Assembly: GCA_033964015.1 (NCBI GenBank)
Contig: CM066922.1
Location: forward strand, 946,856-1,010,855
DNA: 64,000 nucleotides
DNA from: Scolanthus callimorphus
Taxonomy: Eukaryota > Cnidaria > Anthozoa > Actiniaria > Edwardsiidae
Reading direction: 5' to 3'
The notes below the pieces were generated by a model. That model was not told the DNA's origin. It saw only the letters and a program-made list of their open reading frames with translations, and did no database searches. A program made the translations under genes and the position numbers. Of the stretch, positions 1 to 64,000 are shown in pieces (positions within the stretch are counted from its first letter, which is position 1; every line of letters starts with the position of its first letter).

Positions 1-600
1 TCACTTAATATCCCACAACTACCTGGATGCAGCGTGCGTTAATTTGGGACACTTCCGTTTGTTCGGCAAATGTGCCTGTGTCTTCCACCCGGGGGGGACT
101 CCCATATTTTTGGTCGGGGATGATCGTCGTATCTTTAGGGGTAAAAATCACGGTGGTTTGGTCTCTTTTAGGGGTGATCGTGATCTTCAATAAATTTTAG
201 GGAGATTGGTATCTTTAAGGGCCGAAACTGTGTCCAAATTGTTTTTTCCCATGATGGTGCTTCTAAAAACCGTGCAAGAAAGAGAGATTATTCGATGAGA
301 AGACGATAAATTAGAAAGAAACACGGAAATTTCTTGATGGGTATCTTTCACCTGTTACCTGTGTCCTTCGCGCTTACTTGGTACATAAGACCTCATCTTT
401 TAGGGTATCTTTTAGGGTAATAATGTTTTTGAGCCACGCCATGGCCCGCCATGTTTGGTATCTTTTAGGGGTTAAACTGAAAATTTCCGACGATCATCCC
501 CGACTAACCATGCAGCGAGCGCATACATAATAGCCTAGTCAAGGATCCTCCGTTATTCTCGATCATCAATTCAATTGTTTTCTAATTGTTGTTTGCTCAG
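1..600. other. Repeat-rich intron upstream of channel A exon 3
   Basis: No coding exon is visible here. The stretch should be the intron that follows the pore-helix exon (exon 2) of channel copy A, because base 601 begins with the second half of the split filter codon. Positions 1-70 resemble short stretches near 22.7 kb and 49.1 kb (a phrase reading CCACAACTACC with TGCAGCG nearby), so they are a dispersed repeat fragment. Positions 91-505 are the TTTAGGG-motif element listed separately. Exons 1 and 2 of copy A must lie to the left of the window. Confidence 0.6.
91..505 (+). repeat. TTTAGGG-motif dispersed element, copy 1
   Basis: The element begins with a G tract followed by GGACTCCC and ends near 505. 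The ends carry an imperfect inverted repeat, GTCGGGGATGATCGTCG near 114-130 and its complement CGACGATCATCCCCGAC near 488-504. Between them the phrase GTATCTTT(A)AGGG recurs several times. Related copies occur at 25106-25606 and 30181-30551. No transposase is visible, so it is probably a non-autonomous DNA element. Confidence 0.6.
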
Positions 601-3600
601 ATACGGTGACAAAGCTCCTGTTACACTTATCGGAAGAATATATGGGATCGTGTGGATGATCATTGGTACAATAGTCATGTCCCTGTTCACCGGACAAATA
701 ACGGCAGATCTCACGTCTAATGTGGTCGGACAAGCCACTTCAGTTGTTGGAGAAAAAGTAAGTAGCGCAAATAAAATTAATAACATAATAAGTATTTAAT
801 GATCAATTCTTGTTAGAGGGTACATTTTATTTTGCAACGAACCTCATTCGACAGTCGCCATTTTGTCAACCTAGCAGAGCGTACCGAGTCAGAGAAAGCA
901 TCCATTTCAATCGGCTGATTTAGGGAATGCGGGGCAATTGAACTTTTGATGGATAAAGTAAAATTAAAATTTCGTTTTCTACTCACTATTTCGAGATTTC
1001 TACACAGATTTCTATATTCCCAATCAGATGAAAGCAATAAGAAAGGATAACAATTAGAAAGTTTCTATTGAAGATGCAAGGTCATATGAAAAGACATTTC
1101 TCCGTGCATCCTGGTGGAAACAGGAAACACCAAATACACGTATCCTGTGTGAGCGCGCGTCTCGCGCACACAGTCAGTGACAACAACAACACAAAAGCAA
1201 AGCAGCACCAGATCTGACCCTGGGGGTGACCCCTGGGGGGAGGTGAGGGAAGGACCCTGGCGCGAGAGGATGGATCTGACCATGGCAGTATGTATAGTAA
1301 GAAGTAAAGATTATGTGGTGAAACAAGAACATTTGTTCCTAAAAATATACATATCTATAAAAAAGCCTAGCCCATCTTGGATAACTCCCACCAGATGGGA
1401 CTCCTGCTTTAATCGCCAGATTGAGAACTTCATGTGGGTTAATTATCTTTTTGTTCTTAGGTAGCGACACAAATAGGAGTGGCGAACTTTCTGAAAAAAG
1501 AGACAAACCTGGGAGCCAAATACCTGGGTACGTAGCAACATTTGGACTTTGATAGCTTGTAAGATGCATCATGACGGAAACCAGGTCCAAGTAAACAATT
1601 TCTACTAATTATCTGGTGAACTCTCGCGGGCACAAAACGGACCTGGGTCCTCCTTCCCCTTCGCGCTTGCTGCGAAAATGTCTGGGAACCTCTTGTTGGG
1701 AAAAAATGTCTGGTCAAATTTAATCCACATTTGGAACTTCTCTGTGGAGGTTTTTTTTTCGTGTTAGGATTATTTGAAGTATTTGTGGGGTATTCTGGAA
1801 TTTTTATTCTTGGTGTTCACCTCCCGAGACATTTGATTTTTAGCGGGTTATTTCGAACAAAAAGCCAATATTCTGAAAGAGAACTATATCTTCAATAGCT
1901 TGGCCAAGTTTTAGACTTGTATCTTATATTGCAAGCGAGACGGAAGGACTCAAACATGGCGGCCAAATTACCAAATGTGCCGTAAGCCCATAATAATATG
2001 AGCTAGTATTTTACAAAATGTGATTTATTTGCATTTAGTTAGCATGTTGGCTTTCATTGAATGCTCCAAATGGGAAATTACTTGAAATATTGCGCGGAAT
2101 CAATGCCTAAAGAACCGTGACTAATGTTGCGTGACAGACATTGCAGCACCGATATCTCAGGATTTAAAAACAGGAACCCGATTAAATTTGGTGTGAAGAC
2201 TCCTATTGGGGAACTGTAACTGGTCTGAAAAGCGTAGTTACAAAGTTTGGATTTTGATGGCGTCATGTGAACACCAAGGATTCGTACTGGCTGGAAAAAA
2301 CTTTTTCACCGCTGGAAAATTCAAAATTAATGTAAATTTTTCCTTATTGATTATAAACTTACCTCGATCCTCGACCCACACGACCTCAAGCCTGCTTCAT
2401 CCTTTTATTAAATCGTTGCATTCTCGTACCCAGAGCTCCCCGGCTCGTCTGCTCGCAGGGTGGCTCTGGGAACATCCATTAAAGGGCCGTCGCTGATTGG
2501 CTAATTTTGAGCGTTGGAGCATGCGCTGAAAGTCTTCCTCTTGCTCTGTATTAAATCTCGCGCATGTGCGTCAGTGGCTGTCACCAGAGCCTCCCCCGCG
2601 AGCTTACGAGCCGGGGAGCTCTGGTTTCGAGAATGAAATCGTTGGGGTTTGAAACTTTTAAAATTATTTCGACTTATTCGTATTCAATAAAAACAGCCTT
2701 TGAAATGCATTTACCGGGAGAAGATCTGTATGTCAATTGACTATACTTTCAATCTTTTCCTTGTAGAGCTTCCCCTCTATCGTATATTTCAGGAGTTCAG
2801 TTTACCCTCGGGTGGAATCAAGTACTTTGTGTCTCACGACTACGGTGAAGCAAAGGAATCAGCCTCCAATTACACGGCGCCACCTACTTATTCCGTCGTC
2901 AAAACAATGGACCTACCGGTATGCCTGCTCATGTACTCAGGGAGTGGTGATAGAGTTTAGACGAAAGTGAATATATTGAAAACGGCTCTTACACCTCAGT
3001 GATCGTTTCGCCTTCGCTAACTATGAATTGTGCTAATTGAATTCCATGTAATGCTTTTTGATTCTCATGCTTTGAAATATCAACTACCATTAGCAGCTTC
3101 CCTAGTGTTTTGCCTTTATTTTTGGATATTTAGACTGCTAGAGATCAAATATTCGAAGATAAATTTCATCGTGAACTAGCGAAACAAACATTGAATGGAC
3201 AACTCCAACTGTTATTTGTAGCCCGCGACGCGTCATGGGAGAAACTAAGAAGGACGAAAAAGTTCTTGCGAACGATGCAATGTAGAATCGTTTGGCAAAA
3301 GCATAGTGATAAGTATGGTTATTTATCCTAAAAACTAGTGCCCATGTAGCCTGAATTTCAGCCGTCCCGTCCTTTTGCAAAAGGAGACGTCTGAATTCAC
3401 CTCAAAATCGGTCAGTAGAATCTGTGATTGGTTTGCGTTTCTCAGTAAGACGTGCAGGCGGACGATTCCATGGCAACGCACGCTCCGCCAAGCAAAAAAA
3501 CGAGCAAAACCTCTCAAGGCTCAAGGTTGACTCTCAAGGCGCCACATCACCTACAATTGTTGAATAAGGCGTGAGTTGTATTGGAAACGTTGGCTGTGAT

Positions 3601-5273
3601 TCCATGATAAGACTAAATCCCGTGGAGAATTCAGACGGCTCCTTTGCCGCAAAGTGAGGTAGATTCGAGAGCGAAGAAACGTCTGAAATTCAAGCTGTGT
3701 CCATGATTCTGTTTACTTTTAATATACCTAGTATTTGCTCCAACAGACAGCTGTGACGATGCACCATTTTCTGATTTTTTGTGCTGTTGTTCTGTGATAG
3801 ATGGCAAGTTATGAGCTAATATAAATCTAATTCTTAGTTTCATTTCAGTTTTCTGTAGGAATGGTCGTAACAGGGAATCCCTCAGGTATAATGGAGTTCC
3901 TGGTCTGTCTTCAGAGAGAGGCGATTGATCTTTATGAAATAGGAAAGGTAAGTTACTAGCCTTAACACATTTTTCCATGTACCATAGCCTGATGGTAGCA
4001 GGCGTGAAAGTTTGGGAGAACAAAGGCTGTGCCCCACTGCTCTGCAGCAGTCTCCCTGTAGACACGAAAAAGGCAGAATCGTTTAAAGCGCCGCTTCGCC
4101 AAACTGCCCTTCAAGCAGACGTGCTCACACTACACGTCCGTTCTGTAAACCAGCTGATTGTTTATTTTAGTTTTTAGAATTATCAAGTTGTGTAAGGTGT
4201 GCCTGTCTAAATAAAGATGTGTATGTTTGTTGTTTGTATGTACTTAAACCCAAGAGTCAGAAAAGTGTCTAATTTTGACACACCCACGAACTCGTCAAAA
4301 GGGTCTTTGGTTCCTACTAGGCCACGATCTGTCATTTCACCGCAGTAGTACTGTTACCGGCTCCCTCATATCCCATTTTCTACGTATCTTAACTACTTCA
4401 GGTGGCTACTTTTAAAAATAGAACTACCATGCTGTTTCTGCATTTCACTTGTACGGCTTGGAGATGCTTGTATTGAGTATAGCAGTACCGTAGAAGTAGG
4501 TTAATGCATATCTCTTTTCAATTTGTTGGGAAAATGCGTTTCTAAAAATAGCACTTTTCTGACGCTGATGCATGCATGGGGTGGGTCCTTAGTGATGAGA
4601 GTTGATGAGAGCTAATGAGAGTTCCAACTATCATCCACTCTCATACTCTCACGAGAAGCGATCAAACGGTGATGAGAGTTGATGAGAGCCAGCCGGAAGT
4701 TGCGCAAGCAATCTTGCGTGAGCACCAGTACCCAGTTCCTTTCAGCGGAGGGAAGTGTAACCAAACATGAACCAAATGAGCCTGCAGTTGTTTTGGCAGC
4801 AGCTGCTGACTGAAAAACTCTCATCAACTCTCATCCGCGCGATCAAACGGTCAGCAACTCATGAAAAATTTGAACATTTTCAAAGTGCATGAGACTGCAA
4901 AAGTGCAACCGGATGAGAGTAAATGAGAGTCGATGATAGTTCGCGATCAAACAGGAAAACTCTCATCAGCTCTCATTAGCTCTCATCAACTCTCATCACC
5001 GTTTGATCGCGCGTTCAGTAATAAGCTTGCGTAACGAGCGCAAAGGGAAAGGGAGAGAAGGGGCGACTCTTGATCAATCCTATGGAAATACTATTTCCAT
5101 ATGTCCACAGGCAATGAAATCGGATGACACCAATTCGGATGCCCTGACACGTCCCTCCCAAATAGATTCGGGTTTGAAGGCATTCCTTATAGCGATTGGT
5201 ACCGCGTTTGGCGTGTTTCTTCTCATGGGTGCACTGTGGGAAATTAGACGTAGAGCTAAAGTGAGAGGTCCTG
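601..5273 (+). CDS. Channel copy A: GluR0-like potassium-filter receptor channel (5' partial)
   Basis: Exons read from splice sites and from alignment with copies B-D: exon 3 601-757, exon 4 1461-1527, exon 5 2767-2918, exon 6 3849-3947, exon 7 5111-5273. Exon 3 opens with the last base of the split filter glycine, then YGDKAPVTLIGR, M2 (YGIVWMIIGTIVMSLF) and the TADLTSN motif. Exons 4-6 form the S2-like lobe, with the conserved CLQ motif in exon 6. Exon 7 carries M3 followed by the basic WEIRRRAKVR tail. All visible exons are open and in phase (2-0, 0-1, 1-0, 0-0, 0-1), so among the four copies this is the only one without an indel in what can be seen. Exons 1-2 (signal peptide, S1 lobe, M1, pore helix) are outside the window. 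The last, very short exon, expected to encode something like GHDSEA, was not found with confidence between 5274 and 7700. The family call is by architecture and motif; ligand and conductance are inferred. Confidence 0.75.
1130..1280. repeat. Dispersed repeat with CCAGGGTCC/GGACCCTGG core, copy 1
   Basis: Lies in intron 3 of channel A. It contains a run of CAACAACAACA and a G-rich part ending GGGAGGTGAGGGAAGGACCC then TGGCGCGAGAGG. The same block in reverse complement occurs at about 63100-63320 (CGCGCGCCAGGGTCC then TTCCCTCACCTCCCC), and a short relative lies at 13880-13910. It is non-coding, probably a fragment of a dispersed element. Confidence 0.5.
2422..2634. repeat. CTCGTACCCAGAGC inverted-repeat element, copy 1
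   Basis: About 210 bp in intron 4 of channel A, bounded by near-inverse ends: TCTCGTACCCAGAGCTCCCC on the left and GGGGAGCTCTGG followed by TTTCGAGA on the right. Inner blocks include a GCGCATG-type motif and AAATCTCGCGCATG. Related copies lie at 11270-11675, 47106-47317, 59265-59450 and 59467-59689. No coding potential; a MITE-type element. Confidence 0.7.
3346..3695. repeat. GCCTGAATTTCAG foldback element, copy 1
   Basis: The left end reads GTAGCCTGAATTTCAG and the right end is a degraded inverse (CGTCTGAAATTCAAGC). It shares GGAGACGTCTGAATTCAC and CTTACTGAGAAACGC-type blocks with the better-preserved element at 40656-41037. It sits in intron 5 of channel A. A reverse-strand open frame over 3631-4065 overlaps this repeat and exon 6 and is not a gene. 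Confidence 0.5.
4592..4999. repeat. GATGAGAG foldback element
   Basis: Both ends are runs of an 8-10 base motif in opposite orientation: GTGATGAGAGTTGATGAGAG on the left and its complement CTCTCATCAACTCTCATCAC on the right. CGATCAAACGGT is repeated inside. The structure predicts a long hairpin. It lies about 110 bp upstream of exon 7 of channel A. No open frame. Confidence 0.65.
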
Positions 5274-7205
5274 GTAAGATGATGCGTTTTTATTTATTTG
5301 TTGTTTTTTGTAGATTGGTTAGTATACCTAAGTTTGTGTAAGTTTTTGTTGTTAACGGAAATATTTGAATAAGTGTTGGTTGCTAATGCGAAGTAACGAA
5401 AGAAAAGAAGTTGTGATTGGCTGATTCACTTCTAACAAGATTCCTGATGGATGGTTGTCCAGGTGACACTGGAGGGTCTCCACATTTGCTGTTTGAGTGC
5501 GCGCACCTCTAGTGAGGCCACAGCACATTCCTCGTCCTCTCAGCTCCTCCTCAAACGTGTAAAGCCGTAAACTCTGATTCACCAGCCTTTTGTTCGCCTT
5601 CTCACACCTTTGCTGTTTGAGTGCGCGACTGCGCGCACCTCTAGTGAGACCCTCGTCCTCTCGGTTTCTGCTCAAACGTGTAAAGCTGTCTGGCTCACCG
5701 GGGTTTCGGTTCGCCTTCTCAGTCTCACATATTTGTGATCCCCGCAGTAATTTTTGATCTTTGTTTTTTTTTGCGGCGAAATTTATAGATAGATCATGAA
5801 TAATGAATAAACCCGATGGCGGCTTGAAAACATTTTAACGGAAAGTAGAGCGTCAGGGGAGTGCGGTGCGCAAAAACGATCCAGAACACTTAAATTTTTC
5901 ACCTGCGTTTTTGCAGGTTCTGGAAACTTGCGGTAGAAAAACGCTATTTCAGAGTAATAAAACTATCAAGAAGCCTGCTCCAATAACCATGAATCATTTA
6001 TATGGCGTTATCATATAAATAATGTCAGGCTATATCAGTACCTTGCACAAATTATCCACTAGCGCGCAAACCACAGATAAGAACAATATCAGACTAGTCT
6101 AGTGAGCTTGGGTCTGAAAGCGTTTTCCGTCGTTGATACGCAGACATAACGAGGTACTACCTACTACCTTATTCTGGGAAATTAACAATGCATTTTATTA
6201 ACACGATTCTAAAATATCGCTTGAATTTAATGTATTTTAATTAACGTCGATGTAGATTCAATGCACTCTATTTTACAACATTGTCTGTTCATGGCTCTTC
6301 TTTAAACTCCTCAGACTCACTTTATGACAAGCAAGACTTCTTCGCTAGGTCCATTTAGAGAGCAACAACATACCTAACAATGACTGTAAATGCTTCTTTT
6401 TCTCTTTGAGATATACCCACATTGACAGTTTGTTTTAAGTGCAGCAAATTTGTGATGAATGAAGTAAGATAATCATCGAAAACTTTGCGTTATTCTAGCG
6501 TAACGTTCATGTTCTTCACGATCTCAAGATGCATACTTAATTTCCTAGAATATGGTACTTGTGGCTCAACACACCGATCACATTGAATAGTAAGACTATT
6601 GACAGCAGATTTGGTGTAACCATGTAGTGACCATTTTTGTTTCATTTCTACAGACCGCGGCTCCGAAGCGTAACGTTTCTTTTTGGTGATTAGACAATGG
6701 CTTAGTAGAATGACGCTGGACCAGACATCATGCCGAAGGGGAATTGTGTCAAGTGAAAAAGACATTACGGAGTCTGTCTTATAACAGTACAAATAAACCT
6801 TCGCGCTTCTCCATCTCTGTCCAAGACAGAGAATGCTTACTGGAGTGACCTGATAAGAGAAAGTATGCTCTTTAAAATGATTAAAGAGATCTGGGCCCAG
6901 TTCATGAAAGGTTGGATAAAATTGTATAGGATAATGTATAAAGTTGTATAGGATTTGTTCTGGATGTATAAGCGCTTGTCTACTGATAACTCTTATCTGA
7001 CATTCTAGGAACCGGCCCTGTAGTAATCAGAATCATTCTTATAAAAGTAGTAAAATATTTATTATAGGTAATCAGGCGCCAAATGATTTATAGGCCAAAA
7101 CAGTATTACAGACTTGACGGGTTGTCTATAAGCGTAACTCTAAGGGAGGTAGTTACAATATGTAAAGTTAAAATTCCATCTGTCCACAGTGTATATAAAA
7201 GCTAC

Positions 7206-7425
7206 GGACACATGTAACGCGCAACATTTCAGTCCTGCATGTTTCTCCGAGTGGCTAAAATAGGAAACATCGCAAGCCTATGTCGAAAACGCAAAATGTT
7301 TCTTGTCTGGAGAAGAATTGAAAACAAGTTTTGTGTCCCGGCTACAAAATTTGTCACGCGCAACAATGTTTCTCGCGTGGCTAAATTGACAAACGTGCCC
7401 GGCTAGGTTGCGCGCTACATGTGCC
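7206..7425. repeat. GGACACATGTA-GCGCGCAAC inverted-repeat element, copy 1
   Basis: Ends are inverse: GGACACATGTAACGCGCAAC at the left and GTTGCGCGCTACATGTG at the right. The interior holds TGTCCCGGCTACAAAAT and ACGCGCAACAATGTTTCTCG phrases. A second member lies at 22233-22439 inside copy C. MITE-type, non-coding. Confidence 0.65.
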
Positions 7426-7523
7426 TAGTTTTAAGTATCGCTTCTCCTCGATGCTTTTTCGCCGATTAAAGTTGGATCTGTTCTCTGACCCACTTACCAA
7501 CCAATACAGCCAATTAAAGGCTC

Positions 7524-7531
7524 ATGCAAAT
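7524..7531 (+). promoter_or_regulatory. Octamer-like motif upstream of channel B
   Basis: ATGCAAAT, the classical POU/octamer core, lies 205 bp before the ATG of copy B. The same octamer lies 183 bp before the ATG of copy C, inside aligned upstream DNA. The match is seen in sequence; a regulatory role is only inferred, since shared ancestry alone would keep it. Confidence 0.3.
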
Positions 7532-7728
7532 GTTCTTTCAATTTCAAGTCTTTAAATTAAATATCACTTTTAAAATGAGTTGCGGTCTAGATAAGTATCT
7601 GACTTACGTATGTTGTTATATTATAACATATAAATATACGAGTAAAACACGCCCTGTAGCTTATGACAAACGTCTGGTTATGATTAACTGCATAAACTGT
7701 CTATACCTCAACCGCTTTGGTGTTAAAA

Positions 7729-10700
7729 ATGTATCCGAGGTGCTGGAGTGAACATTTCTTAATCCTTTTTCTGTTAAAGAATGTGTCCGCAAGCAATGCC
7801 ACAGTTTGCCCTTCGTCTAAATTTCCTTTACCTATAAAGTGGATTCCTTTTTCTCCCTATATTTTCGAAGACATGAATGGAACTGTGGATGGGTTTTTGC
7901 CTTACAGTCTTCGCCGTGTGGATACTTCATGTGGATGCGAGAACGTTCGCTTTAACTACACACAAGTCAGCGCATTGTCTTCATTACAAGTAGAGATCGA
8001 GATCCGTAAGACCCAGTCCACAGATCCGCCAAAAGTTTATTTCCCTGTGTTCGCTAACAAAGACGCAACTATTCAATACCAAAGACGTTATCTGCAGCTC
8101 ATAGTCTTTCCCGGGCCCGCCATTGTCAGGTTTAACTTTGCAGGAAGCTGGGCGGAGAAGCTGGGCCTCTGGGATTTGTTCATGAAGTCTGCACTGTATC
8201 TGTTGGTTTCTGTTGTGTTGGCGATTCTGGCAGGATTCTTCGTTTGGGCAATTGTTAGTATGATCCTTATATTCAACATAGATAGATAGATGATTTCATT
8301 GAAACCATGGCAGCCAGAACGGCTGAATTACAGTTTAAATTACAAAAAACCCCTAAATATTAAAACTACTAATAAGATTGATACAAAAACTACCGATAAA
8401 ATGCATATATACAATGACATAGAAAATATAATATAAAAACGATATAATGGCTAGACTAAGCACTCGCATTAGCAATGATAAAACTGGTTTGAAATCTCTT
8501 CGTCTTACATAACGGCAGGTTAAACTTGCGTGTCAAACTTACTGTTCTTGAGTTTTTATTTTCCTCAGGTAGCAAATGGTGTAGCCTGTGCATAATGCCT
8601 AGAATTTCACTTTCTTGTCAGCTCTTGTCTAGTCTAGCCTTTCCAGCTCATTAGACAAATATTGCGGCAACCCATATTCTTCTGTTAAAGCCAGTTCCGG
8701 CTTGTTAAAGCCAGTTCCGTTTGAAAAATCCAAGGAATTCTTACCTATGAAAATGCAATTTCATTATTTGTAAATCACGCTATACGTCTTCTTTCGCGTG
8801 GAATTTGTGATCGCTGAAAAGCAAAATTACGAATGATCGAATGAATTGTTTATCAAATTCATCTTAATTTAGCTTTTCTTTACTTGTTTTCGTATTTGCT
8901 GCTTTGAAGAAGACATGCCTCTATTGAAGATACTGATTTTTTGTTATTGTTTTACCAGGAAATTCATGGAAACTCAGAGCAGTTCTCTCGTCCTTTTCCT
9001 CAAGGCGTGTTGATAGGAATATGGTGGGCCTTCGTTACCATGACAACAGTCGGGTAAGTGTCTGTGTTTGGTGGGTGACCGCCCCAAGGTAACCAGCGAC
9101 AAAAATCTCAAGATACACCAAACTAACATTCAGCTACCACAGACATCACTCAGTGGTAATGCAAAAGCTACCGGGAACGCTTTGAAGTTGTACTTGATTA
9201 ATCGGTTCCGAAATATCAATGCATTCACATTAAACTCTTTTAGTGCACACTTGAAGGTACTCGAAGTTACTGCGGTTTTCATAATTCTGCGAACTCTCGC
9301 TAACGATTTCCAACCGTAAAACCGCCTTCTGGCTTCCGTCAATCAAACTCCCGAGTCTTTTCGTCGTTACTTTTTGTGCTTTTTGATTGGCCAGCACGTA
9401 ACGTTGCTGTCGCGACAGGAAGCCATTTTAGCACTGCTTAGGCGCTGGCCAATCAAAAAGCACAAAGAGTAACGACGAAAAGACACGGGAGTTTGATTGA
9501 CGGAAGCCAGAAGGCGGTTTTACGGTTGGAAATCAATACCGAGAGTTCGCAGAATTACGAAAACCGCAGTAAATACATATATCTTATTAGATGTTACGAT
9601 TCTCAATAAACTCCTCTTGTCATTGATTCTTCAGAATAATAACCAGAATAAGCAATGAATACTTAAAATTGTCATTTTTCAGTATTCATTGCTTATTGGA
9701 TTTTATAATATAGCTACGATATAACGCGCTCTGATTGGTCTAAATCTATGCTCTATTTCACCGATAAAGTAATGGTTCTCTCCCGCTATATCATAAAAGC
9801 ATTAGAGCACAACCTTCTATGATATTATTGGAAAAATAGTGCACTTGTGTTGTTGGGAGAGACACTTGAAACGTTTAAAAAATCATTCACCTACGGCTCG
9901 TGATTTTACAACGTTCTCGTGTCTCTTCCAACATCGCGCATGCTCTATTTCGCCGCGATTAATTCATAGGAAGTAGTGCTCTAATAAATTCTTTCGTGTA
10001 ATACGGGCGGTTATTTTACGAGGGGCGAAGTAAAATGCGAGCAACGAGTAAAATGTTCGCCAGTATTACATGAGAGAACAACCGTTGAATTATTTATTAT
10101 ATACGAAGAACACAAATATTTACTTTTCTTTTCAAGATTCACTAGAAACGTACATGTTTAGACTAGCACGGGATCGGAAGGGCTTTCAATGCGCGCGTAA
10201 AACCGGCTTGCTACCGTGTAATACGGCTTTCAACCGTGTAATATTTTGTATATATAATTGGACTCCATGCTGCCCAATTAAGAAAAAATTGGATGAGAAA
10301 CTTCAGAGGAGCTCCAAAATTGGACGAGGCCGCAGGCCGAGTCCAATTTGGAGTTCCGAGGAATTTTAATATTGATTAATTATATAGTATCCATGTTCAA
10401 ATCCAAACTGTCCAATCTTAATGTGGGAACTGTCCAATTAGAAAGCGCGCGATCCAATTAAAAAATAATTGGACAATTCAAGAAAAATCAATCTGCCGGC
10501 ACAATTGGATTTCGAGCTGGCTATATAATTATGCGTGTAATATGGCTGCGTATCGGCACTAAATTTGAACCTCATATGGTAAGTGAGGTCACACAGTCGT
10601 ATAATAATTATATGTGCACTAAAGATGAAATATATATACAGACGTTTCGGAACTAGTGCATCTTCATCAGTGTAACTTTCGAAATCAATGTAAATGTGCA

Positions 10701-13700
10701 TAGCGTGATTGTTAGATAGCTGGTTTTTCCCCTTTGTGTGCCTACTCCTATCACCGAATTACTTGATATTTTGGTCGTTTCAGATACGGTGACAAAGCTC
10801 CTGTTACATTTATCGGACGAATATATGGGATCGTGTGGATGATCATTGGTACAATAGCCATGTCTCTGTTCACCGGACAAATAACGGCCGATCTCACGTC
10901 TAATGAGATGGAGGCCACTTCTCTTATTGGCAAGAATGTAAGTGCTACCTGTTCACAAAAAGGCCTGTTCGCATGAGGCGAGATATCACGGGCGGCGGGG
11001 AGTGTGAAACTGGCTCTGTTTCACACCAAGATATCTCGGGCGATAGTGCTTGCTAACCGTGCACGAATGATCTGCACGTCACGAGATATCTCGGGGTAGA
11101 CCTTTCACATGAAGCTGATGGTGGCCGAGACAACTATTGTGTTAATTTGGAATGTAGTTTATGATTTCAGTCACTTTAAGATTTTTAGTCACATGAGAGT
11201 CGAAAGGCCAATATTATATATACTAATAGAGTCTGAGACGATTAATTGTTTTTGTATAAAATAACCGGTACGCTCTGGGGACATCCATTTGAGGGCCTTC
11301 CATGACAATCTCGTACCCAGAGCCCGTCATCTTTTGGCCAGCCGCAAAGATTCAGGGCTCTGGGGGAATCGATTTTTTAAAACCCAGATTCTGGGTTTCC
11401 GGTTTGATTGTTGTATGAAAGTTCGTTACGTTTTTGACCTACCACGCATGCTCACAAATCGGATTCCCCCAGGGCCCTGAATCTTGCCGCTGGCCAAAAG
11501 ATGACGGGCTCTGGGTACGAGGTTGCTTCCATGATTGACTGAATTTCAACGTTGGTGCATGCGCAGTAAGCTATTTCTCTCAGCGGCTCTGTATCAAATC
11601 TCGCGCATGCGTCAATGGCTGTCGCTAGAGCCTCCCCCGCGTGCTGACGAGCTGGGGAGCTCAGGGTTTCGGAATTACCGGGTAGGAGATTATAGCAAAA
11701 GAATACAACTATCTCTTGACCAATCAGCGCGCGGAATTTCTTATAATCACTTGAGTAATATTATACTAATACCAAGTAACAACAGCACTATTTCATAACA
11801 CAAGTAAACCGCTCCTCAATAACGTTGTCTGATTTGTACCCAGGTCGCAACAAAGATAGGCCTTGCGAACTATTTAGAGCAGGAAATAAATCTTGGTGTC
11901 AATTACAAAGGTACGCCGCTAAACAAAGCAAGACCAGCTGAACTTTAAGAAATAATTAAAAGCGGACTATGAGGACTTGACTGGAAAGTCCGCGCAATTA
12001 GTTCCCGTCAGAGGCGAATGGAACTAATTGCGCCGAATAAAAGTGATTTCAATTAGCTTCAATACTTATTACTTATTATTACTTATTACTTATTATTATT
12101 ATTCATTGGGTAATCGGCCAGCACTGATGAAAAAGAAATTAAAGCATTAGAAGAAGATTTCAGTTTTGCATAATAACATAATTAGCAGGGGAGGGTAAAT
12201 GTTTCCTTCAACCCTGGGGAAGGGCCACAGTCTAGAAAGAGGGTGCTAGAAAGGAGGTCTAAAGTTTTTCAGCAATCTTTTTAAAAATAGTAGCTCCGAC
12301 CGTTAAATATATTGAAGAGTACTGTCTATCTTCTCAAGGACACCAAATTTTCTTTCTGTCAGGAGTGACTACTTTTGGAAGACGTAGAATTACGATTCAA
12401 GTTCAACTACCAGCCTTTTTAGTCCGACCTCATTTTTGAAAAGCTCTCTGCAATTGCTTTTTTTCTTCAGAACTTCCCGAAAATCGTCTAAATCAGGATA
12501 TTTTGTCGGATAAGATCAAATACCTTGCGTATCAGGACTATGCTCAACTAAAATCCTATGCCAAGTACAGTGGCACGACCCCTACTTTCACTATTGTCAA
12601 GGCAGTGGACCGGCCGGTATGTATTGAGCTTTATTTAATTAATTCATTAATCATTGATCAGTTTTCTTGTACAAAAGGCACCGTGCAAGTCTTCGTTTCA
12701 AAATCAAACAACCTAACCAACCATGATCGAACATACCAAGCATGATCCAACCTAACAACCAACCAAGCATGATTCAACCAACCAACCAACCAACCATGAT
12801 CGAACTAACCAACCCTGATCCAACCAACTAACCACGATCCAACCAACCAACCATGATCAAACCAATCAGCCAACCATGATCCAACCAGCTCTGATCAAAC
12901 CAACCAACCAACCAACCAACAATATCATAAAAACAACCAAGCATGATCCAACCTAACAACCAATCAAGCATGATTCAACCAACCAACTAACCATGATCCA
13001 ACCAACCAACCTTGATCCAACCAACCAACCATGATCCAACCAATCAACCAACCCTGATCAAACCAACCAACCAACAATGATCCAACCAACCAACCATGAT
13101 CTAACCAACCAACCAACCAACCAACCAACCAACCAACCAACCAGCCAACCAACCAGGATCCAACCTACCAACCATGGTCCAACCAACAAACAATGATCCA
13201 ACCAACCAACTAGCCATGATCTAACCAACCAACCACGATCTATACCTACCAACCATGATCCAACCAACCAACAATGATCCAACAAACCAACTAACCATGA
13301 TCTAACCAACCAATCAACCATGATCTAACCAACCAACCATGATCTAACCTACCAACCATTATCCAGCCAACCTACAATGATCCAATCCACCATTATCCAA
13401 CCAACCTACAATGATCCAACCCACCATTATCCAACCAATTAATCAAGATCCGGCCAACCAAAACCGTAATCCAACCAACCAACCAACCATGATCCAACCA
13501 GCCAACCATGATCCAGCCAACCAACCATGATCCAACCAGCGAACCATGATCCAGCCAACCAACCAACCATGATCCAACCAGCCAACCATGATCCAGCCAA
13601 CCAACCAGCCATGATCCAACTAGCCAACCATGATCCAGCCAACCCACCATGATCCAACCAGCCAACCATGATCCAACCAACCAACCATGATCCAACCAAT

Positions 13701-16700
13701 CAACCAGGATCCAACCAACCAACCATGATCCAACCAACCAACCATGATCCAGCCTACGTCAATCATGATCCAACCAATCAACCAATGATCCAACCAACCA
13801 GCCATGACCCAACCAACCATGAACCAACCATGATTTTGGCGGGGATCGGGACGAATCCTTGGCCTAGGCCATGGCCTACCCTCATGCGCCAGGGTCCTCC
13901 CTCCTGGGGAGGATGAAGTAGTGTTTCTTTGGCACGACGTTTTTATGGAAGAGATGATGATTCTCTGATCAGACGGGCATGGTAGGACAGCTATATGTAG
14001 ATTTTCGTGACATTTGATTACTATCGAGAAAACATCTTGATTGATAAAATCATCCGGTTAAAAACTATCATTATGGAACATTGTGTTAAACAAAGTCTGT
14101 AATTGTAAAGGTAGGGTGTTCTGATATTTATTTGTTTCCAGTTTTCAGTTGGAATGGTCGTAACTGGTATCATTCGGGTGTGATTGACTATCTAACTTGT
14201 CTTCAAAACAAAATTGTCGATCAGTATGAAATAGGACAGGTTTGTTACAAAGCGCATTGTTTTATTTGTCATTTTTGCCTTTTAAACCGTTCTTTTCGCA
14301 GAACAATTATGCTGTCCGTTTCAGAAAAAAAAAACATTTGAAATCATTTTCTAGCATTTTTAAAGACCATGGGATATGACACGAAACTAATTTTGGTCTA
14401 CAAAATGAAATTCATCAGTAAACTACTCGCTCCAAGTTTGAACAAAATCAGATAAAAAACAGCGAAGTTACGTCGCTTTGCTATTCGAATTTGGCTCTCA
14501 TAGAATTAACTCTTTAATGCGTATCAAATGTCGGATTTTAGTGACGTCAACATGTTTGTTTGGGACTTGGAAAACAATTAGCAAAAGGAACAAAAATATC
14601 AATTTAGCAGGTAAAATCAAAATAAGCAGCGTGAAAATGCGCTCGGTTATACAGTTGCACGAACATATCTTCCCTATAACAAATATATATGCTTTTCTTT
14701 GAATTTCTCTCTTAAACCGGCTATTGTACATTTAATATTAACACAACAAGTTTACGTCATGAAAGTCAGACATCCGACACCTTGACAAACAAACTTGGAG
14801 GGTCATTTCGGGACGTTAAACAGAAACTCTCGATGCCATAACTATCGTGTCACGATATGCTCTTTAAGGCATAACACATACGTCGTTCTAAACACGACCG
14901 TTCCTTAAGTATTTGGATCGGCCCAAATTTGGGAGAAGGGCTGTAATGTTAGACGACTTGCATAACAAGGCATGCTAAATGGTAATGTCAGCTGTAACAT
15001 GCGTATCGTGTTGCCACGGTTACAATTGAGTATCAGAGAGCCGGAAAGCTAACAATAGAGCTACCATGGGTTTTTGAATTTCCCTAATGCGGCTCGGCCG
15101 GTGCTGATATGAGAGACCTTTTAAAGCGCGACGACGGCAACGAGGACGACAACGGCAGAGAACAATACACTTGATTACATAGCATAATGCGTGCACGTGC
15201 AATTGTATAAAATCAAATGTATTTCAACCGTTTTCTTCAGAATTAGGACGTGAAACTGCTTTATTTTACGTTCTGACGAGAACGGTGAGCGCTGCTATTT
15301 TGTCAAAATCTTGTTTGAAATGATTGCAGTTGGATATAAATTTGCTGCTATCAAAGTTAAAATGCAATGGTGAATTCCTTTTGCTGTATATTGAGAAATT
15401 TGGAAAAACGATTACACGGATCGAGTTCAGTCGTCGTCCGTTGCCGTCTTCGCTAAGGTGTCTATTACATATAGGAGTGCCTCACACGTTAATTAACAGC
15501 AAGTCTTTCTTCAATTTTATGGAAAATGTACGTCTAAAAATAGCGCTTCTCTAGCGCTGATGGAGATTCATGCTCTTATCACAATAGTTCTTGCACGTAT
15601 TTTGTTCCCCAGGCAATGATGAGGCAAAACTTTAAGATGCATTTTGAGGTCGAAAGCGAAACTTCCACACTGCTGAATCAGGAGGATTTCGAGATATTCT
15701 ATGTAGTCGTTGGTTCCGTCTTCGCCGTACTTCTTCTTTTGGGTATCCTGTGGGAACTACGACGTAGAATGAAATTGAGAGCAGGGTCAGGTGAGATGGT
15801 TATTCTAATAACTCTTACATTTGATAGAAGCCACCACAAGGAGCCCGTCAAGAGAAGCCTCCATTACCTGTTGGTGGGTGTCCAAAAGCGCTTCCCTGCT
15901 AGAGGCCACTTCAAAACACAGAACAAGATACAAGTCTTCTGTTCTGTGTTTTATAGTGGCCTATGCACCCCAATGTCACAACCTCGTCCAGAATCGTGGA
16001 CGTACTTGACTGGCTTGACTTGTTTTTGCTTGGAAACAGCGCGCGCTTTCACGAGTGATTTCTTGTTCAGTGACAAACACACGCCATTTTCTCACACATG
16101 CGCGACAGAGAAACGACGTGTGTGCTAGAGGCTACTTTTGCGTAGCTGAAAAGTACAAGAAAACATCAATAGTACAAGAAAATGTAGGGAGATCTCTGCT
16201 CGCAGGAAACAAAAGCGCAGGAGTAGATGAATCTATTTTTTAAATTGTAGATTTTTAATTTTCCGCGAAAAAAACGCCGCCATCGCACTGCGCGTGTCTA
16301 AACCAAAACTCCCACCAACAACAAAACTTATTTTCGAGGAAAGTTCAAATGCACATCTAAAAATAGATTCTTCTACTCCTGTAGGAGCCATTAAATATGA
16401 GCCTCCAACTGGCTTATAAAATTGAGGCTCCGTTTTTCCTGACCTATCTATTTTTAAAATAGATTTGGTTAATTCTTTGTTTGCTGGTTACGCTAGAAAG
16501 CAAACATAGATCAGAGGCACCCAACGATAATTTTCAGTAAATTATCTGTTCGGATGGCGATACGAGAGCTGAAATTTTCGCATGTAGATTATAAGTTCCC
16601 CTGGATGTTTCGAATTGCACAAAACGTGAAATTGTACTACTTCTGGGTTTTTTTTTTTGCCGTTAAAAAGGTCACCTAGAATTTTCGGATAGAGTTTCTT

Positions 16701-17518
16701 TCCCTGGCATTTTCAGAAGACTTGATTTCAATCCTTAAAATTTTTCGCATCCCATAACTTTCAGCTACGAAATCCGAACAGTTACAAAATTTGTAAGGAT
16801 TTGAAATTAGCCAATTTACAGTCATTGGTAAGTTTCGTAATGACTTATAATGGCATTTTTAGCTATTTTACACCATTGTCATTAGGTGCCCCTAGATTAA
16901 GATGAAATTAGAACAATGGTAGATCGATCAGGAAAAACGCTGCCTGCTGGACCCTATATGGGAGATGGAAGCTTCTACTCGGCATGGGCTCCTGACTCCT
17001 TGCATAACGGCTATAGCTAGTAGAGGAGATGGAGGCTCCTCTGTTGACACTAAGATGGGTTGCTGCTAAGAGACACGCCTTTTTGTTAAGCCTGAGCCCG
17101 GTTTCCATATAAATAATGGTTCGCGTGGCACGCATGACCGGCCTATTCATTCTCTGGGGAAGGAACTTTTCAAGCCCTTCCCATCCAGTAAACGTCTATG
17201 TTTCATTCTCAAATTCATTGTGACATTTTAGGGAATTGAACTGGACTCATTTGGACCTGACATTATATGAATGTTCTATTAGGTCATTTTGAAGGTCATG
17301 TTATGCTATCAGATACTTGATATTTACGACTGGAATCGTGAGTTTAACTCGCGTCGTTCAAGTCGCAGAGAAAGTGGTTTCAATGACCTAATCGCTCGGT
17401 GACCGGAACGACAGTTGCGGCGCGAGCGATTTACATGAAGGATACATCTATAGCTTATTTAAAGGCAATCAAGCGAAACTTTTCATTTTCCATCTCAGGC
17501 CATGACAGTGAAGCTTGA
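7729..17518 (+). CDS. Channel copy B: GluR0-like potassium-filter receptor channel
   Basis: Eight exons: 7729-8253, 8959-9053, 10784-10937, 11844-11910, 12471-12616, 14142-14239, 15613-15790 and 17499-17518 (TGA at 17516). The start at 7729 gives MYPRCW and a hydrophobic signal peptide, matching copy C. Exon 1 holds the S1-like lobe (PYIFEDMNGTVDG, like the PY...G.v.G start of solute-binding folds; SCGC motif) and M1, about residues 154-175. Exon 2 encodes a pore helix (GVLIGIWWAFVTMTTVG); exon 3 begins YGDKAP, then M2 and TADLTSN. Exons 4-6 form S2 and exon 7 carries M3 and the RRRMKLR tail. The protein ends GHDSEA. Three sequons (NAT, NGT, NYT) fit an extracellular S1. Exon 6 is 98 instead of 99 bases: one base is missing after GTAACTGGT, causing a stop; see findings. 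Membrane potassium-type channel by motif; ligand unknown. Confidence 0.75.
9267..9572. repeat. TTACTGCGGTTTTC foldback element, copy 1
   Basis: A long imperfect hairpin in intron 2 of channel B. The left arm starts TTACTGCGGTTTTCATAATT and the right arm ends AATTACGAAAACCGCAGTAA. Inside, GGCTTCCGTCAATCAAACTC pairs with GAGTTTGATTGACGGAAGCC, and further blocks pair around a loop near 9400-9445. A diverged member is at 34805-35085. No coding potential. Confidence 0.75.
11270..11675. repeat. CTCGTACCCAGAGC element, copy 2, split by an insertion
   Basis: The two halves (about 11270-11309 and 11523-11675) match the family at 2422-2634: GGGGACATCCATTTGAGGGC on the left and CGCGCATGCGTCAATGGCTG with CCTCCCCCGCG on the right. 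A separate element occupies 11310-11522. Sits in intron 3 of channel B. Confidence 0.55.
11310..11522. repeat. Nested inverted-repeat element
   Basis: The ends are inverse over more than 35 bases: CTCGTACCCAGAGCCCGTCA, then TCTTTTGGCCAGC on the left, mirrored by GCTGGCCAAAAGATGACGGG then CTCTGGGTACGAG on the right. An inner pair flanks GATTCAGGGC. It shares the first 14 bases with the element it interrupts, so it may be a subfamily that inserted into a relative. Confidence 0.65.
12709..13832. repeat. AACCAACCATGATCC minisatellite
   Basis: About 1.1 kb of variable tandem units built from AACC and CATGATCC (typical unit CCAACCAACCATGATCCAA), in intron 5 of channel B. Several open frames on both strands across it read as low-complexity W-L-V-G-rich or N-Q-P-T-rich peptide. 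They follow from the repeat and are not genes. The array starts about 90 bp after exon 5. Confidence 0.85.
16340..17150. repeat. GAGGCTCC/CCTGACCTATCTATTTTTA repeat remnants
   Basis: Intron 7 of channel B. Phrases such as GTTTTTCCTGACCTATCTAT at about 16430-16450 recur at about 26085-26105 and, inverted, at 26710-26725. Short GGCTCCT/AGGAGCC pieces at 16380-16430 and 16980-17040 are in opposite orientation, suggesting a decayed member of the 26032-26783 family. No gene is seen in this intron. Confidence 0.4.
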
Positions 17519-17682
17519 CGGAACATTGCTTTTTCAGAAGTCCGGACGTCGCAACGTCACTGTCTTGTACGATCGTACAAACCCTGAGCTCTGTGGGACA
17601 TTGCTGGTCGCGACATCAGTCCAAAGGGAAGCAGAGAAAGTAGAAAAGACCTTTTTGATTCAAAGTTACTTATTAGCGTGCA

Positions 17683-17688
17683 AATAAA
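17683..17688 (+). promoter_or_regulatory. Polyadenylation signal, channel B
   Basis: AATAAA lies about 165 bases after the stop codon of copy B. The intervening 3' UTR aligns with that of copy C (shared blocks CAGTCTTGTACGATCG-like, GACATCAGTCC, TTAGCGTGCAAATAAAT), where AATAAA falls at the corresponding place. Confidence 0.6.
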
Positions 17689-18150
17689 TGTTATTTTGAT
17701 TATTTTGAGGCGAAATATTACACTAAGAAATTTCTTGTAGGATATTTATACTGATTTTTAAAGGTTTCTATTCTGCCACATTACTCAAGAACTCAAGAAG
17801 GTAGACGGGGTAGGGACAAATCCTGGTCTAGACCATGGCCTACCCTACTGCCTTACCAATGGCCTAACTGTATTTCCATATAAGTACCCTGTATTTACAT
17901 TTTCTGGATCTTTGAAAGGCAGAATGACGGTAATTCCCATAATGCACGGATGCATTGCTTTGTTTTCGTTGTTCACATGGTTTATTAGCATCAGAAACTC
18001 TGACTTAATGCAAAAGAATTCTATTATTATGAGTTTACGCTTGTACAGTAAAATGCACTAAAAACCTGAACACGTTAATTTGTCGGGTCTCTGATATCGA
18101 AAATGGCTGCGACGCAGTGCATTATGGGTAGGGCGAGATGGATCCTTTAA

Positions 18151-18383
18151 GGGGCCGACCATTTAACTCTTGTGTGTGGGGGGGGGGGGGCTTTTTTGAA
18201 AAAAAACTCCTGCACGGCCCGAAGGGCCGAAAAAATTTCCTGCACAGCAAAATGATGACTAAAACCCTTCTTTCTTATTGGAAAAAAATTCTCACCGCAT
18301 AACAGGGGTGTAAAAAAAAAATCTTGCACTGACAAAAAAGCCCCCCCCCCCCCCCCCCCCTCAAAAGTTAAATGGTCGGCCCC
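18151..18383. repeat. GGGGCCGACC terminal-inverted-repeat element
   Basis: Ends are GGGGCCGACCATTTAACTCT and, inverted, AAAGTTAAATGGTCGGCCCC. Just inside them lie a long G tract and a long C tract respectively. About 230 bp, non-coding. The design (TIR, G/C tract, inverted C tract, TIR) parallels the larger elements at 32005-33504 and 38519-40435. Confidence 0.65.
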
Positions 18384-19625
18384 TAAATATTATTGTCTTC
18401 CCGGTCTTGTAACTAACGCAATGAAGATGCGAATTGTCTTGCCGAAACATGTCTGAAATTAAAACCATCGTCATTATTTCAAAAATCGTTGTTCACCTGC
18501 TGCTTTACAGACCATTTGAAAGTATATTTGATGTAGCTATGCAACGAGCTTGTTTTGTTTCATTTTCTACGCAGATAGCTCATGCGAAACGTGATAGAAA
18601 TCGAGGCCGACCAGCATGACGCACCGTTTTGGTGATCAGACAAAAGCTAAGTTCAGTGGAATGACGCTGGAACCGACATCACGCTGAAGGGCAAATGAGT
18701 CAATTAAAATAAACCTTACAGAGTCTTAGGAACAGTGTTAAAATATCTCTTGATCTGTGTAAGACAAGATGAGGAAAGAATGCTTCGTAGGAGGGTTACG
18801 ATAAGAGAAAATATGTGCTTATTTAATGTAAGTTCCTTTCAAGTTTGCTAGGACGGCTCCATGACGCCCCAGGAGTGTTATGTTATTTGCAATGATTAAG
18901 ATTTGGGAGCTAAATAAGCCATTCATTGCAAAAAAGACAAAGTCAAAACATGGCATAAAACATCGATATTCACAAAATATTTAAAATAGTATGTTGCTAC
19001 CCGATAAAACAGAATCGACGTATTTACAATTTGTAAAGCTCGTGATATTCATAAACATATTTTTCCCTAACTATTCAGGACAATTTCAAAGATCTTTCTA
19101 TATTTAGATCTACGGGTGACCCATCAAAATTAGCTTTAATCAGCGTGTGGTTCAGATAGCTAATGACTGGTATGCTGTAATGTAGGGGTATAGCGTTTTC
19201 AAGAAAGGTGGTAAGTCGGTGCGAAAGAGCAAAGTTGAAAGACTGAAAAAGACTAAAGACCAGGCAAACTGTCCAAGAAAAAAGTTTTCTATCTAGCCGC
19301 AGGTCAAGAACATGCTCCGTTTCATTGCACTTGAAGAAATGTGTGTTACATTTTTAGCCTTTGCCAAAAGAAAACTGTCTGTTATTCTATACCCAAAAAT
19401 ACTTTTCGGTCCACACTTTGCTGTATTATGCCTTTGATCTTTGCTGAGTGCCGACAACGGGTTTTGTCATGATATAGCAGAGAGAGAAATTTGATGGCAA
19501 AGGGTATTCGCAACTATTTTCAATGTATACAGTGTATCCTAATCATTTCTCTTTGAAAACGTTGACCGCCTGAGGGTCGCATAAATTTTTGTAGCTCATT
19601 CACCACCATTTTGGACAATTAGCAC

Positions 19626-19633
19626 ATGCAAAT
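19626..19633 (+). promoter_or_regulatory. Octamer-like motif upstream of channel C
   Basis: ATGCAAAT, 183 bp before the start codon, aligned with the same octamer upstream of copy B. The flanking sequence has drifted while the octamer is unchanged. A function is inferred only. Confidence 0.3.
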
Positions 19634-19808
19634 GTCTTTGAATTTCGAGTCCTTAAATTAAGTATAATTTTAAAGAAAGACCAATTGCGGTCTATATTCG
19701 CATCTGATCTACGTATGTCATTATTGCTTATAAATATTTACAAAATACAACACGGCTCATCAGAAACACCTGGTACTGTATGGCAAACCACGAAGCGGGA
19801 CTTTGAAA

Positions 19809-22800
19809 ATGTCTCCATCGCACTTTGTCCAACTTTTCTTAATCTTGATTATGTCAAAAAATATCTTTGCCACAAATGACACCGTTTGCCCTTCGTCTAA
19901 TTTTGCTCTTTCCATAAACTGGATTCCTTTTTATCCCTATATATATTACGGGACACGAATGGAACTGTGGATGGAATTTTTCTTTATTTTCTTGATCTAG
20001 CCAATACGTTATGTGGATGCCAAAACGTCCGTTTCAACATCACACAAGTCAGCGCATTGTCTTCGTCAGATTTCGAAATCGAGATCCGAAAAACCAGGTC
20101 TATAGATCCGCCAAAGGTTTATTTTCCTGTGTTAGCTGACAAGGACGCAACTCTTCAATACCAAAGACCTTTCCTGAAATTCGTGGTCTCACCCGGCCGG
20201 CCATTATCAGGTTCAACGTTGCAGGAAGTTGGACGGACAAGCTAGAGCCTTTGGACTTGTTCATGAAGTCAGCTCCGTATTTGTTGGTTTGTGTTCTGTT
20301 GGCGATACTAGCAGGATTCTTGATATGGGCAATTGTTAGTATGGTCAGCATATCTAATTTCCGACACCTCTTCCTTTTAACCCAACCACATTAGACTAGG
20401 CTCAAGTCATTTGAAAAATGCAATAAAAATACAGGGTCATTGCGCTTGTTTTCCAGATCAAGAAATTTATTATTGTCCCTGCCGAAATGCACCGCTTAAA
20501 CGTTTTATGGGTCATTGTACTCAAAATATTTTATTTTTGTTCGAAATGTGCTATGAGAGCTCTAAAGCCTAGTTTCCATATAGTCTTATCTGTCGTATCA
20601 GTCAACCGTGAAACAAAAGAATAATTCTGATGAGACAGATACGACAGATCGGACTATATCGAAACCAGGCCTTAGGCCTGTTTCAAACGTCGATCTTTTG
20701 CCACGTCGAATCTAATTCATTCGACTGGTTTTCTCTCATTTTATAACGAAAATAAGAATAAACAAGAAAAGCAAACTTTGCATTCCATTTTGTTCTGCCA
20801 TGGTTCATCTAGATTTACCTTTTGCACGAGACAAAATGTCCTCTAAGCTGCAAATAAAACTTCTAATAATTGGATTCGACGCGGGAAAAGTTCGACGTCT
20901 GAAACTGGCCTTAGACAAGGGAACTAAAAAGGAAGAAAGACGTTTTATCGAGACGTCGTTTCAGCACTGTTTATTCACGTAGCTTCAGTGTATCTTAATT
21001 ATTTACATAGCTTTTGTGTATCTGAACGCTGCATCTTAACGTAGTTTGTATTGCTACCCTCTGTGCGAAAAAGACATGCATTCATTAGATAGGTTCTAAA
21101 CTGTTATTAATTGTTTTTCCTCTTCCGCATGAAGGAACTTCATGGAAACTCAGAACAGTTTTCTCGTCCATTTCCCCAAGGCGTGTTGATAGGAATATGG
21201 TGGGCCTTCGTTACCATGACGACGGTCGGGTAAGTGTCTGTGTTGATAAAACCTTCTCCTGGAGGCCTAGTTACTATTATCTGCACTTTGACTGTGCAAG
21301 GGCACGTTGTAAAATTAAGCTTCTCTTATTTACTGTAACATATAATTTCGTTAGAGCAAACAGCGTGCGCGCTCGGGCAATATTGTCCTATCTTTGACCT
21401 ACACGTCACGGTAACCATTTGCGCGCGCTTGTTTTCATAAGAAGAAATCAATAAATAGAGTCGGAAAAATTATGTAACGGCTTTAGGTCGATCCGTATAG
21501 AAAAAAAACTGTATATATACATATGTAAATAACATACACTTTTTTTTTGCAAAAACATTGATACCCTAGATACATATGTATCTTTTGTTTTCCTGTCAAA
21601 ATTGACAGCTAAAACAATGGAGAACAAAGGATGTATGTATGTATTTCTCAGGACAATGGTTTTGCAAAAAAGTGTATATTTGAGAATGCAGAATGCAGAA
21701 TCCGTTACCGTGCCCTCTAGGAAAACAATAAACATATATATGTTAGAGGCAATAAAATCACTTTTGGAGTCCACCCTAGTCCATTCATTAAGCAAAACTT
21801 GGTGGTTCTGTTTATTTTCAAAAACAACAACTTAACCAAACGAGAAAATCCTTTTTATATAAAAAAGCATTAATAAATTATGAAATAGAATATTTGTTTA
21901 AAAGGAAACTAAATGAAAACTGTTTTGCCAAAGGAGCCCTTTAACAATGTTCTCCATCAAAAAGTACAGATAAAACAGCCATAGTGCATGCCCCTCGCCC
22001 TGCTAATCTCCAGGCATTGAATATAGATTTTGGTCGCGTTTCAGATACGGTGACAAAGCTCCGGTTACATTTATCGGGCGAATATATGGGATCGTGTGGA
22101 TGATCATTGGCACAATAGTCATGTCCCTGTTCACCGGACAAATAACGGCAGATCTCACGTCTAATGTTGTCGGACAAGCCACTTCAGTTGTTGGCAAGGA
22201 TGTGAGTTTTACCCCTTAATCCCTGGCAAACTAGGACATATGAAGCGCGCAACGTAGCCCGTTTAGCCGCGAAGTAAACATCGTCGCGCGCAACAATGTT
22301 GTAGCCGGGACACAAAGAAATGTTTTTTCGCATGAGAAGAAACAAGTTTTATGTGTCCGAGACACCCGCGTGCGATGTGTCTAGTTTAGCCACTCAGGGA
22401 AACATGCAGGACACAAATGTTGTGCGCTACATGTGTCCTAATTTAGCCGTAACTTTAGACTTTCTCTCGCCCCGTGTAAAGGATCCACAGATGGTTTGGA
22501 TCCCGGATCCCATGCTTTGGATTCAACACCTCTGGATCCGGATTCCAAACCTTAAATCCAGCTCGATCCCCGGATCCCCTTACATAGGGACTCTCCCTTA
22601 ATAGGCTGTGACCTCTTATCCTCTTAACGAGATGTTTGTCAAATCAATTCCAGAAATACAAAGAACGATTCCAGCTATAACGCACGCGCGCGCTGCATGT
22701 CGGTAGATGTTGGACATTTGTCGAACAAACTGCTTAAAAAAGCGCGCGCAGCATTCTGGTAGTTGTGGGACACTGAGACCAGACCAATTTTGGCACGGCT

Positions 22801-25800
22801 ATAGGCCGTGTGAACACTATTGCAAAACGTGCAGAATTGTACCGGTACCGTGTGAACCGTGTGAATAATAACATGTATACTTGTGGCGTGTTCTTGGACT
22901 TTTCGAAAGCCTTTGACACCGTAAATCATAAAATTCTACTAGAAAAACTCGAAGCATACGGGGTCAGGGGAATACCACTAAGGTGGTTTAATAGTTACTT
23001 ATCAAATAGGAAACAATATGTTGAATTGGGTGGGGTCAAGTCTGAGGAGCAACGATGCTGTGCGGTATCCCACAAGGAAGCACACTCGGTCCACTTTTAT
23101 TTCTACTTTATATAAACGATTTGCCTAATTCGTCTGACAAATTGACTTTCAAAATTTTTGCGGATGACAACAATATTTTCGCTTCTTCAGGTGATCCGAG
23201 GGCCTTAGAAGATTTAATTAATATATAACTTGCGAAGGTGAAAAACTGGTGTCATGCAAATAAATTATCTATCAATATGACAAAAACAAATTACATGATA
23301 ATTAAGTCCTCTAGAAAAAGAGAAATCACCCTTAATATCCATCTAGTGGATTATGGTGGCTCTTTACAATTGTTGGAGCGAAAGAAGTGTATTAAATATC
23401 TAGGAATAATGTTAGATGAACATCTTACATGGAAAAATCATATTGCCTTTATTCGCTCTCGAATTTCTAGAAATACAGGAATAATTCCAGCAATTGAAAC
23501 AGATATACTATAACCTTATTTATCCATATATCTCATATGGAATACTTGCATGGGGGAGTACTTATAAAACAAATTTAAACAAACTTCAAGCAAAGCAAAA
23601 TCATATAGTAAGACTAATGTTCTTTGCTTGCACACATGGGAAGAAACTGAAAAAGCAAAACCCCTGTTAAACCTATTAGATATGCTAACAGTAGTTCATG
23701 TTTATCAACTTCATGCCTTGAAATTTGTTCATTCATGGCACAAAGGTATCCTGCCTGAAGTTTTTCACGATACTTTTCAATATGCTAGTAGTGTGCATAA
23801 ATACAACACGATATGCAGCAAATAAAAATCTCTGCAAACCCAGAGTAAGAACAAATATAGGCAATCAATCAATTGCTTTTATGGTGTCTGATATCTGGAA
23901 AGATTTACCATCTCGGATTAAGGATTCTATCATCTTTTGCTTTTCCAAAACTTGCTAAGCATCATCTACTGTTTCTTCAATGACTAAATAGAGAACCATA
24001 AAATTATTTTTCTGCTGTACTAATAACCTGGATAAGCTCTTATATATATATTTTTTTTCTTTCTTTTTTGGGGGGAGGGTTCAGCGTTCTTTTTCATCTG
24101 CTCAAAAAACAAACTTTTAATACTAGGGAGGCTAACTAGATAACTGGTTAGTTTACTTGGTCTCCCTGCTCGCACTTTTTTTTCCACCAAAATATAAACT
24201 CACTCCAAACCTATACTCTGTGTATAACTCCAACTGATAATAGCCTTATGAGTAAATAAAGTTGATTTGATTTGATTTGATTTGATTTGAACAGGCGGTA
24301 CCGTACCAGAATTGTATCGGTCCGGTTTTGAACCGGTCTCGTGTGAACGGGGTCTGAATAAAGACGAGCGCGCGCGCTTATAGCTGGAATCGTCAGAAAC
24401 TGAAGTTTCAGCATAAAATCGCTAACCTGGATGCAAATATCAGCGAGTTGAATGTTCACGATATTGGATTTGGATCACGTGACGCAGTTAGTGCAAGTGG
24501 CCTATTGTGCTGTCAAATTCCCCTTAATTGTGCTGTCAAATTTCTACCCAGGTCGCAACACAGATAGGACTGGCGAACTTTTTAAAGAAGAAACAACCTT
24601 GGTGCCAATTACAAAGGTATGCCACTAAACGAATCTGAAGCCTGCGCCAGAATTGAGGCTGAACAATCTTTGAACATCTTGAGCTGTCACGGGGACTGTT
24701 GAAACAATAGTTAGGGCCGAAAGTTCTTACGAGCTCTTACAGTTGCACTTTGTTCAAAAACGGTTTCCAAAATTCATTCCATAACCCGTGTTTATTTGTC
24801 GTTGGTAAATGTATATTTGGAAGTGTTAAAATATAGAGTGATTCAAGGCTGTAGGTCAGTGAGTTGTACAGGGGTTGTTCTGTTGCTACACGAGTAAGAA
24901 GAATATATTTACGACATGAAATGTCGTCTACAAAGAAGAGCTTTATGGCTGGCTAACACTAGCGACACGACGACTGGGATTTTTGGCAGAAACATATCCA
25001 TGGAAAAGCTGAATTTTCCAAGGCACACGCATGGGAAGTGTTCACCATAATGGAAATTCACCTTTTCTCATCGATGGATGGGTTTCTGCAGAAATTCATC
25101 AAGTAGGGGGGACTCCCTATATTTGAATGCTGGGGGTGACCGTCGTATTTTTTAGGGGTTGAAACACATTTCATCACCTCCACCAAATACAGTAAACAAG
25201 AAACATTATGAAGAGACTTTTATTTACGATATTTACAACCACAAATATACTCAATCCACTGATATTTAGTCTGGTCTGCCTGTGGTTGAAATCGGCGATC
25301 TGGTATTTTTTAGGGTTCGAAAATGAAAAACGGTATGGTAAGAAAAATAGGTATTTTTTAGGGGGTTCTCACGCAAATAAGGTAGTGTATTTGAAAGTCG
25401 AGAGGATACATTTGGTATATATTAAATAAACGGCCAGAATAAAATTTAATCTGTCAAAATTGTTGGTATTTTTTAGGGTATTTTCAGACTGAGTGGTATT
25501 TTTAAGGGTGGAAATTTTTTCTGACCAAGTATTTTTTAGGGTTAAAAATGCGAGTTTCCCGACGGTCACCTCCCCCCCCCCTCCCCCCCTCCCCCCTCCC
25601 CCCCTCGGGCTTTAAACCCGTTAATCTCGGGGCTTAACAAATTTGTCAGTCGTGATTTTCTTTTTTTAAAGACTGAGGTAAAAGAACTATTTCACGTTTT
25701 GTAGCGACTGAGACGCAGTTTCCTATAAAGTTACTTTTTACATGGGGTAAATTGTTGATTACCATATGAACATATATGATGCTACGTCCCTGTTAATTGT

Positions 25801-28800
25801 CAATCAAACAGAGATAATAAATTGAAAAAAGGTATCAAGTGAACAATTTCCACAGATTTTTTAGGGGCGTCAGATATCGAAAGAGTCGTCTGCCATCCCT
25901 AAGGGTGTCTCGCGCTAAAGTGTAGACTAAGGCACTTATGTGTGCTGCACAGTTAATAATTGTGTGATCCGTGAGCCGGCTGGTTTCCACACGAACGTAA
26001 GCGCATATGCAAGCGCAATAATCAGTGCCGCAGGAGCCCATAAGTAGGAGCTTTCATCTTTGGTACTTGGTCCGTGAGGCAGCGTTTTTCCTGACCTATC
26101 TATTTTTAGAACAAATTTGGCGCGAAACGTTGTAGAAATTGTCCAATCAGCGTCCAGTCAGCGTCCAAGTCTTGATATTGTATAAATTATCTCCATCGAT
26201 AAACACGGCGGAAAGAAGCGAAGACTGACTCTGCGAGTCAAAAATTCCTCATGTAAATGTCTATTGAAGTTAAATATATATAATGAAAGGTCGACGAACA
26301 GCTTAAACGATGATTATTTAATACGATATTTCAATCGGCCATTACCGATCTTCTTCAGGTTTTCAAAACCTGAAGAAGATCGGTAATGGCCGATTGAAAT
26401 ATCGTATTAAATAATCATCGTTTAAGCTGTTCGTCGACCTTTCATTATATATATTTTTCTCAGTTCAACTGGTTGACAGTCCGTTTATCAGGATCCAGCT
26501 TGGCAAAATACCTCGTTCGCGGATTTTCATATTTTAGTCTATTGAAGTTCATTACTCAGTTCGGTATCTGTGATAACAATTATAGCAGAAGTTCTAACCT
26601 TAAAATACCCCGAAAAATCGCGTTTTGGCTTCCGCCGTAATCTGGTGTTTCGGCACTGTGCGGACCTCTTGGGGAACCAGCAACAAATTTAAAATGCAAA
26701 TTTGCATCTAAAAATAACTAGGTCAGGAAATGTGCTGCCTCAACTATATAGGTTAGATGAAAGCTCCTACTTATGGGCTCCTGGTGCCGTAGCTAGCGGG
26801 GAGCAGAGGGGGCAGTTGCCCCCCCCCCCCCCCCCCCCCCCCCCAGCGAAGTAAAATGTTAAGTGTCAACATGTGGGAAAAACCTGCTCCCCCACCCCCC
26901 CTCCATCAAAAACAAAGAATGACCAAGGCTTCCCCCCCCCCCCTCCCACTAAAAAATTTCTAGCATTGATAATACACCGAAGATGAGTACAGGAGCAATA
27001 TGCCAAGCATGCGAAGATTGCTCATGAAATAATGACACGTGATATGAAATCAAATCTCTATATAAGTCATCTCAGTTTCGAAGATTAGGATATTACATAT
27101 CCACGATGGTTATAACGTAGCTATTTTCCTCCAGTTGGACAGCTTTCATACGAATTACGCTCATAACGTTTTAACACGTAGCGCAAATGAGCTATAACTT
27201 GGCAGGTGAGCAGCCCAGGGAATGCCAATCAAAAATATGATGACACGGTTTGATTGATTGACAATGTGACGTCATAATCACCGTGGGAACATATCCCAAA
27301 AAATTTTAGTTAGGAAATCGGCTATGCAATCCGTTTCTATTTAATCGTCGCAGTAAATGAACGACTGTATCGAAAACCGGACTGAATTCTGATAAAACCG
27401 AGAGAAGTTATGACTAATTAAAAAAGTTCAAATTTCCCGCTTTGATGGTCAATTTGACCATATATGGTAAAAATTCGGCGATTTAGAGAGGGCGCTGCTT
27501 AAATCTGTTGGAGACATACGTTTCAGATATAGGAATGTCTCAAAATGTGTAGTTACTTTGACTTAGTCATCTGATACTTTAGACGTCATATTACGTCAGT
27601 ATGACGTCTTCTAACATGCAATTTTTACGTCGAAGTGACGTAAACAAGGTATCGAGTTTCATGTCAAAGTCAAAGTAACTACAAATTTTAAAATATTACT
27701 ATAACTGCTGGAAACAACATCATAGGAGTTAACGCATTGACGTTTAAAATCGCCGAAATTTTACCTTATATGGTCAAGGAACCATTGAGATTCCGGCGGG
27801 AGCTTCGAAATCACGATTTCTTAATAACTTTTGATCTATATGTTCGATTTTAATGAAGTTTTCGGTTTTGGAGTCGGCTTAGTGGTTAGAACATTTACCA
27901 ACGCTTAAAATGGTTGATATACAAATTCCTAACGTTGGCGCCATTTTCAACGGCCTGTAGTGACGTCACGTTGTCAGTCATCATCTTCAGATTTCCATCA
28001 ATCGAACCATCTTTCCAGATACTAATACCTTGCCAAATTTGACATAAATCGGATAAATTCCCAGCTCTCTGCATAGCGAGATGGAGGAAAATGATCTCGT
28101 TTAGGCCATCGTGATCAGTCTCTGAATTGTATTACACAAGAATGGCATTCGTAAAAACGCTAGCTCTTTGTCAAGCTCTCCGGTTGCTGGGGATCTTGTA
28201 GTAAGTGCAGGAGTCATCATTGAATGGATGGAAAAAGCAAGCCGAGCGGGAGCGGACGTGGCGTTATTTGGAGAGCTTTTCCTTTCAAATTACGACCTCG
28301 ACAACGTGAGCTCATTATCTGAGACAAAAAATGGCGCAGCTACAAAAGCCATCAGCGAAGCAGCGAAGCGACTCAAGATAGCTGTGGTGTATGGATACTC
28401 GGAGGTCGCCAATTCGCAGTATTATGACTCTCTTATGTTTATTGATGCGGATGGTACACCAATAGCTAACTACCGAAAGGCGCACATTTGGCCTGGAACA
28501 GAGGACCGTCATTACAAAGCGGGCAACAAATCAGTGGTTGTGAACTGGGGCGGGTCAAAGTCGGCTTGGCTATCTGCGTGGACGTGTGCATGTCCGAATT
28601 TATCGCTTCGATGGTGACAGATGGTGGAGCCCAGCTGATTGTTGTAGCCAGTGCGCTTGTCGATGGTCCTCGATACAAGAAGACGCCACTGGTAGTTGAA
28701 CCAACGCGCGCTCTTGAAAATCGCTGTTCCATTGCCTATGTAGACTTGGCCGGAGAGAAGTACAACGGAATGTCCCGCGTATGTGACCCCTTTGGAGAAT

Positions 28801-31800
28801 GCCTTGTGTCAGCTAACACACCTCAAGAGGTGCTACTCGTGTGTAGTATTTCTCTCAAAGATACAGATGTACCGTTCCGCTACCATCCGTTGCGACGGCC
28901 GCATTTGTACGTACGACCATACGAAGATGAGATTCCATGGAAAATAGAACAAGAAAGCGAAGTTGAAACATTTTTCACCAATCGCGCCCACTATTACGAC
29001 CAACAAATGGAAGGAATTTATAATGGCCCTCGAGTTGCTGCGCAAGAGCTTACAAAGTGGGTCAACGAAAAAGGCAAGAAAATTTTGGACGTCGCAGCGG
29101 GAACCGGGCTTATTGGTAAAGCTCTCTTTGACGAGGGGTTCGCTAACATTATAGCGTTGGACAGAAACGAGGAGATGCTTAAACACGCAGCATCCAAGAG
29201 TGTGTACTCCGAGTTGATTTGTAGTTCGACGCAGCATCCAAGAGTGTGTACTCCGAGTTGATTTGTAGTTCGTTTGAGGAGAAGGCCAAAGCACTTGCGG
29301 ATGGCTCGTTCCACGCATGCGTGTGCGTGGGCGCCTTTCTCACCGCTGGATTCCTTGATCCATCCGTCACCACTCGCGAGATGGTTCGACTAACCGAGGT
29401 CGGAGGGATCGTGCTACTTATGGTCAACGGCACCGAGCTAGACGAGCCTAAATGCAAGTCCGTTATGCAAACCCTTGAAGCAGCGTGTTCTGATGCCGTC
29501 GAGAGTGGTTTCTGTGATTGTATAACGAAAACCACCGTTCCCAAGTACTTGGAAGATTGTGTAGGAGTCATGTGGGTCTTAAAGAAGCGACGAAGTTCCT
29601 GTTCATCACAGTGACATCCTCAGAAATCTCAGACAAAATGTGTCCATCGATTGACTTGTCAAAAAAAAAGAATGGAAGGGGGTCACCTTTAACGTCCGAG
29701 GGTTAAGGTTATATTTTGAATTGCAAATCAGGAGGACAAACTAAATTTTCATTTCATGAAATGGGAAAACATTCTAGGCTCAATGAAAGCAAAATCTACA
29801 GTATAGGGTGTGACTAATTCCTTGCTTTTCGAGTGTTTTGTATGCGTGTGAATTGGGGTATGCAGGGTTGGGAAGGGGGTGGATGTGGGGTGTGTTTTTG
29901 TTGAAAGTGGAGTTATCATTTAAATTAATAATAATTCAGTAAATCATTTATGATGTTAATGAACGAAAGGTGGTAAGACAACGAGAACTCGAATAAAAAA
30001 AAAAAGAATTCATATCTCAGAAAGGAAAGGTAGTAAGATAATCAAACGTGGACATATATAAAGGAACATGAATTCCTCATACGCATTGTTGCCCTTTTTT
30101 AGATCAATCAGTATGTTGCTTATGTTGCTGGATCGAAATCTTGATAATTTCAGTCACGCTTGTTTGAAGTATAAATTTCCCGGGGGGGGACTCCCTATAT
30201 TCAAATGCTAGGGGTGACCGTCGTATTTTTTAGGGGTTGAAATCGGCGATTTGGTATTTTTTAGGGTTTCGAAAATAAAAAACGGTATAGTAAGAAAAAT
30301 AGGTATTTTTTAGGGGTTCTCACGCAAATAAGGTAGTGTTTTTGAAAGTCGAGCGGATACATTTGATGTATATTAAATAAACGGCCAGAATAAAATTTAT
30401 CTGTCAAAATTGTTGGTATTTTTTAGGGTATTTTCAGACTGAGGGGTATTTTTTAGGGTGGAAATTTTTTCCGACCAGGTATTTTTTAGGGTCAAAATTC
30501 GAGTTTCCCGACGGTCACCCCTAGCATTTTAACCTTAGAGTCCCCCCCCGGGATAAATTTAGAGATCGCCTTTCAGTTTTCCTAGAAAATGAATGCACTA
30601 TAGTTTCTTATTGTTGTCCATTTCTACCATTCTACATCATTATTGTTATATGGAAAGATTTGTTATATTGTCATATTCATGCTTATAAGCGTGTGTACGT
30701 TACATGTCGTTTTATTCGTCTCTGTTATCTGCTATCTCAGTAGAGAGCCCAGTGTGATTATATGTACGCCACGCGCTACGCTACGACTGATGATTGATTC
30801 CTTGTGCTATCTGTAGTTTGTATCCTTCGCACGCTTTATTATTGTACCCTTTAATTATTGTCCCATTAAGTCAGTTTAAGAATGTACGTCACTTTCCATT
30901 GTTTTTCGGGTGCTCTGATTGGCTAAGAGTCCGCAAAGGCCCTCGGTTGGTGATGGGCCTTTAAATATACAGAAGCACTAGCCTTCGGAACTTTTGGAAA
31001 ATGACGCGCAAGAAGGATAATTATTTTGTGTCGCCAGATTCCTTTAAATTTTTGTAATTTTTTGTCTCTCTCTCCACGCTTTATAACGATTAATTAGTCA
31101 ATTTAGCTTATCTGTTCTTTATCACATCTTTTCCTTTTTTCTCGTCATTGTAAATACTCAGAGCCTGTACCTATATTGATTAAAACATTTGTATTGTATA
31201 TACTAGTTTTGTACTTTTGTGGGCAGTGCTATTTATGTACTTTATTTTCAGCTATCAGGCAATTAATAAACTTGAAACTTGAAGAGAAATTGCAGTCCGT
31301 GAAAAATAAGCTGACCCGAACGAAATTTTGTCTAACCCGATGACATTTTCCTGAAAAAGCTTGAAAACCTGGTGGGAATCTAGACATCGTCTTGACTGTT
31401 AATACAGAGGGGTGTCATGACACGTCTTTTCGGTATGGGCACATAGGTCACATCGTACGACGTCTTTCTATCATTTTGTTTCAGAGCTTCCCTTCCAACG
31501 TCTTGTTCTAGAGTTTGACTCTCCCACTGGTAAATTCAAATACTACGTGGCTCACAACTATGCACAAGTCACGCCCTCTAATGACACGCGACCCACGTAC
31601 TCTATTGCGAAGACAATTGACCAACCGGTAAGAACAAAACTGTACACAGGAGCGGATACAGGGTGGTAAAAACACCCCTAAAACAGACCCGACGAAACCC
31701 GACCCGACGGTAAAATTTAACCCTACCCGGTGAATTTGTAGCCTCCTCGAGACCCGACGGATTTTCTGAATTGACCCGGACGTTTTTTCCCTTCCCCGGT

Positions 31801-34800
31801 GCGAAATTTGAGTGTGTTTTACAAGTTTTACGTTCTATAGAAATAACGTACTTTTAGAAATCGATATAAAAGACGTAATAAGAGAAGCTGATAAATATTA
31901 TATAATATATAAAGGACTGGAAACTCAAACAGCACTCATACAATAAAATAGGGTACATTTTTGGTTTGGGTATACAAAGGCGGTACCTTTCCGGTTTGAG
32001 TAAAAGGGAGTGGTCATTATTTAACGGGGGGTGGGCCGGCATTTTTTTCAAACCCGAGGCCCAAAAATTTAGACCCCCCCTAAAATGCAAGCCCAAAATT
32101 TTGACCCCCCCCCCCCCCTAAAATGCTAGCCCAAAAAATATGACCCCCCCCCCCCCCTCCCCCCCACCCCCCCGCTTCCGTAGTGTTACTGTTATGCCAT
32201 GTGAATAGAGAAATCACAGTTTTTCGAACTCTTAGGATTCTATTTCTTATCCAAGTGCTCTTTGGTGTATCAGTACAGAGTTTGTTAAAAATCTGCACAA
32301 TTTGTTAAAAATCTGATGCGCGCGAAGCGCGCCGTGATTTTGAAAATCAAACTTAACGCGCGGTTAATGAAAATCTCATTTCTGGGACACGAAAATCACG
32401 CTGAAGAAATTGAGTCACGGAAGAAACATAATAGAAAATTTCCAAAATTAAACATAGTCCAGTACGGTGTTTTAGTTTGTAAATGCTACACCAAAGTATC
32501 TTCTTTGCGCGCGAAGCGCGCTGCAAATTTTTGACATATAAGTTTAAAGAATGGGAAAAGTCCAGGAGCAAATGAGAACTTGGTGTTTAACAATTGGGGT
32601 TCCTGACATTTGCTAAACCTTTATTTACTGCTGGCTGATAGTAAATTTACTCAATTAAAAAAAAACCATTTTAATGTTGTAGATGGGGAGCGCGCAGCGC
32701 GAGCCGACCAAAAAAAAAACAGTCTATTAAGGACGTCGGGTTCCCTAAAAAGCAGTCAGGAGTCCGTCCCTAATGACCAGCTTTCACGAATCTCTAGGCC
32801 TGTAATCACGAGTCACGTAAGAGAAATTCGTAAAATCACGGGTCTCGAGGGCATAAGATTTTACGGATCACGGCAATAATTTTCCTGTTTTCACGAACGA
32901 AGCAAATTTGGGGTGAATCATGGAGAAACCCTTCACCACTCTGTCCTACCCTAATAACCACCGCAGTTGTTCTATTTCCAAAGGTAAAAGTTGAATTTCA
33001 AAATAGTTAATAGAGTCTTCTATAAAGATTGCGCGGGTCGGAGCATCTTTAATAATGCTTTGTAAACTTTCATTTTGCTCAAGCCTCAGGCAGTGGCGAG
33101 GGCTGACCAACTGAGTAGTTTGCTTGTATGTTTCCCGATGCGCGCGTAGTTTGCTTGTATGATTTACGAGGTGAATGAAATTCTTATTTCTGGGAGACGA
33201 AAATCACGCTGAAGAAATGGAGTCACTGAAAAAACATCATAGAAATTTTCCAAAATGAATCATGGCCCACTACGATGTTTTAGTTTGTAAGTACTACACC
33301 GAGCATCCGCTTTTTATGCGCGCAAAGCTAAAGTTATTTATTGTTGTAGATGGCGAGCGCGCAGCGCGAGCCGACCAAAAAAAACACTCTGTTTATAAAG
33401 GCATCAGGTACCCTAAAAGCAGCCATCCATGTCACCCTGTCTAACAATCAGCGCCCAAAAAATTTGCCCCCCCCCCCCCCCCCGTTAAATAATGACCACT
33501 CCCTAAGAAGGGATACCTTTTCTGTTTGGGTTTTTTCGGTTTGGGTCTTCAAAGAAGGGTTACCCTTAGCCTCTTCCGCATGGCATCTCTCTCGAAGGAA
33601 GAGGGAGAAAGAGAAGAGAAAGGGATTCGGTCGGGCTGTCCGTCCATTGAACCTTAAACACAGGAAGCCCGACCCCTTCACTATTTCCTTGGAAGCCCAC
33701 CCCGTTGCATTGCTTTAGCCACAGAGAGGTGCCAGCGGAGGAGGCTAGTGTACTCTTTCGATTTGGATTAAAGAAGGGGTACCTTTTCAGCTCCAAGCTT
33801 ATATACTATAAAGAAGGAAGGCTCCAACATGTTACTTTATTACCCGAGCATTGATAACATGGTGTACATCTCTACGTACTGTGCTGTGTCGATCCACGAA
33901 GATCAAAGTAGTAACAACCAAGTTTGGCAATTATACGGTGTCGTATTCTATGTCAATGTTCATTTGCTTTGATTTCAGTTTTCAGTTGGAATGGTAGTAA
34001 CTGGTGATCATTCGGATGTGATGAAATATCTAACTTGCCTCCAAAAAGAAATGGTTGATATGTATGAAATATCACAGGTTTGTTACGAGAGGTCTCCCTG
34101 TTTATAAATAAACAGAGAAGGCGGAACAGTTTTCAAAGTGGGGGGGGGGGGGGGACTCATTAGTAAATTGTATGGCATGGTGGGGGGTCTTTAGTGAAAG
34201 TGTATGAAAACTTGGCGATATGTGCCCCCCCCCCACCTATCCCCCGGCTCTGCCGTCCCTGATCCCCCCCCCCCCCTAGCCCCCGGCTCTGTCGTCCCTG
34301 ATTCCCCCCAGCCCCCGGCTCTGATAAAACGCTGTAGTGTAACATTAGATATGAATTAGATATGTAAGATATGACTAGTAGCAACCCTTGGTTAGGAAAT
34401 GTGGGCGACATAATTGTACAGAAGTAATGTTACAGGGATGTAATCAATGGTCGTGAAGAGGAACGTTTGATTCCTTTACATTGCGCGGCTACGTCCCCAG
34501 TCTACTTTTGTATTTCTTAAAATTCCTTTTCTCTATCCAACGCGTGCGCCAAAACCCGAGGAGGCATATTAGAAGTACGCCGTGTAGAGAGAGTAAATAA
34601 GGGATATACCAGAAAAGATCTCGTTACGTTAGAGCACGGGCCGGGCCGCAAAGTAGGTCTTAGGGTAATTTTGAAATCGCTAGCAAATGGCTGTGATTCG
34701 CTGTGATGATAATGTCAGATGTTTCGAAGCTCCTTTTTCTTAATCAGAGTTGTATAGGCCAATTCTCCTGGTCCTAACGTCGTTGTTATGCGACGTTCAG

Positions 34801-37800
34801 CATTTTACTGCGATTTTCATAATCCTGCGAACTCCCACTTTCATTTCCAAACGCCAAACTGCGTTTTGGCTTCCGTCAATCAAACCTTTAAATTAAGTCA
34901 AGTCCGCGCATTTCTGAGTTTGGTTTGCATTTTACAGTGAAAATTTGTGTTTTGAAGCCTACCTAGCCCTATCAGTTCACAAGGCCTGAAATTACCCAGA
35001 GATGTTCACTCGTTTAATTGACGGAAGCCAAACCGCGGTTTGCTGGTCGGTGCTAAGAGTTAGCAGAATTATGAAAATCGCAGTAGGTATTTTAAGAGAA
35101 ATATAGGGTATGGACCGCTAATTTTCAGGCCCCCGAAGGGGGTCTTGGAGCCCTTGAGCCGCGTTTTTCACTGAAGCCCTGGAGCCTAGCCTGTGAAAGC
35201 CGGCAGTACTTGGCGCTCGTCGAAAGACACTCGCGCAAAGAGGCGTCTGCGCGCTCAAGCCAAACATTCCATACTGATGACGTATTTTGACCCAGATCTG
35301 GTCAGAAGTATTACGTGGCCAGTTTGAATGTTTGATATTTAATTTTTATAGCATACAATGCATTTTATAGAAAGGTATTCAAATAAGACGAAAAAAGATG
35401 CAACAAAGTTAAATGGCCATGTAATTCTTCTGGGTCAGAATACGTCATCAGTATGGAATGTTTGGCTTGAGCGCGCAGACGCCTCTTTGCGAGAGTCTCT
35501 TTCGACGAGCGCCAAGTGGTGTCGGCTTTCGCAAGCTACCTGGAGCCCCGAAATGGCGTTTTAACACCAAAGATTCAGAAACTCCCTTTTATAGTATTTT
35601 TCATAACTTGGGGGTTGCCATAGTTACGAAAATCATCTTATTTTGGCGTGGCTGGAGCCCAGAATCCACACGCCTAGACGGAGCACGGGAGGCCAGTGTT
35701 TTTCGCTCTGGAGCCCTGGCGCCCTTCCAATTTAGTGCCCGGAACCCTTCGAGTGCCTGAATTGTGTACGGCATTTTTAGGCTATTTAAGACATTTCAAC
35801 TAAAGGCATTATTTTAGAGGAATTCAAGAATGGGTAATAACTATTTGAAAATATTAAAGTAATTTTAGACTATTTACATGTTAGGCTAACTTTAGGGCTA
35901 TTTTACATTTTTGAGCAGGTATTTTGGGCAAAAATGGCATTTTAGATTAAATTATTTGTAGAGTCCATACTAGAGTCCAGATGGGCTTCATCTTGATTTC
36001 ACACATTCTATTTCCCAGGCAATGCAAGCCAGTAGGACAAATTCTGAAGTCGAAAGCAAAACTACTGCCGCGGATCATACAGATACAAAGGCATTTCTCA
36101 TAGGCGTTGGTTCCGCCTTCGCCGTATTCCTTGTCTTGGTATCCTGTGGGAACTAAGACGTAGAGCCAAAGTGAGAGCAGCTGATGAGAGTAAGTTTTTA
36201 TTTTACGTGATCAAACGTGATCGAGTTTTTTCGTGAAAAAAATATAAGATGTGAAATGTTTTAGCAAGAGTGGATTACCAAGAGTTTCCATATTTACTAT
36301 GTACGCCCGAATCAAGTCAGAAAAGTGTCTATTTTTAGAACTAGGATTCCCGCGAAAATTCGTCATCCACAGGGTTCCCACTTTCTCGCCACGCAAACAG
36401 TTGTGAGATCCGGCCTAAAATTAAATCGCAGATCAATCGAAAATCCTTTAAAGTCGCAAAGATAAGGTAGGATATTCTCTATTTGTTGTGTATTGGGTAT
36501 ACGAGCATTCGAACCCGAGCATTCGAATACTTTCGCGCGCGAAATTCAAATCTAAAAATAGACACTTTTCTGACTGTGATGTGGACAAATACTGTACGAA
36601 AGATTCTAACTCTTGTTAATCCACTCTTGGTTTTAGACATCGTCGGTAAAAGCACCCGAAAAAGCTTCACAAAGCAAATTTTGATTAGATAATTTTAGTT
36701 TTTCCAGGCTTTGCGTATTCCCAGTTTTCAACAGGGGACTACAGGGCATAACAGGGACGTACAGGGTACAACAGGGCCGGATAGGATACAACAGGGACGT
36801 ACAGGGTACAACAGTGCCCAGCAGTGGCGTACAGGGTATTTTCGTGAACCGTGATCGACCTTTTTCTTTTTCGTGATCCGTGAAAATGGCAAATCTTGTT
36901 TCGTGATTCGTGCACAAGAATCGTGACGTGACCCGTGAAAGTCGTTTTGAAATGCTCGAGAGTCGTGATTTTGAGCTGATAAAGTCACGATTTGTGATTT
37001 CGTTTTGTGTGTGTCCCGGCTGAGATTAAGCATACAGCGAATTGTCCGTGAGTTGAGTTGAGTTACGTCACCCCTGTCACGCAGTGTGGCGAGTGATAGC
37101 GCCTGGCCAATATCAACATGTCAAAAATATCAAATGGTCACATTGTTTGTCAATGTCACGTGCATTTTGATCTTGTGGATACTTCATTCAGATACAGTCA
37201 ACTCTCGCCTTGCGGACACCCCGCTATTACGGACACCCCGCTATTACGGACACCCCGCTATTACGGACACCCCGCTATTACGGACAAAAGCTAGACTGAA
37301 ATCAACTCTCGTTATAACGGACTCTCGCTATTACGGAAATGCGGGCACCTTTTTCCCCCCAGCGAGACATTTCAAGTGTTTTTTCTCTCGTTATTGCGGA
37401 CACTTCTGTTTGTCTACGGCAAGCAGTGCAAGGTTTTTATTTGAAAAATAACAAATCCGACTTTCCCCAATTTCCTGTTGCAGCACTCTCTTCGACACTT
37501 TGAACTTTTTTCACACCGGGAATTAGCGGACTGCTTGTTATTCACCAAACAATACAATAATAAACCTCAAACTCCATTGTTATCTATACCAGCTTCCTTA
37601 CAAGAATGGTTCAATAATCAGCAAAGTTTTCATCTCAGTTTGACACTGTTATCATTATATTTGACCATTATGATAACTTTTTAATGACGGATTATGATTT
37701 TTTCCTCGCACCCCGCTATTACGGACACCAAAGCTTACCCCCGAGGGTGTCCGTACTAACGAGAGTTGACTTATAGTACGTATAGCGTTAAATTGTGCCA

Positions 37801-40800
37801 CGACAAGCTATCAGGCCTGTTTTAATCAGTCTATCGATCTATTTTCGTGATCCGTGAAAGCTTACCTTCGACATGCGTGTTTCGTGATCCGTGCGGCATA
37901 CCTCCCTGTACGCCCCTGTTTCAAAGGAAAATGGAGTTCCTAGAAATCGTTTTTTTCTTATAGATCATTTCATATATACGCCGTCACAGTGAATACAGTA
38001 AATGTACAATTTGAGAAATATTGAGACTGACCTAGCACTTCCAAAGCCGAAAACTAATTTTCTCAAGTGCGCTATTAAGTACAGTGGCGCCATGCTTTGG
38101 AATAGCCTCCCGAGGGAGGCCAAAATCGCAAAAACACTACCAGCATTTCGGCGAGAGACTTTGGCCTCCCTCACGTCAGGGACACGCTGAGCTAACACAT
38201 CATTAACACATCGTTTTTATTACTGTTTTTACTGTTTTTGTTATACACGTATACTCACATTCTAGATCCTAATTTTTGTACAGACCTCTCCATCTGGCGG
38301 GCACGCCCCACACGGAAATCAGCAAATCCACTTTTTTTGTAAACTTTTGATTTTTTTGTTTGTGGCTAGCGTGGATAAATAAAACTTTTTGTATGTATTA
38401 AGACAGCTTGTTGCAAGGGGCACGTTTTTCGGTTAATCTAAAAGAAATTAGAAGTTATGACCAGTTATGTTTGAGTCCTAGCAGCTCTTAAATCGCGAAT
38501 ACCGGGAACCCCTCTTTTAGGGACGTGTCATTATTTAGCGGGGGGGGGGGAGGGCTCCTATTTTTTGTGGGGAGGGTCAATTTTTTTTTCGCGTCTCTAA
38601 AGGGAGGTCCAAATTTTTTTCAATCCTGTTTGGGGGAGGGTCATAATTTTTTCAGCAACATTTGGACGATGAAGAGGGTAAAACAAATGGTGATGGTGGT
38701 TATTTCAGCAACTTATACACAAAATTTCGGCGCGCTTCGCGCGCATAAACAATGACATATTATATACTCTTTGAGCAATGAGGACACTACCCCGTTGACA
38801 AGAACAAGTTATCTTGACAAGGAAAATCAAACTCTCCCTAAATTTCCCTGCAAATGATAGGCCTGGAGGGCAAGTCACTATATGTTTGAAAGAAGACCCC
38901 TTATTAGGTAAGCGTGAGTTTCGACGTTAATTACAAGCATAGAAATTCGTCCGTTGGGCCGCGCTTCGCGCATGTGAATATTAATAACTTCGTCATTTGC
39001 GGAGCGCAGTTGTGCGCTGAATAATATAACCTAACCTATATATAGTTGAGGTAGTGTACTTCCTGAGCTCCTGACAGGCTTTTGTTTACTTTGCCGTACA
39101 GAAAACATGTTCATGTACCCTTTCTCTAAAGCTTGATGAAATGCGATCAACAAACGAAAAAATGATGAACAAACACAGACGTTTATCAAAATTTGGGCGC
39201 GCTTCGCGCGCAACGAAGGATATGCGAGCCCGTTTTTTCTGTAAAATGTTTACAGTACTAGGTCAAACAGGGACGGGAGATGTGGGATTATGTTAATCAT
39301 TGTACTTAGAGGGAGAATCACTGTATTACCAAACATCCTCCACGTAAATAATCGAGGCGATGAATAATAACCGCGGTTGCTTATGCACCAGTCAATTGAC
39401 ACCCCGGCCCCCACCCCCGGACAAGGCGGGAAATTATCGCGGCCAGGCCGGGGATTTAACACATTAATCTGAGGAAGGACAGGGAATTTAAGACGGACCT
39501 TCTATAGCGGGGATATTCAGCGGGGCATTACAAAGAATTAACGCTGAACCAGAAGTTCGATTATCGTGCGAAAATATATTGGTTTAAGGACCGAGGTCGG
39601 AGGATTTTGGGAGGGATCACTTCATTTTTGGCGAGTGAAAGGGGAGGATCTCTCGAAACCTGAAGCCTTGAAAGAGAAATTCCAGCAACGAGTTCTATAT
39701 CATTCTCTAGTTTATTTCACTCATTATGTTGAAAATTTCGGCGCGCTTCGCGCGCATAAGGAATGGCATCTAATCTAGTTTTAGAGAACTCGCTTGTGGC
39801 GCTTAAATGGAATGCGTACGAATGTCGTTAAGCATGTGTATCTTGGCAAGGAAAAGCCAAAAGCCCTCCAGTGTACGAAATAGAAATTCGTTTTGGGGCT
39901 GCGCTTCACGCATATGAATAATAATAATTTGTAGCGCGTGAAGATAAAACCAACAGGGTTTTTTATTACACGCAAAAAATAAAACGTTTATCTTTTCTCT
40001 GGAGGCTTGATGAAATGCGTTTATCAAAATAAAGGCGAGTTTCGCCATGTTGCGAAAGTGTCGCCGTGGGTCTGGAGCTTTAGACGACCATTACCTGGTG
40101 ACCGGGAAAATAGTAACATTTAACACTTAGTTCATGTTAAATCGGGGGCCGTGATGTCAATTGACTGGTGCACGACAGAAGTAAGAAAAACGTAGTTCTG
40201 TTATTAAGAAGAATGAAAGAGACGTACATTACATCGCTTGGACAATAGTCATCTAACAGGTTTTTCAGAAATAAATTGCATGGGGGAGGGTCCCAATTTT
40301 TTTACCTACGACTGGGGGAGGGTCACATTTTTTTTGTTATGTTCAAGGGGAGGGTCCTAAATTTTTTTAGCCTTGTTTGAAAAAAATGGGAGCCCTCCCC
40401 CCCCCCCCCCCCCCGGTAAATAATGACACGTCCCTTACTTTCATCTGTTATTTCTATGATGAAGAGTTCACAAACAATGTTTGATAATAAATCTATGTGA
40501 AGCTCTTTTTCAAGGGAATGACCCTCAAGAACAATCGTAGCAAGATATTTGCCGTCCATTTGCAAAAACTCCTCTAAACAAATATATCTGAACGCTCCCA
40601 GACACAATCAAATTGTCGAAATATCACAAAGCGCCTTGCAGACCTTCGCTCCGTTGCCTGAATTTCAGTGTCTCTTCGCTCTCGGTCGTATACCTCACTT
40701 TGCGAGAGGAGACGTCTGAATTCACAGCGAGATTTTTTCATCCATTACGTAATCACAGCCAAGTGAAAACCGTTATTTTTTACAACGTTTCCAAGACAAC

Positions 40801-41201
40801 GCACGCTTTATTCAACAGTTGTGGCGCCTGGTTGTCTGGTTTGTGAGTTTCGCACGCTTTTTTTTGCTTGGAGGAGCGTGCGTTGTCATGGAATCGTTCG
40901 CCAGCACGTCTTACTGAGAAACGCAACCAATCAGATTCTACTGACCGATTTTGGGTAAGAAAATGAGAAAATTTCGAGGTGAATACAAACGGTGGAGTAC
41001 GATGGAGAGCGAAAGGGATTGGGCTGGAATTCAGGCTACTCACTCCGCCGCCATTACATTGAATGAAATGGCAATCATTTTGTAAATGGTTATTTTGAGA
41101 TTTTTACCAAGGAATTATATTTTCCAATATCGAATATGTAAACAATAACTAGCTACATATGTATTTTTTTTTTCATCTCAGGCCGTGACAGCGAAGCGTA
41201 A
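19809..41201 (+). CDS. Channel copy C: GluR0-like potassium-filter receptor channel, frames broken
   Basis: Eight exons over 21 kb: 19809-20334, 21135-21229, 22045-22201, 24552-24616, 31485-31627, 33979-34077, 36019-36189 and 41182-41201 (TAA at 41199). Start MSPSHF followed by a signal peptide. The exon 2 peptide is identical to that of copy B (ELHGNSEQF versus EIHGNSEQF apart from one residue), followed by the same YGDKAP filter, M2 and TADLTSN. Exons 2, 3, 5 and 6 are intact. Breaks: two indels in exon 1 (near 19955 and near 20190), exon 4 two bases short (65 instead of 67), and exon 7 missing one G in CTTGGTATCC where B has TTGGGTATCC. Either this is a decaying copy or the assembly has indel errors. 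All splice sites keep GT-AG and a conserved 3' UTR follows. The nitrilase-methyltransferase gene lies in intron 4. Confidence 0.6.
20564..20674. repeat. Short hairpin repeat in intron 1 of channel C
   Basis: AAGCCTAGTTTCCATATAGT at the left is mirrored by ACTATATCGAAACCAGGC at the right, with TATCTGTCGTATC pairing GATACGACAGAT. About 110 bp. Non-coding foldback. Confidence 0.55.
22233..22439. repeat. GGACACATGTA-GCGCGCAAC inverted-repeat element, copy 2
   Basis: Left end AGGACATATGAAGCGCGCAAC-like, right end GTTGTGCGCTACATGTGTCC. Shares the interior phrase GCGCGCAACAATGTTGTAG-like with the copy at 7206-7425. It begins about 30 bp after exon 3 of channel C. Confidence 0.6.
22664..24393. mobile_element. 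Terminal-inverted-repeat element interrupted by a LINE
   Basis: The left end ACGATTCCAGCTATAA is the exact inverse of the right end TTATAGCTGGAATCGT, each followed inward by a CG-alternating tract. Inside, the phrases CAGAATTGTACCGGTACCGT and GGTACCGTACCAGAATTGTA lie on either side of the LINE piece at about 22862-24290. The simplest reading is a small DNA element into which a 5'-truncated LINE inserted. It lies in intron 3 of channel C. Confidence 0.6.
22862..24290 (+). mobile_element. 5'-truncated non-LTR retrotransposon (reverse transcriptase remnant)
   Basis: Translations in shifting frames give reverse-transcriptase blocks in order: GVFLDFSKAFDTVNHKIL (22887-22940), GVRGIPLRWFNSYLSNRKQY, a catalytic FADDNNIF at about 23157-23182, then VKNWCHANKLSINMTKTNY and the KYLGIMLDEHLTWKNHI block. 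Several frameshifts and stops separate them, so it is dead or badly read. The 3' end is a short TTTGA-type tandem (24261-24290), as in CR1/L2-like LINEs. The 5' half, including the endonuclease, is absent. Confidence 0.85.
25106..25606 (+). repeat. TTTAGGG-motif dispersed element, copy 2
   Basis: Starts GGGGGGACTCCCTATATTTG, ends with GACGGTCACCTCC and a C tract. TATTTTTTAGGG recurs at least six times inside. About 100 extra bases near 25165-25285 are absent from the copy at 30181-30551. Same orientation as that copy; the two flank the nitrilase fusion gene. Confidence 0.7.
26032..26783. repeat. AGGAGCCCATAAGTAGGAGC terminal-inverted-repeat element
   Basis: The left end AGGAGCCCATAAGTAGGAGC plus TTTCATCT is mirrored exactly at the right (AGATGAAA then GCTCCTACTTATGGGCTCCT). 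Further in, TTTCCTGACCTATCTATTTT faces its near inverse. The interior has no transposase, but carries the perfect palindrome at 26272-26456. About 750 bp, non-autonomous DNA transposon type. Confidence 0.75.
26272..26456. repeat. Perfect 92-base-arm palindrome
   Basis: Reading outward from the centre at 26364, the arms match without a mismatch as far as I can compare by eye: AAAACCTGAAGAAGATCGGT on the right is the exact inverse of the left, continuing to ATATATAATGAAAGG at the outer ends. One base separates the arms. Confidence 0.8.
26819..26950. repeat. C-tract-rich repeat
   Basis: A run of about 26 C residues, then further C-rich pieces (CCCCCACCCCCCCTCC, CCCCCCCCCCCTCCCAC) separated by A-rich text. 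Similar C or G tracts recur at 32103-32165, 33467-33483, 34140-34155, 46398-46420, 48006-48029 and 58785-58806. Lengths of such runs are unreliable in an assembly. Confidence 0.6.
27450..27785. repeat. Foldback element upstream of the nitrilase fusion gene
   Basis: TTGACCATATATGGTAAAAA with TTCGGCGATTT on the left is mirrored by AAATCGCCGAA and ATTTTACCTTATATGGTCAA on the right. Inner blocks GTAGTTACTTTGACTTAG and CAAAGTCAAAGTAACTAC also pair. Non-coding. Confidence 0.65.
28142..29614 (+). CDS. Nitrilase-superfamily hydrolase fused to a METTL27-like methyltransferase
   Basis: Intronless, nested in intron 4 of channel C on the same strand. From ATG 28142 (MAFVKTLALCQA...) the first part is a carbon-nitrogen hydrolase with the full Glu-Lys-Cys triad: Glu in FGELFLSNYD (28273), Lys in NYRKAHIWPG (28477), Cys in GLAICVDVCMSE (28575). 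The second part, from about 28960, has YDQQMEGIYNGPRVAAQEL, a SAM motif I (ILDVAAGTGLIG), ALDRNEEMLKHA, and the later FHACVCVGAFL and VGGIVLLMVNG blocks, resembling METTL27/WBSCR27-type methyltransferases. Three breaks interrupt the frame: one base missing near 28176 (CAAGCTCTCC), one near 28553 (GGGGCGGGTC), and a 44-bp tandem duplication at 29185-29272. Stop TGA at 29612. Predicted to hydrolyse a nitrile or amide and methylate a small substrate; substrates unknown. Could be a retrocopy or transferred gene. Confidence 0.75.
29185..29272. repeat. 44-bp tandem duplication in the fusion gene
   Basis: Positions 29185-29228 and 29229-29272 are identical, beginning ACGCAGCATCCAAGAGTGTG and ending GTAGTTCG. 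Because 44 is not a multiple of 3, the second copy shifts the methyltransferase frame. With only one copy the reading frame runs straight on (SVYSELICSSFEEKAKAL). Confidence 0.9.
30181..30551 (+). repeat. TTTAGGG-motif dispersed element, copy 3
   Basis: Starts GGGGGGGACTCCCTATATTC and ends GACGGTCACCCCTAGC then AGTCCCCCCCCGGG. The ends pair (GCTAGGGGTGACCGTCG against CGACGGTCACCCCTAGC). TATTTTTTAGGG recurs at least six times. Closest to the copy at 25106-25606. Confidence 0.7.
32005..33504. repeat. 1.5-kb terminal-inverted-repeat element, TCATTATTTAACGGGG family
   Basis: Left end AGGGAGTGGTCATTATTTAA then a G tract; right end a C tract then TTAAATAATGACCACTCCCT. Inside are three or four pieces carrying the palindromic core GCGCGCGAAGCGCGC (32318, 32507; diverged at about 32690 and 33355) next to a repeated phrase TTTTAGTTTGTAA.TRCTACACC. 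No transposase. Lies in intron 5 of channel C. Confidence 0.65.
34140..34300. repeat. G-tract to C-tract element with CATTAGTAA
   Basis: A G tract, then CTCATTAGTAAATTGTATG and GTGTATGAAAACTTGGC, then a C tract. In reverse complement the same order occurs at about 46305-46430 in intron 5 of channel D (GTCAAGTTTCCATACACTTA, ACAATCTTACTAATGAG, C tract). A dispersed non-coding repeat. Confidence 0.5.
34805..35085. repeat. TTACTGCGGTTTTC foldback element, copy 2
   Basis: Left end TTACTGCGATTTTCATAATC, right end AGAATTATGAAAATCGCAGTA. GGCTTCCGTCAATCAAACC and TTAATTGACGGAAGCC pair as in the copy at 9267-9572. More diverged in the middle. Intron 6 of channel C. Confidence 0.65.
35115..35770. repeat. 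Foldback element with GCGCTCAAGCCAAACATTCC arms
   Basis: The left arm at about 35205-35310 (GGCGCTCGTCGAAAGA, GAGGCGTCTGCGCGCTCAAG, CCAAACATTCCATACTGATG) is mirrored at about 35425-35535 (CATCAGTATGGAATGTTTGG, CTTGAGCGCGCAGACGCCTC, TCTTTCGACGAGCGCC). Outside are GGAGCCC-rich pieces on both sides. Open frames through it follow the arms and are not genes. Confidence 0.65.
36725..36840. repeat. ACAGGGACGTACAGGGTACA short tandem repeat
   Basis: About 115 bp of ACAGGG-based units (ACAGGGACGTACAGGGTACA with variants) between exon 7 and exon 8 of channel C. The adjoining 36840-37000 has repeated CGTGATCCGTGAAA-like phrases that recur at 32780-32900 and 37840-37900. Confidence 0.6.
37195..37771. repeat. 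pogo-like inverted-repeat element
   Basis: Left end CAGTCAACTCTCG and right end CGAGAGTTGACTT are inverse, each next to a TA dinucleotide as expected for Tc1/mariner-pogo target sites. Just inside the left end GCTATTACGGACACCCC is repeated four times; CCCCGCTATTACGGACACC also appears near the right. About 575 bp, no transposase. Intron 7 of channel C. Confidence 0.7.
37975..38400 (+). mobile_element. LINE 3' fragment
   Basis: At 37999-38190 a frame reads MYNLRNIETDLALPKPKTNF then KYSGAMLWNSLPREAK and stops, which is the typical C-terminal end of non-LTR retrotransposon ORF2 in cnidarians and other animals (YNLRN...FL..S..Y.GA.LWN.LP). About 200 bp of AT-rich 3' sequence follows, with an AATAAA-like end near 38385. 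The rest of the element is absent. Confidence 0.75.
38519..40435. repeat. 1.9-kb terminal-inverted-repeat element, TCATTATTTA(G/C)CGGGG family
   Basis: Left end AGGGACGTGTCATTATTTAG plus a G tract; right end a C tract then TAAATAATGACACGTCCCT. The interior carries the palindrome GCGCGCTTCGCGCGC exactly at 38730, 39197 and 39741, with weaker versions near 38958 and 39900. There is an approximate internal duplication: phrases TATAC.CAAAATTTCGGCGCG-like and GCTTGATGAAATGCG each occur twice. No transposase. Related to 32005-33504. Confidence 0.65.
40656..41037. repeat. GCCTGAATTTCAG foldback element, copy 2
   Basis: Left end GCCTGAATTTCAG and right end CTGGAATTCAGGC, with TCTTCGCTCTC facing GAGAGCGAAAG. 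ACAACGCACGCT faces AGCGTGCGTTGT around a loop near 40845. Related to 3346-3695. It ends about 145 bp before exon 8 of channel C. Confidence 0.65.
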
Positions 41202-41367
41202 CACAACTGAAGCCTTTCAGAAGCCCAGACGTGATAACTTCACAGTCTTGTACGATCGCACGATTCAGCTCAGTTCTCTGGAAGATTGCTGGTCACGACA
41301 TCAGTCCGAAGGGAAGTCGAGAAAGTGGAAAAGACTTTACGGATTCATAGTTACTAATTAGCGTGCA

Positions 41368-41373
41368 AATAAA
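41368..41373 (+). promoter_or_regulatory. Polyadenylation signal, channel C
   Basis: AATAAA about 167 bases after the stop codon of copy C, at the position aligned with the signal of copy B. The next gene, copy D, begins only about 600 bp further on. Confidence 0.6.
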
Positions 41374-41977
41374 TATCTTAATCCTTTTTTCCTTTAAAGA
41401 GTTATTACACTAAGAAAGCTTTCATGAAATATTTATGAAAAAAGAAACAACAAAACGGTTTCTACTCTGTTTCAATTACTGGGAAAACATAACGTGAAAG
41501 GCGAAGGTTTAATTTAAATAATGGTTTTGATACCACACCGCTTGGATTTTCTGTACACATACTTCCATAGCTTTCCATTAATTCTTGTGAAAATTCTTCG
41601 ATTGTTCACCAAGATAGATTAATCAAGTTGTTTAAAGTAAGAGGCAATTGCAGCATTAATAATTTACTTTAATTAACGCTTGAAACCGTTTTACATAACT
41701 ACGATCTGCGAACGTTTTCCGTACACTCAGTATTTTATATAGTTTGGAGACTCTGAGAAAAGTGAAATACATAATGTTATGTTCGACCCTCTTGTGGTAT
41801 TATCAGCATTGCATGCATTGTGTCATGTATCATTTGTAAAGGCAGTTATTAAAAACTCTGTGTTCGCGCAATTTTAAATGACACAAAAAGACCTACAGCG
41901 CACCTGCCAATAAAATGAATAGAACTAGAGTGCGGTTTGTATTGAAGCTCTTACGACAAGTCGTCTTCACAGATGAA

Positions 41978-44900
41978 ATGTCACCAAAGACTGCCTCGTT
42001 GCAAGCCTCCTTCCTTCTGGTCTTAATAACAACTGTTGTAGGAACCAACAGGACCTTTTGTCCCAATACAGACCTACAAATTCAGTGGATTCCACAAATG
42101 CCTTACATCTATGAGTCCAAAGGAAAGGTGTCAGGGGAGCTACTAAAGCATTTCGACGAAGCAAGAAACTCTTGCGGATGTCCAAACACTCGTTTTGTCT
42201 ACACGAACGTGAATGTCTCTTCTTCCTCTGAACTTGAAATCAAGATTCGTCAAACACGGGACAAAGATCAGCCAAGAATATATCTTCCCGTCCTGGCCGA
42301 CAAGAATGCTGAGAATCAGTATCAGAGACCTTTCTACCCGCTTATCTTTTCTCCCGGCCCTTCCGTTATAAGGTTTAACATCGATGGAGGTTGGACTGAC
42401 AAGCTAGCACCGCTCCAGTTGTTTATGAGGTCGGCACCATATCTGATGGTTTGCGTATTGCTAGCTCTGCTTTCTGGATTTTTGATCTGGGCAATTGTTA
42501 GTATTAACTTTGTATTGCATAATATAAAAAGATATCGAGCATACAGATAATTTATATCGATGCTGCAATCCTGAAGAGTTTACATCAAACTATTGCTGAA
42601 GTTTCAAAAAATATTCTCAAAGTTAAAACCATTATTATTCTTTGTCACTGGGTATTTGCTCTAGTTTCCAAACTCACCATGCATAACTTTTTGTTTTCAT
42701 AAGCAGAAAGTGATGTTTAATTCGAAACTCCCAAATGACCATTATAATGAAGATGTAATGCTTAGGCGGAGAAATTTGAGATGAATGATACATGATACGC
42801 AACTAACAGTAGCATAGAATTATTGCAATTATAGCGCAATTTCTGGTATTGCCGTACACTTTCTGCGTTCTTCCCCTAATATCTTTAAATTCTCCTTTGG
42901 ACTCAGGAACTTCGTGGTAATTCCGAGCAGTTCTCTCGGCCATTCCCACAAGGCGTTCTGATAGGAATATGGTGGGCTTTCGTTACCATGACGACGGTTG
43001 GGTGAGTATTTGAGTAGTCCGTGTGTCCGACGGGTGATTGGCCGGGGAAGAATCCAGTCTTTTCGCTACTTTGCATCAAATAATTGGAATACGCTGGCAG
43101 ATATAAATCGCGCCACGGTCGGACTAAGGATTTCATAAACAACACCATATGAACTTCTTATCACATCATGATATATTTTTATCACAATTATAATATCTTA
43201 TATTGTGAATAACTATTTAGAAATTTAGACTAGCGAGTTGTAAATTTTAAATTATGTATATTAGTTTAAATTTCGATTTATATATTTATTTGTATTTATG
43301 AATTGCGGCTTCCTGTAAAGAAGCCTTGTAGCTAAGTGTTGATGTTAAATGTTAAATAAACTAAATAATTGTAATCTATTGTTCTCTACTCTATTGTGCT
43401 CCTTTGTTCCCTATTGTACTCTATTGTTCTCTACTCTATTGTACTCTAGTGTACCCTATTGTACTCTATTGTTCTCTACTCTATTGTACTCTTTTGTATC
43501 CTATTGTACTCTGTACTCGACTATTCTACTCTATTGTCTCTATTCTACTCTATTCTATTCTATTCTACTCTTGTATTGGCAACTTGTCTCTCGTTATGGT
43601 TGAATTACCGAGGTGTATTTCGTTTTACTGCAAACATCAAAGCATCTGCATATGCAAGACCACCACATGATGTGTGAATTCTGTTTTAGTTATGGTGACA
43701 AAGCTCCTGCGACATTTATCGGACGAGTTTATGGCATTGTGTGGATGATGATTGGTACAATAGTCATGTCTCTGTTCTCTGGGCAAATGACTGCCGATCT
43801 TGCATCTAACGAGATCGGTTCTGCTGCTAACTTGATAGCCGGCAAGGAGGTAAGCTTGAAACACGTGTTGATAGTCTGATGATGTCCTCTTGCAGTCGGT
43901 TATATCAACCCACCTGTTTAGTAAAAATGACAATCCTTACTGTGACATCCCAAATAATGAATGCAGACTGTGAGTTCTTTTTTGGTTTGACATGAGTATG
44001 TAGTGTACTGTCTCAAGTTCTCAGGCGCGGATCAGACGTATTTACACTTGTTTACAAAACCAATTCAAATTTTTGGTATGTTTTTAAATTATTATTATTT
44101 TCATCTTTACTTAAAAACTCTCGTATTTGCGAAATTCCACGCAAAAAACCGACCGTACTAAATAGGTCAGATTTTTTTAGGATCCGCGCCTGGTTCTGCA
44201 TCACACACTCAACTCAACTTGTCTGTCTTGGGCCTTTTAAGGCCCTGTTCACACTACCGCGTTTTCAAAAGTATTCGTTTTCACACTTATACGGAATTCG
44301 ATGAAAACGATCAACGTGTGGACGGGAGATTTAGCTCCAAACAAGCGATAAGCGGAAATTCCCAAGCGGAAATTCCCATGGTAGAAGAATGTGAAATGTT
44401 CGGATTTCCCAAGACTATCCATGTGAATTCCGAACACTTCCTACGCGTGTGCCTTGGGAAATTCTGCTTTTCTCATGGATGGGTTCCTGCAAAATGTGCG
44501 GTTGTCAAGGAAATTGTACCTTCTTATGCCGTTATTTGCTGAATTAAAATCTTGTCAATCATTTTGAAGTAACACATTTTGATATGTTGGTTGACAGGTA
44601 GCCACAGAGATAGGAATGGAAGCATTTTTGAAGAAGGAAGCAACCTTGGCGCCATTTACATAGGTTGGTGAGTCATCTTTTATCAACACCACCTAACCTA
44701 CCTAATAACGCTAATAACACCACCACCCGTAACAAAGGATCAAAACATTGCTGCCAATGGCAAAACAATGGCTCACATTAAAACTTCTCTAGCTTTTGCT
44801 ACGAATCGACAAATTTAGTGTGGCTCCATATCGTATTTCCAACTATTTCCAATATGCAAACTTTGGTAGCCAAATGCGCGCAATTTAGTATATCGCTGAT

Positions 44901-47900
44901 CCGCCGGACTAATAGACCTCTTTCGCTTGGGCAAATGTTGGCATTCACATGAGTATTATCTTTTTTCGTTTTTCTGCTGCGTACGGAACGATATATGAAT
45001 TTGGAAGCATCCCAAACAAAAAAATACTGAAATGAATGCCACACGATCTGAAATGGGACAACATTACGTCCAAGATTCAGATTGCAATGCATACAGTGTG
45101 CATATAGTTTACAACTACGTGTCAGTGCCATCTACCCGTGATTAGAATCACCCAACTAGTGGACTATTGCCAATGCTGCATTCTGATTGGCTACGCTACT
45201 AGGGGACTTTTATCAATAGACCTCTAGCAGCGAAAGCGCCGATATTTAACATGAAAACAATAGCGACCGCTTCTCGTTTTGTCGAGGTTTCAACACAATT
45301 TTTTTAACACAATTTTTTTTATTTTTTAATATAGTAATTTGTCACTTTGTTTGTCCAACTAGTTGGGTGATACTGAAACAATAATTAGATCTCTCGCCAT
45401 CAAGGGCCACGGGTCCGATAGCCCATTCAGCCTGCGGCCTCATGGGCTATTGGCCCGTAGCCAATCAGGAGATCAGGTCTAATTGTTAATTAGTTACCGA
45501 GGAATAACCTATCAACATTAATGAAGAGTCTGCGTACCATATTGGAATTCCAAAAGTTTTCCTAGTCTTAATTCTTTCTTTATAGTTTGCCCACGCAATT
45601 GCATTGCAGGGGGATGTTACACATGCGCTTTTCGCTGCAACTCGCAATAATATTGCGTTGCAAGTTGCAAGAAAAATTGCCTCATATAACATGGCCTTTA
45701 GTTCTTCCTGCTTGTTTTGTGGCTGTGAAAATTATCCCTTCTTCACTGTTTTAATATCAAACTTTCGCATTATCTTTATGACACTTAAATGCAAGTGATA
45801 GAGAAAGAACGTTTTGCGTTTGGGTCATTGTGATTCACACGCTAGCTGCGTTCGGACTTGCGTTTGCGTTCAAGAGTGAATCAGCCTTACCTGAAGAAAC
45901 CATTTCTACTTCCAAGAGAACTAATTTTTTGTTGTTGTTGTAGAACTTCCCTTTACCACGTTATTAGCCCAGTTCAAGGACCCCTCTCCGAAAATCAAGT
46001 ACTTCGTGGCAAATATTATGAAGCCATAAACAGGCTCCATCAACAACGCTTTGGTAAACCAGCTTCGGACGTGGTCACCATCGTGAAAACAATTGACCTT
46101 CAGGTATATAAATAATACCAAGATTTGCAGTTCAGTCAATTTAACGGACAGAGCGCTGGACACGTTTGCAGCACAACGTTAGGGACATTCTCAGTGTTCA
46201 TTCAGTGGCACAATTGCACGAGAAAAGAAATCATTGAAAAAAATCCATTGCGTCCATTCTCGTGCCAAGATAATGTCAGACTTGCTCTTTGTGTGGCTGC
46301 TTCAGAGATGGCGGTGCCGGGGTGGCTAGGGGGCTTTAGCCTCCCACACTTTGTCAAGTTTCCATACACTTACACCAAACTCATACAATCTTACTAATGA
46401 GCCCCCCCCCCCCCCCCCTCCGCACTTTGTTCCGCCGTCCCTGCGCTTGTTACGTTAATGAAGTGGATATTCTTTTTTCTCATTTAAGTTTGCGATGGGG
46501 ATGGTCTTAACAGGTCGCTTCGACAGGGTAGATAAGGCGTTCCTTGGATGTCTGCAACGTGCGGTGGTGGACCTCAATGAGATAGAAATGGTAGAGAAAC
46601 AACGTCTAAGAGTGACCTGAGATATAGACCTCTTTACGTTGGGCGTAATGTTTTCCCATTTCAGATCACGTGGCGTTCATTTGAATAAGCTTTCTTTGTT
46701 TGGGTTGCTTCAATATTCATATATCCTTCGGTGTGTAAAAGACAGAAAAACAAAGAAGGAATACTCATGGGAATGCCACGTGATCTGAAATAGGACAACA
46801 TAACGCTCAAGTTAAAGAGGTCTATAGACCTCCTCGGCTTGGGCAGAATGTTTTGCCCATTTCAGATCAGGTGTCATGCATTCCCATGAGTATTCTCTCT
46901 TTGTTTGGAATGATTCCATATTCATATATTCTTCGGTGCGTAGCAGAAAAAAAAGAGAGAATACTCATGGGAATGCCACGTGATCTGAAATGGGCAAAAC
47001 AAACGGGCAAGCCGAGGAGGTCTATTGCTTGGCCCTCTCAGTGTCTTTCAAAAAAGCCCGGAAACGGTGAATGCGCATGTCAGTAACACTGAGATTGATT
47101 TTCGAACCCCTTGCTCCTTACTCGTCTCCTCGCGGGGGAGGCTCTGGTAACAACCATTGACGCATGCGCGAGATTTGATACAGCGCCGTTGAAAGATACA
47201 ACGTTCTGCGCATGCCCCAAAGTTCAAAATCAGCCAATCAGCGAAGGCCCTCAAATGGATGTCCCCAGAGCCTCCACTGCGAGCAGACGAGCCGGGGAGC
47301 TCTGGGTACGAGAATGAGATTGATGATAATAAGAGTGTGTGTCTCTAAGAAGTCACCACTCACTTGATTTGGCCACTTCCATACTTCACGATGGAGGTTA
47401 TTCCAATGAAGCAGCATCCTTGGGTAAAAGGGGAACTTATAGGTAGTAGTCGCAAGTCGCGACGGGTGGGAGTAGAAAGGCGTCGCCAGAAGAGCGGGTT
47501 TAAGTATCAATAGCAACAGGCTGGAAAGCTTTATCAGAATTAGCCAGATATAGCAATACCCACACCACCCCTCCCCCCTTCCCTCAGACAACAATTTGTA
47601 GCTACGGCCTTGCAACAAATTATATTAATCAGAGGGTTTATGTATTGGTTCCAACCATGTATCATAGTGAAGTGAAGTCTCCTTTTTCTCGATTGACAAA
47701 CTATACAGAGAACACTCGACGACATCGTGTTGCGTTGTGGCATAATTCAACATGAATTGCTGCTTTCCCAAACGAGAAAACGAGAATTCGTCATAGTGAC
47801 ATAGTACATAGTCACGAGCAACGTTAATTGAAAAAGACCTGAAACAGACACATTTTTTTTTCTTACCGATGTCTTTTTATCCGTGATGGGAGGGGGCAAG

Positions 47901-49534
47901 CCTTGGCCATCCTTTGTTTTCGCTCGGGGCTAACAGGTTTTTCCTCACATAGTGACACTATAATGTTTACTCGCTGGGTGGGGGTGGAGGTACTGCTTCG
48001 TCTCCCCCCCCCCCCCCCCCCCCCCCCCGCTACAGTACTGTGTTGCTGCTATGTACAGCTAGTTGTGTGATCGAAGGAGACCCATAAACGCAGTTTGACC
48101 GTTACTTTAGAGTTCGTAGAATTATGTAAACCGCACAGCAAACGCTCAATCGCACAAACACATCGAATAGAAACGTGTGAACGTATGAGACCGTCATGTG
48201 TACTACAGTGGCTGATAGAATGCATGGTGCCCGTGCTAATATTTACAATCGCCCTTCTTATTACTCCCAGGCAAGGATATCATACCAGAGAAAACTAGAG
48301 GAGGAAAATCCAACCAGTTACCCAGCTTTAGGCGGCAGTTGGCTGACCTTTCTCACAATAGTAGCCTCCATATTTGGGTTTTTTATCCTGTTGGGTATCC
48401 TGTGGGAGATCAGACGGAGGATGCAAGTGCGGCAGAGGCCTGGTAAGAAAACATTGTTCCCAGTCTACAGCGAAAGCGGCCTCCCTCTGCCTACGCCCCT
48501 GATTCATTCTCTCTTAAAAAATCCCCCCCGCCCCTACTTTCTTTTGAAGCCAAACATACAGTGTATGGGACAAACATTAAAATACACGTGTAAATGTCTT
48601 AGGAAGAGCCCCTTTAAGCTCCCTCCATCCTGGCTACACCACATAAAAAGCATCGAAATATACTCACTTTCAAATGAATTAAAACATCACTATTGATGTA
48701 AATAAAATCCTAGTGCTGTCCGAGAACTGTATTACAGCGATTTAACTTTATTTTTATCATCTTATTGGAATACTCACGGAGGGCGCCGCTTATTTGAAGG
48801 CTGCCCTTAATAACTTTTTTGCTTCAAGTGTGGGTGCACTTATTTCGGGGCTTTTGAAAAGTTTGATGCGTAGCACTAAATTTGCATAATGCATAAATTA
48901 AAGTTAAATTAAAGACATGACAACGGCAACGATAATGATCAGAAAGACTTGACAATGATCATGACAATGGCATAGATATGATAATGATACTACCGCGCGA
49001 AATCACTAAACTGTATAGCACGAAAGAAATGACCGATCGGTTTTCAAAGGACGATTATACAGCTGTAAGCGCGCGCGCTCTTCTTAATTCAGAAATGCCC
49101 AAGCCGTGTTCCACAACTACCAGAATGCAGCGCGCGTGATCGATCGATCGAAATGATCACATGACTCGCATTTCTTTTGTTTGATGTTAGAAATGTACAG
49201 AGGCAATGACCATATCGATCGAACGAAATGGCCACGTGAGTTATAACCGAGTTTGAAAAACGATCGATTGTTTTCCCCAAAATCATGCAAAATGCTAACA
49301 GTTTAGTTTCGGTGTAATGTCTTAATGACAAAAGGCTAATGGCAATGACCATGATAATGTCATGACAAGATGGCAGTGGTAATGACAACATTTGATAGCG
49401 TATGACTTGTGTGGAAATACAAGACTTTTCACACACCGTTCATTTTTGTTTTGCCTACAGGACGCGATAGCGAGAAAGGACTTGCCGGACCTATCACCAA
49501 CGCATGGGTTGACAAAGCAACAACGCCCAAGTAG
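41978..49534 (+). CDS. Channel copy D: GluR0-like potassium-filter receptor channel
   Basis: Eight exons: 41978-42496, 42907-43001, 43690-43849, 44598-44663, 45944-46103, 46489-46590, 48271-48442 and 49461-49534 (TAG at 49532). I start at 41978 (MSPKTA, as in copy C); an in-frame ATG at 41915 would add 21 residues. Residues: signal about 1-22, S1-like lobe 23-150 with FCPN and SCGC cysteines, M1 about 152-173, filter T203 V G Y G D208, M2 219-240, TADLASN, then S2, M3 (WLTFLTIVASIFGFFILLG) and WEIRRRMQVRQR. This is the most diverged copy and has the longest C-terminus (GRDSEKGLAGPITN onward, 25 residues). Exon 4 is one base short and reads into TAG at 44661; exon 5 lacks one base near 46012 (GCAAATATTATG), giving a stop. 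Other exons are open and all boundaries are GT-AG. Confidence 0.7.
43045..43375 (+). mobile_element. LINE 3' fragment in intron 2 of channel D
   Basis: At about 43055-43135 a frame reads SFRYFASNNWNTLADINRA, resembling the F...AS..WN.LP..I..A terminus of non-LTR retrotransposon ORF2. It is followed by AT-rich sequence and a short hairpin (GCGGCTTCCTGTAAAGAAGC then CTTGT) near 43305-43330 and AAATAAAC at the end, typical of a LINE 3' UTR. Confidence 0.55.
43376..43572. repeat. CTCTATTGTACT microsatellite
   Basis: About 200 bp of pyrimidine-rich units (CTCTATTGTACTCTATTGTT, later CTATTCTACT) directly after the LINE fragment. It may have grown from the LINE tail. Open frames in all three + frames are low-complexity by-products. 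Confidence 0.8.
44913..45080. repeat. TAGACCTC inverted-repeat element, fragment
   Basis: Begins TAGACCTCTTTCGCTTGGGC, shares CATGAGTATT and GATCTGAAATGGGACAACAT with the two complete members at 46625-46824 and 46824-47024. The right end is degraded. Intron 4 of channel D. Confidence 0.5.
46625..46824. repeat. TAGACCTC inverted-repeat element, copy 1
   Basis: Left end TAGACCTCTTTACGTTGGGC; right end AACTTAAAGAGGTCTA-like (GTTAAAGAGGTCTA). TTTCAGATCACGTGGC faces GCCACGTGATCTGAAA. About 200 bp, in intron 6 of channel D, abutting the next copy. Confidence 0.7.
46824..47024. repeat. TAGACCTC inverted-repeat element, copy 2
   Basis: Left end TAGACCTCCTCGGCTTGGGC, right end GCAAGCCGAGGAGGTCTA; ATTCCCATGAGTATTCTC faces GAGAATACTCATGGGAAT. 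It directly follows copy 1, sharing or nearly sharing the TCTA junction. Confidence 0.75.
47106..47317. repeat. CTCGTACCCAGAGC element, copy 3
   Basis: Matches the family at 2422-2634: CTCGCGGGGGAGGCTCTGGT, GACGCATGCGCGAGATTTGA, AATCAGCCAATCAGCGAAGG, and the right end GGGGAGCTCTGGGTACGAGA. Opposite orientation to the copy at 2422. Intron 6 of channel D. Confidence 0.7.
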
Positions 49535-50254
49535 AAATATTTAACCCCCGGAGGGGGGGGATGGTTTAGTTGGTTTTGAGGCTACCAAGAAGTGTGATAG
49601 AACGGACCCCTCTATTAGAGGAACCAATCTGGAAAAATTGCAGTGAGTTTTCGAATTTTACCCCCTTTAAGGTACCAGAGGCTTGATTTTAGACCATAAA
49701 AGGTACGAAGAGCACCCCCAGCACGAGCACCCCCGTCCAAAAAATAGGGCAGTCCCCCCCATGGATATCCGATAGACACCTATTCAAGTATTACCCCTCC
49801 GTAGATCTTCTTGGTAATTTCGAGTAGGGATGACTAAATTTTGTTGGAACCCTGTTCTGGAGAATCTGTGAAAAATCGCAAAAATATAAGGCCTACCTTA
49901 TCTCGCCTTATCTCGCCCTCACAGCTCCTATTGGCGCTTTTTTCCTTATCTCGTCTTATCTCGCATACTCTCACGGCGAGATAAGGTCCCAGCAGAGTAG
50001 GCCTTATATACCCTTTTCTGGAAAGAAGAACGGAATATTGCGACTCGCGAATCTGTGGAAATCCTCGAAAACATACCCTGTGCCCAGCCTAGCCCCTGGA
50101 GTTCTGGGTGGGCTTCCTGTGCTCGGAGATGAACCGTGATGATGCGCGAGTACTGGGCCGAGCACACCTGCAGAACGCCTAGTGAAATTCGCCAAAATCG
50201 AATTTTAAATTTTGAGTTCCTCGATAGGGTGGTGGTCTATTGTTTGGAACAGGC

Positions 50255-50740
50255 CATGTAAAGGCCGCCACACACGGGCCGATTTTCCGTCTCAAGACAA
50301 AAAATCCTGACTGATCGGCTCGTGTGTGGTGACTCGCGACGAGCTTACGACAACACGAGCGCCGCCACACACGAGCCGATTTTTTGTCGGCGACGATTTG
50401 AAAATCAAACATGTTTGATAAGACGAGCGGACGAAAAATCTTGTCGTAAGCTCGTCGCGGGTCACCACACACGAGCCGATCGGTCAGGATTTTTTGTCTT
50501 GCGACGAAATATCGGCCCGTGTGTGGCGGCGCGCGATAATCTAACGACAGAAAATCCTGTCGGAATCGGCCCGTGTGTGGCGGCCTGACGAAAAATCTTG
50601 TCGTAAGTTCGTCGTGGGTCTCCACACACGAGCCGATCGGTCAGGATTTTTTGTCTTGAGACGAAAAATCGGCCCGTGTGTGGCGGCGCGCGATAATCGT
50701 ACGAAAGAAAATCCTATCGGAATCGATACCTCAAGCAATA
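50255..50740. repeat. CACACACGAGCCGAT multi-hairpin repeat
   Basis: The phrase GCCACACACGGGCCGATTTT and its complement AAAATCGGCCCGTGTGTGGC alternate at least seven times, spaced by GACAAAAAATCCTGAC-type and AGCTTACGAC-type blocks. Several hairpins are nested. The overlapping open frames on both strands (60-150 codons) are products of this repeat. Confidence 0.7.
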
Positions 50741-50984
50741 TTATATAAAATCTCGCATACATTTAGTGTTACACACCTCCACGGGCTGACAGACAGACAG
50801 ACAGACACTTTTATTGGCACTTTGTAAACGAAGTTACACCAGCGTAACTCCAAATGTAGATAAAAATTACAATAATAAAGGGAATAATAATAAAGTTATT
50901 GAGCAGGTTTTATTAGTGTATCTCTGAAACATTTTAACCCTAAGGGTACTCAGGTTGACGGGGGTCCGGTCCACAGCCGGATCT

Positions 50985-51470
50985 TCTACGTATCTATTGC
51001 ACCATTATTCCGTCTATTATCTGTGTTATGGAGTATGCTTCACCTGTGTGGGCTGCACTTCCTGGGTACCTGAGCCATCATATTATTTTTCCTGGCCTAG
51101 AAGTCTGCTCTACAGAATGCTGGATTGGTATCCCTCGCGCAGCGCCGCGCAATCACCAACGCTAAATTTGTGTCCAGCTTGAAAGAGCTGGAACCTAAGC
51201 CTGCGTACACACTTGGTGCTCAGGCACTAGAGCAGAATTCGTATGACTGTGAAAAGTGCCGCGAAAGAGTTGTGCCGCGCCGCGACCGTGACCGTACCGC
51301 GAATACGCGATTTCATTCCGTATCTACAGCAGGCCACGTTCCGTACCGCCACCGCGACAGTGCCGCGCCGTGTCACGACACTTTTTCGGACCTTGTACTC
51401 TGGCACCAGTGCTTTGCCCGAATTTTGGCTTGAGCACTCGAAAAACTGGAGTGTTCATAATAGTGCCCAA
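50985..51470 (+). mobile_element. LINE reverse-transcriptase C-terminal remnant
   Basis: At about 50997-51062 a frame reads CTIIPSIICVMEYASPVWAA then LPGYLS, the conserved ILEYASPVW region downstream of non-LTR reverse transcriptase. Further on ITNAKFVSSLKELE (51153-51194) fits the ORF2 end. Frame changes separate the pieces. The 5' part is missing. Confidence 0.55.
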
Positions 51471-51980
51471 AATGTCCAGGGCACATTTAGCAATTATTTT
51501 AGGACTTGACTAATTGCTGTTAATACTAAATGACAGTTACTTAGCTTCTGTCAATCACATTCTTCATTTGACTGTTGGTAGTGTATGCAATACTTGATAC
51601 TACGAAATAATTTTAAGAGCACCTTAAGAACATTTCAGGCTGATTTCGCAGAAAACACCCAAGAAAAAAATCAGCCTGAATCCCCAAAACACCTGTTCTT
51701 TTATGCGGGTTTTTACTGTATTGAAATGAGATACGCGCTTCATGTTCTTGTACAATGTAGCTTGCAGCATTTTGTTGCAATGGTGTTGGATAGATGTTGA
51801 AATAAACATTATTATTATTTAAATGCGTATTTTGCTGCCAGTCGGCAAGCGCTTTCTTTTGGATTGGAAATTTTTTAGGAATGTTTCAGTGTCAAATGCT
51901 TTAAAAATAGACCCACGGCCGGCTTTGATTTGTTTCAATCTCTGTTGTTTCGATTTGTACGCTTTTGTAAACGTTCCTTC

Positions 51981-52075
51981 TATAATATGCTTATGCTTAC
52001 GTTTATCCTATTTTCACTTGACATATAATATATGTCAAATGAAAATAGGATAAACGTAAGCACAAGCATATTATA
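51981..52075. repeat. Near-perfect short palindrome
   Basis: TATAATATGCTTATGCTTAC then GTTTATCCTATTTTCA pairs with TGAAAATAGGATAAAC and GTAAGCACAAGCATATTATA, with only one or two mismatches, around ACATATAATATATGT. Non-coding hairpin element. Confidence 0.7.
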
Positions 52076-52150
52076 CAAGGCCATCGCAAGGATATGCCTA
52101 TGCTATAGCTAATGCTTGTGCTTATGCCCAGTGAAAACCAGCCCAGCCCC

Positions 52151-52298
52151 TTAAAGTGCTACTAATGCTTTTCGAGAGACGTTTTGAGCAAAATCCTCTA
52201 ATCAAGTAATGAGCTTCTGTGATTTTTGTTTTCGATAATTAGAGGATTGTGCTCAAAAAGTCTCTCAAAAAGCATTAGTAGCACTTAAACGGCAATGT
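52151..52298. repeat. TTAAAGTGCTACTAATGCTT inverted repeat
   Basis: TTAAAGTGCTACTAATGCTT then TTCGAGAGACGTTTTGAGCA faces its inverse at 52245-52298, with AATCCTCTAAT against ATTAGAGGATT. About 148 bp, a typical MITE hairpin. Confidence 0.7.
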
Positions 52299-53714
52299 GC
52301 CGCAAATGGTGGGCTCCATCACTAAGGTACTCCTTAGAAGAACTCTCTTGGGTTCCATATGATGCCTGTTTTATATAAATGAAATCAGACGAGATGACGT
52401 GTACGCGCATGCGCAAACGGAAAAATAGCAAAGAAACTCATTCTCGTGTCCATACAATGCGTATTACTGGATCATGATGACTAAAACTTGCGAAGCGACA
52501 ACTGTGAGAAAGTTGTCTGCATTACTGTAAGATAAAGAATCGACAGCCTGTCCCACATGGATCTCTAACACACTCATCAGACCTATAAATACGTTGGTGA
52601 GGTATAATTAATGTTGATTGTTCACTAACGGTACAAGGGGCGTCCTTATATGGTCTGGTGGCCGGGCGTACTCTCACCCATAGGTATCTAGCTACTGAGC
52701 AATTCAACACCAGGATAGCGACTGTCAGGGCCGAAATCTCTGGCGTGGGCGTAAGAACCGTACGGTCGCCATACGACGCTTCAGCTCTTTGTCTGGAAGT
52801 ATGGTCCTGTTTTTTTTTTTAAGGACAGGCGGATTTATATGACTCACAAATGCCTGCTGAAGGACGGATTTAGTCTGTAGCAAACGCCACAGTCAGATTT
52901 CAGGGATTTGTTTTGTCATATATTGGCACTACAGTCAGATTTTTTTCCTGAATCCGCCCCTGCGTATTCCAAAGTGGCAGCGGGTGGGCCATGCTCGAGG
53001 AGGATCCAACGTATTGATTCGCAGGCATGAGTACCGCCGCGTGGCTTTCAACACACAGAGGGCAAGATCAGACTAGAAAACGAACTGCAGGAAAACCGCG
53101 CAATGTTTGCTGTTACCTTACCCTATTTTTCTTTTTGCACGCACTCTTCTTTGGTCTGCATGCACTCTCCTTTTTTTACCTCACACTAGCTGTGCATTGT
53201 AATTATCTGGGCGTATTTCTTTTTGTCACGTCACACCAATTTCCGGTTTCTTTTGCGTATCCTTAAAAGGTATACAACCAATCAGATCCTCTTGGCTCGA
53301 GAATTTTGTTTGTTTGAAGCCCATACCTTAAAAAAGCGTGAGAGTAGTTAGAAATGTAAAATAGCAGATGAAATGCGCAGAAACAATAGACCGATCCCTA
53401 TTTTGACGATAGCTCCGCCCACTCATAGCAAACAATAGGAAGTTTTCCCTACGGAATTCAAAATGTCCGAGCAACAAACTTGAATATCGAAGATTTTTAA
53501 ATAATTATTTAGCTTTTCAAGATAAAAATATAAAATCCAAATTGCATGCAACAACTTCTAACACCTCCCTGCAATCGGTGTCTTTCCGCGCTCCATGCCA
53601 AAGATAAAATTTGGCTTGTCCGACGTAGCAACAGTAACTAGGGGTATAACAATGAATGCGGGATCGGTGAATTAGGACGTCTAACTGCTTAGAAAGAGAA
53701 TACCGCAGTAAAAT

Positions 53715-53795
53715 AAACATCCAGTGGTGTACCAGAGCATGCGCAGCACGGCCAGTGCAGCGAGGACTGGGTGCAACTCCCAGCTGGGTGATTCT
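53715..53795 (+). repeat. tRNA-like SINE piece, + orientation
   Basis: TGGTGTACCAG fits the pol III A-box pattern TRGYNNANNNG. About 35 bases on, CTGGGTGCAACTCCCAG forms a T-arm-like stem (CTGGG/CCCAG) with a seven-base loop, resembling a B box. An inverted relative lies at 56893-56985. Resemblance by eye only; not a functional tRNA, since the other arms are not evident. Confidence 0.4.
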
Positions 53796-54039
53796 GTGGT
53801 TCAAGGGTTCAAGAGGAAGACACAGCGCAACCTAAAGGGAGAAAGGCGAGAGGAGAAAGAGAAGATATCAAAATGAGAGATATCGGTTTGTTTTGCATAT
53901 CCGTGTTTCATAAGGCCAAAAATAACTAAATATATTTGAAGCTCTATACTTGCCCCTCTCGCAGTCGAAAGCTGCTCAACGTGCGCAAGACGGGGCATGT
54001 GGACAAATTAAGGCCATTAGAGTGCGGTCCAAAGAACAA

Positions 54040-56410
54040 TAATATCAGATCTACACAAGAAATAATGCCTTACCTGCACGACAGTTTGACAGAAACCTCT
54101 GTTATTTTACGCGTATTTTGAAATTCAGCATTTTCCGGCTTTTTGGACCAAAAAAATAAGTTTCTCAATTTTATAAATATCATAACAAAATTTATATCTT
54201 AACAAAGAGCATGAAAATTTTAACAAAATGCCTAAATGTAAGCTTGATGGAATCATTATTGACCGAATTACAGTGGTTCGAAACTTTAAGGGAACTCGAC
54301 TAAAATTGAGCCAGGAGTGTCAGGCGTTCCTGGCAAAATGTCTTGAACTATGCAGCGTTTCTTTAACTTTTTCAACTTGTATCTCGTTATTGATATCCGA
54401 TCAACACCAGAATTCAATCATTTTGACGTCTCAAGCGTGGTGCAAAAGATTATTCGGTTATTGGAAATATTTTAAATTTATCATGAATTCGGCGAAAGAT
54501 GAATAAGAAAACATTTCATTTCGCCAGGAATGCCTGACACTTCTGGCTCAATTTTAGTCGAGTTCCCTAAAAAATTCAAGTCAATATAATTCGATCAATA
54601 ACCATCTGACCAAGCCTATATTTGGATATTGTGTCTAACTTTTGATACTCTTTTAAATTATGTAAGATTTGGTTTTATACTTATAAAATTGAGGGACTTG
54701 ATTATTTGGCACAAAAAGCCGGAATATGCCTGAAGTATAGAAAACACGTAAAATAAAAAAAGGTTTACGTCACACTGTCCGTGCAGGTAAAGCATTATTT
54801 CTTGTGTAAATCTGATATGATTTAGTTAAGATTTGATAAAGCTATAGCTGTGTGAATATTTTCACAAGAGACAATGAGTGAGAAGTTTAGCAGACCTAAT
54901 TAGATGAGGTCTGCTAAACCTCTCACTCATTGTCTCTTGTGAAAATATTCACACAGCCATAACTTTATCAAATCTTGACTAAATCATATCAGATTTACAC
55001 AAGTAATAATGCTTTACCTGCACGACAGTTTGACTTAAACCTTTTTTATTTTACGCGTTTATTTGAAATTCGGCATTTTCCGGCCGTTTGGACCAAAAAA
55101 TTAAGTTTCTCAATTTTATAAGTATCAAAACAAAATTTATATCTTAACAAAGAGCATGAAAATTTTGACAAAATGTCTAAATGTAAGCTTGATCGAATCA
55201 TTATTGACCGAATTATAGTGGTTCGAAACTTTAGGGGAACTCGACTAAAATTGAGCCAGGAGTGTCAGGCGTTCCTGGCAAAATGTCTTGAAGTCTATGG
55301 CTCTCTGGCTCAATTTTAGTCGAGTTCCCTAAAAAATTCAAGCCACCGTAATTCGATCAATAACCATCTGATCAAGCCTATATTTGGATATTGTGTCTAA
55401 CTTTTGATAGTCTTTTAAATTATGTAATATTTGGTTTTATACTTATAAAATTGAAGGACTTGATTATTTGGCACAAAAAGCCGGAATATGCCTGAAGTAT
55501 AGAAAACACGTAAAATAAAAAAGGTTTACGTCAAACTGTCGTGCAGGTAAAGCATTATTTCTTGTGTAAATCTGATATGATTTAGTTAAGATTTGATAAA
55601 GTTATAGCTGTGTGAATATTTTCATAAGAGACAATGAGTGAGAGGTTTGTCAGGCCTGATTAGATGAGGTCTGCTAAACCTCTCACTCATTGTCTCTTGC
55701 GAAAATATTCACACAGCCATAACTTTATCAAATCTTGACTAAATCATATTAGATTTACACAAGAAATAATGCTTTACCTGCACGACAGTTTGATATAAAC
55801 CTTTTTTATTTTACGCGTTTATTTGAAATTCGGCATTTTCCGGCCGTTTGGACCACAAAATTAAGTTTCTCAATTTTATAAGTATCAAAACAAAATTTAT
55901 ATCTTAACAAAGAGCATGAAAATTTTGACAAAATGTCTAAATGTAAGCTTGATCGAATCATTATTGACCGAATTATAGTGGTTCGAAACTTTAGGGGAAC
56001 TCGACTAAAATTGAGCCAGGAGTGTCAGGCGTTGCAAAATGTCTTGAAGTCTATGGCTCTCTGGCTCAATTTTAGTCGAGTTCCCTAAAAAATTCAAGCC
56101 ACCGTAATTCGATCAATAACCATCTGATCAAGCCTATATTTGGATATTGTGTCTAACTTTTGATAGTCTTTTAAATTATGTAAGATTTGGTTTTATAGTA
56201 ATAATATTGAGGGACTTGATTATTTCGCACAAAGCCGGAATATGCTGAATTTTAGAAAACACGTAAATAAAAAAAAGGTTTTCGTCAAACTGTAGTGCAG
56301 GTAAAGCATTATTTCTTGTGTAAATCTGATATGATTTAGTTAAGATTTGATAAAGTTATAGCTGTGTGAATATGTTCACAAGAGACAATGAGTGAGAGGT
56401 TTAGCAGACC
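54040..56410. repeat. Three-copy tandem array of foldback units
   Basis: A unit seen by the landmark AACAAAGAGCATGAAAATTT at 54201, 55146 and 55906, so spacing is about 945 then 760 bp. Each unit is itself an imperfect palindrome: TTACACAAGAAATAATGC, ACCTGCACGACAGTTTGA and TTTTATTTTACGCGT on one side are mirrored by ACGTAAAATAAAAAAGG, TCGTGCAGGTAAAGCATTAT and CTTGTGTAAATC on the other. GAACTCGACTAAAATTGAGC also faces its inverse inside. No coding potential. Confidence 0.75.
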
Positions 56411-56892
56411 TGATGAGTTCTTTATTAACGAAAAAGATATTCATGAATTTAAAACGTGCTCAAATCAAAACGAAATCCCACTTGATTATTTAAAATACAA
56501 TGACAGACTTGCTCCAGTGGTTTGAAATTCTTTCTTTTTTATTTTACGCATTTTGGAGCGTTTCGAAGATTTTCTTCCTCGGGTAACTAGAAACAGGTAC
56601 TTCAATTGCAAGCTGAAATAGTGTTTCATGTCCTCTTGGTGTTCTTGTCTTCTAGAGCTATCAAGTGAAGAGAGAGAAGTAAATCTCTCTCTAAAGAATT
56701 TCCCGTTCCGTCTCCGTCGGGAGCATGCCACGCATGCGATCCTCCTCCTATAACTCACTTTTCATTCCTCCTGGACCTATTTTAACTAAAGACTACGCTA
56801 CAACTCGCTATATACATGTATATAAGTGATTTATAGCAGTGCTGCAGATAGATAGCATGTATCCTTCACAGCTAGCAGATATCCTTCACAGC

Positions 56893-56985
56893 CACAATTT
56901 ATAACCCAGCTGGGAGTCGCACCCAGTCTTCACCGCACATAATCGTGCAGCGTGTGCCCTGGTACACCACTGGATGTTCATGAAT
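56893..56985 (-). repeat. tRNA-like SINE piece, - orientation
   Basis: Read on the - strand: CCAGTGGTGTACCAGGGCAC, then CTGGGTGCGACTCCCAGCTG. The T-arm loop here is TGCGACT, closer to a B box than in the relative at 53715-53795. The two pieces point towards each other across the 54.0-56.4 kb array. Confidence 0.4.
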
Positions 56986-57084
56986 CGTCGCATTGTGTTT
57001 TATACGAAATACTATTTCTCTGTATGTTCCCCATAACACGCACTATTTGTCCCGATTGTTATGTTACGCATGCCTGTGCAAAAA

Positions 57085-57908
57085 AGTTCGTAACTCTAAT
57101 ATAAGTCGTGACTCTAAGGTGACTCGGAACTTCTAATATAACTCGTGACTCAAAGGTTACTCGTGACTCTAATATAACTCGTGACTCTAATATAACCTGG
57201 ACTCAAAGGTTACTCGTGACTAAGGTTACTCGTGACTCTAATATAACTCGTGACTCAAAGGTTACTCGTGACTAAGGTTACTCGTGTCTCAAAGGTTACT
57301 CGTGACTCTAATATAACTCGTGACTCATAGCTTACTCGTGACTCTAATATAACTTGTGACTCAAAGGTTACTCGTGACTCTAATATAACTCGTGACTCAA
57401 AGGTTACTCGTGACTAAGGTTACTCATGACTCTAAGGTTACTCGTGACTCAAAGGTTACTCGTGACTCTAAGGTTACTCGTGACTCAAAGGTTACTCGTG
57501 ACTCTAATATAACTCGTGACTCATAGCTTACTCGTGACTCTAATATAACTCGTGACTCAAAGGTTACTCGTGACTCTAAGGTTACTCGTGACTCAAAGGT
57601 TACTCGTGACTCTAATATAACTCGTGACTCAAAGGTAACTCGTGACTAAGGTTACTCGTGACTAAGGTTACTCGTGACTCTAATATACTCGTGACTCAAA
57701 GGTTACTCGTGACTCTAATAGAACTCGTGACTCAAAGGTTACTCGTGACTCTAATATAACTCGTGACTCAAAGGTTACTCGTGACTCTAATATAACTCGT
57801 GACTCTAATATAACCTGGACTCAAAGGTTACTCGTGACTAAGGTTACTCGTGACTCTAATATAACTCGTGACTCAAACGTTACTCGTGACTCTAATACAA
57901 CTCGTGAT
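57085..57908. repeat. ACTCGTGACTC 18-bp minisatellite
   Basis: About 45 units of two main types, ACTCGTGACTCTAATATA and ACTCGTGACTCAAAGGTT, mixed with a shorter ACTCGTGACTAAGGTT type. Blocks of several units repeat in the same order, implying growth in larger steps. A stray unit (AATATAAGTCGTGACTCTAA) appears again at 58448-58467. Confidence 0.9.
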
Positions 57909-57920
57909 ACTATATACTAA

Positions 57921-58085
57921 TTACGATTTTGAGACGGCAATTCCACAAAATATTGACGGCTAGTTGGGAGAAAATATGTTCACGTATTGGGCGGAGTCGC
58001 GCAGCGACGGAGCCCAATACGTGAAAATATTTTCTTCCAACGCCGTCAATATTTTGTGGAATTGCCGTCTCAAAATCGTAATTAA
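57921..58085. repeat. Palindromic element, ACGATTTTGAGACGGCAATT arms
   Basis: TTACGATTTTGAGACGGCAA then TTCCACAAAATATTGACGGC faces its exact inverse at 58040-58082. GGGAGAAAATATGTTCACGT and TTGGGC pair with the matching right side around GGAGTCGCGCAGCGACGGAG. A smaller relative lies at 58379-58412. Open frames on both strands are mirror images. It abuts the minisatellite. Confidence 0.75.
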
Positions 58086-59264
58086 TATTGTATCGCGATT
58101 CTTGAAGATTTTCTGGAGGAAATGGCAAGAAATAGTGCTATTTATTGTCGATTGAAATTTCAATTCTCATTACATTTACGCACGATCTCACGCAATCACA
58201 TGGGCTTTTCGCACGAGCTCGAGCATTTTCTGTTTACATTTTTCCATCTTTTTCGGCGAAAAAAATCTCTTTCTGCCATAAGATATTGCTAGAAATATAG
58301 CTAAACGTTATTTCTAACTATTGACAATGAAATGAAACATAAATTCGTGCGAAAAAAGTTGAATTTTGCTAGCTCTTTTTGAGCCGTCAATACCACAAAA
58401 TATTGACGGCTCACAACAACACAGAGTGGCAGGGTGAATCGCGATACTAATATAAGTCGTGACTCTAACTTGTCAATTGCCATTGGTTTCCCGTGGAGGG
58501 GGTGGGGGAGGTATCGGGGATACCCACGGGGATTGAACTTTTGCTGAAAATGTTGTTCAATTTGACCACCCTGGCGCTATATTGTAAATACAAAATCCGA
58601 GTAAAATCGCCCTTTCCATAACCTTTACGAGCGGTTGCACGACTTAAACAAGAGAAGGAGCTAATAGCCGGTATATTGTCGTCGTCCAACAAAATTCGAA
58701 GGCCCGACCCTGGGGCAACATACGTCATCAAAGTCCCCACTCAGGGGAGCTGTTTAATGGTCAATCCCCGTGGTTATGCCCGACCCCCCCCCCCCCCCCC
58801 CCCCCAACTGTACCGGTATATATCTTGCGATTTGCGATCTGTCATATGAGCAAATTTCTACGAGTTAATTAGCTCCCTAAAAAAATACGCAAAATCTTTT
58901 CGGTTTGTTTGCCATCGATGTGCCCAAAAATAAAACCATAATCTTGCTGGATTTCGCAGAATATCGTCTTATTTAGCCAACTTGGAACTACGTCTTTAAT
59001 CGGCTATCAGATATCTGCGCAATAGAGTCCCGTGCTCCCATCTATTCATGATTCGCTATCATTTCTGCATCCACGTGGTAGGCCCTCGAGGTTTCCATGC
59101 GGGACACACTTCAATCTCTTTTCGGTGAGCTCATCGTTGCGTTTCAAATCAACAGTTAGTTTACTTATTCATTCTGCAATCTTTGTTGGCCAATGTGATG
59201 TCCGTCTAGTCTATATAAGGTAAATGTGATCTCTAGAAGGTAAATCTGTAATCTCTATATAAGC

Positions 59265-59450
59265 ATTCTCGAACCCAGAGCTCTGGTGACAGCCACTAAC
59301 GCATGCGCGAAATTTAATACAGAGCGGGCCGCTGAGAGGAAGACCTTTCATGCGCTCCAATGCCAAAAATCAGCCAATCAGGCCCTCAAATGGATGTCCC
59401 CAGAGCCTCCCCAGCAAGCAGATGAGCCAGGAAGCTCTGGGTACGAGAAT
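59265..59450. repeat. CTCGTACCCAGAGC element, copy 4
   Basis: Left ATTCTCGAACCCAGAGCTCT; right GAAGCTCTGGGTACGAGAAT. Contains CGCATGCGCGAAATTTAATA and AATCAGCCAATCAGGCCCTC. Slightly shorter than its neighbour. Only 16 bp separate it from copy 5. Confidence 0.75.
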
Positions 59451-59466
59451 GCTATGTGAGGCGTTC

Positions 59467-59689
59467 TCATTCTCTTACCCAGAGCTCCCCAGCTCGTAAC
59501 CTCGCAGGGGAGGCTCTGGTAACAGCCACTGACGCATGCGCGAGATTTAATACAGAGCCGCTGAGAGAAAGACCTTTCAGCGCATGCTCCAACGTTCAAG
59601 ATAAGCAAATCAGCGAAGGCCCTCAAATGGATGTCCCCAGAGCCTCTCCTGCGAAGTGACGAGCTGGGAAGCTCTGGGTACGAGAATGA
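59467..59689. repeat. CTCGTACCCAGAGC element, copy 5
   Basis: Left CATTCTCTTACCCAGAGCTC; right GGGAAGCTCTGGGTACGAGA. Same inner blocks as copy 4 in the same order and orientation, so copies 4 and 5 form a direct tandem pair. Confidence 0.75.
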
Positions 59690-60119
59690 GGCGTTCTAAT
59701 TTATTATCTATGCTTTTTACGCATGCGCATTCGTGTTCACAAGTCGATTTTAATGAAGCTTGCATAAAGGGAGAGAAAAGACTTCAACGAACAGTGAGCG
59801 TGAGTCTGAAAAAGGGATGAAGTACATCATAATATGACGTCATGCCATATCAGACCATATGATGCGGACCTGTAACCTTCGGGGGACTGTTATACAAGTA
59901 CAGCACTGCATTCATGATATATTCATCCCTACCTCCACAAAACGCAAGACAATTTGCCTCATGAACAGGCCCTAAGACAGCCAACCACAAGCAGGGACCA
60001 TATTTTCACGTCATACAGAACTGTTACATGTATCAGGTGAAATGCAGATTTAAAAAAAAGTCTTTAAAATGCAATGATAACGTTCATTTATATCTTTAGC
60101 TGATAAGTACACAAGTACA

Positions 60120-62943
60120 TTATGTCCATGGATAAAAATTACAATGTAAAGCAATTCCGATTACAAAATATATCAGAAAATAATGAATAACAAATTTTCC
60201 AAGCCAAGATGGATAGGTTGGTGATAGTCTGTTGCTTGAAGGAGACAAATGGCTGATGACCATGTCAGCTGCAAACCAATACAGAGCTGGAGAGGAGGAG
60301 GATATTAACCTTGTAGCAACCTGAAAACAGACAAAAAATAGGACACCAAGTTAAAAAGATTTTATTGTTATACACATTGCCAGGATTTTTTCAAAGCAGG
60401 ATCAGCTACCCACGGGCCCTCAGGCCTAGTCTATAGGGTCTACAGGCCCCTACCAGCTTCACAAATACTTTTTTCCTTCCTTAACTTCACAAAAAACCTG
60501 ACAGGGTAAACAAATTTTCATGCTTTACCTACTTTAATTTACAGGGGTGATCCAGCAATTTCAGAAACGGTGGCAGGATAGTGAAAATATGAGATGAAAA
60601 TTTGCAAATTTCCTTCAACAAATACGGTATACGTATGAAAAAGTTGGGACATGGCCCCTCTCCCCTAAATCTACCCTTGTTTTATACTAATTTTGGTCCT
60701 AAACTAAACGTTCTTCATATCTGTTACCCCTTGCTGTGGAAACCTATGAATACATTATAATACGGCAGAATAAACCATATTCAGCTGCTATGCTACTTTT
60801 TACAGCCCCTTTCTTCAGCAAACCAAGGGCAATTTACATTGCATGAGCTAATGTTTAGCAAGGGAGTTTTTACGGTATGGTGCCATTGTGCCACCACCCT
60901 CTTCTGAGTAACTTGACACCAGAAAACAAATTGCTTGCTACAAATTAGTGAGAACAATAGAAATTTCCCTTGATTTACACTGAGGCATCCACATGTTTAC
61001 CTGAACATGCATAGAAGTGAATCCAAAGCCAACAAGAAACAGCAAGTGAGCCATGTACACAAATAGTGTTGGGTTATAAACAGCACTAAAAGAATACCAA
61101 CAAAACAAAATCAGTACAATTGGAATCAGAAATAACATTGCCATAATGCCATGCATGAGAGTCCAGATGCTATTTTCTCACTGCAACTAAAATGTGGTGA
61201 CCTTTTGATTGCTGGATCCTCAATCATCCTCATAAGCATGCTTCCCATTGCAAGGACAGTTCTGTACCCAAATAGCGTGCGCATTCGAACAATTTCCCTT
61301 TGTTTGAGCTGCACGTGCAAGCTAATGCAAGCAGTGTGGTATGAACTTTTAAATTCAATGGCAAATCAGCCAATCATTTTATGAGAAAGCTAACGGTTAT
61401 GGTAAAAATATTTTCCCAGATATGGGAAATATAACTTGACCAAGATTCATGATTGTCAGGGAAATGAATACCAACATGCGGTAATAAATTCAGATGAAAA
61501 ATACTGAATCCATGTCTCCCAAACATGGCCAGAGTGCAGTATGACTGGTATTTGGAGGGTCATGGGTTCAATTCACCCAGGGCTCCGAATATTTTTTCAA
61601 CCATTTTTCAACTATGTACACACCACATGTTCACTGGTACGGTAAATTAATGCTGTATGCTTGCGAAAGTTGCTGTATGTTCTAACACTTGAAGTGTGTT
61701 AATCTTGTGAATTATGATTGAAAGACTTGAAATGTGTGATTGGTTCACCTCAAATGCTGTACTACAAAAGGCACCCTAATATTCACTAAGTTACCTTTTG
61801 TTGCTGAATGCAGCAGTGTTACCATTTTCCCAATAAGACCATAGCCCTAGAGTCTGGACTGTCACTCTGTCTTGACTTTTAAAGTACCACACAACAGACA
61901 CAAGACATAATACGAGCATTGGACTTGCAAGCAAGAAATTTGGTATCTGTTTGGGTTCAAAGTATCTAAGAAACCCTACATCCCAATACTGATTTTGGAT
62001 ATAGGAATATGAAGTAGGTAATGTTTTATGACACCACTGTGGAACTGGAGCTGAACCATTTGAATGGCAGTACAAGGTATAGCCATACCACTGATATCCA
62101 ACAAATGGAGCTAGAACAACAGAATTTAATATTACTAGTTTGAGCAGTGTTTCCATAAGAGCCACAAGTGCTGAAGCAACAGACATAATCTTCACTTGTG
62201 GTAAGATCTTCAAAACAGTTGACTTCAGTACTGAATGTGTAATGAATCCACATAATAGAATACCATTAGAACGTGATGCAGTGCCTAAGGCAAACATTAT
62301 GGAGGATAACAGTAGATGCCAAAACATGTCAGACTGTTCTAGAAAATACAAACCACCGAAGAGACAACAAGCAAACAGGCTTTCTGTGTAACAACTTGAC
62401 ATAAAAACACTGGCAGGGTTTATGCAAACAGCACCGTTGCTATGTATGCTGTGGTATTGTCCTTTAGCACTAATGAGCTTAGTTTGTATAGAAATACTGC
62501 ACCAAATACAAAGCTTGTCCACGTGATTAGAGTACCAACAGTGAGTAAAATGGTGTTGAACTCGACAACTCCACTCAAACAGGGGTAGGCAAGCGACGAG
62601 ACGAATCTTATAATCCACGGGTAGAAGGGGAAGAAAGCCATGTATTGCTCATATCTGTAACCATCACTTGCGATTCCAAGGAAATAAACTGCATCCCATT
62701 TACGGAATCCATTAAAAGCAAAGGCGAGAATTTCGGTGCGATTTCTCTCGATATCTGACGACGAATCATAATCGGCGACAAGGAAGTTGAACAAAACCTG
62801 AAATATAATGGAAGTTGGATAAGCAGGGAGGAAGTAAGGTCTATTCACCGCAAAATTATTAACCGTACCTGCAAAGCAAACACTACAAGGCGAGAAATCA
62901 CAGCAACTTTTACAAGACGCCAAACCATCAGCTCGTCCGCCAT
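60120..62943 (-). CDS. PIGV: GPI mannosyltransferase 2
   Basis: Adds the second mannose to the GPI anchor precursor in the ER lumen, using dolichol-phosphate-mannose. Four exons on the - strand: 62943-62869, 62797-61795, 61085-61001 and 60320-60120 (stop TAA), phases 0, 2, 0. The start MADELMVWRLVKVAVISRLV is the only good ATG before the first intron. Family marks: RKWDAVYFLGIASDGYRYEQ with FFPFYPW near the N-terminus, NPASVFMSSCYTESLF, then SYIQNQYWDVGFLRYFEPKQ with IPNFLLASP, and the C-terminal SPALYWFAAD and LHCNFYPWT. Multiple membrane segments; about 454 residues, slightly shorter than the human protein (493). One base is missing near 62418-62422 (TTTGCATAAACCC should read A-I-N-P), producing a false stop in the large second exon. 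Since this gene is essential and normally single-copy, an assembly error is the likely cause. Confidence 0.93.
61525..61592 (+). repeat. tRNA-like SINE fragment in intron 2 of PIGV
   Basis: TGGCCAGAGTGCAGT followed 30 bases later by CATGGGTTCAATTCACCCAG, a good B-box/T-arm match (GGGTTCAATTCACCC). Orientation is opposite to PIGV. No full cloverleaf is seen, so a SINE or tRNA relic is likelier than a working tRNA gene. Confidence 0.4.
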
Positions 62944-64000
62944 TTTCTTTTTGTACGAGTCTGCTGTCCACAGAGTGCGTCGGCTCAAACTATCCTCGTT
63001 CCCGGGTTCTCTCGGCCAGGACCCCCATCCTCGGATTCTGCTGTGTCATGTCAGGGAAAAAAGGGAAGTAGCTGGCAAGAACAGGAAACGTCTTTACGTG
63101 ACGAAAAACAACAACAACAAAACTTAGAACAGTTCACCGTTAATTGTTTACTTTTATTATTGTTGTTTTTAAACTTAAAAGTGACACAGTTTTTCTTTTC
63201 AGAATCCCAGAGCCCTCTTTCTGTGTCGGTGGCCCCCAAACGTCGCGTCATCCTCGCGCGCCAGGGTCCTTCCCTCACCTCCCCCCAGGGGACATTTGAG
63301 GAAAAGGACCCTGGAATGGTCTGGTCACGTGTCACCCAGATTTCGGGTGATAACAAAAATTCCCAAGCGGGGGTAGGATACGCGCACGTTGCTCCTTGCG
63401 TTTTCTAAAAATGGCGGCTCGTGACTGTGACTAGCAACGGCGACTAAAAACACTGCGAAACAAGTAACTTTGTTAAGAAACAGTTTAGTTTTCCTCCAAT
63501 GCTAAAAAACATAGTGTTTCTGCAGAGGATTTCTGGATGGAGAACTTTTATATCCTGCTATGGAAAAGTACATGAGTGGCTTCAAGTTTCGTGTTATTTC
63601 TACTGGCAGTCCTTCGAGGGTTCATTGCGTCGGTTGCTCGTCACGAGACAAAGTTGAATCGTTTTTGCCGTCTAATAAATCAGCTTGTCCGGCAGCAAGC
63701 TAGAAGACTAAGATGTACCAATAAAGACAATTATTAAAAAGTGGAAAAGATGGTTGCAAACCCGAGAGCGTTCGTCTCTGGCCCAGATTTTGAGTGCAGT
63801 TGGCCGTTGTTTCGTCTTGATTTTGTCCTTCGCAAGATGGAAATGTTTACTTTTGCTGCCCTACCGTAACACGCTTGGGAAAACTACCGCTCGTCTGCAT
63901 GGTTGTTCGGCTAAAAGTTTGAGTCCAAGAGATATTTCGGTAAAGACAGTAAACTCGCAAACTCTAGAAAGCAAGTGAAAAAAAAAAACTAGATAGCAAA
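62944..64000. other. PIGV 5' flank and right end of window
   Basis: Holds the PIGV promoter region, with no clear TATA box. At about 63100-63320 is the second copy of the CCAGGGTCC repeat also found at 1130-1280. Beyond 63400 an ATG in GATGGCGGC-like context (63411) opens only a few codons. A frame at 63754-63978 has no recognisable domain. A gene running rightward out of the window is possible but not supported. Confidence 0.4.

Follow-up and report, generated by a model that had tools for sequence, protein, structure and literature searches.

Tandem genes combining predicted glutamate-receptor-type lobes with a potassium-channel filter in Scolanthus callimorphus, and a candidate animal family of ligand-gated potassium channels

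Results

The window analysed here is a 64-kb stretch of the genome of the cnidarian Scolanthus callimorphus, and it holds four tandem homologous gene copies (A to D), all on the + strand. Each copy has a homologous set of exons: one for S1 and M1, one for the pore helix, one for the end of the filter and M3, three for S2, and one for M4 and a basic tail. A reading made from the sequence only had proposed a four-copy array with this exon order; the tandem homologous exons are indeed there, but the picture of four complete copies needs amending, as the 5' exons of copy A lie outside the window and copies B, C and D are frame-broken. At Rfam gathering scores no match was obtained within the window.

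The window opens within copy A, so that the beginning of the array lies about 3.4 kb upstream of the window's first base. The first two exons of this copy lie upstream (C12:943454-946295), exon 1 (predicted signal peptide, S1, M1) at C12:943454-943978 and exon 2 (pore helix) at C12:946201-946295. Exon 3 follows in the window at 601..757 and encodes YGDKAP, M3 and TADLTSN in an open frame with AG/GT splice sites; the S2 lobe starts in exon 4 (1461..1527), continues in exon 5 (2767..2918) and ends in exon 6 (3849..3947). Exon 7 (5111..5273, the spliced model having ended at 5272) carries the S2-M4 linker, M4 and the start of the basic tail, and the GT directly after it suggests that an additional tail exon is possible. 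Once spliced, the seven exons of copy A give an uninterrupted frame of 419 aa (0 stops), and this is the sole copy unbroken as assembled.

Copy B comprises exon 1 (7729..8253; predicted signal peptide, S1, M1), exon 2 (8959..9053; pore helix and TMTTVG, with AG/GT), exon 3 (10784..10937; YGD and M3), the S2 exons 4 (11844..11910), 5 (12471..12616) and 6 (14142..14239), and exon 7 (15613..15790; M4 and tail start). It has at least one frame break, in exon 6, the first stop falling at residue 343 of 421 in the spliced model. Copy C has at least four breaks: two in exon 1 (19809..20340, ends approximate), one in exon 4 (24552..24618) and one in exon 7 with M4 (36021..36193); its remaining exons are exon 2 (21132..21227, start approximate; pore helix and TMTTVG), exon 3 (22045..22201; YGD and M3), exon 5 (31485..31627) and exon 6 (33979..34080), positions from exon 3 onwards being approximate. 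In copy D an open exon 1 (41978..42493; predicted signal peptide, S1, M1) is followed, at approximate positions, by exon 2 (42907..43001; pore helix and TMTTVG), exon 3 (43690..43846; YGD, M3 and TADLASN), exons 4 (44598..44664) and 5 (45944..46104), where at least two frame breaks lie, exon 6 (46489..46590) and exon 7 (48271..48442; M4 and tail start). The breaks in C and D were read off the frames of individual exons, spliced models having been made for A and B.

With these breaks (at least one, four and two in B, C and D, respectively), it is rather probable that the array is mostly in decay, three pseudogenes standing beside a single working gene. Assembly errors could nevertheless account for the breaks, and a counterpart of copy B on contig C8 does not have the one in exon 6, as judged by alignment and not by translation. 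Furthermore, these three copies retain a low dN/dS in their pore exons: in all six copy pairs dN is 0.012-0.058 against a dS of 0.20-1.00, and the pore exons are under strong purifying selection. Exon 1, with the signal peptide, S1 and M1, evolves fast in comparison (dN 0.33 for A versus B). In any case, decay of the array would bear on copy number and not on the nature of copy A, and a second version of the array, on a different contig of chromosome size, carries an open gene, A', that is identical to copy A at 413 of 419 residues and also has TTVGYGD.

The filter itself is absent from any single reading frame. Since a phase-2 intron divides TMTTVG, at the end of the pore exon, from YGDKAP, at the start of the next, TMTTVGYGD is formed only by splicing; it is present, as had been claimed, in spliced copy A.

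The regions flanking this pore resemble receptor lobes. AlphaFold models of two relatives, the Nematostella protein P0001 (49% identical to copy A) and a hemichordate protein, match AMPA-receptor chains (Foldseek/VIA), although over the full chain the TM-score, relative to the query, is only about 0.3-0.4 and the rmsd is above 10. With the pore excised, the lobes alone match ligand domains of the bacterial GluR0-like type (98.6%, E 8e-16; controls 0/20). When the lobes were left untrimmed, 2 of 10 column-shuffled controls scored 99.3 over 20-24 columns, which is apparently a gap artefact. The lobes-only PDB profile gave 17 rows, including four unrelated bile-salt-hydrolase-type chains (E 0.2-0.7), and no animal iGluR is among these 17. 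The relatives' predicted models, together with the lobes-only profile match, thus support for the family a PBP-type ligand domain of two lobes with the channel inserted between them, in agreement with the S1- and S2-like lobes around a potassium-type pore proposed earlier.

In the P0001 model, helices 144-174, 186-201, 214-247 and 386-417 correspond, in order, to M1, a re-entrant pore, M3 and M4, in an orientation that we infer. The M4-like segment, which in copy A lies in exon 7, is found in 82 of the 85 family rows, copy A being one of the 85. S2 shows no excess of sequons (0.75 per 100 residues versus 0.90 in the tail). In Pfam, Lig_chan reaches 29.1 bits on copy A, just under the cut-off of 30.8, and among six relatives P0121, P0245 and P0272 exceed the cut-off while P0234, P0258 and P0338 fall below it; the scan of copy A returned neither SBP_bac_3 nor Lig_chan-Glu_bd. 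An ANF (amino-terminal) domain is found neither in copy A nor in any of the 14 relatives scanned, which agrees with the earlier claim that this domain is lacking.

One could still ask if these are voltage-gated or K2P channels whose flanking exons merely resemble receptor lobes. The top Pfam and PDB sequence matches are indeed potassium channels, via the pore, some relatives are named "Kv subfamily F member 1" in databases, and Kv channels share both the filter and the pore helix, TMTTVGYGD. However, Kv channels are six-helix proteins with a voltage sensor, whereas no such sensor exists in the 419 residues of copy A, the predicted orientation of the family is opposite, and its lobes match PBP/GluR0 in both sequence and predicted fold. 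Placement within Kv channels, on which the sequence-only reading had let its case depend, is not what the pore tree gives: the family is set apart both from six ordinary iGluRs and from three Kv proteins of the same genome, the latter grouping by themselves on a long branch (100/99). A Kv origin is therefore rejected by this tree, whose sample of conventional potassium channels is those three Kv proteins, and in which deep branches are unsettled and bootstrap is not yet stable. We consider the Kv or K2P explanation very improbable. The backbone of the tree does not separate ancient retention from bacterial transfer or from reversion of an animal iGluR.

The family is close to GluR0 and the prokaryotic "Group 1" iGluRs, which share with it the S1-M1-P-M3-S2 order, the TTVGYGD filter and the lack of an amino-terminal domain, and whose pore is closely similar (N.EQF...WWA.VTMTTVGYGDKAPVT..GR). 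The order had been said to be identical, and this must be withdrawn: according to passages of PMC6385376, GluR0 has no M4, so it does not share the full order of a family in which nearly all members have an M4-like segment. Copy A thus resembles GluR0-type channels in having a K+ filter in an LBD channel, but not in the number of membrane helices, which is two in that type. The GluR0-like lobes, moreover, are only about 10% identical to those of the animal family, and the GluR0 group is prokaryotic. A passage of PMC2950845 places the combination of a K+ filter with an iGluR only in bacteria, as far as could be determined. AvGluR1, of the rotifer Adineta vaga, which the family also resembles, is described in PMC12332018 as having the eukaryotic iGluR architecture, and in PMC12226733 as activated by glutamate and hydrophobic amino acids; it is a single atypical receptor, in contrast to the broad family described above. 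Animal iGluRs (AMPA, kainate, NMDA, delta, epsilon) have in common with the family, as predicted from the models, the LBD-TMD fold with M1-P-M3-M4, but in the family the amino-terminal domain is missing and a K+ filter replaces the Q/R/N loop. In line with the earlier statement that ordinary animal iGluRs lack GYGD, the best 8 of the 76 Lig_chan matches of this genome have no GYG at the place of the filter.

The residues of the ligand site are unevenly kept. At the S1 position of the arginine that binds the ligand carboxylate, only 20 of the 85 family rows have K or R; copy A has lysine, and the columns are gappy. The amino-acid pocket is thus incomplete by the classical standard, gating could have been lost, and amino acids are not assured as the ligand. 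In the S2 column of the acidic residue that contacts the alpha-amino group, 74 rows have D or E, while copy A has H in that column and D in the next; 84 rows retain the P ahead of the arginine site, and 76 the tyrosine or phenylalanine of the PY pair. A hand alignment in which both amino-acid-binding charges seemed to be missing was rejected, since in the 85-row alignment most rows retain the acidic charge and most lack the basic one. It is conceivable, though we think unlikely, that the iGluR build and K+ filter persist in proteins that no longer respond to a ligand, either as constitutive or otherwise gated K+ channels or as subunits working only in heteromers. The scarcity of the basic residue and the fast exon 1 speak for this, but the other three positions are retained in most rows, and a fast S1 next to a fixed pore equally suits receptors that diversify their ligands. 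Some accepted iGluR-type receptors likewise lack the carboxylate-binding arginine, and copy A is for this reason classed on its fold and segment order rather than on a ligand.

The family is widespread. This genome has 35 places with an S1-like exon (34 of them on C1-C15); at 28 a pore or M3 exon follows within the next 8-9 kb downstream, and at seven none does. These counts come from two single-protein searches with hand-picked rows, M3 exons being counted irrespective of strand, and some places are possibly allelic. A Nematostella protein matches copy A with 49% identity over 98% of the length, and a search admitting lengths up to 1.75 times the query recovered relatives in Anthozoa, Scyphozoa, Hydrozoa, annelids, one brachiopod and hemichordates. 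The local expansion in a cnidarian that had been suggested is thus borne out by the tandem array, but it is not only local. Some relatives are fused to CUB and Ig, EGF or FN3 domains, which would suit a non-conducting adhesion or signalling receptor that uses its clamshell and keeps the filter as a fossil; clamshell use without conduction has been proposed for delta receptors. Against this stand the purifying selection on the pore exons and the presence of GYGD in all 143 matches sorted as eukaryotic (TTVGYGD in 140, ATVGYGD in 3), a count that is biased because the search has words in common with the query. We find this possibility more doubtful still than loss of the ligand response.

Discussion

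Four tandem copies place TMTTVGYGD between the halves of a predicted glutamate-receptor-type clamshell, and because the spliced exons set this potassium filter between the predicted halves, we think that the intact copy is likely to be an extracellularly ligand-gated, hyperpolarising potassium channel. The predicted signal peptide would export S1 from the cell; a small ligand would shut the S1/S2 clamshell and, by analogy with other iGluRs, pull M3 open in a tetramer; K+ would then leave through the TVGYG filter and hyperpolarise the cell. As in the sequence-only reading, it is by inference that these channels would be potassium-selective, opened by a ligand and inhibitory.

The presence of relatives in jellyfish, worms and acorn worms suggests that animals own a little-noticed class of receptors. 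Our search of the open-access literature (with few subscription papers and no preprints covered) found no K+-filter iGluR from a cnidarian or another non-rotifer animal, and the main text of PMC6307864 contains "potassium", "GYG" and "GluR0" 0 times. The best reading of the sequences and predicted models is that these potassium-filter iGluRs form an animal family that had gone unrecognised, probably ligand-gated and inhibitory. A wider proposal has, in our opinion, about an even chance of being right: that of a whole animal class of iGluR-type channels with a true K+ filter, a lineage akin to GluR0 but equipped with M4, extending from Cnidaria to hemichordates, with dozens of loci in this genome and CUB, Ig, EGF or FN3 fusions elsewhere, serving chemosensing or fast inhibition by ligand-gated K+ flow with no G protein involved.

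Potassium-selective iGluRs have been ascribed to bacteria and one rotifer protein, and fast inhibition by small ligands in animals mostly to chloride channels. If true, the existence of such a broad family in animals would have direct implications for the origin of iGluRs from K+ channels and would offer natural tests of K+ filters within the inverted iGluR pore; it may also include receptors for cnidarian feeding, stinging or symbiosis. The database names that present some genes of the family as voltage-gated K+ channels would then need correcting.

Array structure and a filter split by an intron

The window lies at C12:946856-1010855 in a 597-Mb assembly, and four tandem sets of homologous exons in this region bear out the sequence-only reading of an array of four channel copies (A to D). 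The filter TMTTVGYGD is assembled by splicing: TMTTVG ends the pore exon, YGDKAP starts the next exon, and the intron between them cuts the glycine codon after its second base, which is why a six-frame scan shows no GYGD at the filter. Copy A, with exons 1 and 2 a short way outside the window on its upstream side, gives 419 residues with no stop once spliced. Copy B has the same splice pattern and a frame break in exon 6; the frame changes in copy C (exon 1, twice, exon 4 and exon 7) and in copy D (exons 4 and 5). In the pore exons, each of the six copy pairs shows far more synonymous change than replacement (dN 0.012-0.058 versus dS 0.20-1.00 per site). Exon 1, compared without copy C because its frame is broken, is far looser (A versus B, dN 0.33 and dS 0.80), with dS saturated in both comparisons involving copy D.

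Further sets of family exons occur at C8:22978206-23016517, on a different chromosome-sized contig. In the 20 kb fetched there (L047 and L048; C8:22978000-22997999), colinear stretches are 92-99% identical to C12 (97.9% across 8,056 columns in one example), and A', the counterpart of copy A, is open and matches it at 413 of 419 residues. The C8 sets have the look of a recent segmental duplication of the C12 array; they may instead be an artefact of assembly.

A probable animal family of potassium-filter glutamate receptors

That these proteins combine an iGluR-like architecture with a potassium filter is close to certain. An M4-like segment is present in 82 of 85 aligned rows, followed by a net positive stretch, and 70 of 85 begin with a hydrophobic stretch. 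The GluR0 order proposed earlier holds for the potassium filter in an iGluR-type build and fails for M4, which GluR0 lacks (PMC6385376).

In a pore tree (70 rows, 112 columns, bootstrap not settled) the family forms one group (81/98), including P0214, a row labelled bacterial and devoid of PF00497. A Kv identity was rejected, since the genome's own three Kv proteins group apart (100/99). Six ordinary iGluRs of this genome also fall outside (97/93), and GYG is absent at the filter place in eight ordinary iGluR pore regions taken from the same genome (best 8 of 76 matches). The tree does not order the deep branches that lead to the GluR0-like bacterial sequences, to Kv and to the animal family.

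GluR0 is described as potassium selective and without M4 (PMC12332018, PMC6385376), the rotifer receptor AvGluR1 as highly atypical and selective for potassium over sodium (PMC12226733), and the combination of potassium filter and iGluR as found, so far, in bacteria only (PMC2950845). Our search of the open-access literature turned up no potassium-filter iGluR from a cnidarian, an annelid, a brachiopod or a hemichordate. What is new here is an animal family of such receptors with M4 and, as the sequence-only reading had it, without the amino-terminal domain of animal iGluRs.

Distribution of the family

Relatives were collected by profile and single searches (best 120 of 1536, of 130 and of 496 matches), with taxonomic groups confirmed for six of those listed. 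The proteins nearest to copy A, among the best 120 of 1536 matches, are from Nematostella and Actinia, which suggests an anthozoan cnidarian as the probable source of the DNA. The cnidarians listed include sea anemones, stony corals, octocorals, Rhopilema (Scyphozoa) and Hydractinia (Hydrozoa), and the bilaterians the annelids Dimorphilus and Owenia, the brachiopod Lingula and the hemichordates Saccoglossus, Ptychodera and Glandiceps. Bacteria are among the listed matches of the 1536-match and 130-match searches, and many relatives are unnamed metagenomic proteins. Some (P0258, P0272, P0121, P0338) carry CUB plus Ig, EGF or FN3 domains ahead of the lobes; P0258 bears the database name Cubilin.

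GYGD is present in 143 of 143 matches sorted as eukaryotic, which is not an unbiased rate, as search and query share exact words. The pattern TTVGYGD is found in 139 of them; P0131, whose sequence begins at the filter, falls outside, and three Montipora proteins (P0313, P0322, P0337) have ATVGYGD, from the variant filter TMATVGYGD.

From this genome 35 S1-like exon places were picked by hand, some of them perhaps allelic, and 28 have a pore or M3 exon downstream. The proposed local expansion is therefore right as to the four tandem copies and too narrow as a general account, given these places genome-wide and relatives in further phyla. At C9:25135000-25141999 (L044, minus strand), a diverged member of the family has a pore exon ending in SMTSVG, which joined to the next exon gives the variant TSVGYGD. 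P0086 (Tetraselmis) and P0201 (unnamed, metagenomic, EF-hand-bearing) carry the usual filter of the family. Channels of this kind may also occur in algae or protists.

Predicted topology, ligand and function

Copy A has five sequons, every one of them in S1 or S2. Over the 85 rows, sequons per 100 residues number 1.88 before M1, 0.75 in S2, 0.27 in the channel core and 0.90 in the tail, which supports a predicted extracellular S1, the density in S2 not being distinctive.

For the ligand site, residue roles are assigned after AMPA-receptor structures. Of the 85 rows, 84 retain the proline of the S1 'PLT' site, 76 the PY aromatic and 74 the acidic S2 residue; only 20 have a basic residue at the arginine-like position, where copies A to D carry lysine. 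It is a fair guess that the family's ligand has an amine and not always an alpha-carboxylate; in copy A a carboxylate could pair with the lysine. A pair of S1 cysteines (66/85 and 61/85) is conserved, as is one close to where S2 ends (75/85), possibly as a family-specific disulfide. The likeliest function predicted is that of a ligand-gated, hyperpolarising potassium channel.

Other features of the window

Within the copy C intron between exons 4 and 5, a PF00795 carbon-nitrogen hydrolase followed by a methyltransferase-like stretch (28126-29614, plus strand) is spread over different frames, and is possibly a nested or decayed gene. Two stretches upstream of copies C and D (17481-17669 and 41164-41354) are mutually alike in several frames, and may be either a repeat element or a shared upstream region. 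A 19-bp minisatellite of about 57 copies (12709-13819) occupies the copy B intron between exons 5 and 6, an 18-bp repeat array lies at 57088-57895, and PIG-V mannosyltransferase exons (PF04188) are found on the opposite, minus strand at 61791-62989.
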